Positions 1-64,000 of a DNA stretch of 64,000 bases are shown one piece after another; the stretch's first letter is position 1, and every line of letters starts with the position of its first letter. The DNA is from Sphingopyxis bauzanensis (GTDB lineage Bacteria > Pseudomonadota > Alphaproteobacteria > Sphingomonadales > Sphingomonadaceae): positions 367,054 through 431,053 of the forward strand of contig NZ_NISK01000001.1 in the NCBI RefSeq assembly GCF_002205675.1, given 5' to 3'. The notes beneath the pieces were generated by a model, which was not told where the DNA came from, searched no databases, and was given only the letters and a program-made list of their open reading frames with translations. The position numbers and the translations under genes were made by a program.

Positions 1-2
1 TC

Positions 3-110
3 GGCGACGCGACTTACGCCGACGCCATCCTGGATCGCCTCGTTCACAACGCCCACCGCGTCACTCTCGAAGGTGACTCGCTGCGACGCCCGCACCCACA
101 GACTGCTTGA
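3..110 (+). CDS. istB: IstB helper ATPase of an IS21 element, C-terminal end only
   Basis: The first bases of the window read in one open frame through residues such as [20 protein letters not shown] to a TGA. This is the recognisable C-terminal tail of IstB, the AAA+ helper that works with the IstA transposase in IS21-family transposition. Everything upstream lies outside the window, so I cannot say whether the gene or the element is intact. The tandem repeats that follow are what an IS21 right end should contain, which supports the call. Confidence 0.75.
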
Positions 111-163
111 CCAAAATACGAATACCGTGAAAGCAAATCACGTCGATGACGGCTCTGAGCCGT

Positions 164-250
164 GCGCGGCATCAGATCGGAATCCCGCGCGGGATCAGAT
201 CGGAACGATGCGCGTGATCATGTCGGTATCCCTGCGCGGGATCGTCGGAA
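164..250. repeat. Four tandem ~23-bp repeats, probable IS21 right-end transposase sites
   Basis: Four related units begin at 164, 187, 210 and 234. The core is GCGCGGGATCAGATCGGAA, with variants in units three and four. The period is 23-24 bp, about two helical turns. IS21-family ends are known to carry multiple short repeated binding sites, and these follow directly on the istB tail. The exact end of the element was not found because the left end is outside the window. Confidence 0.65.
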
Positions 251-262
251 TCCGCAGTAAGA

Positions 263-880
263 AGACGCTTGTCTTGATTGTCCTTCAGAAGGACGTAATC
301 AATATAGTACCGATAAAACAATCTCCTGCCGCCCGTCCTGCGCAGGTTAGACCCCCTTTTCACAAATGGTGGCGCCGCGCCAATAGGGGGCTGCAGCCAT
401 CCCTCGGGCGCAAACGGCCGCAATCGCCTAAGAAAGTTCCAGCGAACCTGCCCTTCGTCAGCGAGTACCAGCCAATCGCAAAAAAATTTCTGGCTGCCCA
501 GAAGTGCCGTTCCACTGCAGTAGCTCGTCGTTGTGACAAGGTCCATTGACAAACCCGGCGACGCTCTCCGAGTGAAACGGCATGAATTCCTGATGGTCCT
601 TGCGTCGACGCCGGGCCGCCTGCGATCACGGCTTAGAGAGAGTTCGACTTTGCCCAATCCGAACTTGTCGAAGTCGGGAATCGTGTTTCTCTATCGCGAA
701 TTGACAGGGACGTAAGGCTTCATCCGAAAAACCATCCCGGAGGCCCTAACTCCCTCGGAGGCGCTGGCTCGGCGATTTTTACGGTTCGATGTCAGAGATC
801 CCTGTGTTTTGCGGGGGACGCGAACCGCCTACATATCTTATGGAAAGCTACTGGAGGCAGAATGAGCTTAACAGCGGATT
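263..880. other. Stretch without a convincing gene
   Basis: Open frames exist on both strands, but none has a clear ribosome binding site, a recognisable motif or consistent high-GC third positions. It lies between the IS21 end and the first plasmid-type gene and may be decayed sequence. Confidence 0.4.
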
Positions 881-1153
881 TCAGCGGCTGACGGGATAGA
901 GTGAACGCAACGTGGTCACACGCATTGTCGAGCGCATGGCGGCGCTCAACATCTTGCGATCTTGTGGCGCCACGGCCCAATTCGCTGGGATTTGGCGACC
1001 GTTAAGCGCTTCCACCAAGCCAGCGTGCCTCGCTGCCAACAGCCGGTCAGCGAGCCGGACGATTAGCAATGCAAACAGGCGCGGCATTTCGCGCATAAAA
1101 ATAACCGTGACATACACGGCAACGACCACGGCAATTGGTTCAACGATAAACAT
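881..1153 (-). CDS. Small uncharacterised protein with an N-terminal membrane segment
   Basis: A 90-residue protein beginning MFIVEPIAVVVAVYVTVIF, so the first ~22 residues form one hydrophobic segment; the rest is basic and probably cytoplasmic. The start at 1153 is chosen because a strong AGAGGAGA ribosome site lies just upstream. It is the last of several same-strand genes (2248-3012, 1319-1966) beside the mobilisation genes. I do not recognise the family. Confidence 0.55.
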   Translation of the reverse strand: MFIVEPIAVVVAVYVTVIFMREMPRLFALLIVRLADRLLAARHAGLVEALNGRQIPANWAVAPQDRKMLSAAMRSTMRVTTLRSLYPVSR

Positions 1154-1318
1154 TCTATTTTCTCCTCTGATCTTCGGATCACCTCCTCCGCTCAATTCTC
1201 TCCTCCTCGTCGGGCCGGCATGCATAGCGGTCCGTTCCTTCCAAAGCGGCAGAAACGGCAGCGCGATATTCGGGATTTGCGGCACCAGGCGTTGTCGGTG
1301 CCCGGTGCCGCCACGATC

Positions 1319-1966
1319 TCAGCTGGAGATTTGGGACGTCGCCGCCGCCAGGACATATTGCGGCGGGACGATCCCGGTCCAGTCCCACCAGCGCTCCGCG
1401 AGGCGCTTGCGGGAGTTTTCCGTCCGCAGCCAGTTCTGCCGAACCTTGCCGTAATCGCGGTGATCCGGGTCATATCCTCGCAAGGTAATGAGGAAATGCA
1501 CGTGCGGTGCGATTTCGGGCTGATCGTCGGTTTCTGCTTGGTGATGGATCGCCCAGTCGACGACCATGCCGCGGGCCACGAGATAATCCTCGGCAAAGCC
1601 TTCGATCAGATTGCGCCAGAAGGCGAGCTCCTCATGGCGCGGCAGGCTGCCGACGCAGTGGGCAATGGTCGGCTCGTCGGGCCGATACCGGGCTGCATTT
1701 TCGTCGGCCTGCGCCCATAGCGCAATTCCCCCGAGCTTGGGTCCGGCGGCGCGCGCTGGAGCACATCGGCCCGCCGCCGCAAGGTCGGAGCGCGACGCCC
1801 AGTTCGGCGTCGGACCCCACTCATCGACGCTATTCTGGCGGTTGATGTAAGCGTAGCTCGCCTGCGCCGTACGGTGGGTGCGCAAGAGTTCGGGCGTATA
1901 ACGGCTTGAGCGGTCCCGGATCACATAGCGGGTGTTGAACGGGCGGAGGTTGTGGATGGTCGTCAT
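1319..1966 (-). CDS. Short MobA/MobL-family relaxase-like protein
   Basis: A 215-residue protein. The central part matches the MobA/MobL nickase fold: a segment around residues 110-150 (HCVGSLPRHEELAFWRNLIE, then a stretch ending in DWAIHHQ) and the metal-binding PHVHFLIT motif near residue 160, equivalent to the HUH histidines of plasmid relaxases. Full relaxases of this family are far longer, so this is either a stand-alone nickase-domain protein or a decayed paralogue of the large relaxase at 6439-9843. It lies upstream of the small membrane protein on the same strand. Catalytic competence is uncertain because no clear active-site tyrosine was assigned. Confidence 0.65.
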   Translation of the reverse strand: MTTIHNLRPFNTRYVIRDRSSRYTPELLRTHRTAQASYAYINRQNSVDEWGPTPNWASRSDLAAAGRCAPARAAGPKLGGIALWAQADENAARYRPDEPTIAHCVGSLPRHEELAFWRNLIEGFAEDYLVARGMVVDWAIHHQAETDDQPEIAPHVHFLITLRGYDPDHRDYGKVRQNWLRTENSRKRLAERWWDWTGIVPPQYVLAAATSQISS

Positions 1967-2174
1967 TTGGTACGTCTTTCTACAAAGGACAAAGGGACCG
2001 CATGTCAGCGGCCCCCTTGCGGAGTTTGGGTGTGATGGAGAAATGGCGAGGCGGCACCGCAGCGGCTGTTGGACGTCGATTCACCGGATGTTTAAAGCTG
2101 GTCGCTAGACCGTGCCCTGACGGGCATGACAGCGGCCCATCGCATGCGAAGCGTTGTGCATATGCACGCTCGCA

Positions 2175-2216
2175 GGCCTCGCTGCTCGCGCGACCCGAGC
2201 AGCGAGGCCATTTTTT
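2175..2216 (+). terminator. Strong rho-independent terminator, plus-strand sense
   Basis: A perfect 14-bp stem (GGCCTCGCTGCTCG at 2175-2188 with its complement at 2196-2209, 7-nt loop) is followed by a T6 run. The U-tract is on the plus strand, so it would stop transcription entering from the left towards the minus-strand gene at 2248-3012. Confidence 0.8.
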
Positions 2217-2247
2217 CATCGCTAGCGGGCTTACGAGACAAGCTCGC

Positions 2248-3012
2248 TCAAGCGTGGAACAGTCCGTCCTCGAAGCTCACCCATCTCGCAGTTTCGTCGC
2301 CTGCAGCAACGCGTTGTCGATAGTCGAGATAATGGTGCGCGAACGAGTCTGCACGGCGGATTGGGCGTGAGTTCCCGATATCGGCGAGCGCGGCCTTCAG
2401 ATACTCGCTGGCGTCGATCCAGTCGCGCAGGGCCAGCATCGTCTCGAAGAAAGGTTCCGGTCGCGCGCTGCGGAACGCTTCGACATGCGCCCATAGCATC
2501 AAGCGTGCGGTCGCGACGCGCAGCGCATGGTCTTCGGCTGCCGCAGGCGCCGAGCGCGACCAGGCAAGCTCGATGTCCGCATCGCCGATCTCGGGCATCG
2601 GGATCGAGAAACGACGGCACGCTGTTCGCTCATCGAACCCATGGTCACCCATCGCGGCGGGATCGATAGCCGTCTCGCCAAAGCAGAGTTCTGCAAGAGC
2701 CGGCTCGACGAAGTAGCGCCGGCTGATCGCGTCCATCGCCAGCGTCATGCGATCCGCCGTGGACGCGATCTGGACAACCCCTGGCAACAGCGTCTTGTCG
2801 AGCAAGTGCGGCAATGGGATTTCCGACTTGCGCGCGTCGGAGACGCAGATCGTGTTGATCCAGCGATGACCATCATCTTGATCGACCATCGTCAGGACCG
2901 CCGCCGCAACCGGCCTGCGTGCCAGCGCCGGATGCTGGTCTGGTATGTCGTTAACGGGAATGCACGCCAGACCGATGACCTGTAGGCATTTGGGAAGTTG
3001 GTATTCGTTCAC
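2248..3012 (-). CDS. Uncharacterised 254-aa plasmid-type protein
   Basis: The start is a GTG at 3012 with an AAAGGAG site 6-7 bases upstream. The protein is soluble, without signal peptide or membrane segment, and acidic-aromatic in its C-terminal half (SFAHHYLDYRQRVAAGDE near the end). It has no motif I can tie to a known enzyme. It sits upstream of the MobA/MobL-like gene on the same strand, so it is probably part of the same plasmid backbone block. Confidence 0.6.
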   Translation of the reverse strand: MNEYQLPKCLQVIGLACIPVNDIPDQHPALARRPVAAAVLTMVDQDDGHRWINTICVSDARKSEIPLPHLLDKTLLPGVVQIASTADRMTLAMDAISRRYFVEPALAELCFGETAIDPAAMGDHGFDERTACRRFSIPMPEIGDADIELAWSRSAPAAAEDHALRVATARLMLWAHVEAFRSARPEPFFETMLALRDWIDASEYLKAALADIGNSRPIRRADSFAHHYLDYRQRVAAGDETARWVSFEDGLFHA

Positions 3013-3366
3013 GATATTCTCCTTTCGGAGGATCAGGGATCCGAGACAGAACTCCTGCCTCTTTTCCTTTCACCCTGTTCCTCGCTTCCCGCGTCAGCGT
3101 CTCCACCGCTTGGCGGGCGCGCAGCCGCGTCGCGCTTTTCCATCCGGCGGACATGCGAGGCCGTTCTGCGATTTCACCGCAGGGGTGATTTTGATTTTGA
3201 GCAGCAGGCCTTTCTGACACTTAGACAATCAATTCTAAGCCCGTTGAACTCGCCGCCCGCTTCCCAACAGCGAACTGGGAACGCCACTTCGACTATTTTG
3301 GTCTTTAGAGGCTAGGAGCCAATGGGCTCAGACTGAGCGAGACTGCCCCGAACGCAGCGCCCCCGT
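3013..3366. other. Non-coding stretch upstream of the 2248-3012 gene
   Basis: No supported gene. It must hold the promoter for the minus-strand gene starting at 3012. Small open frames here lack ribosome sites. Confidence 0.35.
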
Positions 3367-3509
3367 TCACTTGCTCAAGAACGCGAGCTCCACAAGAAAC
3401 CCCATCATCAGCGCATGCGACCCGGCGAGGGTATCGATGGCGGCGTACCGCACGTTATCGAGACCCTCGCCGGGTTTGAGCTCCGTTTCGAGGTTTACGC
3501 CTTCCCGCT
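3367..3509 (-). pseudogene. C-terminal fragment of an unknown gene
   Basis: Between two stops the minus strand reads about 46 residues with coding-like composition, including LKPGEGLDNVRYAAIDTLAG and ending MGFLVELAFLSK. It has no start codon in a sensible position and abuts the stop of the methyltransferase gene at 3508. It looks like the tail of a gene whose front was lost at the junction. Parent family not recognised. Confidence 0.3.
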
Positions 3510-4626
3510 AGAGGTCAGTGTCATTTGGCTGACGCCTTAGCGACCAGAATCCGGCTGCTAATTGCGCATAGCGAGCTCGCTGTTCTGCGTTTGCTCCAAG
3601 GGTTAACACCATAAGGCTGAAGGGCGTTTGCTGCGCCGTCCCGTCCGGTTTCAGGAATTTGACGCGCCCTTTAAGAAAGAAGATATCGGCGTCCAAGCTC
3701 AAAACCTCGTGGAAAAATGCCGAATCTGTTCTGACCGGAACGAGGCACACAACGGTGGCAACGTGGCCAGCTGACCATTGCCCATGAGCTCGGCGTAGCC
3801 ACTGTAGGGCACATGAGTACGGCGGATTGACGAAAGCGAGACGCCCTGACCATGTCTGGCTAAGTCCGTCGCCGCCCTTGCTGGCCAATATTTTACGACG
3901 CGCCAGGACAGGGCTGAGTTTGTGAGCGCATGGATCGAGATCTATTTCGCCAAACGCTTTATAAATATTGTCCATGAAATCTGGCGGGGTGAAGCGGGAA
4001 TCACGATCTTCCTTCTGACCCAGCGCCCAATACGCTCGAGCGGGAGCTTGACGCCGAGCTCTCGGCGCAAGCGCTGCCAGCAGGCGCAGCAAGTCTTCAA
4101 CTGATCCCGCACCATTTTCGAGGTCGAGGATGGCCGTGTGCGACAGTCCGGTTCGCCTGACCAAATTCTCCAGCGACTTTCCGTGTTTGATACGGGTGTT
4201 GCGGAGCTTTTCGAACAGCGTCTTACCGGCACTCAGACCTGTCAGCATGAAATTGGTTGAGTCCATTACCGCCACTAGCGTTGACACGGTGCCGACACCC
4301 TTTTCGAGCCGCGTAATTGTCTGGGGCGACACTCCGACATGCTTGGCCATGACCTTTCGCGACCAACCCTTTGATACGCGCGCTTCGCGCAATTCAACAA
4401 TTAGGTTAGCACAACTTTCGCCTCCAGGCTCCGGGCGGACTGACGATCCGGCCGAACCGCTACTAACCTTCGAACCGATGCAATTCGACGATTTGCCGCC
4501 GAACGGCAATTTTGCCGCTGACAGCCCGGAAGGAGAAGCGTTCGCCCAGACATCCGAACCGCGGGGGAGTGCGGGGGATGTAAGGGATAATTTATTCGAC
4601 TGCTTTGTGTTCTGTGCATTTCCCAT
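3508..4626 (-). CDS. XRE-type helix-turn-helix fused to a phage-type DNA adenine-N6 methyltransferase
   Basis: 372 residues in three parts. Residues 1-70 are Ser/Gly-rich and probably disordered. Residues ~72-185 hold two consecutive XRE-like helix-turn-helix units (VGVSPQTITRLEKGVGTV, then RRTGLSHTAILDLENGAGSV). Residues ~215-350 match the phage Dam-type adenine methyltransferase fold, with DLDPCAH as the SAM-side motif and FVNPPYS as the catalytic NPPY box. The protein should methylate adenine-N6; the HTH pair may steer it to particular sites or make it autoregulatory. No restriction endonuclease is adjacent, so it looks solitary. Family membership is well supported; the role of the fusion is inference. 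Confidence 0.8.
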   Translation of the reverse strand: MGNAQNTKQSNKLSLTSPALPRGSDVWANASPSGLSAAKLPFGGKSSNCIGSKVSSGSAGSSVRPEPGGESCANLIVELREARVSKGWSRKVMAKHVGVSPQTITRLEKGVGTVSTLVAVMDSTNFMLTGLSAGKTLFEKLRNTRIKHGKSLENLVRRTGLSHTAILDLENGAGSVEDLLRLLAALAPRARRQAPARAYWALGQKEDRDSRFTPPDFMDNIYKAFGEIDLDPCAHKLSPVLARRKILASKGGDGLSQTWSGRLAFVNPPYSCALQWLRRAHGQWSAGHVATVVCLVPVRTDSAFFHEVLSLDADIFFLKGRVKFLKPDGTAQQTPFSLMVLTLGANAEQRARYAQLAAGFWSLRRQPNDTDL

Positions 4627-4750
4627 GGCTATGGTTTCCTCGCTCGGCGAGCGAAGCCATGGCTGCTTGGCAGCAATGTTTAGGCTGGTTCATTCATGAC
4701 CTCGAACGCCATTCAAGCCCGCATCAGCAGATGCGGAGCTCGAAAATTGG

Positions 4751-6178
4751 GGTCGTGTCCCGGTACGTGGTGTAGCTTCTGCCGGTAGCGAAGCTGACCG
4801 GACACGCGCTAATCGATAAAGCGCTGTAGTGTCCGGTCAGTTTCGCGGGTGGTCATCGGCGAACTTCGGTAAGCTTGGGTTGCAAACACTCAACTTACGG
4901 AGAACACCGATGACCAATGATCAGATGGACTTGAATGCGCTGGTTGGGAAGAGCGCCGATGGCGATTTTCTGCGCGACATGATCAGCTTTGCCGCGCAGC
5001 GCCTGATGGAACTGGAAGTGGGCGGCCTGACGGGTGCGGCCTATGGCGAGAAGGATAGCGAGCGGCTCGCGCAGCGCAACGGGTATCGCGACAGGGACTG
5101 GGAGACCCGCGCGGGCACGGTCGAGCTGAAGATCCCCAAGCTGCGCAAAGGCAGTTACTTTCCCTGCTTTCTCGAGCCGCGCCGAGTGGCGGAGAAGGCG
5201 CTAACCGCGGTCATCCAGGAAGCCTATATCCAGGGCATCTCGACCCGTTCGGTCGACGATCTGGTCAAGGCCATGGGGATGAGCGGCATCTCCAAGAGCC
5301 AGGTCAGCCGGCTGTGCGAGGAGATCGACGAGCGGGTGACGGCCTTCCTCGAGCGTCCGATCGAAGGCGACTGGCCCTATATCTGGATGGACGCGACCTA
5401 CATAAAAGTCCGCCGCGCGGGCCGCATTGTCTCGGTCGCCGTCATCATCGCCGTCGGGGTCAACAGTGACGGTCGGCGCGAAGTGCTCGGCATGGCGATC
5501 GGTCATTCCGAGGCTGAGGTATTCTGGACCGAGTTCCTGCGCAGCCTTGCGCGTCGCGGATTGCGCGGCGTGAAGCTGGTGATCTCCGATTCCCACGAGG
5601 GGATCAAAGCGGCCGTCGCCAAGGTGTTCTGCGCCACCTGGCAGCGCTGCCGCGTCCACTTCATGCGCAACGCGCAGGCCCATGCGGGCAAGAGTGGCCG
5701 CCGGGTCGTGTCGGCGTTCATCGCCACCGCCTTCGCGCAGGACACTGCCGAGGCGGCCAAGGCGCAGTGGCGTAGCGTTGCTGACCAGCTGCGGCCCACC
5801 GTTCCAAAGCTCGCTACGCTGATGGACAATGCCGAAGAGGACGTCCTGGCCTACATGACCTTCCCCGCGCAGCATCGCACCAAGTTGCACTCAAATAATC
5901 CGATCGAGCGACTCAATGGCGAAATCAAGCGGCGCACCGACGTCGTCGGCATCTTCCCCAATGAAGAAGCGATTACGCGCCTCGTCGGCGCCATCCTGCT
6001 GGAACAGAACGATGAATGGGCGGTCCAGCGTTGCCGCTACATGACCCTTGAGAGCGTCTCGGGATTAAGCGATAATGCCATCATCACGTTGCCCGCCATG
6101 GCAGCATGATCAACCCGGCTTCGCCGGAGATCGCTAAGGCTACGCCGGTGAACCTACACCACCATATGGGACACGACC
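4751..6178 (+). mobile_element. Complete IS256-family insertion sequence with 8-bp target duplication
   Basis: Terminal inverted repeats begin GGTCGTGTCCC at 4751 and end GGGACACGACC at 6178, with further imperfect matching inward (GTGGTGTAG, then CCGG). The element is flanked on both sides by the identical octamer AAAATTGG (4743-4750 and 6179-6186), the 8-bp duplication typical of IS256. The flanks and intact transposase argue for a recent insertion. The rejoined target does not rebuild an obvious gene. Confidence 0.92.
4910..6109 (+). CDS. IS256-family (Mutator-like) transposase
   Basis: About 399 residues from the ATG at 4910; the frame is open further upstream but 4910 gives the usual start [14 protein letters not shown] transposase of the IS256 type: DDL and Q-SRLCEEID segments in the N-terminal part, first aspartate in WMDATY (~165), second in VISDSHEG (~225), and the [16 protein letters not shown] block (~330) carrying the catalytic glutamate. 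Length is normal for the family and no frameshift is seen, so it is probably active. Confidence 0.93.
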
Positions 6179-6186
6179 AAAATTGG

Positions 6187-6438
6187 CGCGAATCACAAAT
6201 TCATAGGTCACCGACTTGGGATGCTATCCCCGCCGCATGTTCGCAACTGTGCCGGGCATATAGGCCCTAAAGATGAATAAATCTTTAATATAGCTGCGAA
6301 GTTTCTCTGGGTAATCGGAATCCTCTATGCGAGCGCGCGATCCCGGCCAGAAAGAACTACGGGAACGCACGACGGTGTTCGCATCGTCTTGGGAGTGATA
6401 GTCGATACAAGGAGCATGATTTCCTGACGATGCGGCCT
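6187..6438. other. Region between IS256 and the relaxase gene, possible gene tail
   Basis: On the minus strand, downstream of the relaxase stop, a frame ending near 6224 reads KDLFIFRAYMPGTVANMRRG with plausible codon use, but it has no convincing start or ribosome site. It may be a remnant or a small downstream gene. I cannot assign it. Confidence 0.25.
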
Positions 6439-9400
6439 TCAGCGTCCGCGCCCGCCGGGCTCTCGGCCGGGCAGCCCGCGATCGTAGGGATGACGGCCCT
6501 TCGATGGCTTCGACCGTTTCGCATTTTGTTTCGCTGTTCGCCGCTTGATCCCGAACGCCATGATCGCCGCGGCAGCCGCCATATCCTCGCTGGATCGCGC
6601 CGATGCCAACGCGCGCTTCAACCGGTCCGCCGCCTTCGGCGGATCGAACCGCACCGAACCGCGCTTGACCAGCAGCCACTCTTCGTCGAGCAGCGGATCG
6701 CCCATGTGCAGCAACCGGTCCGCTTCGTTTGCCCGCAGCGGCGCGGCTGGCCACAAGCCGGAATCGACCATAAGATCATGCAGGATATCGCTCCGCGTCT
6801 CCTGTTGGACGAACCAGGCGGCGCGGGTGCGGGCGCGTAAGTCGGGCCGTGCCAGCCAATCGGCGCGAGACCCGAGGGCGTCGCGCAGCGTCTCCACCGT
6901 GTCCGGTGCCTCGGCATCCGCACGCCGCGCGAACAGGAAAGGGACAGGCGCACGGCGCCACAGCACGGCAGGATCGGCACCTTGGTGGGCGTCCATTAAT
7001 TCGGCAGGCACCGGCGCGACGTGCTTGGCAGGCCGATCAAGCCAAGATGCCCGTCGCTTCTGCTCCACGTCCCAAGCCGTTGGCCGGCGCGCCGGATCGA
7101 TATCGGGTAGGTTCCTGAACATCTGCACACGCTTATCGACGATCGAGGACAACAGGTCCTGACCCGCGGTGCCCCGGATATACGGAGTATCGAACCAGCC
7201 GCGGGGGTCGTCGCGCAGATCGATCCGCAAAGCGCCGCGCCAGTGTGCGATACGGACGGGATACGTCTCAATCACCGATCGAAGCGCCTGAAGCTGGTTA
7301 TTGGTCGGTCTGTCGGGAAACGGCCCATTGATTGAGGTGTCGGCAAGCCGCTTATACAAATCAGCAAACTTTTCTCGCCCATTGTGATGGATGGGTAGAT
7401 AATCATCACGACGAACATCGCGCAGGATCTTGGCCTGCTTCGCCGCGACGGGATCAGAGTCTTCGGCGGGAATATCAAATTCTCGCGGCAACTCTGCTCG
7501 CGGCGATAGCCATGTCGGCACCGGCTGTGGTTCGCGGCCGGGTGTGATCTCACCCAACCCCACCATATCGAACCCACGCGTGTCCAACGATGCGATGGTC
7601 CGCAAAGGCTGATCGAGCGCGCGAGGCGGCGACAGCGCAAATTCTTGATCGGCCTCCCGCTGGCGGCCTGACGCGATTTCGCGGGTCGCCTGAATGCGCA
7701 GCTCGCGCAATTTGATCCGCCGCCCAATCTCGGGAGCATCGCGCCAACGCCTCACCGCCGTCTGCAGCCACGCGCTCTTGTCGACGAGATTATCATCATC
7801 CAGACCTGCCGGCCCGCGCTTGATCAGCAACGCGCCGACTTGGGCGAGCTCTTTCTGCTGGGCATCGCGGATCGCCGGGAGGCGCTTTCGATAGGGTGCG
7901 GCATTCAAATCGACGCCGTGGATCAAATCCTGAGGATCGTCGGCAGGAAGCACGACCAGGCGTCCGTCGACTTCGCTGAGCAGGAGCGGCGTCTCGGCGA
8001 TGCGCTTCATCACCGCATTGGGGTCGACCAACGTTCGGGAGCTGGGCTCGCGGGACAATATTGCGTCGACAACGCGGGTCGGTTCACGGTCCTGGACCGC
8101 AAGTCCCAGGTCTCGCTCGAGCCGTTCGCGAAGATCGGCGGCGGTGCGTTCGAGAAACTTCGCCTGCTCGCGGCGCTCGGCCATCGCGGCCCGTTCAACG
8201 ACCAACTCCCGATCGAGTTCATCGAGATAGGCTTCGGCCTCGTTACCCCGCCGGGTCCACGCGTGCGACAGATAGGTATCGTGTCCGTCCTTACGCGCCT
8301 TGTCTGCATAGCCTGGGGCAAATCGCGCAACGATACGCGGGTGGCTGCGCGCCATAGCGCACAGCGTTTCGATCTCGGCGGCCTCGGCGCGCAGCCGGAT
8401 CGCGGCATGCTCGCGATCGCGAAGCTCGACCGCGAGCTGCTCCAGCCGGTCGCGATCCTCCGAAGTGCGGACTTCGCGCACGCGCGCTTCGCGTAATTCG
8501 AAAGCTGTATCAGCATCCGCCAAGTCCGCATCGCGCCTCGCCACCTGCTGTGCGATCACGCGCGCCCAGCCGATCGCTGCATTGTCCAGCGACACATCCG
8601 GCGTATCTCCGGCACGTTCGAGTACGGTGGCTTTGCCACCTACCTTGCGCATGGTTTGCGCATCCAGCCCCATCTTCGCATAGGTTTCTGGCGAGAGCCG
8701 ATAGTCAGCACCCGTGGCCTTCAGTTCGATGTTGACGAGACGCGCGATCTCGCAGCGGAACGGCTTCATGAAGCTGGTCGCGATTTGCGGCACGACGTGA
8801 ACGTCGAACGCCAGTGCACCGGCGTCATCGATGGTTACCGCGCGCTTGCCGACCTGGAAATGCAGGTGCCAGTTCGTCAGATTATTGAGCGCGTCGGGTT
8901 CATGCCGCACGAACAGGGCGGGCACGACCCGATTTGCGTCAGCATCGCCGCTTTCGGATTTGGCGAGCGATTGCACCCAGGCGTTCGCACCGACGAGAAT
9001 GCGTTCGTGCGCCGCGCCGTCGAGATCGGCGGGCAGCTCCGCCTCGCCCGCGATGACCGCATAGCTGCCGCGACCTTCGCTGAGCTTCACCGGCGGATCC
9101 TCATCCGGCCAGCCGGGCAGCGCCGCGAGCCACTTCAGCGCAGCAGGCGCCTCCGGATCGATCCACGGTACACCAACCAACTGGCGCTTTTTGTTAAGCG
9201 CCTTGCCGCCATCCACTCGCCTCTGCTCGGCGTTGAGGATGTCACGCAGGCCTTCGGGACAATCGTTGCGACGCGCAGCGTCGGCCAGAAAGGCAGGCGC
9301 GAGTTCATATTTGATGTTGAGACGCGGTGGTCCGGCGGATTTGTTCTGGCGCCGCCCAAACTCATGCGCTTCGACCGCGTCCCACTGCCTGGCTCGCGTG

Positions 9401-9843
9401 GCCGGATCCGGATCGAGCGTCGTGATGAGGATCTGGCGGTCGTCATGGCCATGATCCTGCGTGTAGCGGTCGAACGTCGCAGCGGGCCGCTCCTCTGCCG
9501 CCAGCTCGGGCTCTGCATTCGCATCGCCGATCTTACCCGTCGAATAATCATCGAAGGCGGCCGCCGATCGCTCGCGGGTTACGTTGCGCGCCAGGTGGAA
9601 GCTGCGCTCTCCCGCCGCGCTCGTCAGCCGCGACGTGTCCGGCACGCTCGGAATGCCGAACCACGCTCGACGGGCGGGAGCCGCTTTCCCGCGTTCCCAG
9701 CGCTGCGCGGAATCGAGGCTCGCCCGAACCTTTCCGCGCAGGAGCCCCAAGGGATCGTCGAGTTCGGTCTCGGCAAGGTCGAGCGGCAAGTCACGGATGA
9801 TCCGCTTTGCCGCGCGCCTGCGAAAAGTTCCGATCGGATCCAT
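6439..9843 (-). CDS. MobA/MobL-type conjugative relaxase, 1134 aa
   Basis: A large soluble protein. Residues ~150-185 contain DRQILITTLDPDPATRARQW leading to a VEAHEFGR element typical of this relaxase group. Residues ~320-335 contain NNLTNWHLHFQVGKR, the metal-binding histidine motif of HUH nickases. Residues ~430-600 are long and charged with a coiled-coil look, followed by a C-terminal domain of unknown function and a basic tail. It would nick at oriT and pilot the strand in conjugative transfer. The start at 9843 has a GGAG site close upstream. No type IV secretion genes are in the window, so the replicon or island is at least mobilisable. The divergent operon at 10324-12678 supports the role. 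Confidence 0.8.
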   Translation of the reverse strand: MDPIGTFRRRAAKRIIRDLPLDLAETELDDPLGLLRGKVRASLDSAQRWERGKAAPARRAWFGIPSVPDTSRLTSAAGERSFHLARNVTRERSAAAFDDYSTGKIGDANAEPELAAEERPAATFDRYTQDHGHDDRQILITTLDPDPATRARQWDAVEAHEFGRRQNKSAGPPRLNIKYELAPAFLADAARRNDCPEGLRDILNAEQRRVDGGKALNKKRQLVGVPWIDPEAPAALKWLAALPGWPDEDPPVKLSEGRGSYAVIAGEAELPADLDGAAHERILVGANAWVQSLAKSESGDADANRVVPALFVRHEPDALNNLTNWHLHFQVGKRAVTIDDAGALAFDVHVVPQIATSFMKPFRCEIARLVNIELKATGADYRLSPETYAKMGLDAQTMRKVGGKATVLERAGDTPDVSLDNAAIGWARVIAQQVARRDADLADADTAFELREARVREVRTSEDRDRLEQLAVELRDREHAAIRLRAEAAEIETLCAMARSHPRIVARFAPGYADKARKDGHDTYLSHAWTRRGNEAEAYLDELDRELVVERAAMAERREQAKFLERTAADLRERLERDLGLAVQDREPTRVVDAILSREPSSRTLVDPNAVMKRIAETPLLLSEVDGRLVVLPADDPQDLIHGVDLNAAPYRKRLPAIRDAQQKELAQVGALLIKRGPAGLDDDNLVDKSAWLQTAVRRWRDAPEIGRRIKLRELRIQATREIASGRQREADQEFALSPPRALDQPLRTIASLDTRGFDMVGLGEITPGREPQPVPTWLSPRAELPREFDIPAEDSDPVAAKQAKILRDVRRDDYLPIHHNGREKFADLYKRLADTSINGPFPDRPTNNQLQALRSVIETYPVRIAHWRGALRIDLRDDPRGWFDTPYIRGTAGQDLLSSIVDKRVQMFRNLPDIDPARRPTAWDVEQKRRASWLDRPAKHVAPVPAELMDAHQGADPAVLWRRAPVPFLFARRADAEAPDTVETLRDALGSRADWLARPDLRARTRAAWFVQQETRSDILHDLMVDSGLWPAAPLRANEADRLLHMGDPLLDEEWLLVKRGSVRFDPPKAADRLKRALASARSSEDMAAAAAIMAFGIKRRTAKQNAKRSKPSKGRHPYDRGLPGREPGGRGR

Positions 9844-10287
9844 GATCTCCAGTCCACGCTTCCAAAGGCGGGCCGTGCCCGTCCTACCAGCCCGCGGCAG
9901 GCGCCCGCTCGGGAAGTCCCGAGCGAAACCGACCTTCCTAATCCGAAGGATATCATGTTGCTGCTAACTTCCACAATCGAAGAATGGGAGGTTAGCCTAT
10001 TGCGCAAAACAAGTAAGCCCGCATCGAATATAGCTTACATGCGCGGAGATCTCAAAATCTCCTGTGCTAGAAACTCGATCGAGGATGTAAGGGGATTTGC
10101 ATTTCATCATACGCGATTATGGTGGATGTAAGGGCGAACTATGATCGCCTTACACCTAGCTATCGATCACAAATGAGTCCCCCGCCTGCGATATTTCCGC
10201 ATGCGAAAGTAACGGTTATTGTAGAGATCGCTTTGAAATTCTAATAAATGGTAGCCCGCCCGATTCGTCAGGCCTCCGCGAGATTGT
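9844..10287. other. Candidate origin of transfer (oriT) and divergent promoter region
   Basis: 444 non-coding bases between the relaxase and the divergent ParA-like operon, the position oriT holds in RP4-type systems. It contains a perfect 9-bp-stem hairpin at 9906-9925 (CGCTCGGGA with its complement, 2-nt loop), a shorter hairpin at 10045-10062 (GGAGAT/ATCTCC), and the iterated TGTAAG motifs listed separately. Function is inferred from position and repeat content; no nic consensus was identified. Confidence 0.5.
10033..10156. repeat. Iterated TGTAAG sites: two direct and two inverted copies
   Basis: GGATGTAAGGG occurs at 10083-10093 and 10124-10134, exactly 41 bp apart (about four helical turns). 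The inverted form CGCCTTACACC lies at 10146-10156, making an imperfect palindrome with the second direct copy, and GCTTACAT lies at 10033-10040. This spacing suggests binding sites for an accessory DNA-binding protein of the transfer system, or operators for the divergent promoters. Confidence 0.55.
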
Positions 10288-10323
10288 TTGCGAGGTCATG
10301 TCTTCTCGGTGCGGGAGGACGAT

Positions 10324-11340
10324 TTGGATTACCTTAACGACGCTGTTGATGCCATTGGTAATCTATTGTGCGAAGCGGCCTTCGCAGGTTTTGACGCCGC
10401 GGTGGACCAGCATCAGGCATCGCGAGCGACGGGCGCTGAACTGCGCGATGGCGCTGTTGCGCTCGCGTTACTCGGACCATGTTTAAACAGGCTATTACAA
10501 GGACTCATCGGTGAAGCGAGCCGCAAGACGGTCCCGCGCTTCAACGCCTACCGGCTCCATCCGCGGTATCGCCGTGACGCGCTCGTGTCCGAACTCGAGG
10601 ACGCTGAGAAATCTTTCCATGATGCGATCCTCAACTCGTCCGGCCTAGTCTGGCCGTCCCGCATCTTCAACATCGTGGTCGCTATTATCCGGATCCGCGC
10701 CGTCACAATAGCGATTGGGCCTGAATGCATTGCCGAACCGGCACCGCCGGGTCAGCAAAAGAAAAGCGCACCCTCGCTCCGCCGCCGCAAGATTACTGCG
10801 GCCGATATTCCAGACGAGATTGCTGAGATCCTCCTGAATTCGACGAACGGGCCAGAGCACTGGGCCGCGGCGATCACCAATCTCGCGGCCATTCGCGGCA
10901 CCGCTCTCGACGTCGGCGCGATTGCGACGAAGCTCTCGGCCCTCGCCGAACTCGAGGACGGACCTGAGATATTCAATCAAATCATCACGCGTCTGCTCTC
11001 AGCGGGTTACACACGACAAACGAGCTCCCCCGCTGCCGATTCCGTCATGTTCTCGACAGGGTTACAGCAGCTTCCCGAGCCGCCGCCTGCACCCGCACCT
11101 CCTGCCGATCCGCCGCCCCTCGCCTCCTCGCGGCAAATGCCCGTTGCAACGACACCACACGCGGAAGAGGCAACATACAGTCCTTCGACGCCGTCTCCGC
11201 AACGGGCGGGGAATGAAGCCGCAGCGCCCGGTCGTGGAGCGGATCTCGCCGCGAAATTTGCCCGGCAAGCACGATCGCAGGGCGACGCCCGGCAACGTCT
11301 CGCCGACGCGCATGCCAAGCACGGCAGGCCCAAATCATGA
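10324..11340 (+). CDS. Uncharacterised first gene of the mobilisation operon (TraK position)
   Basis: The start is uncertain: a TTG at 10324 has GGGAGG five bases upstream, while upstream TTG (10288) and GTG (10309) options lack a good site. From 10324 it gives about 338 residues. The N-terminal half is helical with a hydrophobic stretch near residue 110 (SRIFNIVVAIIRIRAVTI), the middle is helical and the last ~110 residues are Pro/Ala-rich, low complexity and end basic. No known domain is recognised. Its place next to the putative oriT, ahead of a ParA-like ATPase and a membrane protein, matches traK in the RP4 traKLM arrangement, but sequence similarity to TraK was not shown. Confidence 0.6.
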   Translation: MDYLNDAVDAIGNLLCEAAFAGFDAAVDQHQASRATGAELRDGAVALALLGPCLNRLLQGLIGEASRKTVPRFNAYRLHPRYRRDALVSELEDAEKSFHDAILNSSGLVWPSRIFNIVVAIIRIRAVTIAIGPECIAEPAPPGQQKKSAPSLRRRKITAADIPDEIAEILLNSTNGPEHWAAAITNLAAIRGTALDVGAIATKLSALAELEDGPEIFNQIITRLLSAGYTRQTSSPAADSVMFSTGLQQLPEPPPAPAPPADPPPLASSRQMPVATTPHAEEATYSPSTPSPQRAGNEAAAPGRGADLAAKFARQARSQGDARQRLADAHAKHGRPKS

Positions 11341-11416
11341 CCGCAAATTTCACGCGGGTAGCCGCACCCCTGCAGCCCAGACGGCCAAACTATTCAACGC
11401 AGAAAGGAAGTGACCC

Positions 11417-12142
11417 ATGGAGACCAAAGAACAGGTTGAGGAGCGCCGGCGCAGGCGCAAGCGCCTCATGCTTTACGAGAAGGAGAAGGGCGGCGTCGGC
11501 AGCACCGGCACGATGGCAACATTTGCACATCTGCTCATGCACCGCGGCATTCCCCTCATCTTCATCGAAGCGAGCCTGTCGCAGCGCGACATCGAACATG
11601 CCTATGGCGGTCGACACCCCGTCGAGCCGATCGACCTGGGTGACGAATCCGATCAGGAGAAGCTCATTACGATCATCGATGACGCGCCCGATGACGCGTA
11701 CATCCTCGTCAACGTTCCCGGCGGGCGATTTGAGGATCTTGATCGGGTTCACGAGTTTCTCCGCTTCGCGATTGAGGATGAAGAAGACCCGCTCGATATC
11801 GACGTCGATATCGTCTGGACTATGGGCCTCGATCAAGCGTCACGCGCGACGCTCGATGCCATGCTCGCCGGTGACCCGCCAGGCCGCGTGCTGCTCAACC
11901 TCCCAGCCTGGCACGGGCCGCCCCAAAAGTTCGTGCTCGTCGACGCCGAGCTTCTCGCAGCCGTCGAAAAAACCGGGGGCGATGTATTCTGCTGTCCGGC
12001 GTTGCCCGAGCACATCTACGACATGTTCCGCACCGGCAACATCGGCCTCGATCAGATCGATGCGGGCCTATCCCGGGGAACCCGCGCGCGCTTTCGTATG
12101 TGGCAGCGCGATGTGGAAGACGCGCTGGGGGGGCTGTTCTGA
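11417..12142 (+). CDS. ParA/TraL-like P-loop ATPase of the mobilisation region
   Basis: 241 residues. The Walker A-type motif EKGGVGSTGTMATF (about residues 23-36) is the deviant ParA/MinD form but has threonines replacing the usual K-T/S pattern downstream; a Walker B-like VNVPGG follows near residue 100. Length and position match RP4 TraL, a ParA-like protein required for efficient transfer, and StbB-type proteins of other plasmids. Ribosome site AAGGAAG precedes the ATG. Its stop overlaps the start of the next gene (TGATG), so the two are translationally coupled. Role in transfer or plasmid positioning is inferred from context. Confidence 0.7.
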   Translation: METKEQVEERRRRRKRLMLYEKEKGGVGSTGTMATFAHLLMHRGIPLIFIEASLSQRDIEHAYGGRHPVEPIDLGDESDQEKLITIIDDAPDDAYILVNVPGGRFEDLDRVHEFLRFAIEDEEDPLDIDVDIVWTMGLDQASRATLDAMLAGDPPGRVLLNLPAWHGPPQKFVLVDAELLAAVEKTGGDVFCCPALPEHIYDMFRTGNIGLDQIDAGLSRGTRARFRMWQRDVEDALGGLF

Positions 12143-12678
12143 TGAGTAAGATCTCGAACGTCGTCCGACTCTACCAGGCGATATACCACCGGGACCCGCC
12201 CCCGCAAACGCTGCTCCATCTGCAAACCATGGAGGCTATATTCGGGCTGCAGGACGACGAGCTTCTCACACAAGTTGTCGTATGCAATTTGGGCATCGCC
12301 GACCAGGTGGAAGCCGTGCTCAAGAAGCGCAGCGTCGAAGAGCATGCGTTCATTGCGGCGCTTGCCGAGCACCGCGAAGAACTTGGGAACCTGCGCTATC
12401 ACCTGCAGCGGCTCGTAGGCAAGGTGACTGCTGACCTCCACCGCATTCCGGGACGGCCCGGATGGTCTGACGACACATCCTTTGGTGCAATCGTGGCCTT
12501 TGATCCAAGCCTTCCATTTCCTGTGCTCGGCTATCTTCGGAACGCCTTCAGGCGGTGCGACGGCGACACAGCACGCGATGGGCTGATCTGGGCCGCTCGC
12601 TGGAGCCTCTTCCCGATTGTGCTGATCATGATCTTCGGAATGGCACTGCTCGTAGCATGGAAGGCAATTCACGGGTGA
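12142..12678 (+). CDS. C-terminally anchored membrane protein, third gene of the mobilisation operon (TraM position)
   Basis: 178 residues starting at the ATG that overlaps the stop of the ParA-like gene. The body is helical and soluble; residues ~155-173 (FPIVLIMIFGMALLVAW) form a single membrane segment followed by a four- to five-residue tail, a tail-anchored topology. RP4 TraM, downstream of TraL, is also a small membrane-associated protein. No sequence family is recognised; the assignment is positional. Confidence 0.6.
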   Translation: MSKISNVVRLYQAIYHRDPPPQTLLHLQTMEAIFGLQDDELLTQVVVCNLGIADQVEAVLKKRSVEEHAFIAALAEHREELGNLRYHLQRLVGKVTADLHRIPGRPGWSDDTSFGAIVAFDPSLPFPVLGYLRNAFRRCDGDTARDGLIWAARWSLFPIVLIMIFGMALLVAWKAIHG

Positions 12679-12802
12679 TCCGAGGCTCTGGTTACTAACC
12701 GCAGCTCTATTGAAAAACCTAAAAAAGGAACAGCTATCGAAAAATTATAAGAAATTAAATCTCAAAAACACAAAATACTCAACCGAACAAAGGAAAATTG
12801 TC

Positions 12803-13246
12803 ATGCCTAACTATGTTTACAGTGGATTCTACGTTGAAGGCGATAAAAATGAAATCGAACGCTTCAAGAAAACGATGTTCAAGACGACAACGAGTGATGG
12901 ATCAAATTATATTGACGGGCTTGACCGCCAGGAAACGATTTTGGATTTTGGTGCCGTCTTGCCGATTCCTTCTGGCGAAGGTCAAGAATGGTGCGTTGAA
13001 AATTGGGGTACAAAATGGCCCGGATTCGATGTCGATTTCGGCGATTGTCCGGATGGGACGCTGCACTTCCAGTTCACCACCGCATGGGACTTTCCTACCC
13101 CCGCTTTCGATGCAATTGCCGCCGAATTCCCGAGCCTGGTGTTTGACGGTTCGGCCTATGAAGAGGATCACGCATTCGAACTGACGGGGCAATTTAACGG
13201 TGATAACTCTTGGGGACCTGGGGAGCTCGATTTCATCATCATTTAG
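12803..13246 (+). CDS. Api92/YubB-like (DUF1281) ferredoxin-fold protein
   Basis: 147 residues from the ATG at 12803, which has an AAAGGAAA site. Pattern typical of the Api92-like/DUF1281 plasmid and phage family: an N-terminal YSGFYVEGDKNEIERFKK strand-helix, a PIPSGEGQEWCVENWGTKWP motif in the middle and a FTTAWDFPTPAFDAIAAEFP motif near residue 100. The family is common on plasmids; its biochemical function is not known. The ~100 bp upstream are strikingly AT-rich against the GC-rich surroundings, suggesting foreign origin or an unusual promoter. Confidence 0.75.
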   Translation: MPNYVYSGFYVEGDKNEIERFKKTMFKTTTSDGSNYIDGLDRQETILDFGAVLPIPSGEGQEWCVENWGTKWPGFDVDFGDCPDGTLHFQFTTAWDFPTPAFDAIAAEFPSLVFDGSAYEEDHAFELTGQFNGDNSWGPGELDFIII

Positions 13247-13662
13247 GAGACATTTTGCTCTCGCATTCTTGGCATCTTCGCGGTCGCGAGCAATATGGGC
13301 CATTGTCGTACCAGTGGCGCTGCAAAGCTTCGCAGGATCGGACCATTCACAGACAATGGGGTCAATCTTGCGCAACAGCTCGTAGGCCGCGAGACCGCCA
13401 ACGCAGCATACGTTTGCTTCCCGTCATCGGCGGAAAGGGAAATTTCGCTGCAACCGTTTCTGCGCGCACCGCGGCCTTGCCGCCTAATGGATTCGATCGG
13501 CCTTCGGCTCGGCGACTTGCTCGACCGCTGGCCCTTTCGCTGAGACGGATTTAGCGAAAAGATCATCAAGAGCATTTGCGACGCAAATCCCGGCGAAGTC
13601 GCATTCTATTTGGAATTTTAGTCTCGACTAGCGGCAGGCTACATCGTTCCAGCCCCGAGTGC
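13247..13662. other. Gap without a supported gene
   Basis: About 415 bases between the Api92-like gene and the IS-rich scar. Overlapping open frames on both strands have no ribosome sites and no recognisable motifs. Probably decayed sequence. Confidence 0.35.
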
Positions 13663-13757
13663 TCACCGAGACAGGCCGCTCGCGCCGACGATCACTGACA
13701 ATAGATGGCTTGTTAGCGCGTCCGCGCCCTTTCGGTTGGCGATTTCTCCCCAGTCAT
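13663..13757 (-). pseudogene. C-terminal fragment of a paralogue of the gene at 34935-35708
   Basis: Read on the minus strand, this segment encodes DDWGEIANRKGADALTSHLL and then SVIVGASGLSR-stop. The last residues of the intact gene at 34935-35708 are the same apart from a few substitutions (AYRRSA for ANRKGA, AGD for ASG). The fragment is cut exactly where the inverted repeat of the IS256-type element at 13758 begins, so the body of that gene was separated or lost through the element. Confidence 0.85.
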
Positions 13758-15081
13758 CGGGACTGTCATGATTTCCGTGTGCGGGCTGGCATAATGGGTA
13801 AAAAGGAGTCTCACTATGTCACGACGCAAAGAGCCGGTGATCCCGGCAGATCTTCTGGATCAACTGCTGGCCGGCAGCGACGCAGCTGCAGCGCTGGATC
13901 AAGGCGGATTGCTCGATACGCTGAAGAAAGCGCTGGCCGAACGGGCGCTCAATGCCGAGATGGATCATCATCTGGGCGACGATGAGCAGGCTGGCAATAG
14001 CCGCAACGGTTACGGCCGCAAGACGGTGACGACGGACACCGGCAAGCTCGAGATCGACGTGCCCCGCGACCGGCATGGCCGCTTCGACCCGCAGTTGATT
14101 GCCAAGTATCAGCGCCGTTTTCCGGGGTTTGATGATAAGATCGTGTCGATGTACGCTCGGGGCATGAGCACGCGTGAGATCAGCGGGCACCTGCGCGATC
14201 TGTACGGTATCGACGTCTCGCCCGATCTGATCAGCACGGTGACCGATGCGGTCCTCGACGAGGTCGCCACCTGGCAGCAGCGGCCGCTTGACCCGATTTA
14301 TCCGCTGGTCTTCTTCGACGCGATCCGGGTCAAGATCCGGGATGAAGGCATGGTTCGCAACAAGGCCTTCCATATCGCGCTCGGCGTCCGCGCCGATGGC
14401 GGCAAAGAGGTTCTGGGCCTGTGGCTCGAACAGAACGAAGGCGCCAAGTTCTGGCTGCGGGTGATGAACGAACTACGGAACCGCGGCGTCGAAGATATCC
14501 TTCTCGCCGTCGTCGACGGCTTGAAGGGCTTCCCTGATGCGATCACCGCGGTGTTCCCGGAGACGATCGTCCAGACCTGTATTGTCCACCTGCTGCGTAA
14601 CTCCATGGACTTCGTGTCCTGGAAAGACCGCAAGGGGCTGGCAACCGCACTCAAGGAGATTTACCGTGCGACAGATGCCGACGCTGCCGAAAAGGCGCTG
14701 ACGGCGTTCGAGGCCGGTCCCTGGGGCCAGCGTTATGCCGCTATCGGCCAGAGCTGGCGGCGCGCCTGGAGCGAGGTCATCCCGTTCTTTGCGTTCCCTG
14801 ACGAAGTGCGCAGGATCGTCTACACAACCAATGCCATCGAGGCGCTTAACTCGAAGCTCAGGCGCGCGGTCCGAGCCAGGGGACACTTCCCAAGCGACGA
14901 GGCGGCCACCAAGCTGCTCTATCTGGTCTTGAACCGATCCGAAAAAGAGTGGAAAATGCCGCCACGTGAGTGGAGCATGGCAAAGGCCCAGTTCGCCGTA
15001 ATCTTCGGCGAGCGCTTTATCAGGGCCATGGCGGCCTAATGTTCAACCGCCAGCCCACACACGGAAATCATGACAGTCCCG
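13758..15081 (+). mobile_element. Second IS256-family insertion sequence, without matching target duplication
   Basis: 32-bp terminal inverted repeats with one mismatch: left end 13758-13789 starts CGGGACTGTCATGATTTCC and the right end is 15050-15081. The eight bases outside the two ends differ, and the flanks belong to unrelated sequences (a gene fragment on the left, an IS481 transposase on the right), so a deletion or recombination has joined different DNA across the element. Confidence 0.88.
13816..15039 (+). CDS. IS256-family transposase (second element)
   Basis: 407 residues, start ATG at 13816 preceded by AAAAGGAG. Mutator-type DDE transposase: NGYGRKTV near residue 65, the first catalytic Asp in FFDAIRVKI (~170), AVVDGLKGFPDAI for the second (~235), and TNAIEALNSKLRRAVRARG near residue 340 carrying the catalytic Glu. 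Full family length and no frameshift, so possibly active. Only distantly related to the IS256 transposase at 4910. Confidence 0.93.
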   Translation: MSRRKEPVIPADLLDQLLAGSDAAAALDQGGLLDTLKKALAERALNAEMDHHLGDDEQAGNSRNGYGRKTVTTDTGKLEIDVPRDRHGRFDPQLIAKYQRRFPGFDDKIVSMYARGMSTREISGHLRDLYGIDVSPDLISTVTDAVLDEVATWQQRPLDPIYPLVFFDAIRVKIRDEGMVRNKAFHIALGVRADGGKEVLGLWLEQNEGAKFWLRVMNELRNRGVEDILLAVVDGLKGFPDAITAVFPETIVQTCIVHLLRNSMDFVSWKDRKGLATALKEIYRATDADAAEKALTAFEAGPWGQRYAAIGQSWRRAWSEVIPFFAFPDEVRRIVYTTNAIEALNSKLRRAVRARGHFPSDEAATKLLYLVLNRSEKEWKMPPREWSMAKAQFAVIFGERFIRAMAA

Positions 15082-16025
15082 TCACGGGAGCGCCACGACC
15101 ACGCACGCCGTCCGAGCAGCAATACAGCGATCACAAGCTTCGCTCGCGGCGCTGAGCCGAGAGCTGGGGATCAACCCGAAGACGGTCGCGAAGTGGCGCA
15201 AGCGGGCGACAGTCGAGGATATGAAGACCGGGTCGAAGGCCCCTCATTCCACGACTCTGACCGAAGCCGAGGAGGCGGCGGTCGTCGCGTTCCGGCGCCA
15301 CACGTTGCTTCCGCTGGATGACTGTCTCTATGCGCTGCAACCGTCGATCGCGCATCTGACACGATCAGCCCTGCATCGATGCCTCCAGCGGCACGATATA
15401 TCCCGTCTACCAGACGTCGAGGGCGACAAGCCGAAGCGCCAGCGCTTCACGTTATCCTATAGGCTACTTTCATATGGATATCGCTGAGGTTCAAACTGCC
15501 GAAGGCAAGCTTTACCTGTTCGTCGCCATCGACCGCACCAGCAAGTTCGCGGTCACCCGGCTGGTCGATAAGGCTGACAGACGCACGGCGTGGGAGTTCC
15601 TCGAACACCTGCTGGAAGCCGTGCCTTACCGGATCCACACGATCCTGACCGACAATGGCATCCAGTTCGCCGATCAGCCGCGCAATCGTAACACCGCCTG
15701 GTCGCGTCAGATGCGCTTCGACATGATCTGCGAGGCAAACGACATCGAACACCGCCTCACCAAGCCGAACCACCCGTGGACCAACGGTCAGGTCGAGCGG
15801 ATGAACCGCACGATCAAGGAAGCAACCGTCAAACGCTTCCACTACGAGAGCCATCACCAGCTACGGGTTCACCTCGCCGACTTCATCGCAGCCTATAATT
15901 TCGCACGCCGGCTCAAGACACTCAGCGGCCTCACGCCCTACGAATATATCTGCAAATGCTGGACTTCAGAACCAGATCGATTCATCGTCAATCCGATCCA
16001 CCAGATGCCGGGACTAAACACCTAG
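15082..16025 (+). pseudogene. IS481-family transposase, 5'-truncated and frameshifted
   Basis: The first frame starts without a Met at about 15092 (ATTTHAVRAAIQRSQASLAA), carries an HTH (LSRELGINPKTVAKWRKR) and reads to about 15450. It then continues in another frame with YPIGYFHMDIAEVQ and the DDE core: IDRTSKF (D), TDNGIQF (D) and NGQVERMNRTIKEATVK (E). The first few codons are missing at the IS256 border and a one-base (+1 or -2) shift lies near 15450. Both lesions should inactivate it. Confidence 0.88.
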
Positions 16026-16224
16026 CGCCACCGATAACAGGTCTGTTCGCTGATCGCGACCCGGCAACACGCTTCCGCCGTCGTCGCCCCTTGCGTCAGC
16101 ACGACCTCCGCTTCACACAGCTTGCCAATAATCTCTTCCGGGCGATGGTTCGTGCTCGGCATTCTTGTCTCCTTCATAATCCAAAATATCATCAATCTTG
16201 GACCACTCAGAAGGGGGCAGATCA
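16022..16224 (-). pseudogene. IS3-family orfA fragment with one element end
   Basis: From the ATG at 16162 the minus strand encodes MPSTNHRPEEIIGKLCEAEV and continues to residue 46, where it is cut by the end of the IS481 remnant. The same start is present in the complete orfA at 55705-55983, and the sequence outside the gene up to 16224 (ending GGGGGCAGATCA) matches the element end at 56046. So this is a stub of the same IS. Confidence 0.85.
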
Positions 16225-16380
16225 ATGCAGGCGGCCAACCTTGAAGGCTGGCGCGGCGTGGTCGATTCCTCGCAGCTCGTGCGCGACAATGCCGAGGCGA
16301 TCGGTCGATGCGCCGAGGCCGCGCGCACGGCCGTCGAGGATCAGCGATGCACGATTACCGTGAAAGCGTCGACGCGGTAA
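16225..16380 (+). pseudogene. C-terminal fragment of an unknown gene beside the IS3 stub
   Basis: 51 residues ending CTITVKASTR-stop, helical with an LVRDNAEAIGRCAEAARTAV stretch. Coding-like codon use, but there is no ribosome site and it begins at the IS3 border, so it is probably the surviving tail of a gene cut by the insertion. Parent not recognised. Confidence 0.4.
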
Positions 16381-16487
16381 GTAGAGCCGTTGCAGCTGCT
16401 TTGGTGAACAGTTTAAGGGCTTAGGTGTAATATTAAGCCTCTCACCCCGGAACCTGCAGGCCGCAGGCGGTGAGCCATGGAGAGAGG

Positions 16488-17783
16488 ATGGAAGCGGACA
16501 CAGAGTCATTCTTCGCGCTGGCAGAAGCCTTGGGAATTGGTCTCCTGATTGGTATCGAGCGTGAGCAGAGTGAACACACGACAGGTAAGGACGCCTCGTC
16601 GGGGGTTCGAACCTTTGCACTGGCATCGCTCATTGGCGCAATCAGCATGATGACAGGCGGCATGCCGTTATTGGCTGTAGCAGTATTGGCGGTCGGGACT
16701 TTCCGCATCGTGTGGGTCGTGCAACAGGGCGATCCGACCACCGGGCTTACCACGAGTCTTGCGCTTGTCGCTGTCGTTCTCTTGGGCGCGCTTGCAACCG
16801 AAACGGCGCTGTTAGCGGCCGGCGTAGGAGTGATTATTGCATCACTCCTTGCGGCGCGCGAGGTGATACGTGGTTTTAGCCGGACGGTGCTGACAGCGGC
16901 AGAGTTGCGAGACGGGCTTATTCTTGGCGTGTCGATTCTTGTAATCTTGCCGGTCCTGCCCAACCTCAATTTTGGTCCCGGCGGCGCGCTCAACCCGCGC
17001 GATCTTTTCATCATCGTGGTGCTCGTCATGCTGATCGGTGCGGCGGGGCACATTGCCACGCGGGTCGTTGGAGTGCATCTGGGCTTGCCGGTGAGTGGCT
17101 TTTTATCGGGTTTCGTGTCGAGCACCGCCACGATCGCGGCCCTGGGCCGTCGCGCGGGCGAAAAATCGGACGATGCCAAGAGCGCCGCCGCGGGAGCAAC
17201 GCTTTCCTCGGTGTCTTCGCTCATTCAGATCGGGATTATCCTGCTTGCATTGAGCCCTGCCATGTTCGCCGTGGGGCTTCCAGTGCTGCTCGGAGCCGGC
17301 CTAGCGGCGGGGCTGCATGGTGCGGCGATCTTTTTCCTAACCCAGCGCGGCGAGATCAAACCAGCAGAGATAGGACTGACGTCGCAGGTCTTTTCCGTCA
17401 AGAGCGCAGTCGGTTTCGCGTTTATCGTGGCGACAGTGATGTTGATCTCCGCGCTCCTTAACGATTACTTCGGGAGCGCGGCTATTCTTGTGACCGCGAC
17501 ACTTGCCGGTCTGGTGAGTACCAATTCTGCAACTGTCGCTCTAGCCTCGCTCGTGGCGGTTGGGCAGATTTCAGCACTCGAAGGTGTATTGCCCCTGGCC
17601 GCTGCGCTCAGTGCGAACACGCTCGTCCGGATCTGGATCGCGCTGCGCAGCAGTGAACCCTCCTTCCGCCGCACTGTGTCTGGTGGGCTTGTACTGCAAC
17701 TCGCGGTCCTCTGGGTGGCCTGGTGGCTGGATGGCATCGCGCGGGCGTGGATTACGGAACTTTCCCTGACAATGCCCTTATAG
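16488..17783 (+). CDS. MgtC/SapB-type membrane protein with DUF4010 domain
   Basis: About 431 residues from the ATG at 16488 (GGAGAG site). Starts with the MgtC/SapB signature LAEALGIGLLIGIERE, followed by roughly a dozen hydrophobic segments; the C-terminal half (from ~residue 170, SGFLSGFVSSTATIAALGRR) is the DUF4010-type multi-span domain. Members of this family are inner-membrane proteins of unclear transport role, often linked to magnesium or acid stress. It heads a cluster of ion and inorganic-carbon genes and converges on the carbonic anhydrase gene. Confidence 0.85.
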   Translation: MEADTESFFALAEALGIGLLIGIEREQSEHTTGKDASSGVRTFALASLIGAISMMTGGMPLLAVAVLAVGTFRIVWVVQQGDPTTGLTTSLALVAVVLLGALATETALLAAGVGVIIASLLAAREVIRGFSRTVLTAAELRDGLILGVSILVILPVLPNLNFGPGGALNPRDLFIIVVLVMLIGAAGHIATRVVGVHLGLPVSGFLSGFVSSTATIAALGRRAGEKSDDAKSAAAGATLSSVSSLIQIGIILLALSPAMFAVGLPVLLGAGLAAGLHGAAIFFLTQRGEIKPAEIGLTSQVFSVKSAVGFAFIVATVMLISALLNDYFGSAAILVTATLAGLVSTNSATVALASLVAVGQISALEGVLPLAAALSANTLVRIWIALRSSEPSFRRTVSGGLVLQLAVLWVAWWLDGIARAWITELSLTMPL

Positions 17784-17853
17784 ACGAACCTTTGGGTGTC
17801 GAAGGTTGCCCCGCGTGATTCGGTACACGACGGCATCTCATGGCGCCCGAACC

Positions 17854-18528
17854 TCAGATGGTCAGGATTTTAACTTCGCCGGTGTCCATCGCGTACATGG
17901 CTCCGACAATCTTGATGTCACCAGCTTGCTCCATTTCGCACAAGATAGTGCTTTCAGCACGTACGCGCTCGACGCCCAGCCTGACGTTCTGCTCGGCGAC
18001 CCAGCACACGTAATCGGCGTTCTCGCTCGTACGGACTCCTTCGAACCCGTCCGTTATCAACGTGGCCGGTCGAATCTTGCCCAGCAGCGCCGTGATATGA
18101 CCCAATTGAACGCCATCGATCGCGCCCATTACGGCGCCGCAATGCTCGTGGCCCATGACGACGACGAGTTTGGCGCCCGCAATTTTGCAGGCAAACTCCA
18201 TGCTGCCCAGGATGTCTACATTGATGGTATTGCCTGCCACACGCGCCACGAACATGTCGCCGATGCCGCGGTCGAACACGTCTTCAACCGGGATGCGCGA
18301 ATCCAGGCAGGACAGCACGACCGCCTTCGGGTATTGGCCGGCAACCGCGCGCCGGATCTGTTCGTTATGATTGCGAAGTGTGATTTCGCCTCTAACAAAG
18401 CGAGCGTTGCCCTCCTTCAGCAGGGCGATCACCTTGTCCGGCGTCAGGCTGGCCTGTTCCTCCTTGGTGAGGACCTTTTCGACGAGGCCCTGCTTCTCCA
18501 TCTTCGCAGCTTCGGACACGGTCCGCAT
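17854..18528 (-). CDS. Beta-class carbonic anhydrase
   Basis: 224 residues, cytoplasmic. Zinc ligands are visible as the Cys and Asp of SCLDSR (about residue 73) and the His/Cys pair of GHEHCGA (about residue 127). It interconverts CO2 and bicarbonate. Ribosome site AAGGAGA precedes the start. It lies 15 bases after the SulP transporter on the same strand, a pairing typical of bicarbonate uptake modules. N-terminal extension of ~35 residues before the core; possible periplasmic export is not supported since there is no hydrophobic signal core. Confidence 0.9.
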   Translation of the reverse strand: MRTVSEAAKMEKQGLVEKVLTKEEQASLTPDKVIALLKEGNARFVRGEITLRNHNEQIRRAVAGQYPKAVVLSCLDSRIPVEDVFDRGIGDMFVARVAGNTINVDILGSMEFACKIAGAKLVVVMGHEHCGAVMGAIDGVQLGHITALLGKIRPATLITDGFEGVRTSENADYVCWVAEQNVRLGVERVRAESTILCEMEQAGDIKIVGAMYAMDTGEVKILTI

Positions 18529-18543
18529 CGCTTTCTCCTTCGA

Positions 18544-20241
18544 TCAAGTCGCCCCGACGGGGGCGAGGGTAAATCCATCCTGGCGGGCTGACACCCTGCT
18601 GCGTCCCAACCAGTCGCTTAAGGACTCCATGTCGGCGAACAACATGTCTTCGCTTATGAGATCAGGAACGATCCTGAGATCCCGAAGCATGGCGAGAGGC
18701 TGTTCCTGAACGCCGGTAAGGGCCACTTCAGCGCCCTTCCGGCGTAGGTCTAAAGCGACCTGCTCCAGTGCGTAGAGCCCCGACTGGTCAACATAGGGAA
18801 CCTCTTCCATGCGGATTACGAGCAGCGCGGCGTTCTCGTCGACCGTGCTCGCCATCTCCTGGAACCTGGACGCGGAGCCGAAGAAGAGCGGCCCGTACAT
18901 ATGCTTGATGTAGACCTGCCCTGGATGAGCCCCGAGTACCTTCTCTTCGTCGGCCCAAGGCTGATCGGTGAGCTCGCCGACATGAGAGTTCGCCTCGGTC
19001 AAATCGCTCATCTTCTTCATGAAAAGGATGCTTGCCAGGACTACGCCGATCGCGACGGCATGGATGAGGTTCCCGAAAACGGTCATCCCCATGACGATGA
19101 GCAGCACGGCGGCGTCTGCACGGGGTATGCGGCCGAGATGCCGCAGGCCCTTGTAGTCGATGATGGCGAGGCCGACCGGTATCAGTAGGCCGGCGAGCAC
19201 GCTCAAGGGTATGTAGCCGGCGAACCGGCCCAGTCCGAGGAGCACCGCCAGCAGGAACAGGCCATGCACGACGCCGGACAGCCGCGTCGTCCCGCCCGCG
19301 TTGATGTTGACCACCGTTCCCTTCGTCGCGCCGGCGCCTGGGATACCGCCGAAGATCGCCGCGACGCTATTTCCGATGCCTTGTCCGATCAGTTCGCGCC
19401 GGCTGTCATGCTTGGTCTTGGTGATGTTGTCGGCGATCACCGAGGTCAGCAGAGAGTCGATCGAACCGAGCAGTGCCAGGGTGACGCCGAACCCGATGAT
19501 GAGCGGGTAGTGCTCGGGTGATACCGAAAGGATCTGGCCCAGCTGCAGCTCGGGGATGGCGCTCGGTATAGCGCCCACATTGGGCACGTCCAAATTCGCG
19601 AAAACAGCGATCAGCGTGCCCACCAGGAGGGCCACGAGCACGGCCGGCACCACTTTGGTCACACGTGGGAACAGGTAGTAGACCGCTATGGTGATAGCAC
19701 CCAGCATCACCGCGCTCCAGTTCACGGCGGCGAGCGGTTCGGTGATGCGCGTGAAGACCTCCAGCGGCGATTTTGGAGATGCGGAGCCGAGAAATGGCCA
19801 GATCTGAAGGACGATGATGATCAGCCCGACCCCGCTCATGAACCCTGACACAACGGGATAAGGAAAGAACTTGACGTATCTGCCGATCCCAACAAGTCCG
19901 AGCAGGATCTGCACGACGCCGCCGCACAGGAAAGCCAGCAGCACGATGCCCAGTCCCGCTTCCACGCTGCCGGTTGTTGCAACCGCCGTTGCCACGACGG
20001 AAGCTGAGACAACAGTCATCGGGCCGGTAGGACCAGATGCCTGCGTACGCGTACCGCCGAGCGCCGCAGCCAGGATCCCGAGCGCGATTGCGCCGTAGAG
20101 GCCTGCGGCTGCCCCCAGGCCTGACTGAACGCCGAATGCCAGCGCGAGCGGCAGAGCGATTACGCCTGCCACTAGCCCGCCCGACAGGTCTCCCTTTAGA
20201 TCTGCAAGCCTATAGCCGCCGGGGAGAGTGCGTCCTGTCAT
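18544..20241 (-). CDS. SulP-family anion transporter with C-terminal STAS domain
   Basis: 565 residues. The membrane domain (residues ~10-420) has the SulP opening GYRLADLKGDLSGGLVAGVI and a GIGNSVAAIFGGIPGAGATK element; the cytoplasmic STAS domain occupies ~435-550 (MEEVPYVDQSGLYALEQVAL). Family substrates are sulfate, bicarbonate or dicarboxylates. The adjacent carbonic anhydrase makes bicarbonate the most likely substrate, an inference from context. Upstream on the same strand is isocitrate dehydrogenase, separated by a hairpin. Confidence 0.9.
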   Translation of the reverse strand: MTGRTLPGGYRLADLKGDLSGGLVAGVIALPLALAFGVQSGLGAAAGLYGAIALGILAAALGGTRTQASGPTGPMTVVSASVVATAVATTGSVEAGLGIVLLAFLCGGVVQILLGLVGIGRYVKFFPYPVVSGFMSGVGLIIIVLQIWPFLGSASPKSPLEVFTRITEPLAAVNWSAVMLGAITIAVYYLFPRVTKVVPAVLVALLVGTLIAVFANLDVPNVGAIPSAIPELQLGQILSVSPEHYPLIIGFGVTLALLGSIDSLLTSVIADNITKTKHDSRRELIGQGIGNSVAAIFGGIPGAGATKGTVVNINAGGTTRLSGVVHGLFLLAVLLGLGRFAGYIPLSVLAGLLIPVGLAIIDYKGLRHLGRIPRADAAVLLIVMGMTVFGNLIHAVAIGVVLASILFMKKMSDLTEANSHVGELTDQPWADEEKVLGAHPGQVYIKHMYGPLFFGSASRFQEMASTVDENAALLVIRMEEVPYVDQSGLYALEQVALDLRRKGAEVALTGVQEQPLAMLRDLRIVPDLISEDMLFADMESLSDWLGRSRVSARQDGFTLAPVGAT

Positions 20242-20299
20242 ATCGGATTAGGCCTCTACGCTGTGAACCCGCAAACGGGATTGATGATTGATTAAGTAC

Positions 20300-20329
20300 G
20301 GCCTGTCAAATCATGAGGTCTGACAGGCC
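20300..20329 (-). terminator. Hairpin between isocitrate dehydrogenase and SulP genes
   Basis: A 9-bp perfect stem (GGCCTGTCA/TGACAGGCC) with a 12-nt loop sits directly after the icd stop in its direction of transcription. No long U-run follows, so termination may be partial. Confidence 0.55.
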
Positions 20330-20349
20330 GGCGAAGCGCCCGCGATCGG

Positions 20350-21858
20350 TCACTGCCCTTGGCCGAGCGAGTAGCCGGGTTGGCCGTCGAAGGTGCACAG
20401 GTGCTCGGTCTTAATAAAGTCGATCCCCGCCTGCGCCAGGCGCATCTGCAGTTCGGCGATCATCGCCTTGTTGAGCTGCTTATCGGGCTTGACCATGTAG
20501 CGGCACCGCCAATGGTCTGTGAGGGACGTTTCCGGCAAGCCGTTCGGCCAGACCTTCACGCCGCGGTTGGTGATCATGACGAGGTCATAGCTGCCATTCG
20601 CCGCCGACTGCATGCCTGCGGCCAAGCCCTCAGCGTCCCGGCCCGCCCGGTGCACGAAGACGTCGACGCCGATGAGCCCCTTGACTGCGGGAATGGTCGG
20701 CTTGGCCGATGGCACCGCGAAGGCGTGCGCCTCGCCCTCGTATCGAACCGGTTCCAGCACCGCCGGCTCCTGGCCGAGCCGGGCGATCACGGCATCTGCG
20801 AAGGCGCTGGTGCCGACCTTCTGGCGGGATGAACCCTCCTTGAAGATATCGAAGGTATGGATCCCGTCTTCGATCGTTTTCAGCCATGCATTGTGAAGCC
20901 GTTCCGCTGCTTGGCGCTGGCCGATATGGAGGAGCATCATCACGCCTGCAAGCAACAGGCCGGACGGATTGGCGGCGTCCTGCCCCGCGAGCGCGGGAGC
21001 ACTGCCATGAATCGCTTCGAACATCGCTCCGTGCTGGCCGACATTAGCGGAAGGGGCAAGACCGACCGATCCCGCGATCTCGGCGGCAATGTCGGAGACG
21101 ATGTCGCCATAGAGGTTAGGCGTGACGATGACGTCGAACCGGCCGGGGTCGGCTGCGAGCCTGGCCGCACCGATGTCGACGATCCAATGTTGCTTCTCGA
21201 TGTCCGGGTACTCCGCTCCCACCTCGTCAAATACGGTATGAAACAGCCCATCGGTCAGCTTCATGATGTTGTCCTTGGTGAAGCAGGCGACCTTCCGCCG
21301 CCCGTTCGCCCTGGCGTGTTCGAAAGCGTAGCGCACGATCCGCTCACAGCCTGGCCGTGAGACGATCTTGAGGCACTGGTATACCTCGTCGGTCTGCCGG
21401 TGCTCGATCCCGGCATAAAGGTCTTCCTCGTTCTCGCGCACGATGACGACGTCCATTCCCGGATGCTTCGTCGCGACGAAGGGCGCAAAGGCCCGGACGG
21501 GACGGACGTTGGCGAACAGGCCGAGGGATTTGCGGATCGTGACGTTCAGGCTCTTGAAGCCGCCGCCCTGCGGCGTGGTGATCGGCGCCTTGTAGAAGAT
21601 CTTGGTGCGGCGCAGGCTCTCCCATGCCTCCGGCCCGATGCCAGCCGAATGCCCCCGACGATAGACACGTTCACCGATTTCGACCGGCTCGATGGCAATA
21701 TTGGCGCCGGCGGCGAGCAGCACCTTGAGCGAGGCCTGCATGATCTCCGGGCCGATGCCATCGCCGAAGGAGACACTGACCGGGACAGCGGTTCCGGCTT
21801 TGAGGGCAGGAAGCGGATGAGAGTGGGCGAGAGCTTTATGGTCGACGAGCTGGTTCAT
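20350..21858 (-). CDS. icd: NADP-type isocitrate dehydrogenase with C-terminal extension
   Basis: About 502 residues from the ATG at 21858, chosen for its AGGAGA site. The first ~340 residues are the isocitrate/isopropylmalate dehydrogenase fold: FGDGIGPEIM at the N terminus, substrate site LNVTIRKSLGLFANVRPVRA (~110), RENEEDLYAGIEH and VTPNLYGDIVSDIAAEIAG with the metal-binding aspartates. The last ~150 residues form the extra domain found in Thermus/Rickettsia-type enzymes. Oxidises isocitrate to 2-oxoglutarate and CO2. A LysR gene diverges from it, a classic regulator-target arrangement. Confidence 0.9.
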   Translation of the reverse strand: MNQLVDHKALAHSHPLPALKAGTAVPVSVSFGDGIGPEIMQASLKVLLAAGANIAIEPVEIGERVYRRGHSAGIGPEAWESLRRTKIFYKAPITTPQGGGFKSLNVTIRKSLGLFANVRPVRAFAPFVATKHPGMDVVIVRENEEDLYAGIEHRQTDEVYQCLKIVSRPGCERIVRYAFEHARANGRRKVACFTKDNIMKLTDGLFHTVFDEVGAEYPDIEKQHWIVDIGAARLAADPGRFDVIVTPNLYGDIVSDIAAEIAGSVGLAPSANVGQHGAMFEAIHGSAPALAGQDAANPSGLLLAGVMMLLHIGQRQAAERLHNAWLKTIEDGIHTFDIFKEGSSRQKVGTSAFADAVIARLGQEPAVLEPVRYEGEAHAFAVPSAKPTIPAVKGLIGVDVFVHRAGRDAEGLAAGMQSAANGSYDLVMITNRGVKVWPNGLPETSLTDHWRCRYMVKPDKQLNKAMIAELQMRLAQAGIDFIKTEHLCTFDGQPGYSLGQGQ

Positions 21859-21972
21859 GACGGATCTCCTGTCTGACACTTTCCCATATGGGCTTCCTAG
21901 ATCATTGATAGAAATGAGTTGTGCCGCTGAACAACATTGATTATATCAATGGCGTTTGCTGGGGAGGGTGTT

Positions 21973-22860
21973 GTGCCGACTTCGCTGCCGCCCTTCGATC
22001 TCGATCTGCTCCGCACCTTTGTGGCCATCGTCGACAATGGTGGCTTCACCCGAGCTGCCGAGCGGGTGGGGCGGACCCAGTCGACCGTGTCGTTGCAGAT
22101 CAAGAAGCTGGAGGAAAACCTCAAGCGCCGCGTCTTTACGCGTGAACCGGGGCGTGAGCTGCAGCTCACGCCCGACGGCGAGATCCTCCTGACCTATGCG
22201 CGGCAGATCCTGCGCCTGGGTGACGAAGCCCGATCGCGGCTGATGGAGCCCGATGTTGCAGGGCGCGTCCGGCTCGGCACGCCTGAGGATTTCGCCACCG
22301 TGCACCTGCCGGAGGTGCTTGCCCGTTTCGCACGCGCCCATCCGCGCGTGGCGCTGGAAGTGAACTGCGACTTCACTGTCAACCTGCTCGATGGTTTCTC
22401 CAAAGGTCAGTACGACCTGGTGCTCTTCAAAAGAGAGCTTCAAAGCGGCGCCGGAGGGATCGGGGTCTGGAAGGAGGTGCTCGTGTGGGCCGGATCGCCC
22501 CGGCTGCTCCTCGATCGCAATGAACAGCTGCCGCTCGTCCTGGCGCCTGCGCCGGATGTCTACCGGAAGGCCGCACTCGGTGCGCTAGACCGTGCCGCTC
22601 GCCCCTGGCGGATTACCTATACGAGCCCCAGCCTTGCCGGGCTCCAGGCGGCGGTGAAAGCGGGCTTGGGCGTAACGGTTTTGCCCAAGGAGATGGTGTC
22701 CGCCGGGCTGCATATTCTTGGCGGAGAGCAGAGCCTGCCCGATCTGCCGGATAGCGAGATCGTTCTTTATCGGGCAGCAGGAACTCTCCCACGTGCCGCG
22801 GAGGCTCTCGCTCAGCACATCACGTCATCGCTGGAAAGTTCGGGGCAATCGATCCTCTAA
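21973..22860 (+). CDS. LysR-family transcriptional regulator
   Basis: About 295 residues from the GTG at 21973, which has a GGGGAGG site; longer starts at 21937 or 21949 are possible. The N-terminal HTH is clear (FTRAAERVGRTQSTVSLQIKKLEENL, written here in pieces: FTRAAERVGRTQSTVS then LQIKKLEENL), followed by the substrate-binding domain. Divergent from icd with ~110 bp between starts, so it probably controls icd and possibly the SulP and carbonic anhydrase genes behind it. The effector is unknown. Confidence 0.85.
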   Translation: MPTSLPPFDLDLLRTFVAIVDNGGFTRAAERVGRTQSTVSLQIKKLEENLKRRVFTREPGRELQLTPDGEILLTYARQILRLGDEARSRLMEPDVAGRVRLGTPEDFATVHLPEVLARFARAHPRVALEVNCDFTVNLLDGFSKGQYDLVLFKRELQSGAGGIGVWKEVLVWAGSPRLLLDRNEQLPLVLAPAPDVYRKAALGALDRAARPWRITYTSPSLAGLQAAVKAGLGVTVLPKEMVSAGLHILGGEQSLPDLPDSEIVLYRAAGTLPRAAEALAQHITSSLESSGQSIL

Positions 22861-22990
22861 AATCTGTGCCGATGTCACGGCATCGTCAAAGCCGATGCTT
22901 GTCATTGACGGAACTCATCGAAACGACATGGCGCGATCGGTTTCGGTCACCCATCTGGTTTCTCAGGACATGAACAAGGAGGATCGTCCG

Positions 22991-23308
22991 ATGAAAGCGA
23001 AATGCCATGACAGCACTCGCAGTTCGTCCTGGAAGGGGAAGGTCGAGGTGGCCGGCTCGACCGGCAGGCGCGCGAGCGATGCGCTCAAACGTCTCATCAC
23101 CGAGTATCGTGCCGCCAAGGACCGCCTCGCGCAGGGGATGGCACATGGCCACGCCGACTATTCCGTGCTGACGGCTCTCGCCAAGGAGGTGGGCCGGACT
23201 TCCAGGAAGCTGGCGGAAGAGATCGCACGGCGCCGACGCGAACGCGCTGGCCGGACCGTGGTTTTCAACCGCAGGCATGGATGCCGCCCGCTCGGCGTCG
23301 AGAGCTAA
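22991..23308 (+). CDS. Small basic uncharacterised protein
   Basis: 105 residues from the ATG at 22991 preceded by an excellent AAGGAGG site. Rich in Arg/Lys with a helical middle (ALKRLITEYRAAKDRLAQGM). No domain recognised. Followed 24 bases later by the small membrane protein gene, probably co-transcribed. Confidence 0.55.
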   Translation: MKAKCHDSTRSSSWKGKVEVAGSTGRRASDALKRLITEYRAAKDRLAQGMAHGHADYSVLTALAKEVGRTSRKLAEEIARRRRERAGRTVVFNRRHGCRPLGVES

Positions 23309-23332
23309 CGAAGGGGTCAAGGAGCGACCGCA

Positions 23333-23626
23333 ATGCGTATCGATGAGCGGCAGCGAGCGAAGTTAAACCGGGTTCTCGGTTATGGTGGCGTTGCCATAGT
23401 CGTTGTCTGGACCATCACCGCGATCGCGCTCTACGCCGCAACAAGTGCGCTGTCCGGATGGCTCGACGCCGCAACCTTCGGGAATACGGCCTGGACGGAC
23501 TGGTCTGTATGGACAGGACAGGTCATCGGTGACGTCGGCGGTGTCGCTATCGCCATCCTCTGGCTGGCCGTAACGCTTGCCATCCTCGGCTTCATGACGG
23601 GGCTGCGCCGCCTGATCCGCGGCTAG
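23333..23626 (+). CDS. Small two-span membrane protein
   Basis: 97 residues with hydrophobic segments at ~18-38 (GYGGVAIVVVWTITAIALYA) and ~64-88. No conserved motif recognised. It precedes terC but is separated from it by the structured leader, so it is probably a separate unit. Confidence 0.6.
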   Translation: MRIDERQRAKLNRVLGYGGVAIVVVWTITAIALYAATSALSGWLDAATFGNTAWTDWSVWTGQVIGDVGGVAIAILWLAVTLAILGFMTGLRRLIRG

Positions 23627-23690
23627 ACGACTTTCGAAGCCCTTGGCGAAAGCGCGAGGGCTTCATACTTTCAGACTTGGTTAGCCTGAA

Positions 23691-23753
23691 GTCCGGGCCC
23701 CTCTGGCGAGAGCTGTCGGTTCTCTCGCGATGTCGGACACGATCCCTCATCGT
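23691..23753 (+). promoter_or_regulatory. Structured leader upstream of terC, shared with the Bax-inhibitor gene
   Basis: Contains CCGGGCCCCTCTGGCG (23693-23708) and GCGATGTCGGA (23727-23737), both identical to the leader at 44279-44330. Between them is a perfect 7-bp hairpin GCGAGAG/CTCTCGC (23706-23712 with 23722-23728). GTCCG (23691-23695) can pair with CGGAC (23734-23738) as a closing stem, and a second hairpin ACGAT/ATCGT follows (23739-23753), ~20 bases before the GTG start. The conserved loop bases with a varying stem indicate a cis-acting RNA. It may correspond to the terC leader motif reported for alphaproteobacteria; not confirmed here. Confidence 0.75.
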
Positions 23754-23773
23754 TTCCGGCCGGAGATCCGCCC

Positions 23774-24769
23774 GTGGACTTTGCATTCCTGTTCATCGAC
23801 TGGCTCGGCAAGCCGCTCTGGATGTGGCTTGCCTTCATCTCGATCGTCATTGCACTTCTCGTCTTCGATCTCGGCATCCTTCACCGCGACAACCGCGAGA
23901 TCGAGGTGCGCGAGAGCCTAGCCCTCTCCTCCATGTATATTGGCCTCGGCCTTGCCTTCGGCGTTTGGGTCTGGTGGCAGCTTGGGCCTGAATCCGGAAT
24001 GAACTATCTGACCGGCTTTGTAGTCGAGAAGACGCTTGCGCTCGACAACGTCTTCGTCATTGCCCTGATTTTCTCCTTCTTCGCCGTGCCTCGCAAATAT
24101 CAGCACCGGGTGCTCTTCTGGGGCATTCTGGGTGTGATCGTGCTGCGCGCCATCATGATCGGCCTCGGTACGACGCTGGTCTCGCAGTTCTCGTGGGTGC
24201 TCTACATCTTCGCCGCGTTCCTCGTGATCACCGGCATCAAGATGCTGTGGATCGGCGATAAGGAGCCGGAGATCGGCAACAACCCGCTCATCAACTTCAT
24301 GCGACGGCGCTTCAACGTGACCGACGAGCACCACGGGCAGGACTTCTTCGTCAAGAAGCCGCATCCCGCAACGGGAAAGCTCGTCTGGTTCATGACGCCG
24401 CTCTTCATGGCGCTGGTCATGGTGGAGATCGCCGACGTGATCTTCGCGGTCGATTCGGTCCCGGCGATCTTCGCCATCACCACCGACCCGTTCATCGTCT
24501 ACACGTCGAACATCTTTGCCATCCTCGGCCTGCGTGCGCTGTATTTCGCGCTCGCCGCCATGATCCATCGCTTCAAATACCTGAAGCCGGCGCTTGCGAT
24601 CGTGCTGATCTTCATTGGCTCGAAGATCTTCATCGCGGACCTTCTAGGGTTGGAGAAGTTCCCCGCCGCGCTCTCGCTCGGTGTGACCTTCGCCATCATC
24701 GCCTCGGGCGTGATCTGGAGCCTGATCAAAACGCGCGGCAGCCAGGAGGCGCATAGTAATGGGGGATGA
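23774..24769 (+). CDS. TerC/Alx-family integral membrane protein
   Basis: 331 residues from a GTG with a GGAGAT site. About eight membrane spans; family signatures include EKTLALDNVFV (~85), VFAVDSVPAIFAIT (~225) with the conserved acidic residues in the membrane, and FIVYTSNIFAILGLRALYF. Family members export or handle metal ions such as manganese (Alx, MntP-like roles) and respond to alkaline pH or tellurite. The structured leader upstream suggests RNA-level control by ion or pH. Substrate is inferred only at family level. Confidence 0.9.
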   Translation: MDFAFLFIDWLGKPLWMWLAFISIVIALLVFDLGILHRDNREIEVRESLALSSMYIGLGLAFGVWVWWQLGPESGMNYLTGFVVEKTLALDNVFVIALIFSFFAVPRKYQHRVLFWGILGVIVLRAIMIGLGTTLVSQFSWVLYIFAAFLVITGIKMLWIGDKEPEIGNNPLINFMRRRFNVTDEHHGQDFFVKKPHPATGKLVWFMTPLFMALVMVEIADVIFAVDSVPAIFAITTDPFIVYTSNIFAILGLRALYFALAAMIHRFKYLKPALAIVLIFIGSKIFIADLLGLEKFPAALSLGVTFAIIASGVIWSLIKTRGSQEAHSNGG

Positions 24770-24913
24770 CCGCGCAAAAGCTACTTTAGAGCGTCGTCAC
24801 ATTGCGGCGCCGGAATCGACTGATTGGCCTCCTAACTCAATGCTCGGCGACGTCCGCACCCTGCGCAGACTGTCGCCGCCCATCCGAAATAGAAAGAAAA
24901 GGAGACCGTTCCC

Positions 24914-25216
24914 ATGGGGGACTTCATCGCTGCTCTGATATCCTTTTTCCTGATCGGCCCGCTCCAGAATGAGATTGCCGATGTTCTCACCGCCACGCGT
25001 GCGCCACAGGAGATCGTGGCACAGGTGACGGAGTGCGCCGCCGCCGCTGGTCCCGCTATCATTGATCGCGCGGTTGATGATCCCTGGTGGGCCGCTTCCA
25101 GTGCCCTCAGCGTCTGGGTCGGACTGGTCGAACCGACTGCCCTCCTCGTCGAGGCTGCACCGGGCTGCGATGCAGCAGTAAAGGCCGCGCAGCCATTCCT
25201 GATAGCGGAGGAATGA
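24914..25216 (+). CDS. Small uncharacterised protein, possibly membrane-associated or exported
   Basis: 100 residues with a GGAG site upstream. The N terminus MGDFIAALISFFLIGPLQNE is hydrophobic; two cysteines (TECAAA, PGCDAA) are present in the rest, which is Ala-rich. Downstream of terC. No family recognised. Confidence 0.5.
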   Translation: MGDFIAALISFFLIGPLQNEIADVLTATRAPQEIVAQVTECAAAAGPAIIDRAVDDPWWAASSALSVWVGLVEPTALLVEAAPGCDAAVKAAQPFLIAEE

Positions 25217-25275
25217 TCAAGACCGCCGCCTGTACCAAAGTCATGAGCGGCTGCCTTAAGCCGCCTCATGCTGTG

Positions 25276-25485
25276 TCACCGAGTTGATTTCACAGCATTC
25301 GCTTGGGGTTTCACCCGATAAACGGTCTTGACCAGAACAGCTCCCATATTCGGAGTGGGATCAGTTAGAATGACAATCCTCAAGCCTTCACGCTCTCTCC
25401 AAACAACATCCATTCCATCCTTGATATCTGGCCGGATTGGGTTGAGAAGAACCCTTTCAAAAACATAGGGTAATCGCGGGGCGGT
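25276..25485 (-). pseudogene. C-terminal fragment of a gene split by the IS110 element
   Basis: About 68 residues on the minus strand with coding-like sequence (NPIRPDIKDGMDVVWRERE, LRIVILTDPTPNMGAVLVKT) ending in a stop at 25276. Upstream the frame runs into the IS110 element and becomes its antisense. No matching N-terminal part was seen on the far side of the IS. Parent family not recognised. Confidence 0.45.
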
Positions 25486-25590
25486 GATCACCGTTGCGGT
25501 TGCGATGCGTAGGCAGGGTGGTTGCCCCCCGATAGGTTGAAAAACGGGCTCACGATTGACACCGGGCCCAGCAACAAACGGGAGACAACC

Positions 25591-26616
25591 ATGAAGCAGT
25601 TTATCGGCCTCGACGTATCTTTGAAAGACACATTTGTATCGGTGCGTGAAGACGGCGAACGGATCTGGCGCGGCAAATGCCCGTCTGATCCCAAATTGAT
25701 AGCAGAGCTTGTCCGCAAGCGAGCTGCGAATGTGGAGCGTGTCGTGTTCGAGACGGGGCCTCTGTCTGTCTGGTTCTATCATGCGCTGAGACAGGAAGGA
25801 TTGCCCGCTATCTGCATTGATGCCCGCCATGCCAAAGCGGCGCTCGATATGGCCCGAAACAAGACCGATGCGAATGATGCGGACGGCCTGGCGCATCTTG
25901 CGGAGGTTGGCTTTTACCGCGAGGTACGCGTGAAGAGCTTTGACAGCATGCTGACCCGCACGCTGATTGCGGCGCGCAATCAGCTGCTGAAGGCGACGAC
26001 CCAGATGTTGAACCAAATCCGTGGTCTGATGAAGACGTTCGGCCTGATTGTTCCCAAGGGGGCTGGCCGTGTGTTCGAGGGCCATGTGCGCAGCCTGCTG
26101 GCGAGCAACGCAGGGCTCGAACAGATCCTCCTGCCGGTTCTTGAGGCCTGGCGAGGCATGCGCGCCCGCGCTGCAGAGTTGAGCAAGCAGCTCGTTGCAT
26201 CCGCTCGCGCGAGCGAGCAATGCCAATTGCTTTCGTCGATTCCGGGGGTCGGCACGGTGACCGCCTCTTCGTTCGTTGCGGCAATCGAGGACCCGAAAAA
26301 CTTTCGGAAGTCGCGTTCGGTTGGTGCTTGGGTCGGCTTGACGACCAGGCGTTACCAGTCGGGCGAAGTCGATTATGACGGTCATATATCCCGGCGCGGC
26401 GACAGTCATCTGCGCGGGCTGCTGTACGAGGCGGCAGTCGTGATCCTCACGCGCACCACGGCGGACAGCGCGCTGCGGATCTGGGGCCTCAAACTCAAGG
26501 AAAAGATCGGCTTCAAGCGCGCGGCCGTCGCGGTCGCGCGCAAGCTCGCTGTCATCATGCATACTATGCTTCGTACGGGTGAACTGTTCGACCGTTCGAT
26601 CGCTGCCGAGGTCTGA
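25591..26616 (+). CDS. IS110-family (DEDD) transposase
   Basis: 341 residues from the ATG at 25591 with GGGAG upstream. N-terminal DEDD RuvC-like domain: FIGLDVSLKDTFV (first D), VFETGPLS (E), and NKTDANDADGLAHLA (the DD pair, ~90). The C-terminal transposase-20 domain has SSIPGVGTVTASSFVAAIED (~215) and the serine region in RRGDSHLRGLLYEAAV. Full length, probably active. Family members recombine DNA guided by a structured bridge RNA from the element's own non-coding end. Confidence 0.93.
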   Translation: MKQFIGLDVSLKDTFVSVREDGERIWRGKCPSDPKLIAELVRKRAANVERVVFETGPLSVWFYHALRQEGLPAICIDARHAKAALDMARNKTDANDADGLAHLAEVGFYREVRVKSFDSMLTRTLIAARNQLLKATTQMLNQIRGLMKTFGLIVPKGAGRVFEGHVRSLLASNAGLEQILLPVLEAWRGMRARAAELSKQLVASARASEQCQLLSSIPGVGTVTASSFVAAIEDPKNFRKSRSVGAWVGLTTRRYQSGEVDYDGHISRRGDSHLRGLLYEAAVVILTRTTADSALRIWGLKLKEKIGFKRAAVAVARKLAVIMHTMLRTGELFDRSIAAEV

Positions 26617-26673
26617 CATGAGCAATATGACAGCAAGGACCATTATCCGATAAGCTGAACTTCCCTATCGTTT

Positions 26674-26714
26674 GCGCCCATGCTGTGGGCGCGCCGATCC
26701 GTCCCTGTCGGGAC
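26674..26714 (+). ncRNA. Two adjacent hairpins after the IS110 transposase, candidate bridge-RNA part
   Basis: GCGCCCA/TGGGCGC (26674-26680 with 26686-26692) and GTCCC/GGGAC (26701-26705 with 26710-26714) form consecutive perfect hairpins 58 bases after the transposase stop. IS1111-type IS110 elements carry their bridge RNA in this position. Whether it has target- and donor-binding loops matching the flanks was not established. Confidence 0.35.
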
Positions 26715-26720
26715 GCGGAC

Positions 26721-27502
26721 AGAATCATTCCGTTAATGAGGCTGCACCGCCATCATCTCAATGGCGCAGTGCGTCTAAAACATTGGAAGATTCCGGCCCA
26801 CGAAGACCTATCCTGCGGCGGGCATGACTCGACCGCGTAAACGACCCTGTACCCGACAAACGGAATGACCGGCGCGGCCGAAGCTGAAGGCTCTGACAAC
26901 TTCTCTCACTATATCACCTGCGATGACCTCATCGCAGATCGAAGATTTGTGTTCAAAATTATACTTGACCGGGGCGCGATTAAACGACCTCCTGGGATAT
27001 ACCGTCGTCAGCCATGCGAGCCTGAGCATGACGACTAACGGCCACATTGCCCAAGCCTTTGACATCATCATAGTAGTGTTTCATCGGCTATATTTCTCTT
27101 TAGAGCATCGGACTGCACAAATTTCCCGAACGAACCGGTAGCATCGACTGTCGTGGTCAATGTGTCCAACACTGGTCACAATCAGACCCTGGAGGGCTGT
27201 TCCTGAACTGAATTCATAGAAGGTATAAACCAATTCAATGTGGAGACGTCAGGCGCGATTCCAGCCAACCCGTGGCGACATGGCCCCGATCAGCAATCGG
27301 CGGCGATCGTCGCCGGCCAGCCTTTCTTGTGAGATCGATCAGCGATGACGGCAACCAAATTCAAACTTCCGGTAACTGGATCGACCGCGCCGCTTGTTCC
27401 TTGGCCCGTCATTACGCAATGGTCGACGTCGCCCGCCAGCGGCCATGAGACCCCGCACGGCATGTTGGTTGCCCAGGGATGCCGGGGCGGGAGCACCGAG
27501 TC
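26721..27502. other. Gap without a supported gene between IS110 and the CaCA antiporter
   Basis: About 780 bases. Small open frames occur, but none has a ribosome site and recognisable product. Composition is less GC-rich in 27070-27240 than in the neighbouring genes. Confidence 0.4.
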
Positions 27503-28456
27503 TTGACGATCCTGCTCGTCGCGCTCGGTCTCGTGCTGCTCGCCGCGGGCGGCGAGGCGCTGGTGCGCGGCGCGGTGGGCGCGGCTCGCACACTCGGGGT
27601 GTCCCCGCTGCTTGTCGGTCTGACGCTCGTCGGCTTCGGCACTTCGATGCCCGAACTCGTCACCAGCCTGTTCGCCGCCTTCGAGCAGGCGCCGGGCATC
27701 GCCGTCGGCAACGTCGTGGGCTCGAATAGCGCCAACATCCTGCTCATCCTCGGGCTCACCGCGCTCGTCGCGCCGCTCGCCGTCAAGCCGGCCGCCTTCC
27801 GGCGCGACGGGCTGGCGCTGGTCGGCTCGACGATCGCCTGCGTCGCCGCCGTCCTCGTCGGCTTCCTCGACCGCTGGCTCGGCATCGCATTCGTCGCGCT
27901 GCTCGTCGGCTACATCGCTTGGGCCTACCGGAGCGAGCGGCGGCAACCCGACGCAGAGACCGAGATGCACGAGCACGTTGCGGCTGACGCGCCGGTGGGG
28001 CCCAAGTCTGTCCTGTTGTCGGTCGGCCTCGCGCTCGTCGGCATCGCGGTCACCGTCATCGGCGCGCGCATCCTCGTCGGCGCGGCGATCGATCTCGCCG
28101 CCGGCTTTGGCGTCAGCGACACGGTGGTCGGCCTGACCGTGGTCGCGATTGGCACTTCGCTCCCCGAACTCGTTGCGTGCGTGGTCGCCGCGCTCCGCCG
28201 CCACCCGGACGTGGCGCTTGGCAACATCGTCGGCTCCAACATCTACAACGTGCTCGGCATCCTCGGGCTCACCGCGGTGGTGCATCCGATCCCGGTCCCG
28301 CCGGAGATCGCTCACTTCGACGTCTGGGTGCTCGTCGGCGCCACTGCGCTCCTCGCGCTCTTCCTGCGCTCCGGCTGGACGCTGAAGCGCTGGGAGGGCG
28401 GCGTCTTCGTCGCGCTCTACGCCGGTTATGTCGGCTGGCTCGTCGCTACCGCCTGA
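27503..28456 (+). CDS. Calcium/sodium antiporter of the CaCA superfamily (first copy)
   Basis: 317 residues. The TTG start at 27503 is chosen because the resulting MTILLVALGLVLLAAGGEAL aligns end to end with the second copy at 45868, and GGGAG lies upstream. Two inverted halves each carry the alpha-repeat: GFGTSMPELVTSLFAA (~45) with NVVGSNSANILLILG, and AIGTSLPELVACVVAA (~215) with NIVGSNIYNVLGILG. About ten spans. It exchanges Ca2+ for Na+ or H+ across the inner membrane. Very high GC compared with the copy at 45868, suggesting a different history. Confidence 0.9.
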   Translation: MTILLVALGLVLLAAGGEALVRGAVGAARTLGVSPLLVGLTLVGFGTSMPELVTSLFAAFEQAPGIAVGNVVGSNSANILLILGLTALVAPLAVKPAAFRRDGLALVGSTIACVAAVLVGFLDRWLGIAFVALLVGYIAWAYRSERRQPDAETEMHEHVAADAPVGPKSVLLSVGLALVGIAVTVIGARILVGAAIDLAAGFGVSDTVVGLTVVAIGTSLPELVACVVAALRRHPDVALGNIVGSNIYNVLGILGLTAVVHPIPVPPEIAHFDVWVLVGATALLALFLRSGWTLKRWEGGVFVALYAGYVGWLVATA

Positions 28457-28471
28457 TGGAGAAGATGCCTG

Positions 28472-28564
28472 ATGATCCGCAAGCTACCCGCCGAGGCCCT
28501 GCCGGGCGTTGCATTACTGGCCTCGGCGCTCGCGGCGATCGCCAAGCTGACGGTTTTGAGCTAA
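28472..28564 (+). CDS. Possible 30-residue hydrophobic peptide
   Basis: Reads MIRKLPAEALPGVALLASAL and ends AKLTVLS: a positively charged start and one membrane segment. It lies 16 bases after the antiporter gene. It could be a small membrane peptide or the truncated front of a transporter (NhaA proteins begin similarly). Only weak ribosome site. Low confidence. Confidence 0.3.
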   Translation: MIRKLPAEALPGVALLASALAAIAKLTVLS

Positions 28565-28595
28565 CCTTAGCGCACCGACGACTAGGATTGAGACC

Positions 28596-29006
28596 ATGAA
28601 GATCACGACGGAAGCACTCATCGATTCACCGATCGAGACCGTCTGGCGGGCCTTCAACGATCCCGCCGACATCGTGCAGTGGGACGCATCCGACGACTGG
28701 CGCACCACCTGGGCGTCGAACGACTTGCAGGTCGGCGGTCTGCTAAAGCTCCGCATCGAGCCCAGACACGACGGCACGAGTTTTGACTTCGCCGCAACCT
28801 ACACCAGGCTCGAGCCGATGCGGGTGATCGAGTGGCGGACGGATGACGACCGCCATGTGCGTGTCGAGTTCGCAGAGACCGAGGCGGGCGTCGTCGTCCA
28901 TCAAACGTTCGATGCCGAACCAACCCCATCCGTGGACGAGCAGCGCCAGGACTGGCAAGGCGTTCTCGACAACTTCGCTCGGCACGTCACCGCGATTGCT
29001 GGTTGA
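28596..29006 (+). CDS. SRPBCC/AHSA1-like (START-fold) protein
   Basis: 136 residues. Begins MKITTEALIDSPIETVWRAF, followed by DPADIVQWDA and a GGLLKLRIEP segment; ends with the helix QDWQGVLDNFARHVTAI, all typical of Aha1-like SRPBCC proteins that bind small hydrophobic ligands. Normal length for the family. Function in the cell is not predictable from sequence. Confidence 0.85.
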   Translation: MKITTEALIDSPIETVWRAFNDPADIVQWDASDDWRTTWASNDLQVGGLLKLRIEPRHDGTSFDFAATYTRLEPMRVIEWRTDDDRHVRVEFAETEAGVVVHQTFDAEPTPSVDEQRQDWQGVLDNFARHVTAIAG

Positions 29007-29112
29007 CGGCAAGCCTACGTTGCACGCGGGGGGTCTCTGGCGGGTGTAGGGCGGCTTTACCGCGTCGTGATCCGAAAGCCGCCGTACCGCTCCACCCTCC
29101 TGCGGCGTCCGT

Positions 29113-29226
29113 TGTCGCAGAACTCCTAAGTTTTGCGACAAAATCGCCGGCGTTGAATTTTCAGGGGAATTTCTGTCGCAAAAGTCACGTGCAAAAGTCA
29201 AAGTTTCGCGACAGACATTTGCGACA
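29113..29226. repeat. Cluster of TTTGCGACA/TGTCGCAAA repeats resembling a serine-resolvase res site
   Basis: Copies: TGTCGCA at 29113, TTTTGCGACA at 29131-29140, TGTCGCAAAA at 29174-29183 (a perfect inverted pair with the previous copy), TTTCGCGACA at 29204-29213 and TTTGCGACA at 29218-29226. Three dyad-like groups within ~115 bp is the layout of Tn3-family res sites. No resolvase gene is nearby, so this may be a remnant of a transposon or a site for an unrelated regulator. Confidence 0.5.
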
Positions 29227-29291
29227 CTTCGCGGCCCGGATTCCGGGCCGCTGCGAACGTGGTGCAGGCTTTAGGATTACTGCGACAACGC

Positions 29292-29630
29292 CTACGCAGT
29301 TTGTCGGGTATCGGCTTCAAGATAACCAGCCAAGCCGTTCAGCAGCGCGTTCCACCCGTGCTTACGGCCTTCGACTCCGTCGCTTGGAGCGATCACACAC
29401 ATCTGTTCAGTGTAAGTAAGTCGTGTTCCGCCATTCTCGTCTCGAAACAAGATTGTGGCCAGCGAGACGGTATGGACGCGCCCGTTCACCGCCATCGAAT
29501 AGGCCAGTACGATGCGTTCTCCTTCCTTGATCTCAAAATAGCGACCCTCGCTGTTGTGCTCGCCCATTGAATTGCGAAACCCGCTCCGCTCGACACGGAG
29601 CTGCTCGCGCTGGGCGCGCTAATTGAGGTC
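29292..29630 (-). pseudogene. SRPBCC/AHSA1-like gene lacking its N-terminal half
   Basis: The minus strand encodes the C-terminal part of an Aha1-like protein: EHNSEGRYFEIKEGERIVLA, then a RLTYTEQM strand and a HGWNALLNGLAGYLE final helix. Upstream, the related reading RVERSGFRNSMGEH runs back only ~25 codons to an in-frame TAG near 29630, where the front half should be. An ATG at 29567 could give a 91-residue product, but it would not make a complete fold. Confidence 0.6.
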
Positions 29631-29701
29631 GAAGCCGTTGCCAAGCGACCATGACCGCAAAAGCCGCTGGCCATTTGCTGCCGCAAATATACAATGGGGG
29701 C

Positions 29702-30601
29702 ATGCGATTTCGTCAGATTGAAGTTTTTCACGCCGTTTATATGCATGGTTCGATCAGTGCAGCGGCGCGGGCGCTGGGCGTGTCCCAACCCTCAGTTTCC
29801 AAAACCTTGCGACATGCCGAGGATAGTCTAGGGTGTTCACTGTTCCAACTTGTCCGGGGGCGGCTGGTGGCAACCGACGAGGCTCATGCGCTGATCCGTG
29901 AAGCTGGCGATATCTTTGACCGTCTGGCGTCACTGCAGCAGACCGCGCGCAATCTTTCGCAAACGGGAGGGGGGCATATCCGCCTAGGTACCGTACCCAG
30001 TCTCGCGCTCGACGTCCTGCCGCAGGCGATGGCACAATTTCGACGCGACTGGCCTCGCGTGACCTTTGAGGTGCATACCTATCATCATGACGATCTGGTA
30101 CGGTCGCTGATCGAACGCGAAACCGACGTTGCGATTGCCTATACCCCGCCGCCCCACCCCCGGCTGACCAGTGCTCCGCTGGCAGAAGGCGAGCTCGTCG
30201 TTTTCGCCCCTGCCAATACGTTCGGCAATGTGGATGGCCGGCTACCGCTCGAACGGCTTGCAGACCGCGATCTGATCGGAGTTGCGGCAACGGGACCGAT
30301 CGGGGACGTGCTCACCCGGGCCGTGCAAAGCGGTGGCATTACTTACCGCGAAGCCGTGTCGGTGCAGACCTTCTTTATCGCGGCTAGGCTTGCGCAGCTC
30401 GAAGGTGGGGTCACTGTCATCGATGAATTTACCGCGCGCGCATCGCAGACGCGCGATTTTACCTGGTTTCGAAGCGATCCTGCCCTCGATTTCACCGTCT
30501 CGTGGGTCACGCTGGAAGATCGCCCGCCCTCAAAAATCGTGGGACAATTTCTTCGAACATTTGGCGATGTTCTCGAGGCGGTGCGTGCCGTCACATCATA
30601 G
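29702..30601 (+). CDS. LysR-family transcriptional regulator of the D-amino-acid cluster
   Basis: 299 residues from the ATG at 29702. HTH in residues ~17-40 (GSISAAARALGVSQPSVSKT), then a LysR substrate-binding domain. The two genes downstream on the same strand encode a D-amino-acid dehydrogenase and a dicarboxylate/amino-acid symporter, so it probably controls their use of an amino acid. About 120 bp separate it from the dehydrogenase. Confidence 0.88.
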   Translation: MRFRQIEVFHAVYMHGSISAAARALGVSQPSVSKTLRHAEDSLGCSLFQLVRGRLVATDEAHALIREAGDIFDRLASLQQTARNLSQTGGGHIRLGTVPSLALDVLPQAMAQFRRDWPRVTFEVHTYHHDDLVRSLIERETDVAIAYTPPPHPRLTSAPLAEGELVVFAPANTFGNVDGRLPLERLADRDLIGVAATGPIGDVLTRAVQSGGITYREAVSVQTFFIAARLAQLEGGVTVIDEFTARASQTRDFTWFRSDPALDFTVSWVTLEDRPPSKIVGQFLRTFGDVLEAVRAVTS

Positions 30602-30719
30602 CTTGAGGCTATGTCTGTAACAAAGGTTGCTGGTTTGCGACCGTCCGGGTTTCGATCATGTTTTTGGGAAAGGTGCGCCGCTGAGCCAGCGGCCGGTTTT
30701 CTGGAGACGGACTCGATAG

Positions 30720-31973
30720 ATGCACGTGGAATTTCGCCTTGACGAATCCTTGGCGACGACCCGGCGGGAAGTCATCGTGATCGGTGCAGGGGTGGTCGGT
30801 ATGGCCACCGCGCTGACGCTGGTCGATCGGGGACATCGCGTAACGGTTATCGACTCCGCTACCGAGCCTGGTCGCGGAACGTCTTTCGCCAACGGGGCGC
30901 AGCTAAGCTATGCCTATACGGACGCATTGGCGAGCCCGTCGACGCTCGCGCAGTTTCCAGGATTGCTGCTTTCGCGCAACCCGGCCTTTCGCTTCTCGCC
31001 GCGGCTCGATCTTGATTTCATGCGCTGGACTCTCGCTTTCCTGCGAAACGGCAGCGCCGACCGTTTTCGTCGCAATACGCTCGAGGGGTTGGCCCTCGCG
31101 GCCCAGTCACGTCGTGCGCTTCATGCGCTTGTGCATCGCCATGCCATCGACTTTTCGCATGACACACCGGGCAAGATCATCATCTATCGATCGACAAAGG
31201 GCTTCTCAGCAGCGCAAACGCTGGTCGCAGACAAGATGGCGGCTGGTGCCGAACAGACCATCCTCGATGCCGACCGCGCAGTCGCTATCGAACCGGCGCT
31301 CGAATCGATCCGTTCCTCGATCGTCGGGGCGATTCACACCGCAGGTGAGGAGGTCGGCGATCCCCATCGCTTCTGTACGGGGGCGCAGGCGGCGCTGGCG
31401 CGGGGCGGCGGCTTTGCCAGCCTCTATGATACCGTCATCGACCGGATTGACGCGTGCGGGCGCCGCCCAGCGGTGCTGATTGCCGGGGGGCAGCGGATCG
31501 AGGCCGATCAGGTCGTTCTTTGCGCTGGCATGGCGTCGGTGGGCCTCGCGCAAGGCGTGGGCGTCCGCTTGCCGGTCATGCCGATGAAAGGCTATTCGAT
31601 CACGGCACGGCTGGGTGAAGAGGCGCCGCGTGTGAGCATTACAGATTCGGCCAATCGCGTCGTTTTCGCGCGGCTCGGCGACAAGATGCGAATCGCCGGC
31701 CTTGCCGACCTCGGTCGCCGTGACACCGCGATCGAGCCATCGCGCCTTGCTGCGCTTGTGAGCAGCGCGCGCGCCGCGCTGCCGGGCGCTGCGGACTATG
31801 ACCGGATCGACTCAAACTGGACGGGTTTGCGGCCGATGACGCCCGACTCGCTTCCTATCACCCGTCCTATCGCGCCCGGAGTGATTGCCAACACGGGACA
31901 TGGGGCGCTCGGCTGGACTTACGCCGCGGGTTCCGCCGAGCGCGTTGCCGCCATCATTGAAACCGGAAGTTGA
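30720..31973 (+). CDS. FAD-dependent D-amino-acid dehydrogenase (DadA-like)
   Basis: 417 residues. Dinucleotide-binding motif VIVIGAGVVGMATALTLVDR at residues ~18-37 with the acidic residue ~20 later (TVIDSA); ends with the FAD-contacting GHGALGWTYAAGSAERVA. Matches the DadA/glycine-oxidase type of membrane-associated dehydrogenases that oxidise D-amino acids to 2-oxo acids, passing electrons to quinones. Only ~26% of the window's open context separates it from a symporter gene, so substrate uptake and oxidation are probably one pathway. Exact substrate unknown. Confidence 0.85.
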   Translation: MHVEFRLDESLATTRREVIVIGAGVVGMATALTLVDRGHRVTVIDSATEPGRGTSFANGAQLSYAYTDALASPSTLAQFPGLLLSRNPAFRFSPRLDLDFMRWTLAFLRNGSADRFRRNTLEGLALAAQSRRALHALVHRHAIDFSHDTPGKIIIYRSTKGFSAAQTLVADKMAAGAEQTILDADRAVAIEPALESIRSSIVGAIHTAGEEVGDPHRFCTGAQAALARGGGFASLYDTVIDRIDACGRRPAVLIAGGQRIEADQVVLCAGMASVGLAQGVGVRLPVMPMKGYSITARLGEEAPRVSITDSANRVVFARLGDKMRIAGLADLGRRDTAIEPSRLAALVSSARAALPGAADYDRIDSNWTGLRPMTPDSLPITRPIAPGVIANTGHGALGWTYAAGSAERVAAIIETGS

Positions 31974-32125
31974 ACAGCGATGGAGCGAAACGAATAAGAA
32001 CGGCCGGATAAGGGCGCCGACCCGCCGTTTCGATCAATCCACCGGCGTGGGAACGGCGGGGCCTCGGAACAGAATATGACAAAAGGTCGTCCAGCGAGAC
32101 GACGAAGGGAGCGGGTTGCAAAAAG

Positions 32126-33436
32126 ATGGAACAGATCAAGGAAACTTCACAACCGGCGCCCCGGTCGACACGTGCGTCGTCCGGGATACTGACCCGTTGG
32201 TGGTTTGGTGTCGCGCTGTGGAAGCGTATCCTGGCCGCGCTCGTACTCGGCGCGTTGCTGGGGTTCGTCTGGGGGGAAGGGGCGACCTCGATTGCGTGGG
32301 TTGGCGAACTGTTCGTGCGGTTGATCCGCATGCTGGTGATCCCGCTGGTCTTTTTGACGATCGCCTCGGGTGTCGCGGCGCTGGCTGATCCCAAGCGGTT
32401 GGGCAGCATTGGTGTGAAGACGCTCGGCATGTATGTTCTTACCACCGCGCTCGCAGTGACGACCGGCCTTGTGGTCGCGACCCTCATCGCGCCGGGGGCA
32501 GGAGCGAGCTTTGCTGGCGCGGTGCCGCGGGCGGTAGCCGAGCCGCAGGACACGGCCCGCATGTTCATGGAGATCGTGCCCGACAATCCGATCGGTGCGA
32601 TGGCGAACGGCGCGACGCTATCGGTGATTTTCTTCGCCGTCCTTGTCGGCGCCGGGGTCATCGCCGCGGGCAAGGAGGCCGAGCCGGTGCGCCGCCTGCT
32701 GGCGAGCGCCGCCGAAGTGATGCTGCGTATCGTCGGTTTCGTCATGGAAACCGCACCTTTCGGTGTATTCGCACTGATCGCGGTCGTCATGGGTACCACC
32801 GGTCCGGCAAGTTTTCTTGCCGTGCTCAAGCTCGGGCTATGCGTCATCGTGGGATCGGCGATCGTCACGCTGGTCATCCATGGCGGCATCGTGGTGCGGC
32901 TGCTTGCCTGGTTGCCGCCGCTTCCTTTCTTTCGCGGTATTGCCGACGCGATCATGGTCGGCTTTTCGACCTCGTCGTCGAGCGCGACGTTGCCCGTCGC
33001 GATCCGCGTCGCCGAGCGCAACTTGGGCGTTTCGCCCCCCGTCGCCTCGACGGTGCTGCCGCTGGGCGCCACTATCGGAATGGACGGCGCCGCCATGTAT
33101 GTCGCCATGCTCACCCTGTTCGCTGCGCAGGCTTTCGGGGTCGATCTGAGCTTCGCCGATTATCTGGTGATCGCCGGGACGACGACGATCGTCGCGATGG
33201 GGGTCGCTCCGGTCCCTTCGGGGTCACTCTTCGTGCTCGCCGCGGTGCTTCATGCGATCGGCATCACGCCCGCGCAGACGGCGATCGTCGTCGGCTTCAT
33301 CCTGCCGTTCGATCGCATCCTCGACATGATCCGTACCATTCCCAACGTCACGTCCGACCTGTCTATCGCTGTCGCTGTCGCGCGCTGGGAAAAAGAGATG
33401 GACGTGCGCGAATATCTCTCCGCCAACGACGAATGA
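32126..33436 (+). CDS. Dicarboxylate/amino acid:cation symporter (DAACS family)
   Basis: 436 residues, eight spans plus re-entrant loops. The serine-rich HP1 loop is visible as GFSTSSSSATLPVAIRVAER (~285), and PLGATIGMDGAAMYVA (~315) forms the TM7 cation-binding region. Family members (GltP, DctA) import glutamate, aspartate or C4-dicarboxylates with Na+ or H+. Downstream of the D-amino-acid dehydrogenase, it may bring in the D-substrate. Confidence 0.92.
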   Translation: MEQIKETSQPAPRSTRASSGILTRWWFGVALWKRILAALVLGALLGFVWGEGATSIAWVGELFVRLIRMLVIPLVFLTIASGVAALADPKRLGSIGVKTLGMYVLTTALAVTTGLVVATLIAPGAGASFAGAVPRAVAEPQDTARMFMEIVPDNPIGAMANGATLSVIFFAVLVGAGVIAAGKEAEPVRRLLASAAEVMLRIVGFVMETAPFGVFALIAVVMGTTGPASFLAVLKLGLCVIVGSAIVTLVIHGGIVVRLLAWLPPLPFFRGIADAIMVGFSTSSSSATLPVAIRVAERNLGVSPPVASTVLPLGATIGMDGAAMYVAMLTLFAAQAFGVDLSFADYLVIAGTTTIVAMGVAPVPSGSLFVLAAVLHAIGITPAQTAIVVGFILPFDRILDMIRTIPNVTSDLSIAVAVARWEKEMDVREYLSANDE

Positions 33437-33476
33437 GTTTGCTATGCTCTTGCGCCGCTCGATCGCCGCCGCCGAG

Positions 33477-33656
33477 CTAGTCACCTGAATCTGAAGTTCG
33501 GCTCATTGTTTTTTGGCAGAAGCGTTTAACGGCGGCGAGTATTTCGTCGGCTGATTTGACCCATTTGTAGGGTTTGGGATTTTCGTTGTGAGCGGCGATG
33601 AAGGCGGTGATATCGGCCTCGAGTTCCGCCGTGGATCGGTGGACGCCGCGTTGCAG
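33477..33656 (-). pseudogene. C-terminal fragment of an IS630-family transposase
   Basis: Minus-strand frame with GVHRSTAELEADITAFIAAH, NENPKPYKWVKSADEILAAV and a short tail to the stop at 33477. This is the tail of IS630-type transposases, including the region after the last catalytic Glu. The upstream catalytic core is missing; the fragment meets the IS5 remnant near 33657. Confidence 0.8.
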
Positions 33657-34321
33657 CTGCTTGAGCGGCATCATCTTCGTCAATCGCAATGGGCTGAGGT
33701 GGCGAGATGCGCCGAGAGAATATGGCCCGGCAAAGACGCTCTACAATCGCTGGAAGCGGTGGAGCGACAAGGGCATCTTCATCCGGATGATGGAAGGCCT
33801 GGCGACACCTCAGGCTCCCGATCGCAAGACGATCATGATCGACGCGACTTATTTGAAGGCCCACCGCACGGCGTCGAGCCTTGGAGTAAAAAAGGGGGCC
33901 GGGACGCCTGATCGGCCGCACGAAGGCCGGTATGAACACCAAGCTTCATGCCGTAACCGATGCAAATGTCCGCCCGATCAGCTTCTTCATGACCGCCAGG
34001 CAGGTCAGCGATTACACCGGCGCAGCTGCTTTGCTCGACAGTCTGCCCAAAGCGCAATGGATGCTCGCCGACCGGGGCTATGATGCCGACTGGTTCCGCG
34101 ATGCCTTGCAGAAAAAGGGCATCACGCCCTGCATCCCGGGCCGGAAAATACGGAACAAGACCGTAAAATACGACAAGCGTAGTTACAAACGCCGCAATCG
34201 CATCGAGATCATGTTCGGCCGCCTCAAGGACTGGCGGCGCGTCGCCACACGCTACGATCGGTGCCCGAAGGCCTTCTTCTCCGCCATAGCCCTCGCCGCA
34301 ACCGTCATCTTCTGGCTCTGA
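33657..34321 (+). pseudogene. IS5-family (IS427-like) transposase lacking its N terminus
   Basis: First frame: LSGIIFVNRNGLRWRDAPRE, GPAKTLYNRW, IDATYLKAHRTASSLGVKKG; it then continues in a second frame GRTKAGMNTKLHAVTDA, LADRGYDADWFRDAL (catalytic D) and RRNRIEIMFGRLKDWRR (catalytic E). The frame change falls at an A6G5 run (33888-33898), where related IS427-group elements use programmed frameshifting. About 45 residues are missing at the front, replaced by the IS630 tail, so the copy should be dead. Confidence 0.82.
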
Positions 34322-34472
34322 TCAATGAGTCCTGACCCTAGGCCAGGAGCAGGAGGATCGTCTCAAGGTGCGGCAACGACTGGCCGCTCAGGATGCGATT
34401 CTCGAAATAAATGCCAGTGCCGAGCACGCGATAAACGCGTCCGGTCAAAGCGTAGGCTAGGCTATAAACCGA
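34322..34472. other. Post-IS5 segment with a possible gene scrap
   Basis: Begins with TGAGTCCTGACCCTAG, probably the IS5 right end. On the minus strand 34340-34440 reads VYRVLGTGIYFENRILSGQS and continues open, with coding character but no start or stop context. Unassigned fragment. Confidence 0.25.
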
Positions 34473-34820
34473 ATGATCAAGGCGGGAAGTTCCGGTAATC
34501 AGCTAAATCTCTGGACCGGTCAAAAGCGCCATACTTGGGCTAATATTTACGCGCACAATGGACGCATTGGTTTTGAGGCCAGTATCCCTCCACTGCACTG
34601 GCATCGGCAGTGGGGTGTTGAAGTTTCCCGCGTGTTCCCCGCCATCATCACGAGCGCGCTAATAGGTCAGCCCCTATGTAAGCTCATCGAACATCCATTT
34701 TTGCAAGGATCGACCGAAATCACGGATGCGGAAAATGATTTTGGAATTCAAACCATCATTTCCGTATCGGACCCTGTTCGCGCGATCAAGTGGGAGGATT
34801 TGATTGCAGCTGCGCCATAA
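34473..34820 (+). CDS. Hypothetical 115-aa protein
   Basis: Soluble, with no motif recognised, lower GC than its neighbours, and it ends VSDPVRAIKWEDLIAAAP. No strong ribosome site. It lies in a recombination-scarred interval between IS remnants and may be a foreign gene or a fragment. Confidence 0.35.
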   Translation: MIKAGSSGNQLNLWTGQKRHTWANIYAHNGRIGFEASIPPLHWHRQWGVEVSRVFPAIITSALIGQPLCKLIEHPFLQGSTEITDAENDFGIQTIISVSDPVRAIKWEDLIAAAP

Positions 34821-34821
34821 T

Positions 34822-34880
34822 CGGGAGTTCGGGACGAAACCGGTTTATGTCAATCATATCCAGATGTCCGGACTGAACAC
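34822..34880 (+). pseudogene. Possible tail of an IS481-type transposase
   Basis: The reading VYVNHIQMSGLNT resembles the conserved end of the IS481 transposase at 16025 (IVNPIHQMPGLNT). Only ~18 residues are present, so this is a weak match. It abuts the 3' end of the gene at 34935, as another IS481 copy lies near the related fragment at 13663. Confidence 0.25.
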
Positions 34881-34934
34881 ATGTCATACTCGGATCGAAC
34901 ATTGCCGAAGCTGGATCTTCCTCGTGAGGAGTGG

Positions 34935-35708
34935 TCACCGAGACAGATCGCCCGCTCCGACGATGACGGACAACAGATGGCTTGTAAGCGCAGCCGCGCT
35001 CCTTCGATAGGCGATCTCTCCCCAATCATCCCAACGGTGCACCCGCTCGGCGAGCCAGGCGAAGAGGTCATCGCGCGATCTTGCACCGGCGAAGGATTGC
35101 GACCAGACGATATTGCGCGTCGGCATCCGAGCGCCAACCGTAAGCCCGGTCAACGTCACCAGGTATCGCCTTCCCAGATTTTCGCGCGCAAACAGATGGC
35201 GACGAAACCCAACCTGCTGCTCAAAGGTCATCAGCGCCCGCTCTCGTGCCTCGGCGTCGAGCCCCTTGTTCGCACTGACCGCCGCCACAACCGCCGACAT
35301 TGGCAAACGCTCGAATCCCGGCTCGCGCGTGGCCCGCAGCATCATGAGGACCGACTTCCCCAATGAGCTCAGCCCCCCATCGAAGACGTTCCTCCCCTCC
35401 GATGTCTCGACCATACCGATGCTGGCGAGCCAGCACTGATAGAATCGCCAGAACATCATGTCCCCGCCGAAAACATCGTGGTTGCTCTCCGTGCCAAACC
35501 AGCTCGCGTTGATCGCGGTCATGACCCTCAGCATCAGTTCATGCTGTTCAGGTGCGAAGTGGACCGGGGGGAAGCCAAGTTCTCCTTCCCAGAAGGCGTC
35601 CCTGACGCTCGACCAATGGCGTCCCGCTGCATCCTCGTAGCCGCGCGGATTGGCTCGAAGCCACCAACCCCACGGGAGGTCGCCGGCGTGGCGATCAAAG
35701 TCGGCCAC
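34935..35708 (-). CDS. Uncharacterised 257-aa protein, coupled to the upstream gene
   Basis: The GTG start at 35708 has GGAGG five bases upstream and lies inside the last codons of the preceding gene (stop at 35695), a 14-base overlap indicating translational coupling. The protein is aromatic-rich (DLPWGWWLRANPRGYEDAAG; MMFWRFYQCWLASIGMVET), soluble and helical at the C terminus. A near-identical C-terminal stub exists at 13663-13757, so the family was present at least twice on this DNA. No function assigned. Confidence 0.65.
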   Translation of the reverse strand: MADFDRHAGDLPWGWWLRANPRGYEDAAGRHWSSVRDAFWEGELGFPPVHFAPEQHELMLRVMTAINASWFGTESNHDVFGGDMMFWRFYQCWLASIGMVETSEGRNVFDGGLSSLGKSVLMMLRATREPGFERLPMSAVVAAVSANKGLDAEARERALMTFEQQVGFRRHLFARENLGRRYLVTLTGLTVGARMPTRNIVWSQSFAGARSRDDLFAWLAERVHRWDDWGEIAYRRSAAALTSHLLSVIVGAGDLSR

Positions 35709-36564
35709 GGCCACCTCCGCGACGGGGATCGAGACCGATCGGCGGCGGCTGGTCGTCGCGCTGTGGCGCTGCGTCCCCCTCCGCGATCGCGCGCAGTTGA
35801 GCAGCGAGCGCGACCGTTTCCCGGACAACATAGGCATCGTCGCGATAGGTCCGTGCGAGTTCCGATGACTTAGGCCTGGAGGAAATCTGCGCATGTCTGG
35901 GAATGAGATCGTACGCATGATCGCAACTGAAGCCGAACCACCATGCGTGCGGGTCTTCGACCCGGTGATCGGTAGCGTGCGCTACCGGATGGTAGGCCGC
36001 CGGGCGTAATGTCACGTGGCAGATGCGGCGCGCCTCGACGGCTAAACGACGCGCCGGACTCGGCCCTTCCTCGCACAGTCGTGAATAGGTCAAACCGCCA
36101 TGCACCTCGATCCCGATGTCCGACGGAACTGCGCCATTATCCCAGCCCCAGAGTGGGTGGTTGTGGGGAATGCCGACATATCCGGACAGAAAACCATCGT
36201 CCGTGTCACGCAACATGATGCAGTCATAGCCACTCGCCTCGTCGCGCCAGCTGACCTTGTCCGCCTCTCCGAGCCACGGACCCTTGCCACCGGGCCGCGG
36301 TGCCTGATCGTAGAATATTTCTTCCGCGGGGACGACGCCCGCGCGGGTCGCATAAGCGCGACCGGTTACGAGAACGACGCCGCCCTCTCGCATGACATCG
36401 CCTCCGTCGCCGATCAGCTTCGCCACAGCGAGGTCGGAGCCGAGGATCGGCAGCAGTGTGCCGTCCGTGGCGGGCGCAACGGCAACCGTGGCTGCCTTTC
36501 GCATGACGGTCGTCTTGCGCCGCCCAGCGGGCACTATCGCCTTGGACGTGGTAGTTTTAGCCAT
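35695..36564 (-). CDS. Uncharacterised 289-aa plasmid/phage-type protein
   Basis: Start ATG at 36564 with a GGAGAG site. Residues 1-45 are Lys/Arg/Ala-rich and flexible. The middle contains DDGFLSGYVGIPHNHPLWGW and EVHGGLTYSRLCEEG, a pair of motifs seen in a widespread family of phage and plasmid proteins of unknown function. The C-terminal ~25 residues are Pro/Gly/Arg-rich. Forms a two-gene unit with the 34935-35708 gene and diverges from the XRE regulator. Confidence 0.65.
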   Translation of the reverse strand: MAKTTTSKAIVPAGRRKTTVMRKAATVAVAPATDGTLLPILGSDLAVAKLIGDGGDVMREGGVVLVTGRAYATRAGVVPAEEIFYDQAPRPGGKGPWLGEADKVSWRDEASGYDCIMLRDTDDGFLSGYVGIPHNHPLWGWDNGAVPSDIGIEVHGGLTYSRLCEEGPSPARRLAVEARRICHVTLRPAAYHPVAHATDHRVEDPHAWWFGFSCDHAYDLIPRHAQISSRPKSSELARTYRDDAYVVRETVALAAQLRAIAEGDAAPQRDDQPPPIGLDPRRGGGRGRL

Positions 36565-36916
36565 GTCTTCTCTCCAGCTTGATCTGCGGAACGGATGCTG
36601 ATCGCTTCCGGCTACGCGTCATGGTGCTGCCCCGGTCGGTACACGGGCGCGTCTCGTTCCCGGACGTCGGCACGCGATGATCGGTCCAGCGCCCCGAGGC
36701 TTCCCTGCCGACTGCATTGCCCAGCTGCGAGGGCGGGAACGGTACGCTGACTACGGTTCATGCGATGCTTTGTAAGATTATTAGTTACAATATTGTTCGA
36801 TATATCCGAAAACGACTAGAGTCAACCGGCCGGACGAAGTCGTTCGTTTGACCGAACGCTCGTTGATTTCTATGGGGTTGCTCTAATGTTAAGTTGTGTC
36901 GAAGGAGGTCATGGAC
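36565..36916. promoter_or_regulatory. Divergent intergenic region with an XRE-type operator candidate
   Basis: 352 bases between two divergent genes. 36770-36815 is AT-rich and likely promoter DNA. A perfect inverted repeat CGTTCG (36841-36846)/CGAACG (36853-36858) lies about 60 bp before the regulator start, a plausible site for the XRE protein. Confidence 0.4.
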
Positions 36917-37243
36917 ATGTCGTTGGCGATGAGGCTGCAGAACCTTCGCACGGCAAAGCAGCAATCGCTTCAAACAGTAGCTGACGCCATCGGCGCGTCG
37001 AAGGCGCATATCTGGGAGCTTGAGAAAGGCACCGCCACAAATCCGTCGATCGAACTTGTCCGAAAGCTCGCCAATCACTTTGAGGTATCTATCGCAAGCC
37101 TTGTCGGTGAGAAGCCGGACGAAGATAGCGATGACGAGCATTTGCTCGTCATGTACCGTGATCTGAAATCTCTCGACCCCCAAGATCGCCTGGTCCTTGG
37201 GGATATCATCAAAGGCATGCAGAAGCGCCGCTCTGGGGGGTAG
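36917..37243 (+). CDS. XRE-family helix-turn-helix regulator
   Basis: About 108 residues. The ATG at 36917 is preferred because AGGAGG (36903-36908) lies eight bases upstream; an ATG at 36911 would be too close. HTH in residues ~15-50 (LQTVADAIGASKAHIWELEK), followed by a short acidic linker and a C-terminal helix (DPQDRLVLGDIIKGM) that probably mediates dimerisation. Likely represses its own divergent promoter region. Confidence 0.85.
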   Translation: MSLAMRLQNLRTAKQQSLQTVADAIGASKAHIWELEKGTATNPSIELVRKLANHFEVSIASLVGEKPDEDSDDEHLLVMYRDLKSLDPQDRLVLGDIIKGMQKRRSGG

Positions 37244-37473
37244 CGGAGCGGGCGCTCTCAGCACTGGTCTGAAGGCCCGACCCATACCCTCTTGGTTGTT
37301 ACCGGCGCCACGTCCGCAGCAAAGGAGTTCGGCGCGGTCGGCGCTTTGGTCGATTCGGCTATTGCCGGTTCAGTCAGTCGGTCTTGGGGCGAATATTCGC
37401 ATAGCGGATATTCGGCTCGATCGATCGAGGATGTTCAAGAAATTGGTAAGCTAACCGCGCTAAATTTCTTCCC

Positions 37474-38067
37474 ATGAAATGGTTTTTTGTAATCGCACTG
37501 GCGCTGACCCCGCTTTCCGCGTCCGCGCAGGACATTAGTGGAACGGGCCGTGCAAAGGACGGCGACTCCCTCGACATGGCGGGGATCGTTGTCCGCTTAC
37601 ACGGCGTCGATGCCCCCGAGCTTTACCAGACATGTTCGCGTCAGGGTCAAAGCTGGGCATGCGGGAAAGAAGCGTCGGCGAAACTGGCGCAACTGGTCAA
37701 TGGTGCCGAATTGCGCTGTGAGCAGCGCGATGTTGATGACTATGACCGGATCGTCGCCAGCTGCACCGCACGGCAAGTGGACCTGGGCCAGGCGATGGTT
37801 GAAGCAGGCCTTGCGGTCGCATTGCCACAGTTTAGCGATCGCTATCTCAGCGCCGAGGCGCGCGCCAAGGCCCTCAAACTGGGCATCTGGGCTTCCGACT
37901 TCCAGCAGCCGGCGGATTATCGGGCCGCCAATCCCAGGGCACATCGGCCTAAGCCGCAGGCATCCGTCGTGCGCCAGCCTATTGCATCGTCGGCGCCGTC
38001 CGGCGTCTATTACCGCAATTGCAATGCGGCATGGGCAGCGGGTGCCGCGCCGTTATACCGCGGCCAG
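37474..38067 (+). pseudogene. Exported SNase-like nuclease with truncated C terminus
   Basis: Signal peptide MKWFFVIALALTPLSASAQD, then a staphylococcal-nuclease fold: DGDSLDMAGIVVRLHGVDAP (~30), the RQGQSWACGKEA segment, and DDYDRIVASC (~85). From ~residue 180, YYRNCNAAWAAGAAPLYRG is the start of an Excalibur calcium-binding domain that normally ends with a DxDxDGIACE motif; here it is lost at about 38067. The frame stays open for another 440 codons as the antisense of the CBASS genes, so a long chimeric protein is possible on paper. The break marks the left edge of the defence patch. Confidence 0.75.
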
Positions 38068-38466
38068 ACGACCGAGCGGATCGCCATCGCGCACGCGGTA
38101 AGTAGTCAGGAAGGTGAAATTGGCGCCCGCGGGCGCCGACGCCTTCGCATCGCGGAGCCGCTCAAGCAGCGAGAATTTCTGTCCGCCGATAAAATCGGGG
38201 TCGACGAAATCCTCGAAGCCGAAGCGGCCCCCATATTCGACATGCCATTTGACCTGATGATAGTCGGCCGGGACCTTCACCGGTCCCGAGCGCGCGATCG
38301 CGGGATCGTACAGAACCACCACATCGTCGAAGGCCTTCGGGCCGTCGGCCTCGAACGTCACTTCGACGACGCAGGATTGAGGCACGAGGAGGTTGAGCGC
38401 ATTTTCCCAGAACACCCGCGCCTGGTAATTGTCGCCGTGCCAGCGCGCCGTGACCGCATTGCTCAT
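38053..38466 (-). pseudogene. N-terminal part of a nuclease-like CBASS effector (Cap4/DUF4297-like)
   Basis: Begins MSNAVTARWHGDNYQARVFW; residues ~38-85 contain VEVTFEADGPKAFDDVVVLY and DYHQVKWHVEYG, consistent with a PD-(D/E)xK nuclease core (acidic FDD and the QxK of YHQVK) as in the DUF4297 domain of Cap4 effectors. The sequence stops at residue 137, exactly at the join with the exported nuclease gene, so the rest, including any sensor domain, is missing. The start at 38466 lies 22 bases after the cyclase stop. The effector identity is inferred from motifs and position. Confidence 0.55.
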
Positions 38467-38487
38467 GATCGCATCTCGCCTCGGGGG

Positions 38488-39390
38488 TTAGGACAGCGGA
38501 AACTTCGGACCGAAAAGCGCTCGCCACGCCTTCAGCGCCTCGCCATTCCGTCCGCGCCGCGCATGGTCGATGGCCAGCGTCGCCTCGCGGCTCGCCTGCT
38601 GGAGGAGGTCGCGTGCGCGAGTCTTGCGCGCGAGATCCATCCCGTCGCTGACCGGCGGTCCGAGGCCGGCCGGATCGGGCCACGCGTCGAAGATCCGGTC
38701 GGCGAGCGTCGAGAAGAAGGCCTGGATTTCATAATCGAAGCGGCCGTGCCAGCCGCCGTGGAGGCATTCGAGCGCCATCACCTCGATCAGGAACGACGGC
38801 TTGACCGGCTTCTCGCCGTGACGCGCCTGATTGTTCCAATATTTGACCATCCGGACGAGCCCCTTCCATTCGCTGGAAAAGGCCTGATGCGCGGTGGTCG
38901 CTTTCTGGGCGTGCGTTTCCGGGTTGGTGCGGATCCACTCGCCGAGGTCGCGGTCGGGAATCTCATAATCGTCGCCGTCGGCGAAGGACGGGACGACGTC
39001 GATGCTAAGCACGCGGTAATCGGTATTGTCGTCGGCATCGGGCACGACCCCGAACGAAATGCCGACCGACCGCCCCTGTTTGCGGACCGAGTCCTCGCCA
39101 TATTTGTCGACCAGCGCCGCATGGAAATCGTCGATCACGACCGACGGCGTCTTCTGCCGGTATGCCTTTTCATCGTCACCGAGCACGAAGAAGATGTCAA
39201 TGTCCTTGAGCGGCTTGGTCTTGGTCCAGCGCTTGTAAGAGCCCGTCAGAAAGTCGCGGTCGATCGCAAAGCGCGTCCGCAGAAAATCGCGGACTTCGGT
39301 GTGGCGCTTGCTCGCATTCGCCTGCTCCTTGTCGTTGAGCTCGAGCCGGCTCTTGAACTTGCGGAAGGCTTCCTCGGTCGTGAGCGTCAT
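38488..39390 (-). CDS. CD-NTase (cGAS/DncV-like) nucleotidyltransferase of a CBASS system
   Basis: About 300 residues from the ATG at 39390 that overlaps the HORMA stop (ATGA). Catalytic signature of the pol-beta-like fold: [10 protein letters not shown] (the GS motif, ~45) followed by [10 protein letters not shown] (the two metal-binding aspartates, ~60) and SIDVVPSF (third Asp, ~130). CD-NTases make cyclic oligonucleotides after phage infection, which activate an effector that kills or disables the cell. The HORMA partner places it among HORMA-regulated (type III-like) systems. The enzyme appears intact even though the effector is truncated. Confidence 0.85.
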
Positions 39391-39887
39391 GCGCGCCTCC
39401 AATAGGCGGCGCTCGCGCCGAGCCCGTTATGATCGATGGTGCTGCCGAGCGCATGGCGTGTCAGCCCGGCGGTCGACCGGCACGCGCCGTCGCCCCAGCC
39501 GCTAACGCTCGGGTGCCCGGGCGTCACCTGAAGCACGATGTCATACTTGGCGTGCGACGGCGCGACGCCTGCTTTCTTCATCGCATATTTGAGCTGCTCC
39601 ATGTCGGCATAGAAACTGCCGTCGCCGCCCGACCATTCATAAGCGATGTCGAGATCCCAGCGATGGATCAGTTCGTCGGTCACCGGATGAAAGATTTCGA
39701 GCACGACGCGGCGGAGATGCCCCGACTCCATCCACGAGCGGATCGCGCGCTGGTTCTTTTCCCAGTCGGCGACGAATTGCGCCGGGCTGAGCCCTGCTTC
39801 GCGGATGATTTCCTTGAAGCTTCTGAGGATATTGTCGGCCACGAAGGTGACCGAATGGGTGTAGCTATAGGCTGAAACGACGGTCAT
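39387..39887 (-). CDS. Bacterial HORMA-domain protein of a CBASS system
   Basis: 166 residues: [20 protein letters not shown] at the start, [20 protein letters not shown], then [19 protein letters not shown] and [20 protein letters not shown], matching bacterial HORMA proteins that bind and activate CD-NTases when they sense a phage peptide. C-terminal [12 protein letters not shown] forms the closing safety-belt segment. Its stop overlaps the cyclase start. A TRIP13-type ATPase, which normally resets HORMA proteins, is not encoded nearby. Confidence 0.8.
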
Positions 39888-39918
39888 GATCCGAGAAACC
39901 CCGCTGCATCGAAGCTGA

Positions 39919-40431
39919 GCCCTGCGCTCGCCTCATGCGCAGTGGCTCTCCGATGTCTGCGCGGCCGACGCCGCGTCGACGACCGCGTGGCGCCAGCGCC
40001 GCGCGATCGTCCTCGGCGGCTTTTCGACGGGAGCCGACCTCCCCCACGACGCCGCCGACCTCGAAGGGTTCGGCCACAGTCCCGATCACGAGCGGCGGGC
40101 GCTGGCCGGCCTTCGTCTCGTCCGCGACGCGTCGGCGCGCCATTGGTGGCGGCAATTTGTCGAAGCCGAGAACGCCGACCAGGCTTTCGCGGCGCTCACT
40201 CTGTTGCGCCGGACCGCCGATCGGCGGTCGGCAGCGTGGCTCGGCGTCGACGTCCGCTTCGACCGCGACAGCGATCCGATCGCCTGGCGCAAGGCCGCGC
40301 ATTGGGAGCTCAACGAGCGCGACTTCTGGAACGAGGCCAGCAAGCGCGAGAAAGAAGCTGCCCGCCAGTTTCTAGACAAGAAGATCTCAAGAAATATCGC
40401 GCCCTGGTACCGCGCGGGCAGCGCGACCTGA
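39919..40431 (+). pseudogene. C-terminal fragment of a probable NACHT-type defence protein
   Basis: Open from a TGA at 39916 to the stop at 40431 without a credible start. Contains RRAIVLGGFSTGADLPHDAA, ASARHWWRQFVEAENADQAF, LLRRTADRRSAAW and KREKEAARQFLDKKI ending RNIAPWYRAG. These features resemble the helical C terminus of large NACHT/HEAT antiphage ATPases. The ATPase part is absent. The fragment faces away from the HORMA operon, so a join lies within ~30 bases upstream of the HORMA start. Confidence 0.5.
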
Positions 40432-40446
40432 CCGAACCCGGCCAGA

Positions 40447-40855
40447 TCACGCGTCGCGGGGATCGACAATCCGCATCGTATCGGGGTCGATGAGCAAGCG
40501 ATAGCCGCCCGCCTCGGCGAGCTTATGCGCATAGGCGTCGAGGTCGGGCACGTCGGCACTGACGTCGAGCGGCTTGAAGGCGGTCGAGCGGTAGCGAACC
40601 GCCCCCTCGACCGGCTCCATCCGGATCGCCACCGCAAAGCATATCGTATCGCCCGCAAGGTCGGCCCAGTTGTAATAGAGCGCTTCGATCGCCTCGCCCT
40701 CCGCCGCATCCAGCTCGGCGCCCTCGAACGCATCAATCTCGAAGCGTGCCACCGGCGCCTTGTTTAGCAAAACATCCCCGGCGATCGCGGCCAGCTCGGA
40801 CTCCCATATCGCGTCGAAACGAAAGCTCTCGGCGGGCTCGACCCCCGCCCGCGCC
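40447..40855 (-). pseudogene. C-terminal fragment of an unknown protein at the right edge of the defence patch
   Basis: From about residue SFRFDAIWESELAAIAGD to the stop at 40447 it is well coded and acidic (LAGDTICFAVAIRMEPVEGA; LIDPDTMRIVDPRDA). Upstream the frame runs into the ABC permease sequence in a different frame, so its own front is missing. No family recognised; probably foreign cargo of the same patch. Confidence 0.5.
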
Positions 40856-41101
40856 CACGCCAAATCCGAACAGAGATGGGCCGATGGCGGCAAACACGCC
40901 AAAGGTCGCCATGGCATATGCCGCCGTTCGGGTGCCGCCATCGCTCATGGCAATGGCGAACAGGCCGTAAAACGCGACCGGCAGCAGGATCGTGGGCAGG
41001 ATAAACTGCGGCATGCGCCAGCTCTTGCGAATTTCGGCCATACTCTCGATGGCGTAGAGCCGCGATTGAGGGACGAGCGATGGTGTGTCTGGGTTGGTCA
41101 T
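40856..41101 (-). pseudogene. ABC-2 permease, N-terminal third only
   Basis: Starts at the ATG overlapping the ATPase stop (TAATG). Encodes SWRMPQFILPTILLPVAFYG and AMATFGVFAAIGPSLFGFGV, the first two membrane segments of an ABC-2 exporter permease, then breaks near 40856 into unrelated sequence. A complete protein would have about 250 residues and six spans. The break is the right edge of the defence patch and should leave the ABC ATPase without a partner. Confidence 0.75.
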
Positions 41102-42024
41102 TACGCGGCCTCCTCAAAACGGGTCTCGTCAGATTCTGGACGCATCAAGCTGGAAAGCGCATCTTCAAGGCTCGCAGCCTCGACCCGCAAATCCGTACAA
41201 TCCTCCGCAATGTCCAAGAGCGAGCGCAGGGTCGCAGTGGCATCGTTGCATAGCATTCGAACCTCACCTCCCGATCGCTCCACGCGGATCGCGCCCGGCA
41301 GTTCGGCAAGCTGCGCTACGGAACGACGGGTGCGGCAGCGGATGGTCGAACCCGCAGTCCCTGCGCGGATGTCATGTGTCGAACCATCGGCGATCACGCG
41401 GCCCCGATCGATCACAACGATGCGATCGGCCAGCACCTCTGCCTCCTCGAGATAGTGCGTTGTCAAAAGCACCGCCGCGCCCTCATCGGCGGTGTCGCGA
41501 ACGGTGCTCCACAGGCCGCGCCGGGCTTCGGCATCGAGGCCGGTGGTCGGTTCATCGAGGATCAGCAGATCGGGCCGCCCGCATATCGCAAGCGCGAATT
41601 GCAGTCTGCGCGTCTGCCCGCCCGAAAGCGCGCCCGCCCGGCGGCTGGCAAGATCGATCAGCCCGGCCAGGGCCAGTGTCTCCTCTACCGATCTGGGCAT
41701 GGGATAATAACCGACCTGAAGCGCCACGATCTCCTCTACGGTCAGGACATCGGGCAGGCTGGCCGATTGCAGCATGATGCCGAGCCGTGCCCGCGCTGCC
41801 GGGCGGCGTGGATCGAGGCCGAAAAGCTCCGCCTCTCCGCGATCGGCCAGCAGACGACCCGTCAGAACGCCGACCGCAGTGGTCTTTCCCGCGCCGTTGG
41901 GCCCAAGCAACGCGGTCACTTCGCCGGGGCGGATATCGAGTTCGAACCCGGCCAGCGCCTGAACGCTGCCCAATCGCTTTTCCACGGCGATGAGCCGGGC
42001 AATGGCGGATAGGTCGGATGTCAT
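41101..42024 (-). CDS. ABC transporter ATP-binding protein
   Basis: 307 residues from the ATG at 42024 (GGGAG site). Walker A LLGPNGAGKTTAVGVLTG (~40), signature LSGGQTRRLQFALAICGRPD (~135), Walker B LLILDEPTTGLD, and H-loop TTHYLEEAE. This is the DrrA/NatA type used by ABC-2 drug or lipid exporters. The partner permease gene is translationally coupled but truncated. A palindromic operator lies upstream in the divergent promoter region. Confidence 0.9.
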   Translation of the reverse strand: MTSDLSAIARLIAVEKRLGSVQALAGFELDIRPGEVTALLGPNGAGKTTAVGVLTGRLLADRGEAELFGLDPRRPAARARLGIMLQSASLPDVLTVEEIVALQVGYYPMPRSVEETLALAGLIDLASRRAGALSGGQTRRLQFALAICGRPDLLILDEPTTGLDAEARRGLWSTVRDTADEGAAVLLTTHYLEEAEVLADRIVVIDRGRVIADGSTHDIRAGTAGSTIRCRTRRSVAQLAELPGAIRVERSGGEVRMLCNDATATLRSLLDIAEDCTDLRVEAASLEDALSSLMRPESDETRFEEAA

Positions 42025-42074
42025 GGCAATCTCCCTTGCTGGGTCCGGGTTTTGCCATCCGCGCAAAGCATTTT

Positions 42075-42117
42075 GCAGTGACATACGGCACTGCCAAAAC
42101 ATGACAAATGTCACTGC
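42075..42117. promoter_or_regulatory. Inverted-repeat operator candidate between ABC ATPase and amidohydrolase genes
   Basis: GCAGTGACAT (42075-42084) and its exact complement ATGTCACTGC (42108-42117) are 23 bp apart. Inside, GCAGTG/CACTGC and TGAC-AAAT-GTCA make overlapping shorter dyads. The arrangement in a divergent intergenic region suggests a repressor site serving both genes. No regulator is adjacent. Confidence 0.55.
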
Positions 42118-42194
42118 CCACGCCGGTGTAACGCGGTCTATCCGAAAGGCAGTCACCCGTTAAAAGGCGGACCTGCCGTCAAAAGAGGACCAGC

Positions 42195-44012
42195 ATGACC
42201 AGCACACCCATAAGCCGCATCGTCCGAAAAGCCCTGATCTCAAGCATCGCACTGGTTGCGCCCGTAGCCGCCATCGCGCAGCCCACGCTTATCCGCGATG
42301 TGCGCGTGTTCGACGGGGTGGATGTTCACGAAAAGCGCTCAGTCCTGATCGACGGCAACCGGATCGTGGAAGACGACTTTCGGGGCCCCGCACCCGGCGA
42401 TGCGTGGGTCGTGACGTGTGCTGGCTGCACGTTGATGCCCGGTTTGATCGACGCGCACGTGCACGCCTATGCCGGTCTGGACGATGCGCTGATGTTCGGA
42501 GTGACGAGCGTGTTCGACATGTTCACTTTGCCGACCATGACAGCGGCATCGCGGGCGCGCACCGCCGCCCATTTGAATCCCGGCGAAGCGGATCTGTACA
42601 GCGCCGGCATTCTAGCAACCGCACCGGGCGGCCATGGCACGCAATTCGGTATCGACGTACCAACCCTGACCGCGCCCGAAAAGGCCGACGCCTGGGTCGC
42701 CGCGCGCATTGCCGAAGGGTCTGACTACATCAAGATCGTGGTTGAAGAGGGTGGCGGGGTCATCGGTCGCAGCTTGCCGACGCTCGATCAGCGCATCGTG
42801 ACCGCGCTGGTCGAGGCAGCGCACCGCCGGGACAAGCTGGCGGTTGTGCATACGATCACCAAGGCGGCTGCGCAGGTGGCGATTGCTGCGGGTGCCGATG
42901 GCCTTGTCCACTTCTTTGCCGATGCGCCCGTCGATGCGGAAATGTTGGCCGCGATGAAGGAGCGCGGCATGTTCGTCAGCCCGACCTTTGCGGTGTTCGA
43001 GAGTTTTGCCGGTCGCGGGGGAAGCGGCGAACTGGCCGAACATGCGGGGTTTGCCACGCTGCTCGGACGTGAGGCTGTTGCGAACCTTTCAGCGGCCACC
43101 GAAAGCGACCGGATAGGCGCCTTTGCCCCGGCTATGCAGGCGAACATTCTGGCGCTGACCAATGCGGACATCCCGATTCTGGCTGGAAGCGACGCGCCCA
43201 ATCCGGGGACATGGTTCGGCGTGTCGCTGCACCGCGAACTGGAACTGCTCGTCCAGTCGGGCCTCAGCCCGCAACAGGCGCTGGTCGCTGCCACATCAGC
43301 TCCAGCGCAGGCGTTCGGGATCGCGGGTCACGGGAGAATCGCAGACGGTGCCTTTGCCGATTTGTTGCTGGTGCGCGGCGATCCGACACGCGATATCGCT
43401 GCCACCCGAGATATTGTCGAAGTCTGGAAAGACGGCCAGTCAGCAGAGCCGCTGCGCACGGAACGCCGCGAACAGATCGCTGCTGCCAGCGCTCAGGGCG
43501 GAACGGCGAAACCCTTGCCGCAGGATGGGAGGATCGCAACATTCGCGCAGACCGGCGAAACGGTGATGATCGAGGCGCCGTTCGGCAGCTGGAACGTCTC
43601 CACCGATGCAATGATGGGTGGCAAATCCACCGCGCAGGCGTCGCTGACCCCGGACGGCGCGCTGCGCCTGACGGGCACGGTCGCAGAGGGCAGTTTTGCA
43701 CAATGGGCCGGAATTTCATGGATGCCCGGCGAGCGGATGATGGCACCCGCCAATCTTTCAAGCGCAACCGGCATTGCATTTCGCATTCGTGGCTCAGCGA
43801 GCGGCCCCGGCGTGATGGGCTTTTCCGAAGCGGGCGGCCAGCAGCCAGCGCTTTCGCAGATCGAGATCGGCGAAAACTGGCGCGACGTCACTGTGCCCTT
43901 CGCCGACCTCCCGCGCTTCGACAGCAGCGGAACCACCATGCTGCTGATCGGAATGTTCTCACCCGGCGATTACTCAATCGAGGTTGACCAGATACGGCTG
44001 GTTGTAGAGTGA
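42195..44012 (+). CDS. Exported amidohydrolase fused to a C-terminal CIA30-like domain
   Basis: 605 residues. Signal peptide to about residue 28 (SIALVAPVAAIAQP). Residues ~60-420 are a metal-dependent amidohydrolase: MPGLIDAHVHAYAG with the HxH ligands, a lysine-containing DYIKIVVEEGG, VVHTITKAA (His) and LAGSDAPNPGTWFG (Asp). Residues ~450-600 resemble the CIA30/NDUFAF1 beta-sandwich domain (FGSWNVSTDAMMGGKSTAQA; WAGISWMPGERMMAP). Hydrolysis of a cyclic amide or peptide-like substrate in the periplasm is likely; the fused domain may bind carbohydrate or protein. Substrate unknown. Confidence 0.85.
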   Translation: MTSTPISRIVRKALISSIALVAPVAAIAQPTLIRDVRVFDGVDVHEKRSVLIDGNRIVEDDFRGPAPGDAWVVTCAGCTLMPGLIDAHVHAYAGLDDALMFGVTSVFDMFTLPTMTAASRARTAAHLNPGEADLYSAGILATAPGGHGTQFGIDVPTLTAPEKADAWVAARIAEGSDYIKIVVEEGGGVIGRSLPTLDQRIVTALVEAAHRRDKLAVVHTITKAAAQVAIAAGADGLVHFFADAPVDAEMLAAMKERGMFVSPTFAVFESFAGRGGSGELAEHAGFATLLGREAVANLSAATESDRIGAFAPAMQANILALTNADIPILAGSDAPNPGTWFGVSLHRELELLVQSGLSPQQALVAATSAPAQAFGIAGHGRIADGAFADLLLVRGDPTRDIAATRDIVEVWKDGQSAEPLRTERREQIAAASAQGGTAKPLPQDGRIATFAQTGETVMIEAPFGSWNVSTDAMMGGKSTAQASLTPDGALRLTGTVAEGSFAQWAGISWMPGERMMAPANLSSATGIAFRIRGSASGPGVMGFSEAGGQQPALSQIEIGENWRDVTVPFADLPRFDSSGTTMLLIGMFSPGDYSIEVDQIRLVVE

Positions 44013-44278
44013 GCTGGACCTTGACAAAAACCTCTCCCTTAGCAGTGTACCCATTCGATAGGCGAATAAGGTGAGCGTTACAGAAAGCATCACGAGCAGA
44101 CATTCGGCAATCCAGCCGAAAGCACGACATTCACGCCAGACACTTTTTTTGACGAAACGCGCTATTGGCGCCTACAGAACAATTTACTGAAAGCTGGGTG
44201 AAACAACAGTTAGGTAAGTTCGACTCCGAACGAATCCATTGACACTTGTCCTGCGCACGATTATTGGAAAGTTGCGAG
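44013..44278. other. Non-coding interval before the leader RNA
   Basis: No open frame with a ribosome site. It presumably contains the promoter that produces the leader and the Bax-inhibitor mRNA. Confidence 0.4.
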
Positions 44279-44350
44279 CCGGGCCCCTCTGGCGGACGAT
44301 GTGTTAGAGTGCATTGTCTGCGATGTCGGATCGCTCCCCAGAAGGGGGGC
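44279..44350 (+). promoter_or_regulatory. Structured leader upstream of the Bax-inhibitor gene, shared with terC
   Basis: CCGGGCCCCTCTGGCG (44279-44294) and GCGATGTCGGA (44320-44330) are identical to the terC leader at 23693-23737. The hairpin between them has different sequence but the same pairing: GCGGACGATG (44292-44301) with CATTGTCTGC (44312-44321), ten pairs including two G-U. A second hairpin GCTCCCC/GGGGGGC (44333-44339 with 44344-44350) follows. The start codon lies 71 bases further. Compensatory changes between the two loci support a real RNA structure. Confidence 0.75.
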
Positions 44351-44421
44351 TGATCGTCTGGTGCACACAATTCACACATCAGAACTCTGCTACCCTTCGG
44401 ATCGACATCGAAGGAGGATTT

Positions 44422-45156
44422 ATGGAACGATTTTTCAGGCGACGAGGTGGGTCTGCCGTCACGGGCATTCAATTTGATGCGGGACTGCGCAAGCACCTCA
44501 CCGGGGTATTCGCCTATATGGGCGGCGGTCTGGTCCTGTCGGCAGCGATTGCTTTCGCTGTCGCCAATATAGTTCCGCTCGCGGCGCTGATTTTCGGCAC
44601 ACCGCTCAAATGGGTGGCCATTTTCGCCCCGCTGGCACTGGTGATGTTCGCCTCATTCCGCTTCGAGAAACTCTCGATGAGCGCGTTGCAGGGCCTGTTC
44701 TGGGGCTTTGCAGCGTTGATGGGTGTGTCCTTGGCCAGTGCACTGCTGCTCTTCACGGGCGCAAGCATCGTGCAGGCATTTCTTAGCGCGGCGGTCGTCT
44801 TTCTGGCGATGGCGCTGTGGGGCTACACGACCAGGCGCGACCTGTCCGGTTGGGGCAGTTTCCTGATGATCGGCCTTGTCGGGGTTGTCGGCGCATCAAT
44901 CGTGAATCTGTTTCTGGCGTCCGGCATTCTGTCTCTCATTGTCTCGATCATCGGCGTGATCGTGTTTACCGGTCTGACCGCGTGGGACATGCAACGCCTG
45001 CGGAGCGAATATTTCGCCTATAGCGAGATGAACGCGGGCTCCGGGCAGATTAGCCTGGGAAAACTGCAGATGATGGGGGCGCTCTCCCTCTACCTCAATT
45101 TCGTCAACCTGTTTCAGATGCTGCTGAGCCTCTTCGGCCAGCGGCAGGAAGGATAA
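44422..45156 (+). CDS. Bax inhibitor-1/YccA-type membrane protein
   Basis: 244 residues from the ATG at 44422 with an AAGGAGG site. Seven spans; ends with GALSLYLNFVNLFQMLLSLF, and the sequence MSALQGLFWGFAALMGVSLA plus VFTGLTAWDMQRLRSEYF are hallmarks of the TMBIM/YbhL family, with the conserved aspartate in TAWD that gates the pH-dependent calcium leak in characterised members. The structured leader suggests regulation together with terC. The zinc-ribbon gene follows three bases later. Confidence 0.9.
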   Translation: MERFFRRRGGSAVTGIQFDAGLRKHLTGVFAYMGGGLVLSAAIAFAVANIVPLAALIFGTPLKWVAIFAPLALVMFASFRFEKLSMSALQGLFWGFAALMGVSLASALLLFTGASIVQAFLSAAVVFLAMALWGYTTRRDLSGWGSFLMIGLVGVVGASIVNLFLASGILSLIVSIIGVIVFTGLTAWDMQRLRSEYFAYSEMNAGSGQISLGKLQMMGALSLYLNFVNLFQMLLSLFGQRQEG

Positions 45157-45159
45157 ATC

Positions 45160-45516
45160 ATGCGTACTCAAGAAACCGTCGCCTCGATGCTGTGCCCCGT
45201 TTGCAAGACCGGGCTATCGATGTCCGACCGAAGCGGCGTGGAGATCGACTTCTGCCCTTCCTGCCGCGGCGTGTGGCTGGACCGGGGCGAGCTCGACAAA
45301 ATCATCGAACGCACGCAGCCGCCAACCGCTCGGGAAGCGGAAAGTCGCAGCCCGGGGCGGCGAGAAGGTTCGGGTGGGTTGATGGGCATGGCGGCATCGA
45401 TGCTCCAGAGCGATGACGGTCGCTATGATCGCAGCCGCGATGACCGCTATGATGACCGCTACGACAAGCGGCGTCCACGAAAGAAGAAATCCATCCTGTC
45501 CGAATTTTTCGACTGA
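45160..45516 (+). CDS. Zinc-ribbon (zf-TFIIB-like) protein
   Basis: 118 residues. Two CxxC pairs near the N terminus (LCPVCKTG and FCPSCRGVWLDRGELDKI) match the zf-TFIIB domain; the C-terminal half is Arg/Asp-rich with repeated DRYDDRYD and ends KKKSILSEFFD. Function unknown; cotranscribed with the Bax-inhibitor-like gene and closed by a strong terminator. Confidence 0.85.
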   Translation: MRTQETVASMLCPVCKTGLSMSDRSGVEIDFCPSCRGVWLDRGELDKIIERTQPPTAREAESRSPGRREGSGGLMGMAASMLQSDDGRYDRSRDDRYDDRYDKRRPRKKKSILSEFFD

Positions 45517-45525
45517 ATGGCACAG

Positions 45526-45563
45526 GCGTCCGGTCCTTTCGAGAAAGGGCCGGACGCTTTCTT
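45526..45563 (+). terminator. Rho-independent terminator after the zinc-ribbon gene
   Basis: GCGTCCGGTCCTTTC pairs with GAAAGGGCCGGACGC around a short loop (45526-45557), one mismatch, followed by TTTCTT. Ends the Bax-inhibitor/zinc-ribbon transcript. Confidence 0.85.
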
Positions 45564-45607
45564 GCAAATATCAGGCGCTTGGGCACTGCGCTCTTTGAGG
45601 TCTCCCC

Positions 45608-45871
45608 ATGACCATATCATTCCTCCTGCTCGACCTGTCCATTGTCGCGGCGGCATTTCTCTCTGGCATGTTCTGGTGGTTGGCGAGCCGGAAGCGGCTG
45701 CGCCGTATTTGCCGCGACGAAATGCTCGACCACGCTGATTTCAACCGAATGGTCGTTGCCTATAACCGAACCCAGATTCTGAACGCACGCGCCGCGATCG
45801 CGACCGCCATTGCGGGCATTTTGGCTGCAATTCGCTTGTCCGGCGCTATGATTGCCGAGCTAATCGCATGA
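45608..45871 (+). CDS. Small two-span membrane protein upstream of the second antiporter
   Basis: 87 residues: segments ~4-26 (SFLLLDLSIVAAAFLSGMFW) and ~62-80, with a basic/amphipathic middle (SRKRLRRICRDEMLDHADFN). Its stop overlaps the antiporter start (ATGA), so the genes are translationally coupled. No family recognised; it may assist the antiporter. Confidence 0.65.
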   Translation: MTISFLLLDLSIVAAAFLSGMFWWLASRKRLRRICRDEMLDHADFNRMVVAYNRTQILNARAAIATAIAGILAAIRLSGAMIAELIA

Positions 45872-46815
45872 CAGTCCTCTTCATGATCGTTGGCCTGTTT
45901 CTCCTTGCGATCGGCGGTGATATTCTGGTCCGCGGCGCCGTCGGTGTCGCATCGAGGCTCGGTATCTCGCCCTTGCTAGCCGGACTGACGATTGTCGGCT
46001 TTGGCACCTCGACGCCAGAACTGGTCACCAGTCTGTTCGCCGCTTTCGAGGGCGCGCCCGGTATTGCGGTTGGCAATGTGATCGGCTCCAACGTTGCCAA
46101 TATTCTGCTTATTCTCGGTGCATCTGCGCTGATCCTGCCTTTGGCGATTAACCCTGCGGGATTCCGGCGCGACGGTCTGGCGCTGGTCGGTGCGACCTTC
46201 GCCTGCCTGATCGCCGTACTCTTGGGTTACCTCAGCCGTCCGGTGGGCTTCGCGCTTATGGCTCTGCTTGTCGGCTATATCCTCTGGGCATATCGTAGCG
46301 AACGACGACGCCCTGACGCAGAAGCGGAAATGCACGAACATGTCGTGGCTGAAGTGACCATTCATGGCATGAGCCTGATCGCTGCATTGGGCCTCGCCAT
46401 CGCGGGGATCATCGGCACGATCCTTGGTGCACGGCTGCTGGTTGATGGTGCGATTGTGATCGCTCGCGATTTCGGCGTAACGGAAACCGTGATCGGCCTC
46501 ACTGTCGTTGCGGTCGGTACGTCACTGCCCGAACTTGTCGCCTGCATCATTGCGGCCTTGCGCCGGCACCCGGACGTTGTGCTGGGTAACATCATCGGTT
46601 CGAACATCTACAATGTTCTCGGCATTCTGGGCGTGACGGCGATTGTTCATCCAATCACGATTCCGCCGCAAATTGCAGCGTTCGATGTTTGGGTGCTGCT
46701 TGGCGCGACGGCGTTGTTGGGCCTGTTTTTACGGACGGGATGGACCCTCAAACGCTGGGAGGGCGGTGTATTTCTCATGCTCTATGCGGGGTATGTCTGG
46801 TATCTGACCGTTTGA
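45868..46815 (+). CDS. Calcium/sodium antiporter of the CaCA superfamily (second copy)
   Basis: 315 residues. Both alpha-repeats are present: GFGTSTPELVTSLFAAFEGA with NVIGSNVANILLILG, and AVGTSLPELVACIIAALRRH with NIIGSNIYNVLGILG. Strongly similar along its whole length to the copy at 27503. Located 16 bases upstream of a sodium-channel-like gene and coupled to a small membrane protein, so it may balance sodium or calcium entering through the channel. Confidence 0.92.
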   Translation: MTVLFMIVGLFLLAIGGDILVRGAVGVASRLGISPLLAGLTIVGFGTSTPELVTSLFAAFEGAPGIAVGNVIGSNVANILLILGASALILPLAINPAGFRRDGLALVGATFACLIAVLLGYLSRPVGFALMALLVGYILWAYRSERRRPDAEAEMHEHVVAEVTIHGMSLIAALGLAIAGIIGTILGARLLVDGAIVIARDFGVTETVIGLTVVAVGTSLPELVACIIAALRRHPDVVLGNIIGSNIYNVLGILGVTAIVHPITIPPQIAAFDVWVLLGATALLGLFLRTGWTLKRWEGGVFLMLYAGYVWYLTV

Positions 46816-46831
46816 CTAAAGGCCCACCTGG

Positions 46832-47635
46832 ATGAGCATGTCACCAAACCCTCCCACGCTTCGCCAACGCGTGCGTTCAATCGTCGAAACTCGCCAATTT
46901 GAGCATACCATCACCGCCGTGATCGTGATCAACGCGGTCGGACTTGGGTTGGAAACTTCGCCTGAAATTATGTCGAGCGTCGGCAGGGTCATCTACACCC
47001 TTGACCGGCTGGCAATAGCGATTTTCGTGGTCGAGCTTGCGCTGAAGCTATTCGTCTACCGCCTGAACTTCTTTCGCAGTGGCTGGAACGTCTTTGACTT
47101 CGTGATCGTCAGCGTAGCGCTGATACCGGCCTCGCAACAGTTTTCCGTGTTGCGCGCACTGCGTGTATTAAGAGCCCTCCGGCTAGTCTCGGTCGTGCCC
47201 AGCATGCGCAAGGTGATCGTAGGGCTGTTCAGCGCGATCCCCAGCATTGGCACGGTCATTCTTTTGCTGGGCCTGCTGTTCTATATCAGTGCGGTCATGG
47301 CCACCAAACTCTTTGGCGCGGCATTTCCCGAATGGTTCGGCACCCTCGGAGCGTCGCTGTATTCGCTGTTTCAGATCATGACGTTGGAAAGTTGGTCGAT
47401 GGGGATCGTCCGCCCGGTAATGGAGCAATTTCCCTATGCCTGGGCCTTCTTCGTGCCCTTCATTCTGCTCACGAGCTTCATCGTCCTCAACCTTTTCATC
47501 GGTGTCATCGTAAACGCCATGTCCGAAGCAACCGACGAGGAAGCGCACGACGAACGCGAGGAAATCTTGAGCGAGTTGCGAGCGTTAGGTGAGGAATTGC
47601 GAAATCTTCGCAGGACTGTCGACGGAAAAAACTGA
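46832..47635 (+). CDS. NaChBac-type voltage-gated ion channel
   Basis: 267 residues with six segments. S4 is recognisable as FSVLRALRVLRALRLVSVVP with regularly spaced arginines. The pore loop carries QIMTLESWSMGIVRPVM; the TLESWS selectivity filter is the sodium-selective form of bacterial NaV channels. S6 is TSFIVLNLFIGVIVNAMSEA, followed by a cytoplasmic coiled-coil with acidic heptads (REEILSELRALGEELRNLRR) that tetramerises these channels. Adjacent to the CaCA antiporter, a plausible functional pair. Confidence 0.93.
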   Translation: MSMSPNPPTLRQRVRSIVETRQFEHTITAVIVINAVGLGLETSPEIMSSVGRVIYTLDRLAIAIFVVELALKLFVYRLNFFRSGWNVFDFVIVSVALIPASQQFSVLRALRVLRALRLVSVVPSMRKVIVGLFSAIPSIGTVILLLGLLFYISAVMATKLFGAAFPEWFGTLGASLYSLFQIMTLESWSMGIVRPVMEQFPYAWAFFVPFILLTSFIVLNLFIGVIVNAMSEATDEEAHDEREEILSELRALGEELRNLRRTVDGKN

Positions 47636-47809
47636 AGCGGGTCTTTTAGCCGCTCGTTCGCGGCGAATTTTCCGCTTATCGCCTAGAACGCCGCTACACT
47701 TGGCTCCTCCGAAATTGATCAAGCAACCATCAGTGCGGATCGATCGAAGTTGCCACAGACAGGACATCTCAGGACAGCTCGACCTGTCTTGCGCTACCTG
47801 TCCAAACTC

Positions 47810-48466
47810 TCAAAAAGCGAATTCGATCGATACCAGGGGTGCATGACCGATTACATCAGGTCCATCGTCCTCGAAATCCTGTTGACGCAGATAGACCAGG
47901 CCGAGCGAGAGATTGTCGTTCACATCATAGGAAACACCAACCTGAGTGCGCAGACCGGTTATCCCTTCGTCGCTGCCAACATTGTTGCCTCGCAACGTCC
48001 AGAACAGTTCCGCATCGGCCTTCGCCGACCATCGGCCTTCCGGATCGATCGGGACATACACGCCCAAGCGTGGACGCAGCCTCAGGCCCATGCGATCGGC
48101 ATCGTCGACGAAGCGCTGTTCCAGGCGCAGCCGTGTTCGGAAGATGCCGTGACTGCCGGACAGCTGCTGCATCAGGCGCAACTCGTCGCTGCCGCCATCG
48201 TTGATGCGGCGTTCCACCGCGCCAGCGAGCGTGAACTCGTCAGACAGGTCCTGCTTCACCCATAAGCGCGCAAAATATGTATCGACCCTGCCGTCCTCAC
48301 TGCTGCGAAAACGCTGCGCAGTCTCGAGTTCTATGCCGGTATCCTCATCCAGGTCGGTAGATACTGAAGGGTTCAGCCAGAACTCCAATGCTTCGTCCTG
48401 AGCCGAGGCCGGAGATGCCATAATGGCACCTCCGGCGGCGATGGCGGTAAGCAGACTACGCATCAT
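47810..48466 (-). CDS. Exported DUF2490 outer-membrane-type protein
   Basis: 218 residues with signal peptide (MMRSLLTAIAAGGAIMASPA, cleavage near SAQ). Alternating-residue beta strands (FWLNPSVSTDLDEDTGIELE; LRLEQRFVDD) and the C-terminal PLVSIEFAF aromatic end are typical of outer membrane barrels, as in the DUF2490 family. Its start overlaps the carbonic anhydrase stop (ATGATGA). Last gene of the secreted operon. Confidence 0.8.
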   Translation of the reverse strand: MMRSLLTAIAAGGAIMASPASAQDEALEFWLNPSVSTDLDEDTGIELETAQRFRSSEDGRVDTYFARLWVKQDLSDEFTLAGAVERRINDGGSDELRLMQQLSGSHGIFRTRLRLEQRFVDDADRMGLRLRPRLGVYVPIDPEGRWSAKADAELFWTLRGNNVGSDEGITGLRTQVGVSYDVNDNLSLGLVYLRQQDFEDDGPDVIGHAPLVSIEFAF

Positions 48467-49197
48467 TCAGATGGAGCCACGACCAGGCGGGTACCCTGCG
48501 GCTGAAGCGAACGGGCCGAGGGACCGAGCGCTCCTCGCAGTGTTGCGATCTGCTGCGCACTCGCCTCGACCGGAGTGTCGGCTACGTGCCAGTTCACCCC
48601 CTCGCTGCAGGGAGGCGTGGTGAGCGAACCCATATATCGATAGACGTCGAGGTCCTCCGGCACCATGCTGTCAATGTCGAAAGTCACCGCAGTGCCGTTG
48701 CCGCCCGCATGCGCTTCGAGAATGTTGGCGAGGCCAGCATTGCTCTCGCCTTCCTCGAACATCACGCCCAGAACGCCCAGTCTGCCGTCGTCGGTTGCGT
48801 GAACGAAATGGGCAACGAGCGGGAAGCGCTCGCCGTTGATCGCGTGCTCGGATGGCGTGTGGAAGTGAACCTGAAGCAGGTTGAACATCATCCCGCCCGA
48901 ATTCATTCCCTTGCCTTGCGCGTCGGTAAAATCGACCTGCACCTTTTCTTCGCCCAGCGCCATCGTTCCCGATGCGCTTCCGAACATGGTCGCCAGTTCG
49001 ACGTCGGCGCGCGCGTTCGGTGTGCCGAGGTCGATCGGCGACTGGTTAAGGCCGGCATCGCACAGCGCATAGTCGGTATTTTCGAGCGACCAACGCTCGT
49101 GGGTAACGCCGTCGCCGAAGCTCCAGTCCTTTTCCTGCGCCACGGCGACAGTCGAGATGCCAAGCGCGAGTGTGGAGGCAAAAATGAATTTTTTCAT
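48463..49197 (-). CDS. Periplasmic alpha-class carbonic anhydrase
   Basis: 244 residues with signal peptide MKKFIFASTLALGISTVAVA. Zinc histidines are in LLQVHFHTPSEH (~105-115) and PLVAHFVHATDDG (~125-130); also QSPIDLGTPNA and SLTTPPCSEGVNWHV, invariant in alpha enzymes. Hydrates CO2 in the periplasm. Start has AAGGAT. With OmpW and DUF2490 it forms a secreted operon, distinct from the cytoplasmic beta enzyme at 17854. Confidence 0.92.
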   Translation of the reverse strand: MKKFIFASTLALGISTVAVAQEKDWSFGDGVTHERWSLENTDYALCDAGLNQSPIDLGTPNARADVELATMFGSASGTMALGEEKVQVDFTDAQGKGMNSGGMMFNLLQVHFHTPSEHAINGERFPLVAHFVHATDDGRLGVLGVMFEEGESNAGLANILEAHAGGNGTAVTFDIDSMVPEDLDVYRYMGSLTTPPCSEGVNWHVADTPVEASAQQIATLRGALGPSARSLQPQGTRLVVAPSE

Positions 49198-49223
49198 GAT
49201 GTGTATCCTTGAGTAAAACCGGA

Positions 49224-49898
49224 TCAGAAGCGGTATGCGAGACCTGCGCTCACGACCCAGGGGTCAAGCGCATGCTCGCTTTGCAGAGCGACCGTATCTC
49301 CGGCGGTGAAGGTCGCGGTGGTGCCGACGAAGTATCGCTTTGCGTCGAGCGAAAGCTTGAGGCCGCGATCGTTCAGCGGAACGTCGAGGCCTGCCTGCAG
49401 GACAAAACCGAATTCGTCCGACAGATCGACTTCGGTGGTGCCAAAAGCAGCGGCATCGGCACCTACATCCTCTCCGAATATCAGGAAGTAGGTCGGGCCT
49501 GCGCCGAGATAGGGCTTGAAGCCGCCGCCGAGATCGAAGTGATATTTGGCTGTCACGGTCGCCGGAAGGATGACCGCATCGTCGATGAGTTCGGCCCCGG
49601 CGAGCGCACCGGCGCCGCGCACGTCATGGGGCGTCACACAGCAGATCGTCTCGAGCGAGAAGTTCGGGGCAATGAAATACTCGATGGCAATCGTCGGCAC
49701 ATAGGAATCGGTGGCGCGGGTCTGCGACCCGGCCGGAAGGTCGATGAGATCCGTTTCGACCTCCTCGATTTCACCATTGGGGAGAACGCCGGTCGCGAAC
49801 CCCTTGACCTGGATTGAGCCAGCCTCCTGGGCCACGGCGGGCGCGGCGAAGGGAAGCGTGAGGACGCTTGCTGCGAGCGCTGCTAAATATCTGGACAT
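49224..49898 (-). CDS. ompW: OmpW-family outer membrane protein
   Basis: About 224 residues from the ATG at 49898 (AAGGA site). Signal peptide to AVAQ. Eight-stranded barrel features: VPTIAIEYFIAPNFSLETIC, TAKYHFDLGGGFKPYLGAGP (family signature) and the C-terminal VVSAGLAYRF. OmpW-type barrels take up small hydrophobic molecules. A 26-base gap to the carbonic anhydrase gene suggests cotranscription. Confidence 0.9.
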   Translation of the reverse strand: MSRYLAALAASVLTLPFAAPAVAQEAGSIQVKGFATGVLPNGEIEEVETDLIDLPAGSQTRATDSYVPTIAIEYFIAPNFSLETICCVTPHDVRGAGALAGAELIDDAVILPATVTAKYHFDLGGGFKPYLGAGPTYFLIFGEDVGADAAAFGTTEVDLSDEFGFVLQAGLDVPLNDRGLKLSLDAKRYFVGTTATFTAGDTVALQSEHALDPWVVSAGLAYRF

Positions 49899-49963
49899 GT
49901 TGAAAATCCTTATGGCTCGGAGAACCGGCTCCCTCATCAGGGCGAGACCGGGTTCCGAGGGGA

Positions 49964-50569
49964 TCAGTTGGTCTGGTAGGGGAGCGAAGAGTGATGGAGG
50001 ACGATGCGAAGCTTGCCGTCCGCCCCGCGCACATAGCCCCAGGTCTTGTCGACGGTGGTGCGGTTGCCAGAAGCGTCGATGACCGTGACATTGCCCATGG
50101 AGGTCGCCGAATTACCGTTGGTCAGGATTCCAGCATTCTCGATTTCGTAGCTCCGCCAGCCCTTGAGGGCGAAGCCGCTGTCTCCGGGATAGGCGGGATT
50201 CCCTCCAACGAAATACGAGATGGCCCCGTCACGATCTGTACGGAAAGTGGTCGGCGCGGCTGCGAGGGTGGGTTTGAACAGGACCGGGCCAAGCCCGTAA
50301 CCATAGGCGCTATCGATCACGTTCTCAGCAAGTTGCTTGGCTGCAGCATGCCCCTTTGTGTCGTATTCGGTCGCGATGGCTACGAGCGCATAGCCCCAGG
50401 CGCGCTGGGCGGCTTCTACCTCGGCGGCAGTGATCGGCGCATGTGTTGGCGCTGCGACCACATTCGAGCCGGCAGCAACAGCCGATTCCTGGGCCATCGC
50501 CGGGGTTGCCAGGGCAGCGAGGGGAAGAACGAGTGCAAGGCCCGCGCGGCGAAGGTTGGCATTCTTCAT
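49964..50569 (-). CDS. Exported SnoaL-like protein
   Basis: 201 residues. Signal peptide through ATPAMAQ. The mature part has AYGYGLGPVLFKPTLAAAPT, FALKGWRSYEIENAGILTNG and a final WGYVRGADGKLRIVLHHSSL strand, a pattern of SnoaL/NTF2-like cone folds sometimes labelled calmodulin-kinase-association-like. No catalytic residues assigned. First gene of the secreted operon and divergent from the histidine kinase at 50661, from which its promoter may be controlled. Confidence 0.75.
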   Translation of the reverse strand: MKNANLRRAGLALVLPLAALATPAMAQESAVAAGSNVVAAPTHAPITAAEVEAAQRAWGYALVAIATEYDTKGHAAAKQLAENVIDSAYGYGLGPVLFKPTLAAAPTTFRTDRDGAISYFVGGNPAYPGDSGFALKGWRSYEIENAGILTNGNSATSMGNVTVIDASGNRTTVDKTWGYVRGADGKLRIVLHHSSLPYQTN

Positions 50570-50660
50570 CTGACAACTCCTTTGTTCGGCAGCTAAGAAA
50601 TTTCATCGCTGCGGGTCAGGTTTTAGATTGGCTGCATCGCCATGACGCTGAGATAGCCGC

Positions 50661-51866
50661 ATGAATGAGGCCGCAAATCCGCCGGATGGCAGGCCTTTCG
50701 GCCTAGGCCACCTGGCCTATGCACTTTCCGCAACACGCTTTAGAGTGCGCGTAATGCGACAGGATTTTCCTCAATTGGCCGGCGACATCGAGACGGCCGC
50801 GGAATTGCGCGAACTCTACCGCGCCGCCGAAGCGCGAGCTGCTCGATTACGACTGTTATCGCTCAGCGGGCGGGAACTGGTTCAGGCCGAACCCGGGAGC
50901 ATGGATTCTATCTTGCGCAAAAGCGCTGAAAGGCTTGCCTTGTTCTTGGGAAGCCGTTCGGGGAGCTTTACGCGGGATCCGAAATCTTCCGGCTTTCCGA
51001 TTACAATCCCTGGCAAGGGCAATCTGGGCCATGCAGCGGTGGTTGTTGCCGGTTTTCGCTCCCTCGACGATATCATTGACAAGGAAGACCGCGACGCTTG
51101 TCAGACACTTCTCGGAATGATGGGGTCTGCAATAGACAGGGCCGATCGCGAAGATGCCGTAGAGAGCCTGCTCGAAACGCTGAAGGATCGCGAAATCCGT
51201 CTCGAACAACTCGTAAGCCGGATTTTCTCGGCGCAGGAAGACGAGCGTCGCCGGGTCGCGCATGATCTCCACGATGGCGTAGCGCAGTCAGCCACCGCTC
51301 TGGTGCGAATGCTCGAACGGTCAGCCGATCTCGCTCATCGAGCGGATGATGCAGACGCTTCGGCCCGAACGATCGAAGTCGCTCGCGGACTCGTAAAGGA
51401 ACTGCGCAGGGTCATTGCAGGATTGCGTCCAACCATTCTAGACGATTTGGGATTGATCGCCGCTTTGCACGCGCTTGCAGACGCGTTGGAACAGGACGGG
51501 TATTCCGTGTCGCGAAGGATCGACGACGATTTCCGGCGACTGCCGGGCTACGCTGAAACCGCGCTTTATCGCGTAGCTCAAGAAGCATTCTCGAATATCC
51601 GCAAGCATGCCGGGGGGCCGTGTCCCGTCATCATTGAGGCCACGTCCGGCAGTGATCCTTACGGCCCCTCACTTCGCATTACGGACAATGGTCACGGTCC
51701 ACAAAATGCCGCTTCCGGTCACGCTGCAACGAACGATGGGCACCAAGTGGGCATTGAAGGGATGAAGGAACGTCTGGCGGTCATTGGTGGCTCGCTCGAC
51801 TGGGGAGTCGGCGAGCACGGTGGAGTGATAGTAGAAGCCAGACTTCCGGGAGCTGGCCAGCGATGA
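50661..51866 (+). CDS. Soluble sensor histidine kinase of the NarX/DegS type
   Basis: 401 residues, no membrane segment. Residues ~60-170 form a GAF-like sensory domain. Phosphoacceptor H-box EDERRRVAHDLHDGVAQSAT (HisKA_3, ~200), then a HATPase with YRVAQEAFSNIRKHAG (N box), RITDNGHGPQN and GIEGMKERLAVIGG (G boxes). Its stop overlaps the response regulator start by four bases. Phosphorylates the NarL-type regulator at 51863. The divergent secreted operon is a likely target. Confidence 0.9.
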   Translation: MNEAANPPDGRPFGLGHLAYALSATRFRVRVMRQDFPQLAGDIETAAELRELYRAAEARAARLRLLSLSGRELVQAEPGSMDSILRKSAERLALFLGSRSGSFTRDPKSSGFPITIPGKGNLGHAAVVVAGFRSLDDIIDKEDRDACQTLLGMMGSAIDRADREDAVESLLETLKDREIRLEQLVSRIFSAQEDERRRVAHDLHDGVAQSATALVRMLERSADLAHRADDADASARTIEVARGLVKELRRVIAGLRPTILDDLGLIAALHALADALEQDGYSVSRRIDDDFRRLPGYAETALYRVAQEAFSNIRKHAGGPCPVIIEATSGSDPYGPSLRITDNGHGPQNAASGHAATNDGHQVGIEGMKERLAVIGGSLDWGVGEHGGVIVEARLPGAGQR

Positions 51867-52507
51867 GCTTTCCGCGCATCCTCATCGTCGATGATCACCA
51901 ACTCGCCAGAGAGGGTTTGAGGGCGGTGCTCGATGGCGCTGGCGCGGATGTTGTCGGAATGGCCTCGACCGGCGAGGAATCGGTCGAAATGACTGCGGCG
52001 CTCGAACCTGATATTGTTCTGATGGACGTGCGTCTTGGCGATGGCATTGACGGGCTTGAAGCGACGCGTCGCATCCAATCGCTCGGCTTGAACACGCGCG
52101 TCATCATGCTCACACTTCACGAAATGCCCGCCTATGTGCGCGAGGCCCTTGCTGCAGGGGCCGCCGGATATGTGCTCAAGGACACCGCGATCGGCGATTT
52201 GCGTGAGGCGATCGAGCAGGTCATGGCAGGACGCTCGGCCCTTCCTCTGGACCTGGTCGGAGCGGCAATGCGCGCGCCATCGCGGCCCGGCGGTCAGAGC
52301 GACCCGGCCGTCTTGCTGACCCCGCGCGAGCAAGATGTTCTTGTATTTGTCGCGGAGGGGCGAACCAATAAGGAAATCGCTCGCGAACTCGGCATCAGCC
52401 CGGCAACGGTGAAGGCGCATGTCGAGCGGATCATCGGCAAGCTCGGCGTGGCGGATCGAACTCAGGCGGCGGTCCTGGCCGTGACGATGAAGTCAGCGGC
52501 TTCCTGA
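51863..52507 (+). CDS. NarL/LuxR-type response regulator
   Basis: 214 residues. Receiver domain with acidic pocket (IVDDHQLARE), phosphoacceptor Asp in IVLMDVRLGDG (~53) and the Lys in YVLKDTAIGD (~103). C-terminal LuxR HTH: LTPREQDVLVFVAEGRTNKE and SPATVKAHVERIIGKLG. Pairs with the kinase immediately upstream. Confidence 0.93.
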   Translation: MSFPRILIVDDHQLAREGLRAVLDGAGADVVGMASTGEESVEMTAALEPDIVLMDVRLGDGIDGLEATRRIQSLGLNTRVIMLTLHEMPAYVREALAAGAAGYVLKDTAIGDLREAIEQVMAGRSALPLDLVGAAMRAPSRPGGQSDPAVLLTPREQDVLVFVAEGRTNKEIARELGISPATVKAHVERIIGKLGVADRTQAAVLAVTMKSAAS

Positions 52508-52509
52508 CC

Positions 52510-54483
52510 ATGATCGACGGAGGCACCCGCAAAACTTCTCGGTTTTGGGCGGACCGGCCGCTCGCGGTTAAAGGTCTCGTAGTCGTCATTCTGCCGCTGG
52601 CAATTCTGCTCGGCTCGCTTGTGTCGCTCTATCTTGCGAGCAGTGCTGAAACACGCGCCGAGAATGACGTGCGCCGGGCGTTTGCCATCCAGCGCGACAC
52701 ATATCAGGTACACGCGTTGCTCGCCGAGGCTGCGGCAGGCGTGCGCGGCTATGTTTTGACAGGTGAGGAGCGGTTTCTTCAATCCTACCGGCAAGCGCAG
52801 GACGAGGTGCCAGCGACGATGGCGCGGCTCGATACGGCCATTGAAGACCCAGTCGTTCGCGGACATTTTGAGACACTGCGCCTGCGCGAGCGCGACAAGC
52901 AGGATGGCCTCAAGCAGATCGTCTCGCTGGCAGAAAGGGGGACGGAGGTGTCCAGCGAGGTCGAGGACGCGCTGATCGCCAACAAACTGGCTCTAGACGA
53001 GGTGCGCCGATGTATCGATGACATCCAACGCCGCGAAGCGATCGTACTCGACGAGCGCCGTGCGCGCGTGGACGAAGTGCGCCGCGGCTTTCTCGTCGTG
53101 ACCGGCGTCAGCGCTCTTGTGGGCCTTCTGGGAAGCTTGTCGGCTGTTTATCTATTCTCGACCGGGATCGTGCGAAGGGTGCGCAAGCTCGAAGCCGACG
53201 CGCAGGCACTCGCCGAAGGGCAAAGACTGACCGATCGGCCCGAAGAGACCGACGAAATCGGCCGTCTCGCTCAGCGACTGGTCCGGGCCAGCGCACTACT
53301 ACACGCGCGGGAACACGATCTGCGGACCAGCGAGGAGCGTTTCCGCCTGGTGATCGAGAGAGTGCGTGACTACGGCATCTTTGCGCTCGATCCGGATGGA
53401 AACGTGACGAGCTGGAACCTCGGGGCGGAACGGATCAAGGGCTGGCGCGCCGAAGATATTCTCGGTCGCCATTTCAGCAGGTTCTATCCGCCGGATACCA
53501 GGGATCACCTGCCAGCTGAAATGCTTGAGCGCGCCCGGCAGAGCGGCTCGGCCGAAGACGAAGGCTGGCGCGTCCGCAAAGATGGTACGCGCTTCTGGGC
53601 CAATGTCGTCATAACCGCGCTACGGGACGAGCAGGGGGAACTGCAGGGTTTCGCCAAGGTTACCCGGGATATGAGCGAACGTCGGCGTTCGGAAGATGCG
53701 CTCAGGACCGCGCGCGAGGAAGCCGAAGCTGCAAGCCTGGCCAAAAGCCAGTTCCTGTCGCGAACCAGCCATGAATTGCGAACTCCGCTCAATGCCATCC
53801 TGGGGTTCGGACAGTTGCTCGAAATCGACGAGGAGAACTTTCAAGGCAATCATCGCGAGGCAATTGGGCAGATCACCAAGGCCGGCAGGCATCTCCTGTC
53901 GCTCATCAACGATCTGCTCGACATCTCGAGCATCGAGGCAGGAGGATCGGATCTCAAGCTCAACCGGATCGAGATGAACGAGCTGCTCGACGAGGTCCAT
54001 GCGCTTGCGTTTCCCATAGTCGCGAGCGCCGGCCTTTCCTACGAACTCGAACAGGCGGAACAGCCGGCATTCGTCCGCGCTGACAGCCGCAGGGTTACCC
54101 AGGTCATTCTCAATCTCGTTGGCAATGCTGCGAAGTACAACCGCGGGGGCACGTTCGTTCGCCTCGCCTGCATATCGGGCGACGATTTCGTGAAAATCAC
54201 AGTGGAAGACGATGGCCCCGGTATTCCCGCCGAAGTAGCCGAGCGGCTCTTCACGCCGTTCGATCGCCTTGGCCAGCAAGACCGCGCCAAGATCGAAGGA
54301 ACCGGTCTGGGGCTTGCTCTTTCCAAGAGCCTGATAGAATCCATGGGCGGCGAAATTGGGTACGAGCCCTTGCCCCGAGGCTCCCGTTTCTGGTTCAAGC
54401 TCCCGCGTCCGGTAGCCGAGGACGATACGCCCGCCGATGACCTTTCACCACTGACCGAAGAGACATCATGCCAGCTCGACTGA
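52510..54483 (+). CDS. Membrane histidine kinase with CHASE3 and PAS domains
   Basis: 657 residues. TM1 ~22-43 (GLVVVILPLAILLGSLVSLY), CHASE3 periplasmic domain ~45-185, TM2 ~195-217, HAMP-like linker, PAS ~285-390 (VRDYGIFALDPDGNVTSWNL), HisKA with FLSRTSHELRTPLNAILGF (~415), and HATPase with VEDDGPGIPAEVAE and GTGLGLALSKSLIESMGGEI. Senses through CHASE3 or PAS. It lies two bases after the NarL-type regulator and overlaps the receiver protein at 54468. Confidence 0.92.
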   Translation: MIDGGTRKTSRFWADRPLAVKGLVVVILPLAILLGSLVSLYLASSAETRAENDVRRAFAIQRDTYQVHALLAEAAAGVRGYVLTGEERFLQSYRQAQDEVPATMARLDTAIEDPVVRGHFETLRLRERDKQDGLKQIVSLAERGTEVSSEVEDALIANKLALDEVRRCIDDIQRREAIVLDERRARVDEVRRGFLVVTGVSALVGLLGSLSAVYLFSTGIVRRVRKLEADAQALAEGQRLTDRPEETDEIGRLAQRLVRASALLHAREHDLRTSEERFRLVIERVRDYGIFALDPDGNVTSWNLGAERIKGWRAEDILGRHFSRFYPPDTRDHLPAEMLERARQSGSAEDEGWRVRKDGTRFWANVVITALRDEQGELQGFAKVTRDMSERRRSEDALRTAREEAEAASLAKSQFLSRTSHELRTPLNAILGFGQLLEIDEENFQGNHREAIGQITKAGRHLLSLINDLLDISSIEAGGSDLKLNRIEMNELLDEVHALAFPIVASAGLSYELEQAEQPAFVRADSRRVTQVILNLVGNAAKYNRGGTFVRLACISGDDFVKITVEDDGPGIPAEVAERLFTPFDRLGQQDRAKIEGTGLGLALSKSLIESMGGEIGYEPLPRGSRFWFKLPRPVAEDDTPADDLSPLTEETSCQLD

Positions 54484-54905
54484 TCGACACCGCCGAAATT
54501 GTCTCGCGCCGGATTCTAGCCATCGATGACGAAGAACCCAACGTCCTGCTTCTTCGCAGCCTGCTGGAGCGCGAAGGCTATACCGATATCCACTGCCTGA
54601 CTGATCCGAAGTCGGCTCTGGCGGCCTACATCGATCTCGAACCGGACCTCGTGTTACTCGATCTCATGATGCCCGAGGTCGATGGGTTTCAGCTGCTGGA
54701 GGCTTTCGGACGCCACGACCGGGCGGAAGAATTCAGGCCGGTACTCGTCTTGACGGCTGATACGACCCTGCAGGCGCGCCGCCGGGCGCTGGCCTTGGGG
54801 GCAAAGGACTTCGTCGCGAAACCCTTCGACGTTGTCGAGGTCGCGCTGCGTATTTCAAACCTGCTCGAAACGCGGGTCCTCTACGAACGCCTCAGGGACT
54901 CCTGA
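54468..54905 (+). CDS. Single-domain response regulator (receiver only)
   Basis: 145 residues. Acidic pocket ILAIDDEEPNVLLLRSLLE, phosphoacceptor in LVLLDLMMPEVDGFQ (~63) and Lys in LGAKDFVAKPFDVVEVALRI (~120). No output domain; receiver-only proteins act in phosphorelays or on protein targets. It overlaps the kinase gene by 16 bases, so it is the likely cognate receiver. Confidence 0.9.
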   Translation: MPARLIDTAEIVSRRILAIDDEEPNVLLLRSLLEREGYTDIHCLTDPKSALAAYIDLEPDLVLLDLMMPEVDGFQLLEAFGRHDRAEEFRPVLVLTADTTLQARRRALALGAKDFVAKPFDVVEVALRISNLLETRVLYERLRDS

Positions 54906-55172
54906 CCATTTGTAGAATGCCTGTCTTATCCCTGCGCGATCACTGCGAACAGGAACATGCAATTACCGAACACGAGCATTCCGCCGAACACACGTCCCAC
55001 CCCTTGAATAGACATACCGCGCAGAGCACTGCGAGGAAGGAGACGGTCATGGATGTCCGGAAGCCGACGATCACTAACGCGACCATCAGGGGCATAACGC
55101 CAGCCTTTTTGCAAGGCCAACCGCGCGCATGACGGGGATCGCCTCCGACCAGTAGCGAGACCAGTCCCCCAC
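54906..55172. other. Remnant of a membrane-protein gene cut by the IS3 element
   Basis: Minus-strand frames read MPLMVALVIVGFRTSMTVSF and, in a shifted frame, GRVFGGMLVFGNCMFLFAVI ending AQG-stop. Both look like membrane segments of a small protein, but the frames do not join and there is no start. Probably the tail of a degenerate gene whose front was lost at the IS join near 55173. Confidence 0.35.
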
Positions 55173-55704
55173 AAGGGACCGCGCGTGACGAACAGTTCGG
55201 CCAGCGCCGCCAGCACATCGTCGCTCTTCAGCTTACGCGCCACGGGCAACGCCATGCACTCCCGGCTCGCCTCGTCGATGATCGACAGGATGCGGTATTT
55301 GCGACCATCGTGGGTGCGACCCTCGACGAAGTCATAGGACCAGACGTGCCCGGGATATTCCGGCCGAAGCCGGATGCACGATCCGTCGTTCAACCAGAGC
55401 CGCCCGCGCTTCGGCTGCCTTTGCGGCACCTTGAGCCCCTCGCGTCGCCAGATGCGCTCGACCCGTTTGCGGTTCACATGCCACCCTGCATTGCGCAGCA
55501 ACGCCGTCACTCGGCGATAGCCATAACGACCATATTGCCGCGCCAGCGCAATGATATCCGCGGTGAGAGCTGCTTCGTCATCGGCCCCGCGAGGCACCTT
55601 GCGCTGTGTCGATCGATGTTGCCCGAGCACGCGGCAGACCCGTCGCTCGGACACCGGCATCATCATTCTGATGTGATCGATACAGCGCCTTCGGCGCGCG
55701 GGGC
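55173..55704 (-). pseudogene. IS3-family orfB (DDE transposase) remnant
   Basis: Contains RRVCRVLGQHRSTQRKVPRG, YGYRRVTALLRNAGWHVNRK and VWSYDFVEGRTHDGRKYRIL with the first catalytic Asp, then stops being recognisable after LAELFVTRGP. The NG-E region with the second Asp and the Glu is missing. It lies in another frame from orfA, as usual for IS3 elements that make a fused transposase by frameshifting. Confidence 0.8.
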
Positions 55705-55983
55705 TCAGAAGTTTCCCCGGGCGGCCTCCTGCAATATCAGCTTGTCTAGCGTCAGGTCCGAGATCGCACGGCGAAGCCGCACATTCTCCTTCTCCAGATC
55801 CTTCATCCGACGTGCCTGATCGGTCTTCAGGCCGCCATATTCCTTACGCCACCGATAATAGGTTTGCTCGCTGACCGCGATCCGCCGACACGCCTCCGCG
55901 GTCGTCGCGCCCTGCGCCAGCACAACCTCCGCTTCACGCAGCTTGCCGATAATCTCTTCCGGGCGATGCTTTTTGCTCGGCAT
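55705..55983 (-). CDS. IS3-family orfA
   Basis: 92 residues: MPSKKHRPEEIIGKLREAEV, HTH SEQTYYRWRKEYGGLKTDQA, and a leucine-zipper-like MKDLEKENVRLRRAISDLTL at the end, the classical orfA layout of the IS407/ISL-type group. It provides DNA binding for the OrfAB transposase. Without a full orfB it cannot support transposition here. Confidence 0.88.
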   Translation of the reverse strand: MPSKKHRPEEIIGKLREAEVVLAQGATTAEACRRIAVSEQTYYRWRKEYGGLKTDQARRMKDLEKENVRLRRAISDLTLDKLILQEAARGNF

Positions 55984-56043
55984 TCCATGTCTCCTTCGTA
56001 ATCCAAAATATCATCAATTTTGGACCACTCAGAAGGGGGCAGA

Positions 56044-56175
56044 TCAGATCGTCAGATCGACCATAGGCTCCTTGTTTGCGCTCACTTGCTTCAGGAGCGG
56101 GGCAATCACTTCAGGCGAAGGCTCCGCTTCAATATGGAACGAAACCAAATGCTCTCGTGGACATTTGGCTGCCAT
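56044..56175 (-). CDS. Short ORF with strong ribosome site, 3' end replaced by IS3
   Basis: ATG at 56175 preceded by AAGGAGTTTCGC. Encodes MAAKCPREHLVSFHIEAEPS, then a helix ending KEPMVDLTI; the stop codon at 56044-56046 is formed within the IS end. So the original gene was probably longer and the insertion cut it. Product 43 residues, no family recognised. Confidence 0.45.
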   Translation of the reverse strand: MAAKCPREHLVSFHIEAEPSPEVIAPLLKQVSANKEPMVDLTI

Positions 56176-56262
56176 TGCGAAACTCCTTGACCCATATTGC
56201 GCAAATAGGCCGCCGGGTGCCACCGGCTGCGGCTTTCGACATCAGCCGCAGCCTTCACAGAA

Positions 56263-58512
56263 TTAGTAACGAACCGTCAATTCCAGGCCGATCGTCCGCG
56301 GCGTGACGACTTCTACCTGGGTCATGGGTGTGAGTGAGAACGGGTAGAAATTGCGGTTCGTCCGGCCACGGCTTCCGCCGAGATTTTCCGCAAATACTTC
56401 TACCGACCATTGATCGGCATTCACGCCCAGACGGGCATTGACGATCGTATAGGCCGGCAGGCGGCTGTTCGCAGCCAGCGTCGGATTAAAGCGCGTGTTG
56501 CGGTCGCCGGTGTTCTGCACGCTAAGGAACGCAAAGCCCTCGAGCGTTTTGGACAGCGCATGCGTATAGTCGATCGAGCCGTTGAATTGCCATTTGGGCA
56601 CGAAGGGCGCCCGGTCTCCTTCCCGGCCACCAACAAAGCTCAGATCTTCGGTCAGCTTGCTGTCGGTGTACCCCAGGCCGCCGCGCAGTGTCAGCCCTTC
56701 GGCGGGCCGGATGATCGTCTCAAGCTCGGTGCCCGTGATGTCGAGGCCCCCAGCGTTGACGAAGACGTTGAAACCGCATCCCAATTGCGCAGTGACCTGC
56801 GGGTTCTTCCACTTGATCTTGTAGGCGGACACATTGACCGTAAGCGCCCGGTCGAACCAGCTGGTTTTGGCGCCGACTTCATAATTCCACAAGCTGTCAG
56901 ACTTGAAGCTGTCGGGAGCGGCGCTCAGGCCGCGCGCCGCGAGATCGGCTGCGCAGGTCGTGGCGGGGACCGGTTCGTTGGTACCGCCGAGCCGGAACCC
57001 CTTCGCCGCCTGCGCATAGACCATATGATCGCGGTCGAATTCATAGGCGAGGTTGAACTTGGGGTTGAACCCGTTTTCCTTGTTCCGGAAGGGAAAGGTG
57101 CCGGTGTTAGGATCCGCGAAGATGCCTGCGAACTGGACGATAGAGCTCTGTTTCGCGTCGAAGTAACGACCGCCAACCGTGGCCTTGAGTTTGTCGCCGA
57201 TCGGCACGACGATTTCGCCGAACAACGCGATCTGCCGTTCTTTCAGATTGATGTCGCTGGCGAACAGCTGGTCACGATTCGCCCCGAATGCCGGGCTGCT
57301 GAAACCGCCCGCCGCATCGACGCCCGCCACAGTCAGGTCCTGATCAAAGTGGTTGCGCTTGTTTTCGTAAAAAGCGCCCACGGTCCACTGTACCGGCGAG
57401 CTCGATTTGGACGACAGGCGAAATTCGCCGCTATAATCGCGCTGGTCCGCATTGTTGCCGATCACCCCGAGCGGCAAATTGCGATAGGTCGGCGCCACGA
57501 AACTGACGAAGGTGCCAGTTTCGATCAGATAGCCCAGGTCCTTCTTGCGATAGGACCCGACCAGCGTGACGTCGAACGGGTCGAGTTCCTGGTTGACCGT
57601 CAGCGAGGCGATAAGATTGCGGTCGACATAAGGCTCGTTCACCGCGACCGTCGTGTTCAGATACCCCGCCTCCTCGGCATAGACACTACGCGCAGCATGA
57701 CGGGATTTCTGATAGGAGACAAAACTGTCGATCGTTGTGTCGGCACTCGGCGTAAAGCGCGCGGCGATCCGTCCGCCCTTGCTCACTTCGCTGTTCACAT
57801 TGTCCTCGCCGGTCACGACATTGTCGATGAAGCCGGCGTTATGCTTGTAGAAACCGACCGCGCGGATCGCGAATTTATCCTGTACGACAGGGATGTTGAC
57901 CATCGCGTCGATCGTACGCGTCGTGCCGCCATGGTCGATGCCCGCCAGCTGGCCTTTGGCGCTCGCTTCGAAATCGCCGGCGTCAGGCTTTCTGGTGATC
58001 AGGCGAATGGCTCCAGCCATCGAACCCGCACCATATAAGGTGCCCTGCGGCCCGCGCAGCACCTCGACGCGCTCAAGGTCATAGAGCTTGAGGTTGGGGC
58101 TGAAGCGCTGGACCGCGATCGGCGTCTCGTCGATGTAGAGCCCGACCGTCTCCTTGATCTCGGCCTGGTCCTGATTAACGGGTCCGGTCGTGACCCCGCG
58201 CACGACGACCTGCGTGTTGGCGCGATTTCCGGTCAACGACAGACCGGGGGTCTGCCCGGCAAATTCTTCGATCGAGTCGGCACCAAGCTTCGACAATTCC
58301 TCCGAACCAAGCGCACGAATGCTTGTCGGGACATCTTGGACGGTCTCCGAGCGCTTGCGTGCGGTCACCACGATTTCGTTGCCGCTGGCTTCGCCCACCG
58401 CCTCATCGGCGGCTGGAGCAGCCCCCTGCGCCTGAGCCAGCGCGTGCGAGCCATGCATGCTGATGAAGCCGACGGTCAGCATCAGCACGGCGCGGTTTGA
58501 GAATGAAGCCAC
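56263..58512 (-). CDS. TonB-dependent outer membrane receptor
   Basis: About 749 residues from a GTG at 58512 with AAAAGGGGG upstream; ATG starts at 58554 or 58617 are alternatives. Signal peptide ends near HALAQ. The plug domain carries NEIVVTARKRSETVQDVPTS (TonB-box region) and SIEEFAGQTPGLSLTGNRAN; RVEVLRGPQGTLYGAGSMAG is the plug/barrel hinge motif. The C terminus PRTIGLELTVRY ends in an aromatic residue. Length is normal. Imports an unknown ligand; the divergent GntR operon for peptide/amino-acid breakdown suggests the ligand is a peptide-like compound. Confidence 0.9.
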   Translation of the reverse strand: MASFSNRAVLMLTVGFISMHGSHALAQAQGAAPAADEAVGEASGNEIVVTARKRSETVQDVPTSIRALGSEELSKLGADSIEEFAGQTPGLSLTGNRANTQVVVRGVTTGPVNQDQAEIKETVGLYIDETPIAVQRFSPNLKLYDLERVEVLRGPQGTLYGAGSMAGAIRLITRKPDAGDFEASAKGQLAGIDHGGTTRTIDAMVNIPVVQDKFAIRAVGFYKHNAGFIDNVVTGEDNVNSEVSKGGRIAARFTPSADTTIDSFVSYQKSRHAARSVYAEEAGYLNTTVAVNEPYVDRNLIASLTVNQELDPFDVTLVGSYRKKDLGYLIETGTFVSFVAPTYRNLPLGVIGNNADQRDYSGEFRLSSKSSSPVQWTVGAFYENKRNHFDQDLTVAGVDAAGGFSSPAFGANRDQLFASDINLKERQIALFGEIVVPIGDKLKATVGGRYFDAKQSSIVQFAGIFADPNTGTFPFRNKENGFNPKFNLAYEFDRDHMVYAQAAKGFRLGGTNEPVPATTCAADLAARGLSAAPDSFKSDSLWNYEVGAKTSWFDRALTVNVSAYKIKWKNPQVTAQLGCGFNVFVNAGGLDITGTELETIIRPAEGLTLRGGLGYTDSKLTEDLSFVGGREGDRAPFVPKWQFNGSIDYTHALSKTLEGFAFLSVQNTGDRNTRFNPTLAANSRLPAYTIVNARLGVNADQWSVEVFAENLGGSRGRTNRNFYPFSLTPMTQVEVVTPRTIGLELTVRY

Positions 58513-58834
58513 GGGGTCCCCCTTTTCGATTTCCAACGGTGTTTTCGATGACATGTCATTATTGTGTATTTTATCCAATATCAACGAGAATCTTTGTCGA
58601 CGTCGAAGCACGGACATGCCTGCGCGGATGGAGAGCGCATTAAAATTTCAAATGGATTCGATCTATATATTTGATATTAATGTATAATATCTCGACCTCA
58701 CACTCGCCTCCGCCCGACAGAGCAATTTTAGGAATGGAGATTTTATCCAATTGAACTTTCACGCCCTTAGCTGTATCAAAAGTGAAGAGACTGCCTTCCG
58801 GCATCCTCACGGGTCATTTTCGGGCAAGGATATG
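58513..58834. promoter_or_regulatory. Divergent promoter region between TonB receptor and GntR operon
   Basis: 322 AT-rich bases. TTTTATCCAAT is repeated exactly at 58569-58579 and 58741-58751; ATGACATGTCAT is a 12-bp palindrome at 58548-58559; GATATT/AATATC make an inverted pair at 58673-58691 containing a TATAAT box. These are candidate GntR sites and promoter elements linking receptor and catabolic genes. Confidence 0.5.
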
Positions 58835-59518
58835 ATGGACACTCTCGTCAAACAGCCGACTGGCAAGTTTCGCCGTATGACGGTTGCCGACTCGGCGACC
58901 GACGAAATCCGGCGCCGGATACTCGCGGGCGAACTTGCCGACGGAACACCTGTTCGGCAGGACGCGCTGGCGGAAGAACTCGGCAGCAGCCGCATTCCGA
59001 TCCGCGAGGCGTTATCGCGCCTCGAAGCCGAAGGCCTGGTAGCGAGCTACCCGCATCGCGGATATGTCGTGACGGCGCTGTCGCGCGACGAGATCAAGGA
59101 GTTGTTCGAGCTGCGCGCGATGCTCGAGCCCGAACTGCTTCGCGTCGCCATCCCCCGGATGACCGAGGAGCATTTTGCGGAAGCACAGGCCGTGCTCGAT
59201 CAATATACCGCCAATCTCGATAGCGAGGACGTCCATTTATGGGGTGAGCTCAACACCCGCTATCATCTGGCGCTTTATGCGGCATCGGAGCGGCGCAAGA
59301 CGATCGAAATCGTCCGCAGCCTGCTGGTCAACACCGACCGCTATACACGGCTCGTCATCACGCTCGACCACGGCGTCGACAGCGCCAAGGATGACCATGG
59401 CGGCCTGCTGGATCTGTGCCGGCGCGGCGCAATCAACCAGGCGGTCGCGTTGACACGCGACCATATCCAGCGCGCCGAGGCTGGACTGCTCGACATGCTC
59501 GACAATCAGGCTCCCTGA
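58835..59518 (+). CDS. GntR-family regulator, FadR/FCD subfamily
   Basis: About 227 residues from the ATG at 58835 (AAGGA site); upstream starts would add ~28 residues without a site. Winged HTH: IRRRILAGELADGTPVRQDA and IPIREALSRLEAEGLVASYP; the FCD ligand domain follows from ~residue 80 with ELRAMLEPELLRVAIPRM and the metal-binding DHGGLLDLCRRG. Probably controls its own operon and the divergent TonB receptor. The ligand is likely a substrate of the pathway. Confidence 0.88.
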   Translation: MDTLVKQPTGKFRRMTVADSATDEIRRRILAGELADGTPVRQDALAEELGSSRIPIREALSRLEAEGLVASYPHRGYVVTALSRDEIKELFELRAMLEPELLRVAIPRMTEEHFAEAQAVLDQYTANLDSEDVHLWGELNTRYHLALYAASERRKTIEIVRSLLVNTDRYTRLVITLDHGVDSAKDDHGGLLDLCRRGAINQAVALTRDHIQRAEAGLLDMLDNQAP

Positions 59519-59524
59519 CGCATC

Positions 59525-60814
59525 ATGACATCACAGAAAATAATCGATGTCGCCGTCGTCGGGGGCGGCATCATCGGCATCGCATCGGCGCTTGCGCTGC
59601 AGGCCACTGGCCGCTCGGTCGTCTTGATCGACCGTAGCGAACCCGGTGGCGGCTGTTCGGCAGGTAATGCGGGTGTGATCGCCACCTCGTTTGTCCTGCC
59701 GCTGGCGAGCGTCGCGCATATTCTTGCGGCACCGCGTATGCTCCTGAGCGCCACTGGCCCGCTATCGATGCCCCTGCAACACACGGGACATTATGCTTCA
59801 TGGATGTACCGTTTCGCACGAGCGGCGACGCCGAAACGTCGGCTTCATGCGATCGCGTTGCTGAAACTGCTCAACGGCCGGGCCCTTGTCGCATGGCGCG
59901 ATCTGTTGGGTCCGGGCCTTGCGGCTCAGTTCTTGCGCGAGAAAGGCATGCTCGACATCATTCGCGCAGATCGCCCCACGAAGAAACTATGGGCACACGC
60001 CGAAGCGCTCGCGTCAGAAGGCATCGCGCTCGATCGGCTTTCTCCCGACGAGGTTGCGGATCTTGAGCCATCGCTCACGCGGCGAATAAGCGCCGGCGTT
60101 CTGCACCGGGATGTTGCCCATGTGACCAATCCGCTGGACCTCTCGCGCGCTTTGGTGACCCGCTTTCGGACCGGCGGCGGCGAGGTGCTCCAGCGCGATG
60201 TCTCCACCGTGGCGCCTGAAGGCGACGCGGTTGCGATCCGCTGCGCCGATGATCGAATTCTGGCGGGCAAGGCGCTGATCGCGGCAGGCTGGTGGTCGCG
60301 CCAGCTCGTCGAGCCGCTAGGCCTCGCCTGCCCGCTGCGGGCCGAGCGCGGCTATCATGTCATGCTGCCCGGCAACGCCGATCTTCTCGGCAGGCCGGTG
60401 TCGTTTCATGAGGAGTCCTTCCTTGCCACCCCCATGTGGGGCGGGCTCCGCCTCGCCGGAACCGTCGAGCTGGCCCCGCCGTCCGCCAAACCGGATTGGC
60501 GGCGCGCGGATATGCTGCCCGATCTTGCCGAAGCCTATCTCCCGCCGCTCGACCGCGAGGGCAGCTTGCGCTGGATGGGCAGCCGGCCGTCGTTCGCCGA
60601 CTCGCTGCCGGCGATCGGGATCGTGCCCGCCGCGCCGAACATCCTCTACGCATTCGGCCATCAGCATCTCGGGCTGACCCAGGCGGCGGTGACCGCAGAA
60701 TATATTCGCGAACTGATCGCTGGCTCGGCGCCCGCTAATATCGAAAACTTCTCTCTCGCCCGGTTCGGCAGGGCTTCTGCACGCGCATTCGCAGACCAGG
60801 AGCTGGCAGCATGA
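59525..60814 (+). CDS. FAD-dependent D-amino-acid dehydrogenase/oxidase
   Basis: 429 residues. FAD-binding VAVVGGGIIGIASALALQAT at the start with the acidic residue in VLIDRSE; C-terminal ILYAFGHQHLGLTQAAVTAE, matching DadA-type enzymes. It should oxidise a D-amino acid to the imine/2-oxo acid. Overlaps the next gene by four bases. The neighbour from the cyclodeaminase family could reduce the imine product, giving the L form. Confidence 0.85.
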   Translation: MTSQKIIDVAVVGGGIIGIASALALQATGRSVVLIDRSEPGGGCSAGNAGVIATSFVLPLASVAHILAAPRMLLSATGPLSMPLQHTGHYASWMYRFARAATPKRRLHAIALLKLLNGRALVAWRDLLGPGLAAQFLREKGMLDIIRADRPTKKLWAHAEALASEGIALDRLSPDEVADLEPSLTRRISAGVLHRDVAHVTNPLDLSRALVTRFRTGGGEVLQRDVSTVAPEGDAVAIRCADDRILAGKALIAAGWWSRQLVEPLGLACPLRAERGYHVMLPGNADLLGRPVSFHEESFLATPMWGGLRLAGTVELAPPSAKPDWRRADMLPDLAEAYLPPLDREGSLRWMGSRPSFADSLPAIGIVPAAPNILYAFGHQHLGLTQAAVTAEYIRELIAGSAPANIENFSLARFGRASARAFADQELAA

Positions 60815-61764
60815 AGCTCCTCGACGACCGACAGATCCTTGCGCTCGCGCTCCCCGACGAACTGATCGATGCCATCGAACATGCCTTTGCCAGCCCATTT
60901 GGCGCACCCCAGCGGATGCATTGCCACTTGCCGGGCGATGACAACGCAACCTTGCTAATCATGCCAGCATGGCAATCGCGCAGCGAACTCGGGGTCAAGA
61001 TCGCGACGGTTGTGCCGGACAATTCGGTCAAAGGGCTTCCGACGATCAACGGCATCTACCTTCTGCTCGACGGCGATACCGGCATCCCGCAGGCCATATT
61101 GGATGCGCCTGCGCTGACTGCCTTGCGCACCGCCGCCGTCTCGGCCGTCGCGTCGCGTCACCTCTCACGCCCCGACGCGCAGTCGCTGTTGCTCGTCGGA
61201 ACGGGTGCCTTGATTCCGCATCTCGCCCGCGCGCATGCCGCTGTCCGCCCCCTCGAACGCATCATGATCTGGGGCCGGAATCCCGACAAGGCGCGGCGCG
61301 CTGCGGATATGCTCTCCGGCGTGGCGGATCGGATCGAGGCCGTCTCCGATCTCGCGCGTCATGTTGCGAAGGCCGACATCATCAGCTGCGCGACGCTCAG
61401 CCGCGTCCCGCTAGTCGAAGCCGACTGGGTCGTCCCGGGTACACACATCGATCTCGTCGGGAGCTTCGCGCCGGATATGCGCGAAGCCGATAGCGACCTC
61501 TTCGCGCGCGGCCGCCTCGTGGTGGATACGCAGACCGCGCTTCGAGAAAGCGGTGACCTTATCGAGCCTTTGCGCCGGGGTCATATCGCCGATCCTGCCG
61601 TGGACCTTGCTGCATTGCTGGGCGACGCCCGCCTGGGGCGCCGGCATGACGCGGACATCACGATCTTCAAGTCCGTCGGGACCGGGCTCGCGGATATTGC
61701 TGCCGCCCGATATCTTCTGGCGAAGTCCGAGGCGGCAAACCGGACGATGGAAGTTCAGGCATGA
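60811..61764 (+). CDS. Ornithine cyclodeaminase/mu-crystallin-family reductase
   Basis: 317 residues. NAD(P)-binding SLLLVGTGALIPHLARAHAA (~125) and VDLVGSFAPDMREAD; N-terminal active-site region DDNATLLIMPAWQSRSELGV. Family members are ornithine cyclodeaminase, ketimine reductase or Delta1-pyrroline/piperideine-2-carboxylate reductase. Next to a D-amino-acid dehydrogenase, reduction of a cyclic imine to an L-imino acid such as proline or pipecolate is plausible. Stop overlaps the MFS gene start. Confidence 0.85.
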   Translation: MKLLDDRQILALALPDELIDAIEHAFASPFGAPQRMHCHLPGDDNATLLIMPAWQSRSELGVKIATVVPDNSVKGLPTINGIYLLLDGDTGIPQAILDAPALTALRTAAVSAVASRHLSRPDAQSLLLVGTGALIPHLARAHAAVRPLERIMIWGRNPDKARRAADMLSGVADRIEAVSDLARHVAKADIISCATLSRVPLVEADWVVPGTHIDLVGSFAPDMREADSDLFARGRLVVDTQTALRESGDLIEPLRRGHIADPAVDLAALLGDARLGRRHDADITIFKSVGTGLADIAAARYLLAKSEAANRTMEVQA

Positions 61765-63065
61765 CTGGCACCCCGATGACATACCCGCCGAGAGAGCAAG
61801 CCTGGTGGATGGTTGCCGTCTTCTGCTTCGCCGGCTTCATATCCTATACGCACCGGCTGATCCTGAGCGTGCTGGTCGACCCGCTCCAGATCGACCTCGG
61901 CATCGGCGACGCCAGCATCAGCCTGCTGCAGGGGGCGGCCTTTGCCATCATCTACGTTCTGGCGGGACTGCCGCTCGGACGGCTGGCCGACCGTGGCCGC
62001 CGCCGCCGTATCCTGATCGGCGGCGCGCTGATCTGGTGTACCGGGTCGATCCTGTGCGGTCTCGCGCCGGGCTTCTGGACCCTGTTCGCCGCCCGCGCGG
62101 TTGTCGGTATCGGCGAAGCCGCGCTGGCCCCCGCCGCAGCGTCGATGATCGGCGACGCCTTTCCTCCGCATCAGCGTGGCACCGCAATCGGCGTGTTCTT
62201 CATGGGCATGGTGGTGGGCGGACCGGCGGCGGTCGGGATCGGCGGCGTCCTGCTGGGAGCGGCGCAAGACGGTGCGTTTCTGGCCGTCCCGTTGCTCGGC
62301 ACCCTTGCGCCCTGGCGGATCGTGCTGATCCTGATCGGGGTGAGCGGGCTCCTCGTGCCGATCCTTTTGCTGACTGTACGCGAGCCCCAACGGTTGGAAG
62401 CGATTGAGCAAGCCCCACTTTCCCACGTCATCGCGCGGCTTGCCTCGGACCGTCTGGTCCTCGGTACATTGCTGATCGCGATCGCGCTGCTTTCGGTTGG
62501 CGACTATGGCCTGTTGTCCTGGGTGCCATCCGTTCTCTCCCGCCTGTTCTTGTGGAAGCCGGAGCAGATTGGTTCGATTTTTGGCCTTGTCACCGCCATC
62601 GCCGGTATCTTTGGTGCGTTGCTCGGCGGTGTGCTCTCCGATCTTTTCGCGCGACGCGGCGGCGTGCGCGGAAGGCTTGGCTTCAGCATGGCGGCGGCGT
62701 CTCTTGCAGGTGTTGGCGCCCTGCTCGTTGCAGCGCCGCATCCCGCGTTGGTGCTGCTCGGCCTGGGTCTGTGGACTTTATGCTCGGCGATCGCGGCAAC
62801 CGCGGGCGTCGCGGCGCTTCAGGACGTCATTCCCGGCGACCTGCGCGGTATCGGCATGTCACTTGTGGCATTCTGCAACACTCTCCTCGGCCTGGGCATG
62901 GGGCCTACGGCTGTTGCCTTGGTCACCGAGCGCGGGTTCGGCAATCCTCTGGCAGTCGGTTATTCGGTGGCCTGCATCGTCGTGCCGGCGGCGATGCTGT
63001 CGATCGGACTATTCCATATGTCGCGTAGCGCACTGTTGCATAAACGAGGAGGACGCGATGGCTGA
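61761..63065 (+). CDS. MFS transporter (spinster-like)
   Basis: 434 residues with twelve spans. LPLGRLADRGRRRRILIGGA between TM2 and TM3 is the MFS motif A; ARAVVGIGEAALAPAAASMI follows in TM4. C-terminal half repeats the pattern (GGVLSDLFARRGGVRGRLGF). Likely imports or exports a substrate or product of the operon across the inner membrane. Overlaps the dipeptidase start by eight bases. Confidence 0.88.
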   Translation: MTGTPMTYPPREQAWWMVAVFCFAGFISYTHRLILSVLVDPLQIDLGIGDASISLLQGAAFAIIYVLAGLPLGRLADRGRRRRILIGGALIWCTGSILCGLAPGFWTLFAARAVVGIGEAALAPAAASMIGDAFPPHQRGTAIGVFFMGMVVGGPAAVGIGGVLLGAAQDGAFLAVPLLGTLAPWRIVLILIGVSGLLVPILLLTVREPQRLEAIEQAPLSHVIARLASDRLVLGTLLIAIALLSVGDYGLLSWVPSVLSRLFLWKPEQIGSIFGLVTAIAGIFGALLGGVLSDLFARRGGVRGRLGFSMAAASLAGVGALLVAAPHPALVLLGLGLWTLCSAIAATAGVAALQDVIPGDLRGIGMSLVAFCNTLLGLGMGPTAVALVTERGFGNPLAVGYSVACIVVPAAMLSIGLFHMSRSALLHKRGGRDG

Positions 63066-64000
63066 AACGACGAACCCGCTGCCACGCGGAATCCCGCAAG
63101 ACGCGATGGTGTGGGACAATCACGCCTGCATGCCGCTGCGGCCCGGCGATGATGCCTTTCTCGATCAGCTCGCGCGATGCCGTGATGCCGGTTTGACCGC
63201 GATTTCGCTGAATGTCGGTTTCGGCGATCAAGGCATTGCCGAACATGTCCGCATGCTCGGTCATTTCCGTTCGTGGCTCGCAGCGCGGCCCGACGACTAT
63301 ATGCTGATTGGGTCTGCTCAAGATCTTCGCGATGCGAAGGCGAGCGGCAGGCTGGCTGTGCATTTCGACATCGAGGGCATGAATGCACTGGGCGAACAGG
63401 CGAGTCTCGTTCACCTATATTACGACCTTGGTGTCCGCTGGATGCTGATCGCCTATAACCGCAACAATCCGGCGGGCGGCGGATGCCTTGACGACGACGG
63501 CGGGCTGACCGCGTTCGGACGCGAAGTGATCGGCGAGATGAACCGCGTCGGCATGACGCTGTGCTGCACGCATACCGGTTATCGCACCGCGCGCGAAGCG
63601 ATCGACCTGTCAGCCGATCCGGTGATCTTCTCCCACTCAAATCCACGCGCGCTGTGGGACAATCCGCGCAACATCCCCGACGACCTGATGCGCGCCTGTG
63701 CGGCGCGTGGCGGCGTGATCTGCCCGAGCGGCATCGGCATCTTCCTCGGCGACAATGACAACAGCACGGAAACCTTCGTCCGGCATATCTTGCATGCGCT
63801 CGATGTGGTTGGCGAAGATCATGTCGGGATCGGCCTCGATTATGTATTCGACCCCGCCGAACTCGACGAATATGTCACCGCCAACCCCGCCCTTTTCCCA
63901 AGCAAAGGGCAATATGGCGCGGGCATGAAAATGATTGCGCCGTGGCGTCTTCCTGAAATTTGCGACGCGTTGCGCGACCGGGGAGTAAGCGATCCAACTC
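63058..64000 (+). CDS. Membrane dipeptidase (peptidase family M19), runs off the window
   Basis: ATG at 63058 with GGAGGACG site, overlapping the MFS stop; 314 residues present, no stop before 64000. Zinc-site elements: MVWDNHACMPL near the start, HFDIEGMNALG (~105, the bridging Glu), CTHTGYRTAREAID (~180) and VIFSHSNPRALWDNPRNIPD (~205), all in the M19 order. Family members hydrolyse dipeptides, often with a D-residue at the C-terminal position. Works with the D-amino-acid dehydrogenase of the operon to break down D-containing dipeptides (inference). Confidence 0.9.
   Translation, partial: MAETTNPLPRGIPQDAMVWDNHACMPLRPGDDAFLDQLARCRDAGLTAISLNVGFGDQGIAEHVRMLGHFRSWLAARPDDYMLIGSAQDLRDAKASGRLAVHFDIEGMNALGEQASLVHLYYDLGVRWMLIAYNRNNPAGGGCLDDDGGLTAFGREVIGEMNRVGMTLCCTHTGYRTAREAIDLSADPVIFSHSNPRALWDNPRNIPDDLMRACAARGGVICPSGIGIFLGDNDNSTETFVRHILHALDVVGEDHVGIGLDYVFDPAELDEYVTANPALFPSKGQYGAGMKMIAPWRLPEICDALRDRGVSDPT

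Follow-up and report, generated by a model that had tools for sequence, protein, structure and literature searches.

Two different genes in Sphingopyxis bauzanensis, one of the terC/alx type and one of the Bax-inhibitor-1 (BI-1) family, appear to share one leader, which raises the question of what this leader is and what it does in front of two such genes. Within the window, i.e. the whole 64,000-nucleotide stretch of DNA that was analysed, a 16-base block (CCGGGCCCCTCTGGCG) occurs identically at 23693-23708 and 44279-44294, and an 11-base block (GCGATGTCGGA) at 23727-23737 and 44320-44330, so that the same leader indeed stands before both genes. Comparison of ~500 bases around each copy by blastn recovered the two blocks with E 1.5e-4 and 0.09, respectively, while all other matches had E of at least 1.2. 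As the flanks are thus unlike outside the shared blocks, a recent duplication of the two copies is ruled out.

The two leaders belong to the terC RNA family, whose members are regulatory RNAs already known from bacteria. Each copy matches Rfam family RF03067 over positions 1-59 of the 59-position model and above its gathering cut-off of 39.9 bits (see table; E values refer to the whole window), which bears out the original prediction of a cis-regulatory RNA in both leaders. The terC RNA is the sole family found at Rfam gathering thresholds in the window, where neither yybP-ykoY (RF00080) nor ROSE gave a match. Reportedly, the motif goes back to Weinberg 2017, and we know of no ligand for it; within our partial coverage of the literature, neither a ligand in print nor papers under the motif name or accession were found, and no paper with both TerC family and Bax inhibitor was among the matches listed. 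The RNA is hence already catalogued, and the less expected part is the breadth of the genes behind it: copy 1 precedes terC, whereas copy 2 precedes a BI-1 gene, which the family name does not suggest.

Coordinates of the two leaders, their structural elements and the genes behind them
Feature	Position in window	Strand	Evidence or remark
terC RNA copy 1	23685..23745	+	RF03067 56.3 bits, E 4.5e-7; model R1 68.9 bits (not independent, copy 1 being one of the 42 sequences from which R1 was built)
P1 copy 1	23691-23696 with 23733-23738	+	sequence
Invariant internal-loop strands copy 1	GCCCCTCTG 23697-23705; GATG 23729-23732	+	
P2 copy 1	23706-23712 with 23722-23728	+	7 bp
Alternative hairpin GUCGGA-c-ACGAU-cccuc-AUCGU-u-UCCGGC	23732..23760	+	uses up P1 3' strand; sequence
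SD GGAG (23762-23765), GTG start (23774) and next codons	23759..23783	+	complementary to RNA 5' strand 23684-23707; MFE fold
terC/alx-type gene	23774..24769	+	PF03741 E 2.2e-52; TIGR03718 (R_switched_Alx) E 5.4e-122
terC RNA copy 2	44271..44338	+	RF03067 55.3 bits, E 7.6e-7; R1 53.6 bits (copy 2 left out of the R1 building set)
P1 copy 2	44274-44282 with 44326-44334	+	one G/A mismatch
P2 copy 2	44292-44301 with 44312-44321	+	10 bp, two of them G-U
Second hairpin GATCGCTCCCC-agaa-GGGGGGC-t-GATC	44329..44355	+	overlaps P1 3' strand; sequence; MFE fold
Small hairpin 44394-44400/44408-44414	44394..44417	+	covers part of SD AAGGAGG 44411-44417; local folds, nine BI-1 leaders
BI-1 (Bax-inhibitor-1 family, Bax1-I) gene, accessory lineage	44422..45156	+	PF01027 E 1.3e-55
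TFIIB-type zinc-ribbon gene, directly after BI-1	45160..45516	+	PF13453 E 1.3e-18
Na+/Ca2+ exchanger gene, further downstream, possibly separate unit	45868..46815	+	PF01699 E 5e-63; TIGR00367 E 7.8e-73

The RNA has an aptamer-like fold, composed of helix P1, an invariant internal loop of 9+4 bases and helix P2, and this architecture is the same in both window copies. Helix P1 was absent from the earlier description, which had dealt with the hairpin between the shared blocks; there, pairing is kept despite different letters, with 7 bp in one copy and 10 bp in the other. The covariation claimed for this hairpin proved strong across 42 diverse copies (copy 1 included, copy 2 left out), which make up three length classes of the 65 obtained from 232 by filtering for length and divergence. 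Both-side changes occur in 12 of 16 P1/P2 pairs, and the covariation score of 0.479 compares with 0.181 in shuffles, none of 500 of which reached it, and with at most 0.147 in slid alignments. The internal loop GCCCCUCUG/GAUG is identical in both window copies and in the 42 aligned rows, many of which were gathered by a text pattern that already demands much of this loop. It is mostly present in copies from Rfam-based surveys as well, five copies of the class were missed by the text pattern, and one Pseudomonas group has CAUG in place of GAUG.

How might such a fold act on the gene behind it? We consider it probable, judging from predicted structures, that the terC RNA is a cis-acting fold controlling translation, whose P1 strands are released and paired again downstream. 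A signal would stabilise the internal loop together with P1; in the alternative state the freed P1 strands would find new partners downstream, and either state could be the 'on' state. The 3' strand of P1 may pair with a downstream complement to form the second hairpin. That a second hairpin follows each copy, as had been predicted, holds for both; it does not stand beside P1 but overlaps its 3' strand in both copies and, going by sequence and folds, therefore competes with it. In copy 1 the complement lies 19 bases downstream, and over 229 copies the downstream complement of this strand scores 13.17 vs 12.40 (sd 0.15) in dinucleotide shuffles. Both this competitor and the Shine-Dalgarno (SD) pairing sit downstream of the 59-position Rfam model.

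The 5' strand, which contains the invariant GGGCCCCUCU, could cover SD and start codon in some leaders, namely those of Pseudomonas terC and window copy 1. In copy 1 the predicted duplex of 5' strand and start region reaches -28.6 kcal/mol, a value equalled by 3 of 192 other start regions. By predicted pairing, Pseudomonas ribosome-binding sites are nearly antisense to the invariant strand: 48 distinct SD regions average -19.4 kcal/mol vs -9.4 for 149 control genes, and 27 of the 48 form a duplex at -20 kcal/mol or lower, as do 0 of the 149. Much the same values are obtained when the TerC protein motif, in place of an SD pattern, defines the starts (mean -19.0 kcal/mol; 27/50 at -20 or lower). 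Outside Pseudomonas, pairing of the invariant strand with the SD is not general (first vs later genes p 0.08; 45/200 permuted strands equal), and among 192 leaders own 5'-strand/start-region duplexes equal swapped ones (-18.24 vs -18.12). A general anti-SD role of the strand in alphaproteobacteria is hence unsupported, and we keep this role only for Pseudomonas and for individual leaders, window copy 1 among them.

The BI-1 copy lacks this pairing (equally good partners are found in 159 of 192 other start regions) and may rely on its small SD hairpin instead. By itself that hairpin is no stronger than shuffles in the window leader (z -0.56); among nine BI-1 leaders it clearly outperforms shuffles in three (z at or below -3) and falls behind them in one. 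ROSE-type RNA thermometers (RF00435) are likewise alphaproteobacterial leaders with the SD hidden in a local hairpin, but the window holds no match to them; in locus L342 a ROSE element adjoins a terC RNA on the opposite strand. Across terC-RNA genes, the predicted mean unpaired probability of the SD is 0.257 (193 genes) vs 0.367 in 300 control genes (p 7e-9), the latter sampled from 556 genes predicted in the named loci. Against the model, start codons come out slightly more open in the predictions than those of control genes (0.464 vs 0.410, p 0.02). As related sequences are not independent, the p values given here are all optimistic. A transcription terminator mechanism was rejected, as the stretch from each window RNA to its gene contains no terminator-like site; a weak one was located within the BI-1 gene.

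A pseudoknot between apical loop and start region is a lineage-specific lead outside the proposed mechanism. Own pairings exceed swapped ones modestly, with a peak between 30 and 5 bases upstream of the start (-6.74 vs -6.03, z -5.6, and -7.14 vs -6.29, z -5.4, in 209 and 212 copies). No excess was seen at -60 to -40 nor at 0 to +20, but a smaller one appears at +40 to +60 (z -2.8). When positions are counted from the RNA instead, a second and weaker peak emerges at 63-93 bases. Sphingomonad DUF465 leaders, whose loops are tight, lack the pairing, and it is weak in the two copies of the window.

What the RNA responds to may be approached through the genes behind it. The S. bauzanensis genome carries five terC RNA copies over the cut-off and a weak sixth, and they precede TerC, BI-1, DUF465 and Zn-ribbon genes. 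Caulobacter vibrioides, which belonged to the control set, carries the RNA as well. In the class survey the RNA occurs in 52 of 385 genomes, and a TerC-family gene lies downstream of 49 of 73 copies, so that the TerC position is common, not defining; other genes found there include DUF4112, TerB, a cation P-type ATPase and F1-ATPase inhibitor, and the set also has cation exchangers, an Mrp antiporter subunit and carbonic anhydrase. The window BI-1 is only 46% identical to the other BI-1 of the same genome. In the loci examined, terC RNA stands upstream of accessory BI-1 in 6 of 9 cases vs 0 of 22 for core BI-1, and Rfam confirms it at the five accessory loci outside S. bauzanensis. The association thus recurs in other genomes, and the expectation that the BI-1 copy widens the gene set behind the RNA was justified. 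The order of BI-1 followed by Zn-ribbon likewise recurs, in loci L065 and L169.

Could this set be explained by Mn2+? It is improbable that the terC RNA serves TerC genes as a short equivalent of yybP-ykoY, i.e. as a riboswitch for Mn2+ (or Mn2+ and alkaline pH). Such a role would agree with the cation transporters in the set, with the Mn2+ efflux activity of TerC proteins, with control of Bacillus subtilis meeY by a Mn2+ riboswitch (PMC10550928) and with the Escherichia coli alx and mntP riboswitches that answer Mn2+ and alkaline pH (PMC9603457); yybP-ykoY resembles the terC RNA as a cis-regulatory RNA tied elsewhere to TerC-family genes. However, the models differ in size (177 positions against 59), and neither window copy is called yybP-ykoY. 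In the class, 57 of 385 genomes match yybP-ykoY (43 over its cut-off), with raw counts, uncorrected for kinship and genome size, of 26/52 terC-RNA-positive vs 31/333 negative genomes. It co-occurs with the terC RNA but in 20 inspected loci, 18 of them in positive genomes, stands before other genes and never before TerC: GDT1/UPF0016 in 15 (by motif, the one of S. bauzanensis by Pfam), MntP in three (one by Pfam, two by eye), and a cation-efflux gene and a Na/Ca exchanger in one each. The S. bauzanensis locus among these 15 holds a yybP-ykoY copy separate from the terC RNAs of that genome. Since a Mn2+ riboswitch is present in the same genomes before other genes, this argues against the terC RNA sensing Mn2+ alone. 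To our knowledge, moreover, BI-1, DUF465, TerB, DUF4112 and F1-ATPase inhibitor are not Mn2+ genes.

We judge it somewhat unlikely that the RNA is a site bound by a protein or processed by an RNase, or a responder to pH, temperature or membrane state that does without a small-molecule ligand. A global RNA-binding regulator would suit the short invariant internal loop, the shared stress theme of the genes and the divergent and tandem terC RNA pairs that exist in loci L047, L056, L190 and L256; yet competition for P1 strands and a buried SD are typically seen in ligand switches, and the present data point to no protein. Very improbable, and rejected as a reading of the conserved AUG, is that this AUG in GAUGUCGG opens an upstream ORF acting by translational coupling or attenuation. 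AUG-UCG is nearly invariant, MSD or MSE would be encoded in 202 of 232 copies, and a few Pseudomonas leaders (e.g. L283, L289) have this frame terminating at the start codon of terC. However, its open length does not exceed that of the other two frames (median 28 vs 42 and 43 codons in 217 copies), and among 201 copies with an assigned start it stops before the gene in 101, overlaps it out of frame in 76 and continues into it in frame in 24; the P1 strand and internal loop account for the AUG letters.

Returning to the fold as a switch of translation, we tentatively put forward, as a possibility short of an even chance, that the terC RNA is the shared sensor of an alphaproteobacterial post-transcriptional regulon that is not terC-specific. 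This regulon would comprise TerC, accessory BI-1, DUF4112, TerB, Zn-ribbon, cation ATPase and exchangers, an Mrp antiporter subunit and F1-ATPase inhibitor; its RNA would sense something other than Mn2+ alone, its P1 strands would swap with downstream complements, and in Pseudomonas the invariant strand would serve as anti-SD. Taken together, the regulated genes resemble a response that guards membrane proteins and the balance of cations and protons. Ion and pH balance is a plausible common ground of the neighbouring genes, which would suit the putative riboswitch for pH or a metal that was first suggested.

In summary, for an orphan RNA, mapping the downstream genes is the usual road to the ligand, and the present set, from TerC, BI-1, cation ATPase and exchangers to Mrp subunit, carbonic anhydrase and F1-ATPase inhibitor, points to roles in the balance of cations and protons and in membrane-protein quality. 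The division of labour between terC RNA and Mn2+ riboswitch narrows the candidate signals. Our analysis also provides a testable link between TerC and a bacterial Bax-inhibitor homologue.

A scan of the whole window with Rfam 15 at gathering thresholds returned exactly two matches, both to the terC RNA (RF03067) and both clearing its gathering score of 39.9. The two copies add to an RNA class already catalogued in Rfam, and the two shared blocks and covarying hairpin of the original prediction are found where it had placed them. Since the surroundings beyond these blocks do not match, a recent duplication is not the origin of the pair. Copy 1 precedes the gene of a TerC/Alx-type protein, copy 2 that of a Bax-inhibitor-1 (BI-1) family protein; after BI-1 come a TFIIB-type zinc ribbon and, at a greater distance, a Na+/Ca2+ exchanger. 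Behind terC lies a 100-aa ORF without Pfam match, possibly an uncharacterised TerC partner, with relatives in or beside the terC-RNA operons of loci L055, L062, L068, L091, L159 and L184; an IS110-type transposase gene follows shortly downstream.

Features of the two window leaders and stems of the BI-1 ribosome-binding-site (SD) hairpin
Feature	Position	Detail
terC RNA copy 1	23685-23745	RF03067, 56.3 bits
Hairpin downstream of copy 1	23732-23760	GUCGGA-c-ACGAU-cccuc-AUCGU-u-UCCGGC; consumes P1
100-aa ORF	24914-25216	after terC
IS110-type transposase	25597-26613	PF02371, PF01548
terC RNA copy 2	44271-44338	RF03067, 55.3 bits
Hairpin downstream of copy 2	44329-44355	GAUCGCUCCCC-agaa-GGGGGGC-u-GAUC; consumes P1
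BI-1 SD-hairpin stem, window		CCUUCG/CGAAGG
BI-1 SD-hairpin stem, L007, L015, L233		CUCGUUG/CAACGAG
BI-1 SD-hairpin stem, L345, L347		CUCGUUUG/CAAACGAG

The RNA folds into an outer stem P1, an internal loop GCCCCUCUG / GAUG (the 5' side being called the invariant strand below) and a variable inner hairpin P2. Filtering 232 copies by length and mutual difference left 65 rows, of which the 42 in length classes 40-42, copy 1 among them and copy 2 not, were aligned. Here, 86.9% of cells are paired and 12 of 16 pairs change on both sides (all seven in P2, five of nine in P1, the other four P1 pairs being invariant). The covariation score of 0.479 was reached by none of 500 shuffled alignments (0.181) and compares with at most 0.147 for slid versions. 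A covariance model built from this alignment gives copy 2 a score of 53.6 bits.

Five copies over the cut-off and a weak sixth occur in the own genome, and the RNA is present in 75 of 80 genomes of the genus, in 52 of 385 of the class (51 over the cut-off) and in 79 of 249 (78 over the cut-off) of the genus to which a record named Pseudomonas sp. SJZ079 belongs. Scanning named genomes with a pattern yielded at least 119 stretches, the matches listed including Sphingobium, Novosphingobium, Rhizobium, Bradyrhizobium, Methylobacterium, Azospirillum, Caulobacter, Belnapia, Paracoccus and Pseudomonas. Some copies form divergent pairs, placed back to back, with TerC behind one and DUF4112 behind the other (L047, L056, L190), or stand in tandem about 250 bases apart (L256, 1193-1250 and 1501-1567, from the Azospirillum tabaci genome of L110, with a cobalamin riboswitch nearby on the other strand). 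In L005, L027 and L028 the operon contains a second, weaker copy (33.9, 40.6 and 41.3 bits) immediately ahead of terC, some 660 bases past the first.

Scanning other genomes for downstream genes revealed TerC as the commonest, joined by DUF4112, TerB, DUF465, BI-1 and others. The class survey took in 73 of the 74 matches found elsewhere than in the own genome, leaving out L043, a duplicate in identical surroundings that precedes TerC; the covariance model served to place five of the 73 that the text pattern had missed. The first recognised gene within 400 bases was of the TerC family in 49, DUF4112 in seven, TerB in three, DUF465 in two, and once each a DAG-kinase-like gene, a member of an orphan 100-aa family, the gene of an uncharacterised protein with no Pfam match and a carbonic anhydrase (L207, a match without clear start codon). 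Eight copies had no reference family behind them; among these, Pfam named a cation P-type ATPase (L214), a CitMHS transporter (L215), the F1-ATPase inhibitor zeta (L187) and DUF533 (L210), and gave no match for the proteins of L208 and L221, the latter with BI-1 further on at about +529, while L204 and L223 were left unassigned. Among all 232 copies, a mixed rather than unbiased sample (118 from the named-genome scan, 68 class, 40 genus, six own), TerC came first in 112, DUF465 in 38, Zn-ribbon in 19, DUF4112 in 11, TerB in eight, BI-1 and DAG kinase in six each and none in 16, smaller counts including Na/Ca exchanger (2), DUF2076 (2), MnhE, an Mrp subunit (1), Usp (1) and Tim44 (1). The own-genome units are DUF465, Zn-ribbon and carbonic anhydrase; terC; DUF465 and terC; BI-1 and Zn-ribbon; and DUF465, Zn-ribbon, the weak sixth copy and terC.

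The association with a Bax-inhibitor gene, proposed as a further target, extends beyond the window. BI-1 matches occur in 115 of 119 genomes of the family, mostly as a single copy about 42-51% identical to the window protein (core); a few genomes also carry copies at 52-63% (accessory, by a cut that we set). We compared the loci of 31 matches, nine accessory (own included) and 22 core (45-51%), leaving aside for example the second accessory copies of genomes G736 and G774. A same-strand terC RNA lies upstream of six of nine accessory loci, either directly (own, L342, L345, L347) or with a DUF465 gene between (L344, L346), versus 0 of 22 core loci; the text pattern found none upstream of accessory loci L340, L341 and L343, and at core locus L349 a copy lies just 3' of the gene. 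Rfam confirmed the five outside the own genome (57.9-68.6 bits). BI-1 also follows directly in L007, L015 and L233 (same genus), L065 (Sphingobium sp. Leaf26) and L169, after DUF465 in L114 (Hephaestia mangrovi), and with its N-terminus inside the 300 bases after the RNA in L110. Hence, the BI-1 association recurs and, in the family surveyed, favours one BI-1 lineage. A ROSE-type RNA thermometer lies close to the RNA and BI-1 of L342, on the opposite strand (1092-1191).

How the RNA may act is indicated by the leaders themselves. No terminator-like site separates RNA from gene in either window leader. The predicted mean unpaired probability of the SD is 0.257 in 193 terC-RNA leaders versus 0.367 in 300 control genes (p 7e-9; sampled from 556 predicted by ORF length in named loci), and start codons are predicted to be a little more accessible (0.464 versus 0.410). 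Downstream complementarity to the P1 3' strand is 13.17 versus 12.40 (sd 0.15) in dinucleotide shuffles (229 copies), with 13.82 versus 12.66 for sphingomonad-like tails and 12.88 versus 12.31 for others. The second hairpin predicted after each copy is present, but both consume P1. In Pseudomonas, SD and spacer are nearly antisense to the invariant strand: 48 distinct regions, chosen with an SD-like pattern, average -19.4 kcal/mol versus -9.4 for 149 control genes (ten 20-kb stretches of ten genomes), with 27 of 48 versus 0 of 149 at -20 kcal/mol or lower. Setting starts by the TerC protein motif gives -19.0 kcal/mol and 27 of 50; a TerC frame lies behind 74 of 75 of these leaders, which are related to one another. 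In copy 1 the invariant strand is predicted to pair over the SD, GTG and next codons (-28.6 kcal/mol, equalled by three of 192 other start regions); copy 2 has no such pairing (159 of 192 as good). As a general rule this pairing was not borne out across alphaproteobacteria. BI-1 leaders carry a small SD hairpin with varying stem letters, which alone is clearly better than shuffles in three of nine leaders, the window's not among them. Altogether, the terminator, SD, P1-complement and pairing results make control at translation, with P1 as the switching helix, the most likely mechanism, and we conclude that its exact platform would differ between lineages.

The distribution of the yybP-ykoY Mn2+ riboswitch (RF00080) argues against plain Mn2+ sensing by the terC RNA. 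Of the 385 class genomes, 57 have a match to it (43 over the cut-off): 26 of the 52 with terC RNA, the own genome included, versus 31 of the 333 without (odds ratio 9.7, uncorrected for kinship or genome size). In 20 loci inspected, all over the cut-off and 18 in terC-RNA-positive genomes, it precedes GDT1/UPF0016 (15, identified through a sequence motif or, in the own genome, through Pfam), MntP (three, one by Pfam and two by eye), a cation-efflux gene (one) and a Na/Ca exchanger (one), and TerC in none. The own-genome riboswitch lies at G000:C1:3877-4063 (locus L370), before a GDT1/UPF0016 gene.

In the part of the literature covered, which does not include the original description, we found no papers that refer to this RNA by the motif's name or by its accession. 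Unless already published, the breadth of the gene set and its BI-1 lineage would be new, as would the contrast to the Mn2+ riboswitch and, in Pseudomonas, the use of the invariant strand as an anti-SD. In B. subtilis, Sec proteins, FtsH and ATP synthase subunits copurify with TerC proteins, and the loss of two TerC proteins makes FtsH essential (PMC10550928). Given this link and a weak match of the window BI-1 to the NCBIfam YccA model (FtsH protease modulator; 23 bits, far below the cut-off of 353), membrane-protein quality is a possible common theme of the regulated genes. With TerC, a cation ATPase, Na/Ca exchangers, an Mrp subunit, carbonic anhydrase, BI-1 and an F1-ATPase inhibitor behind the RNA, the gene neighbourhood suggests a role in cation and proton balance at the membrane.
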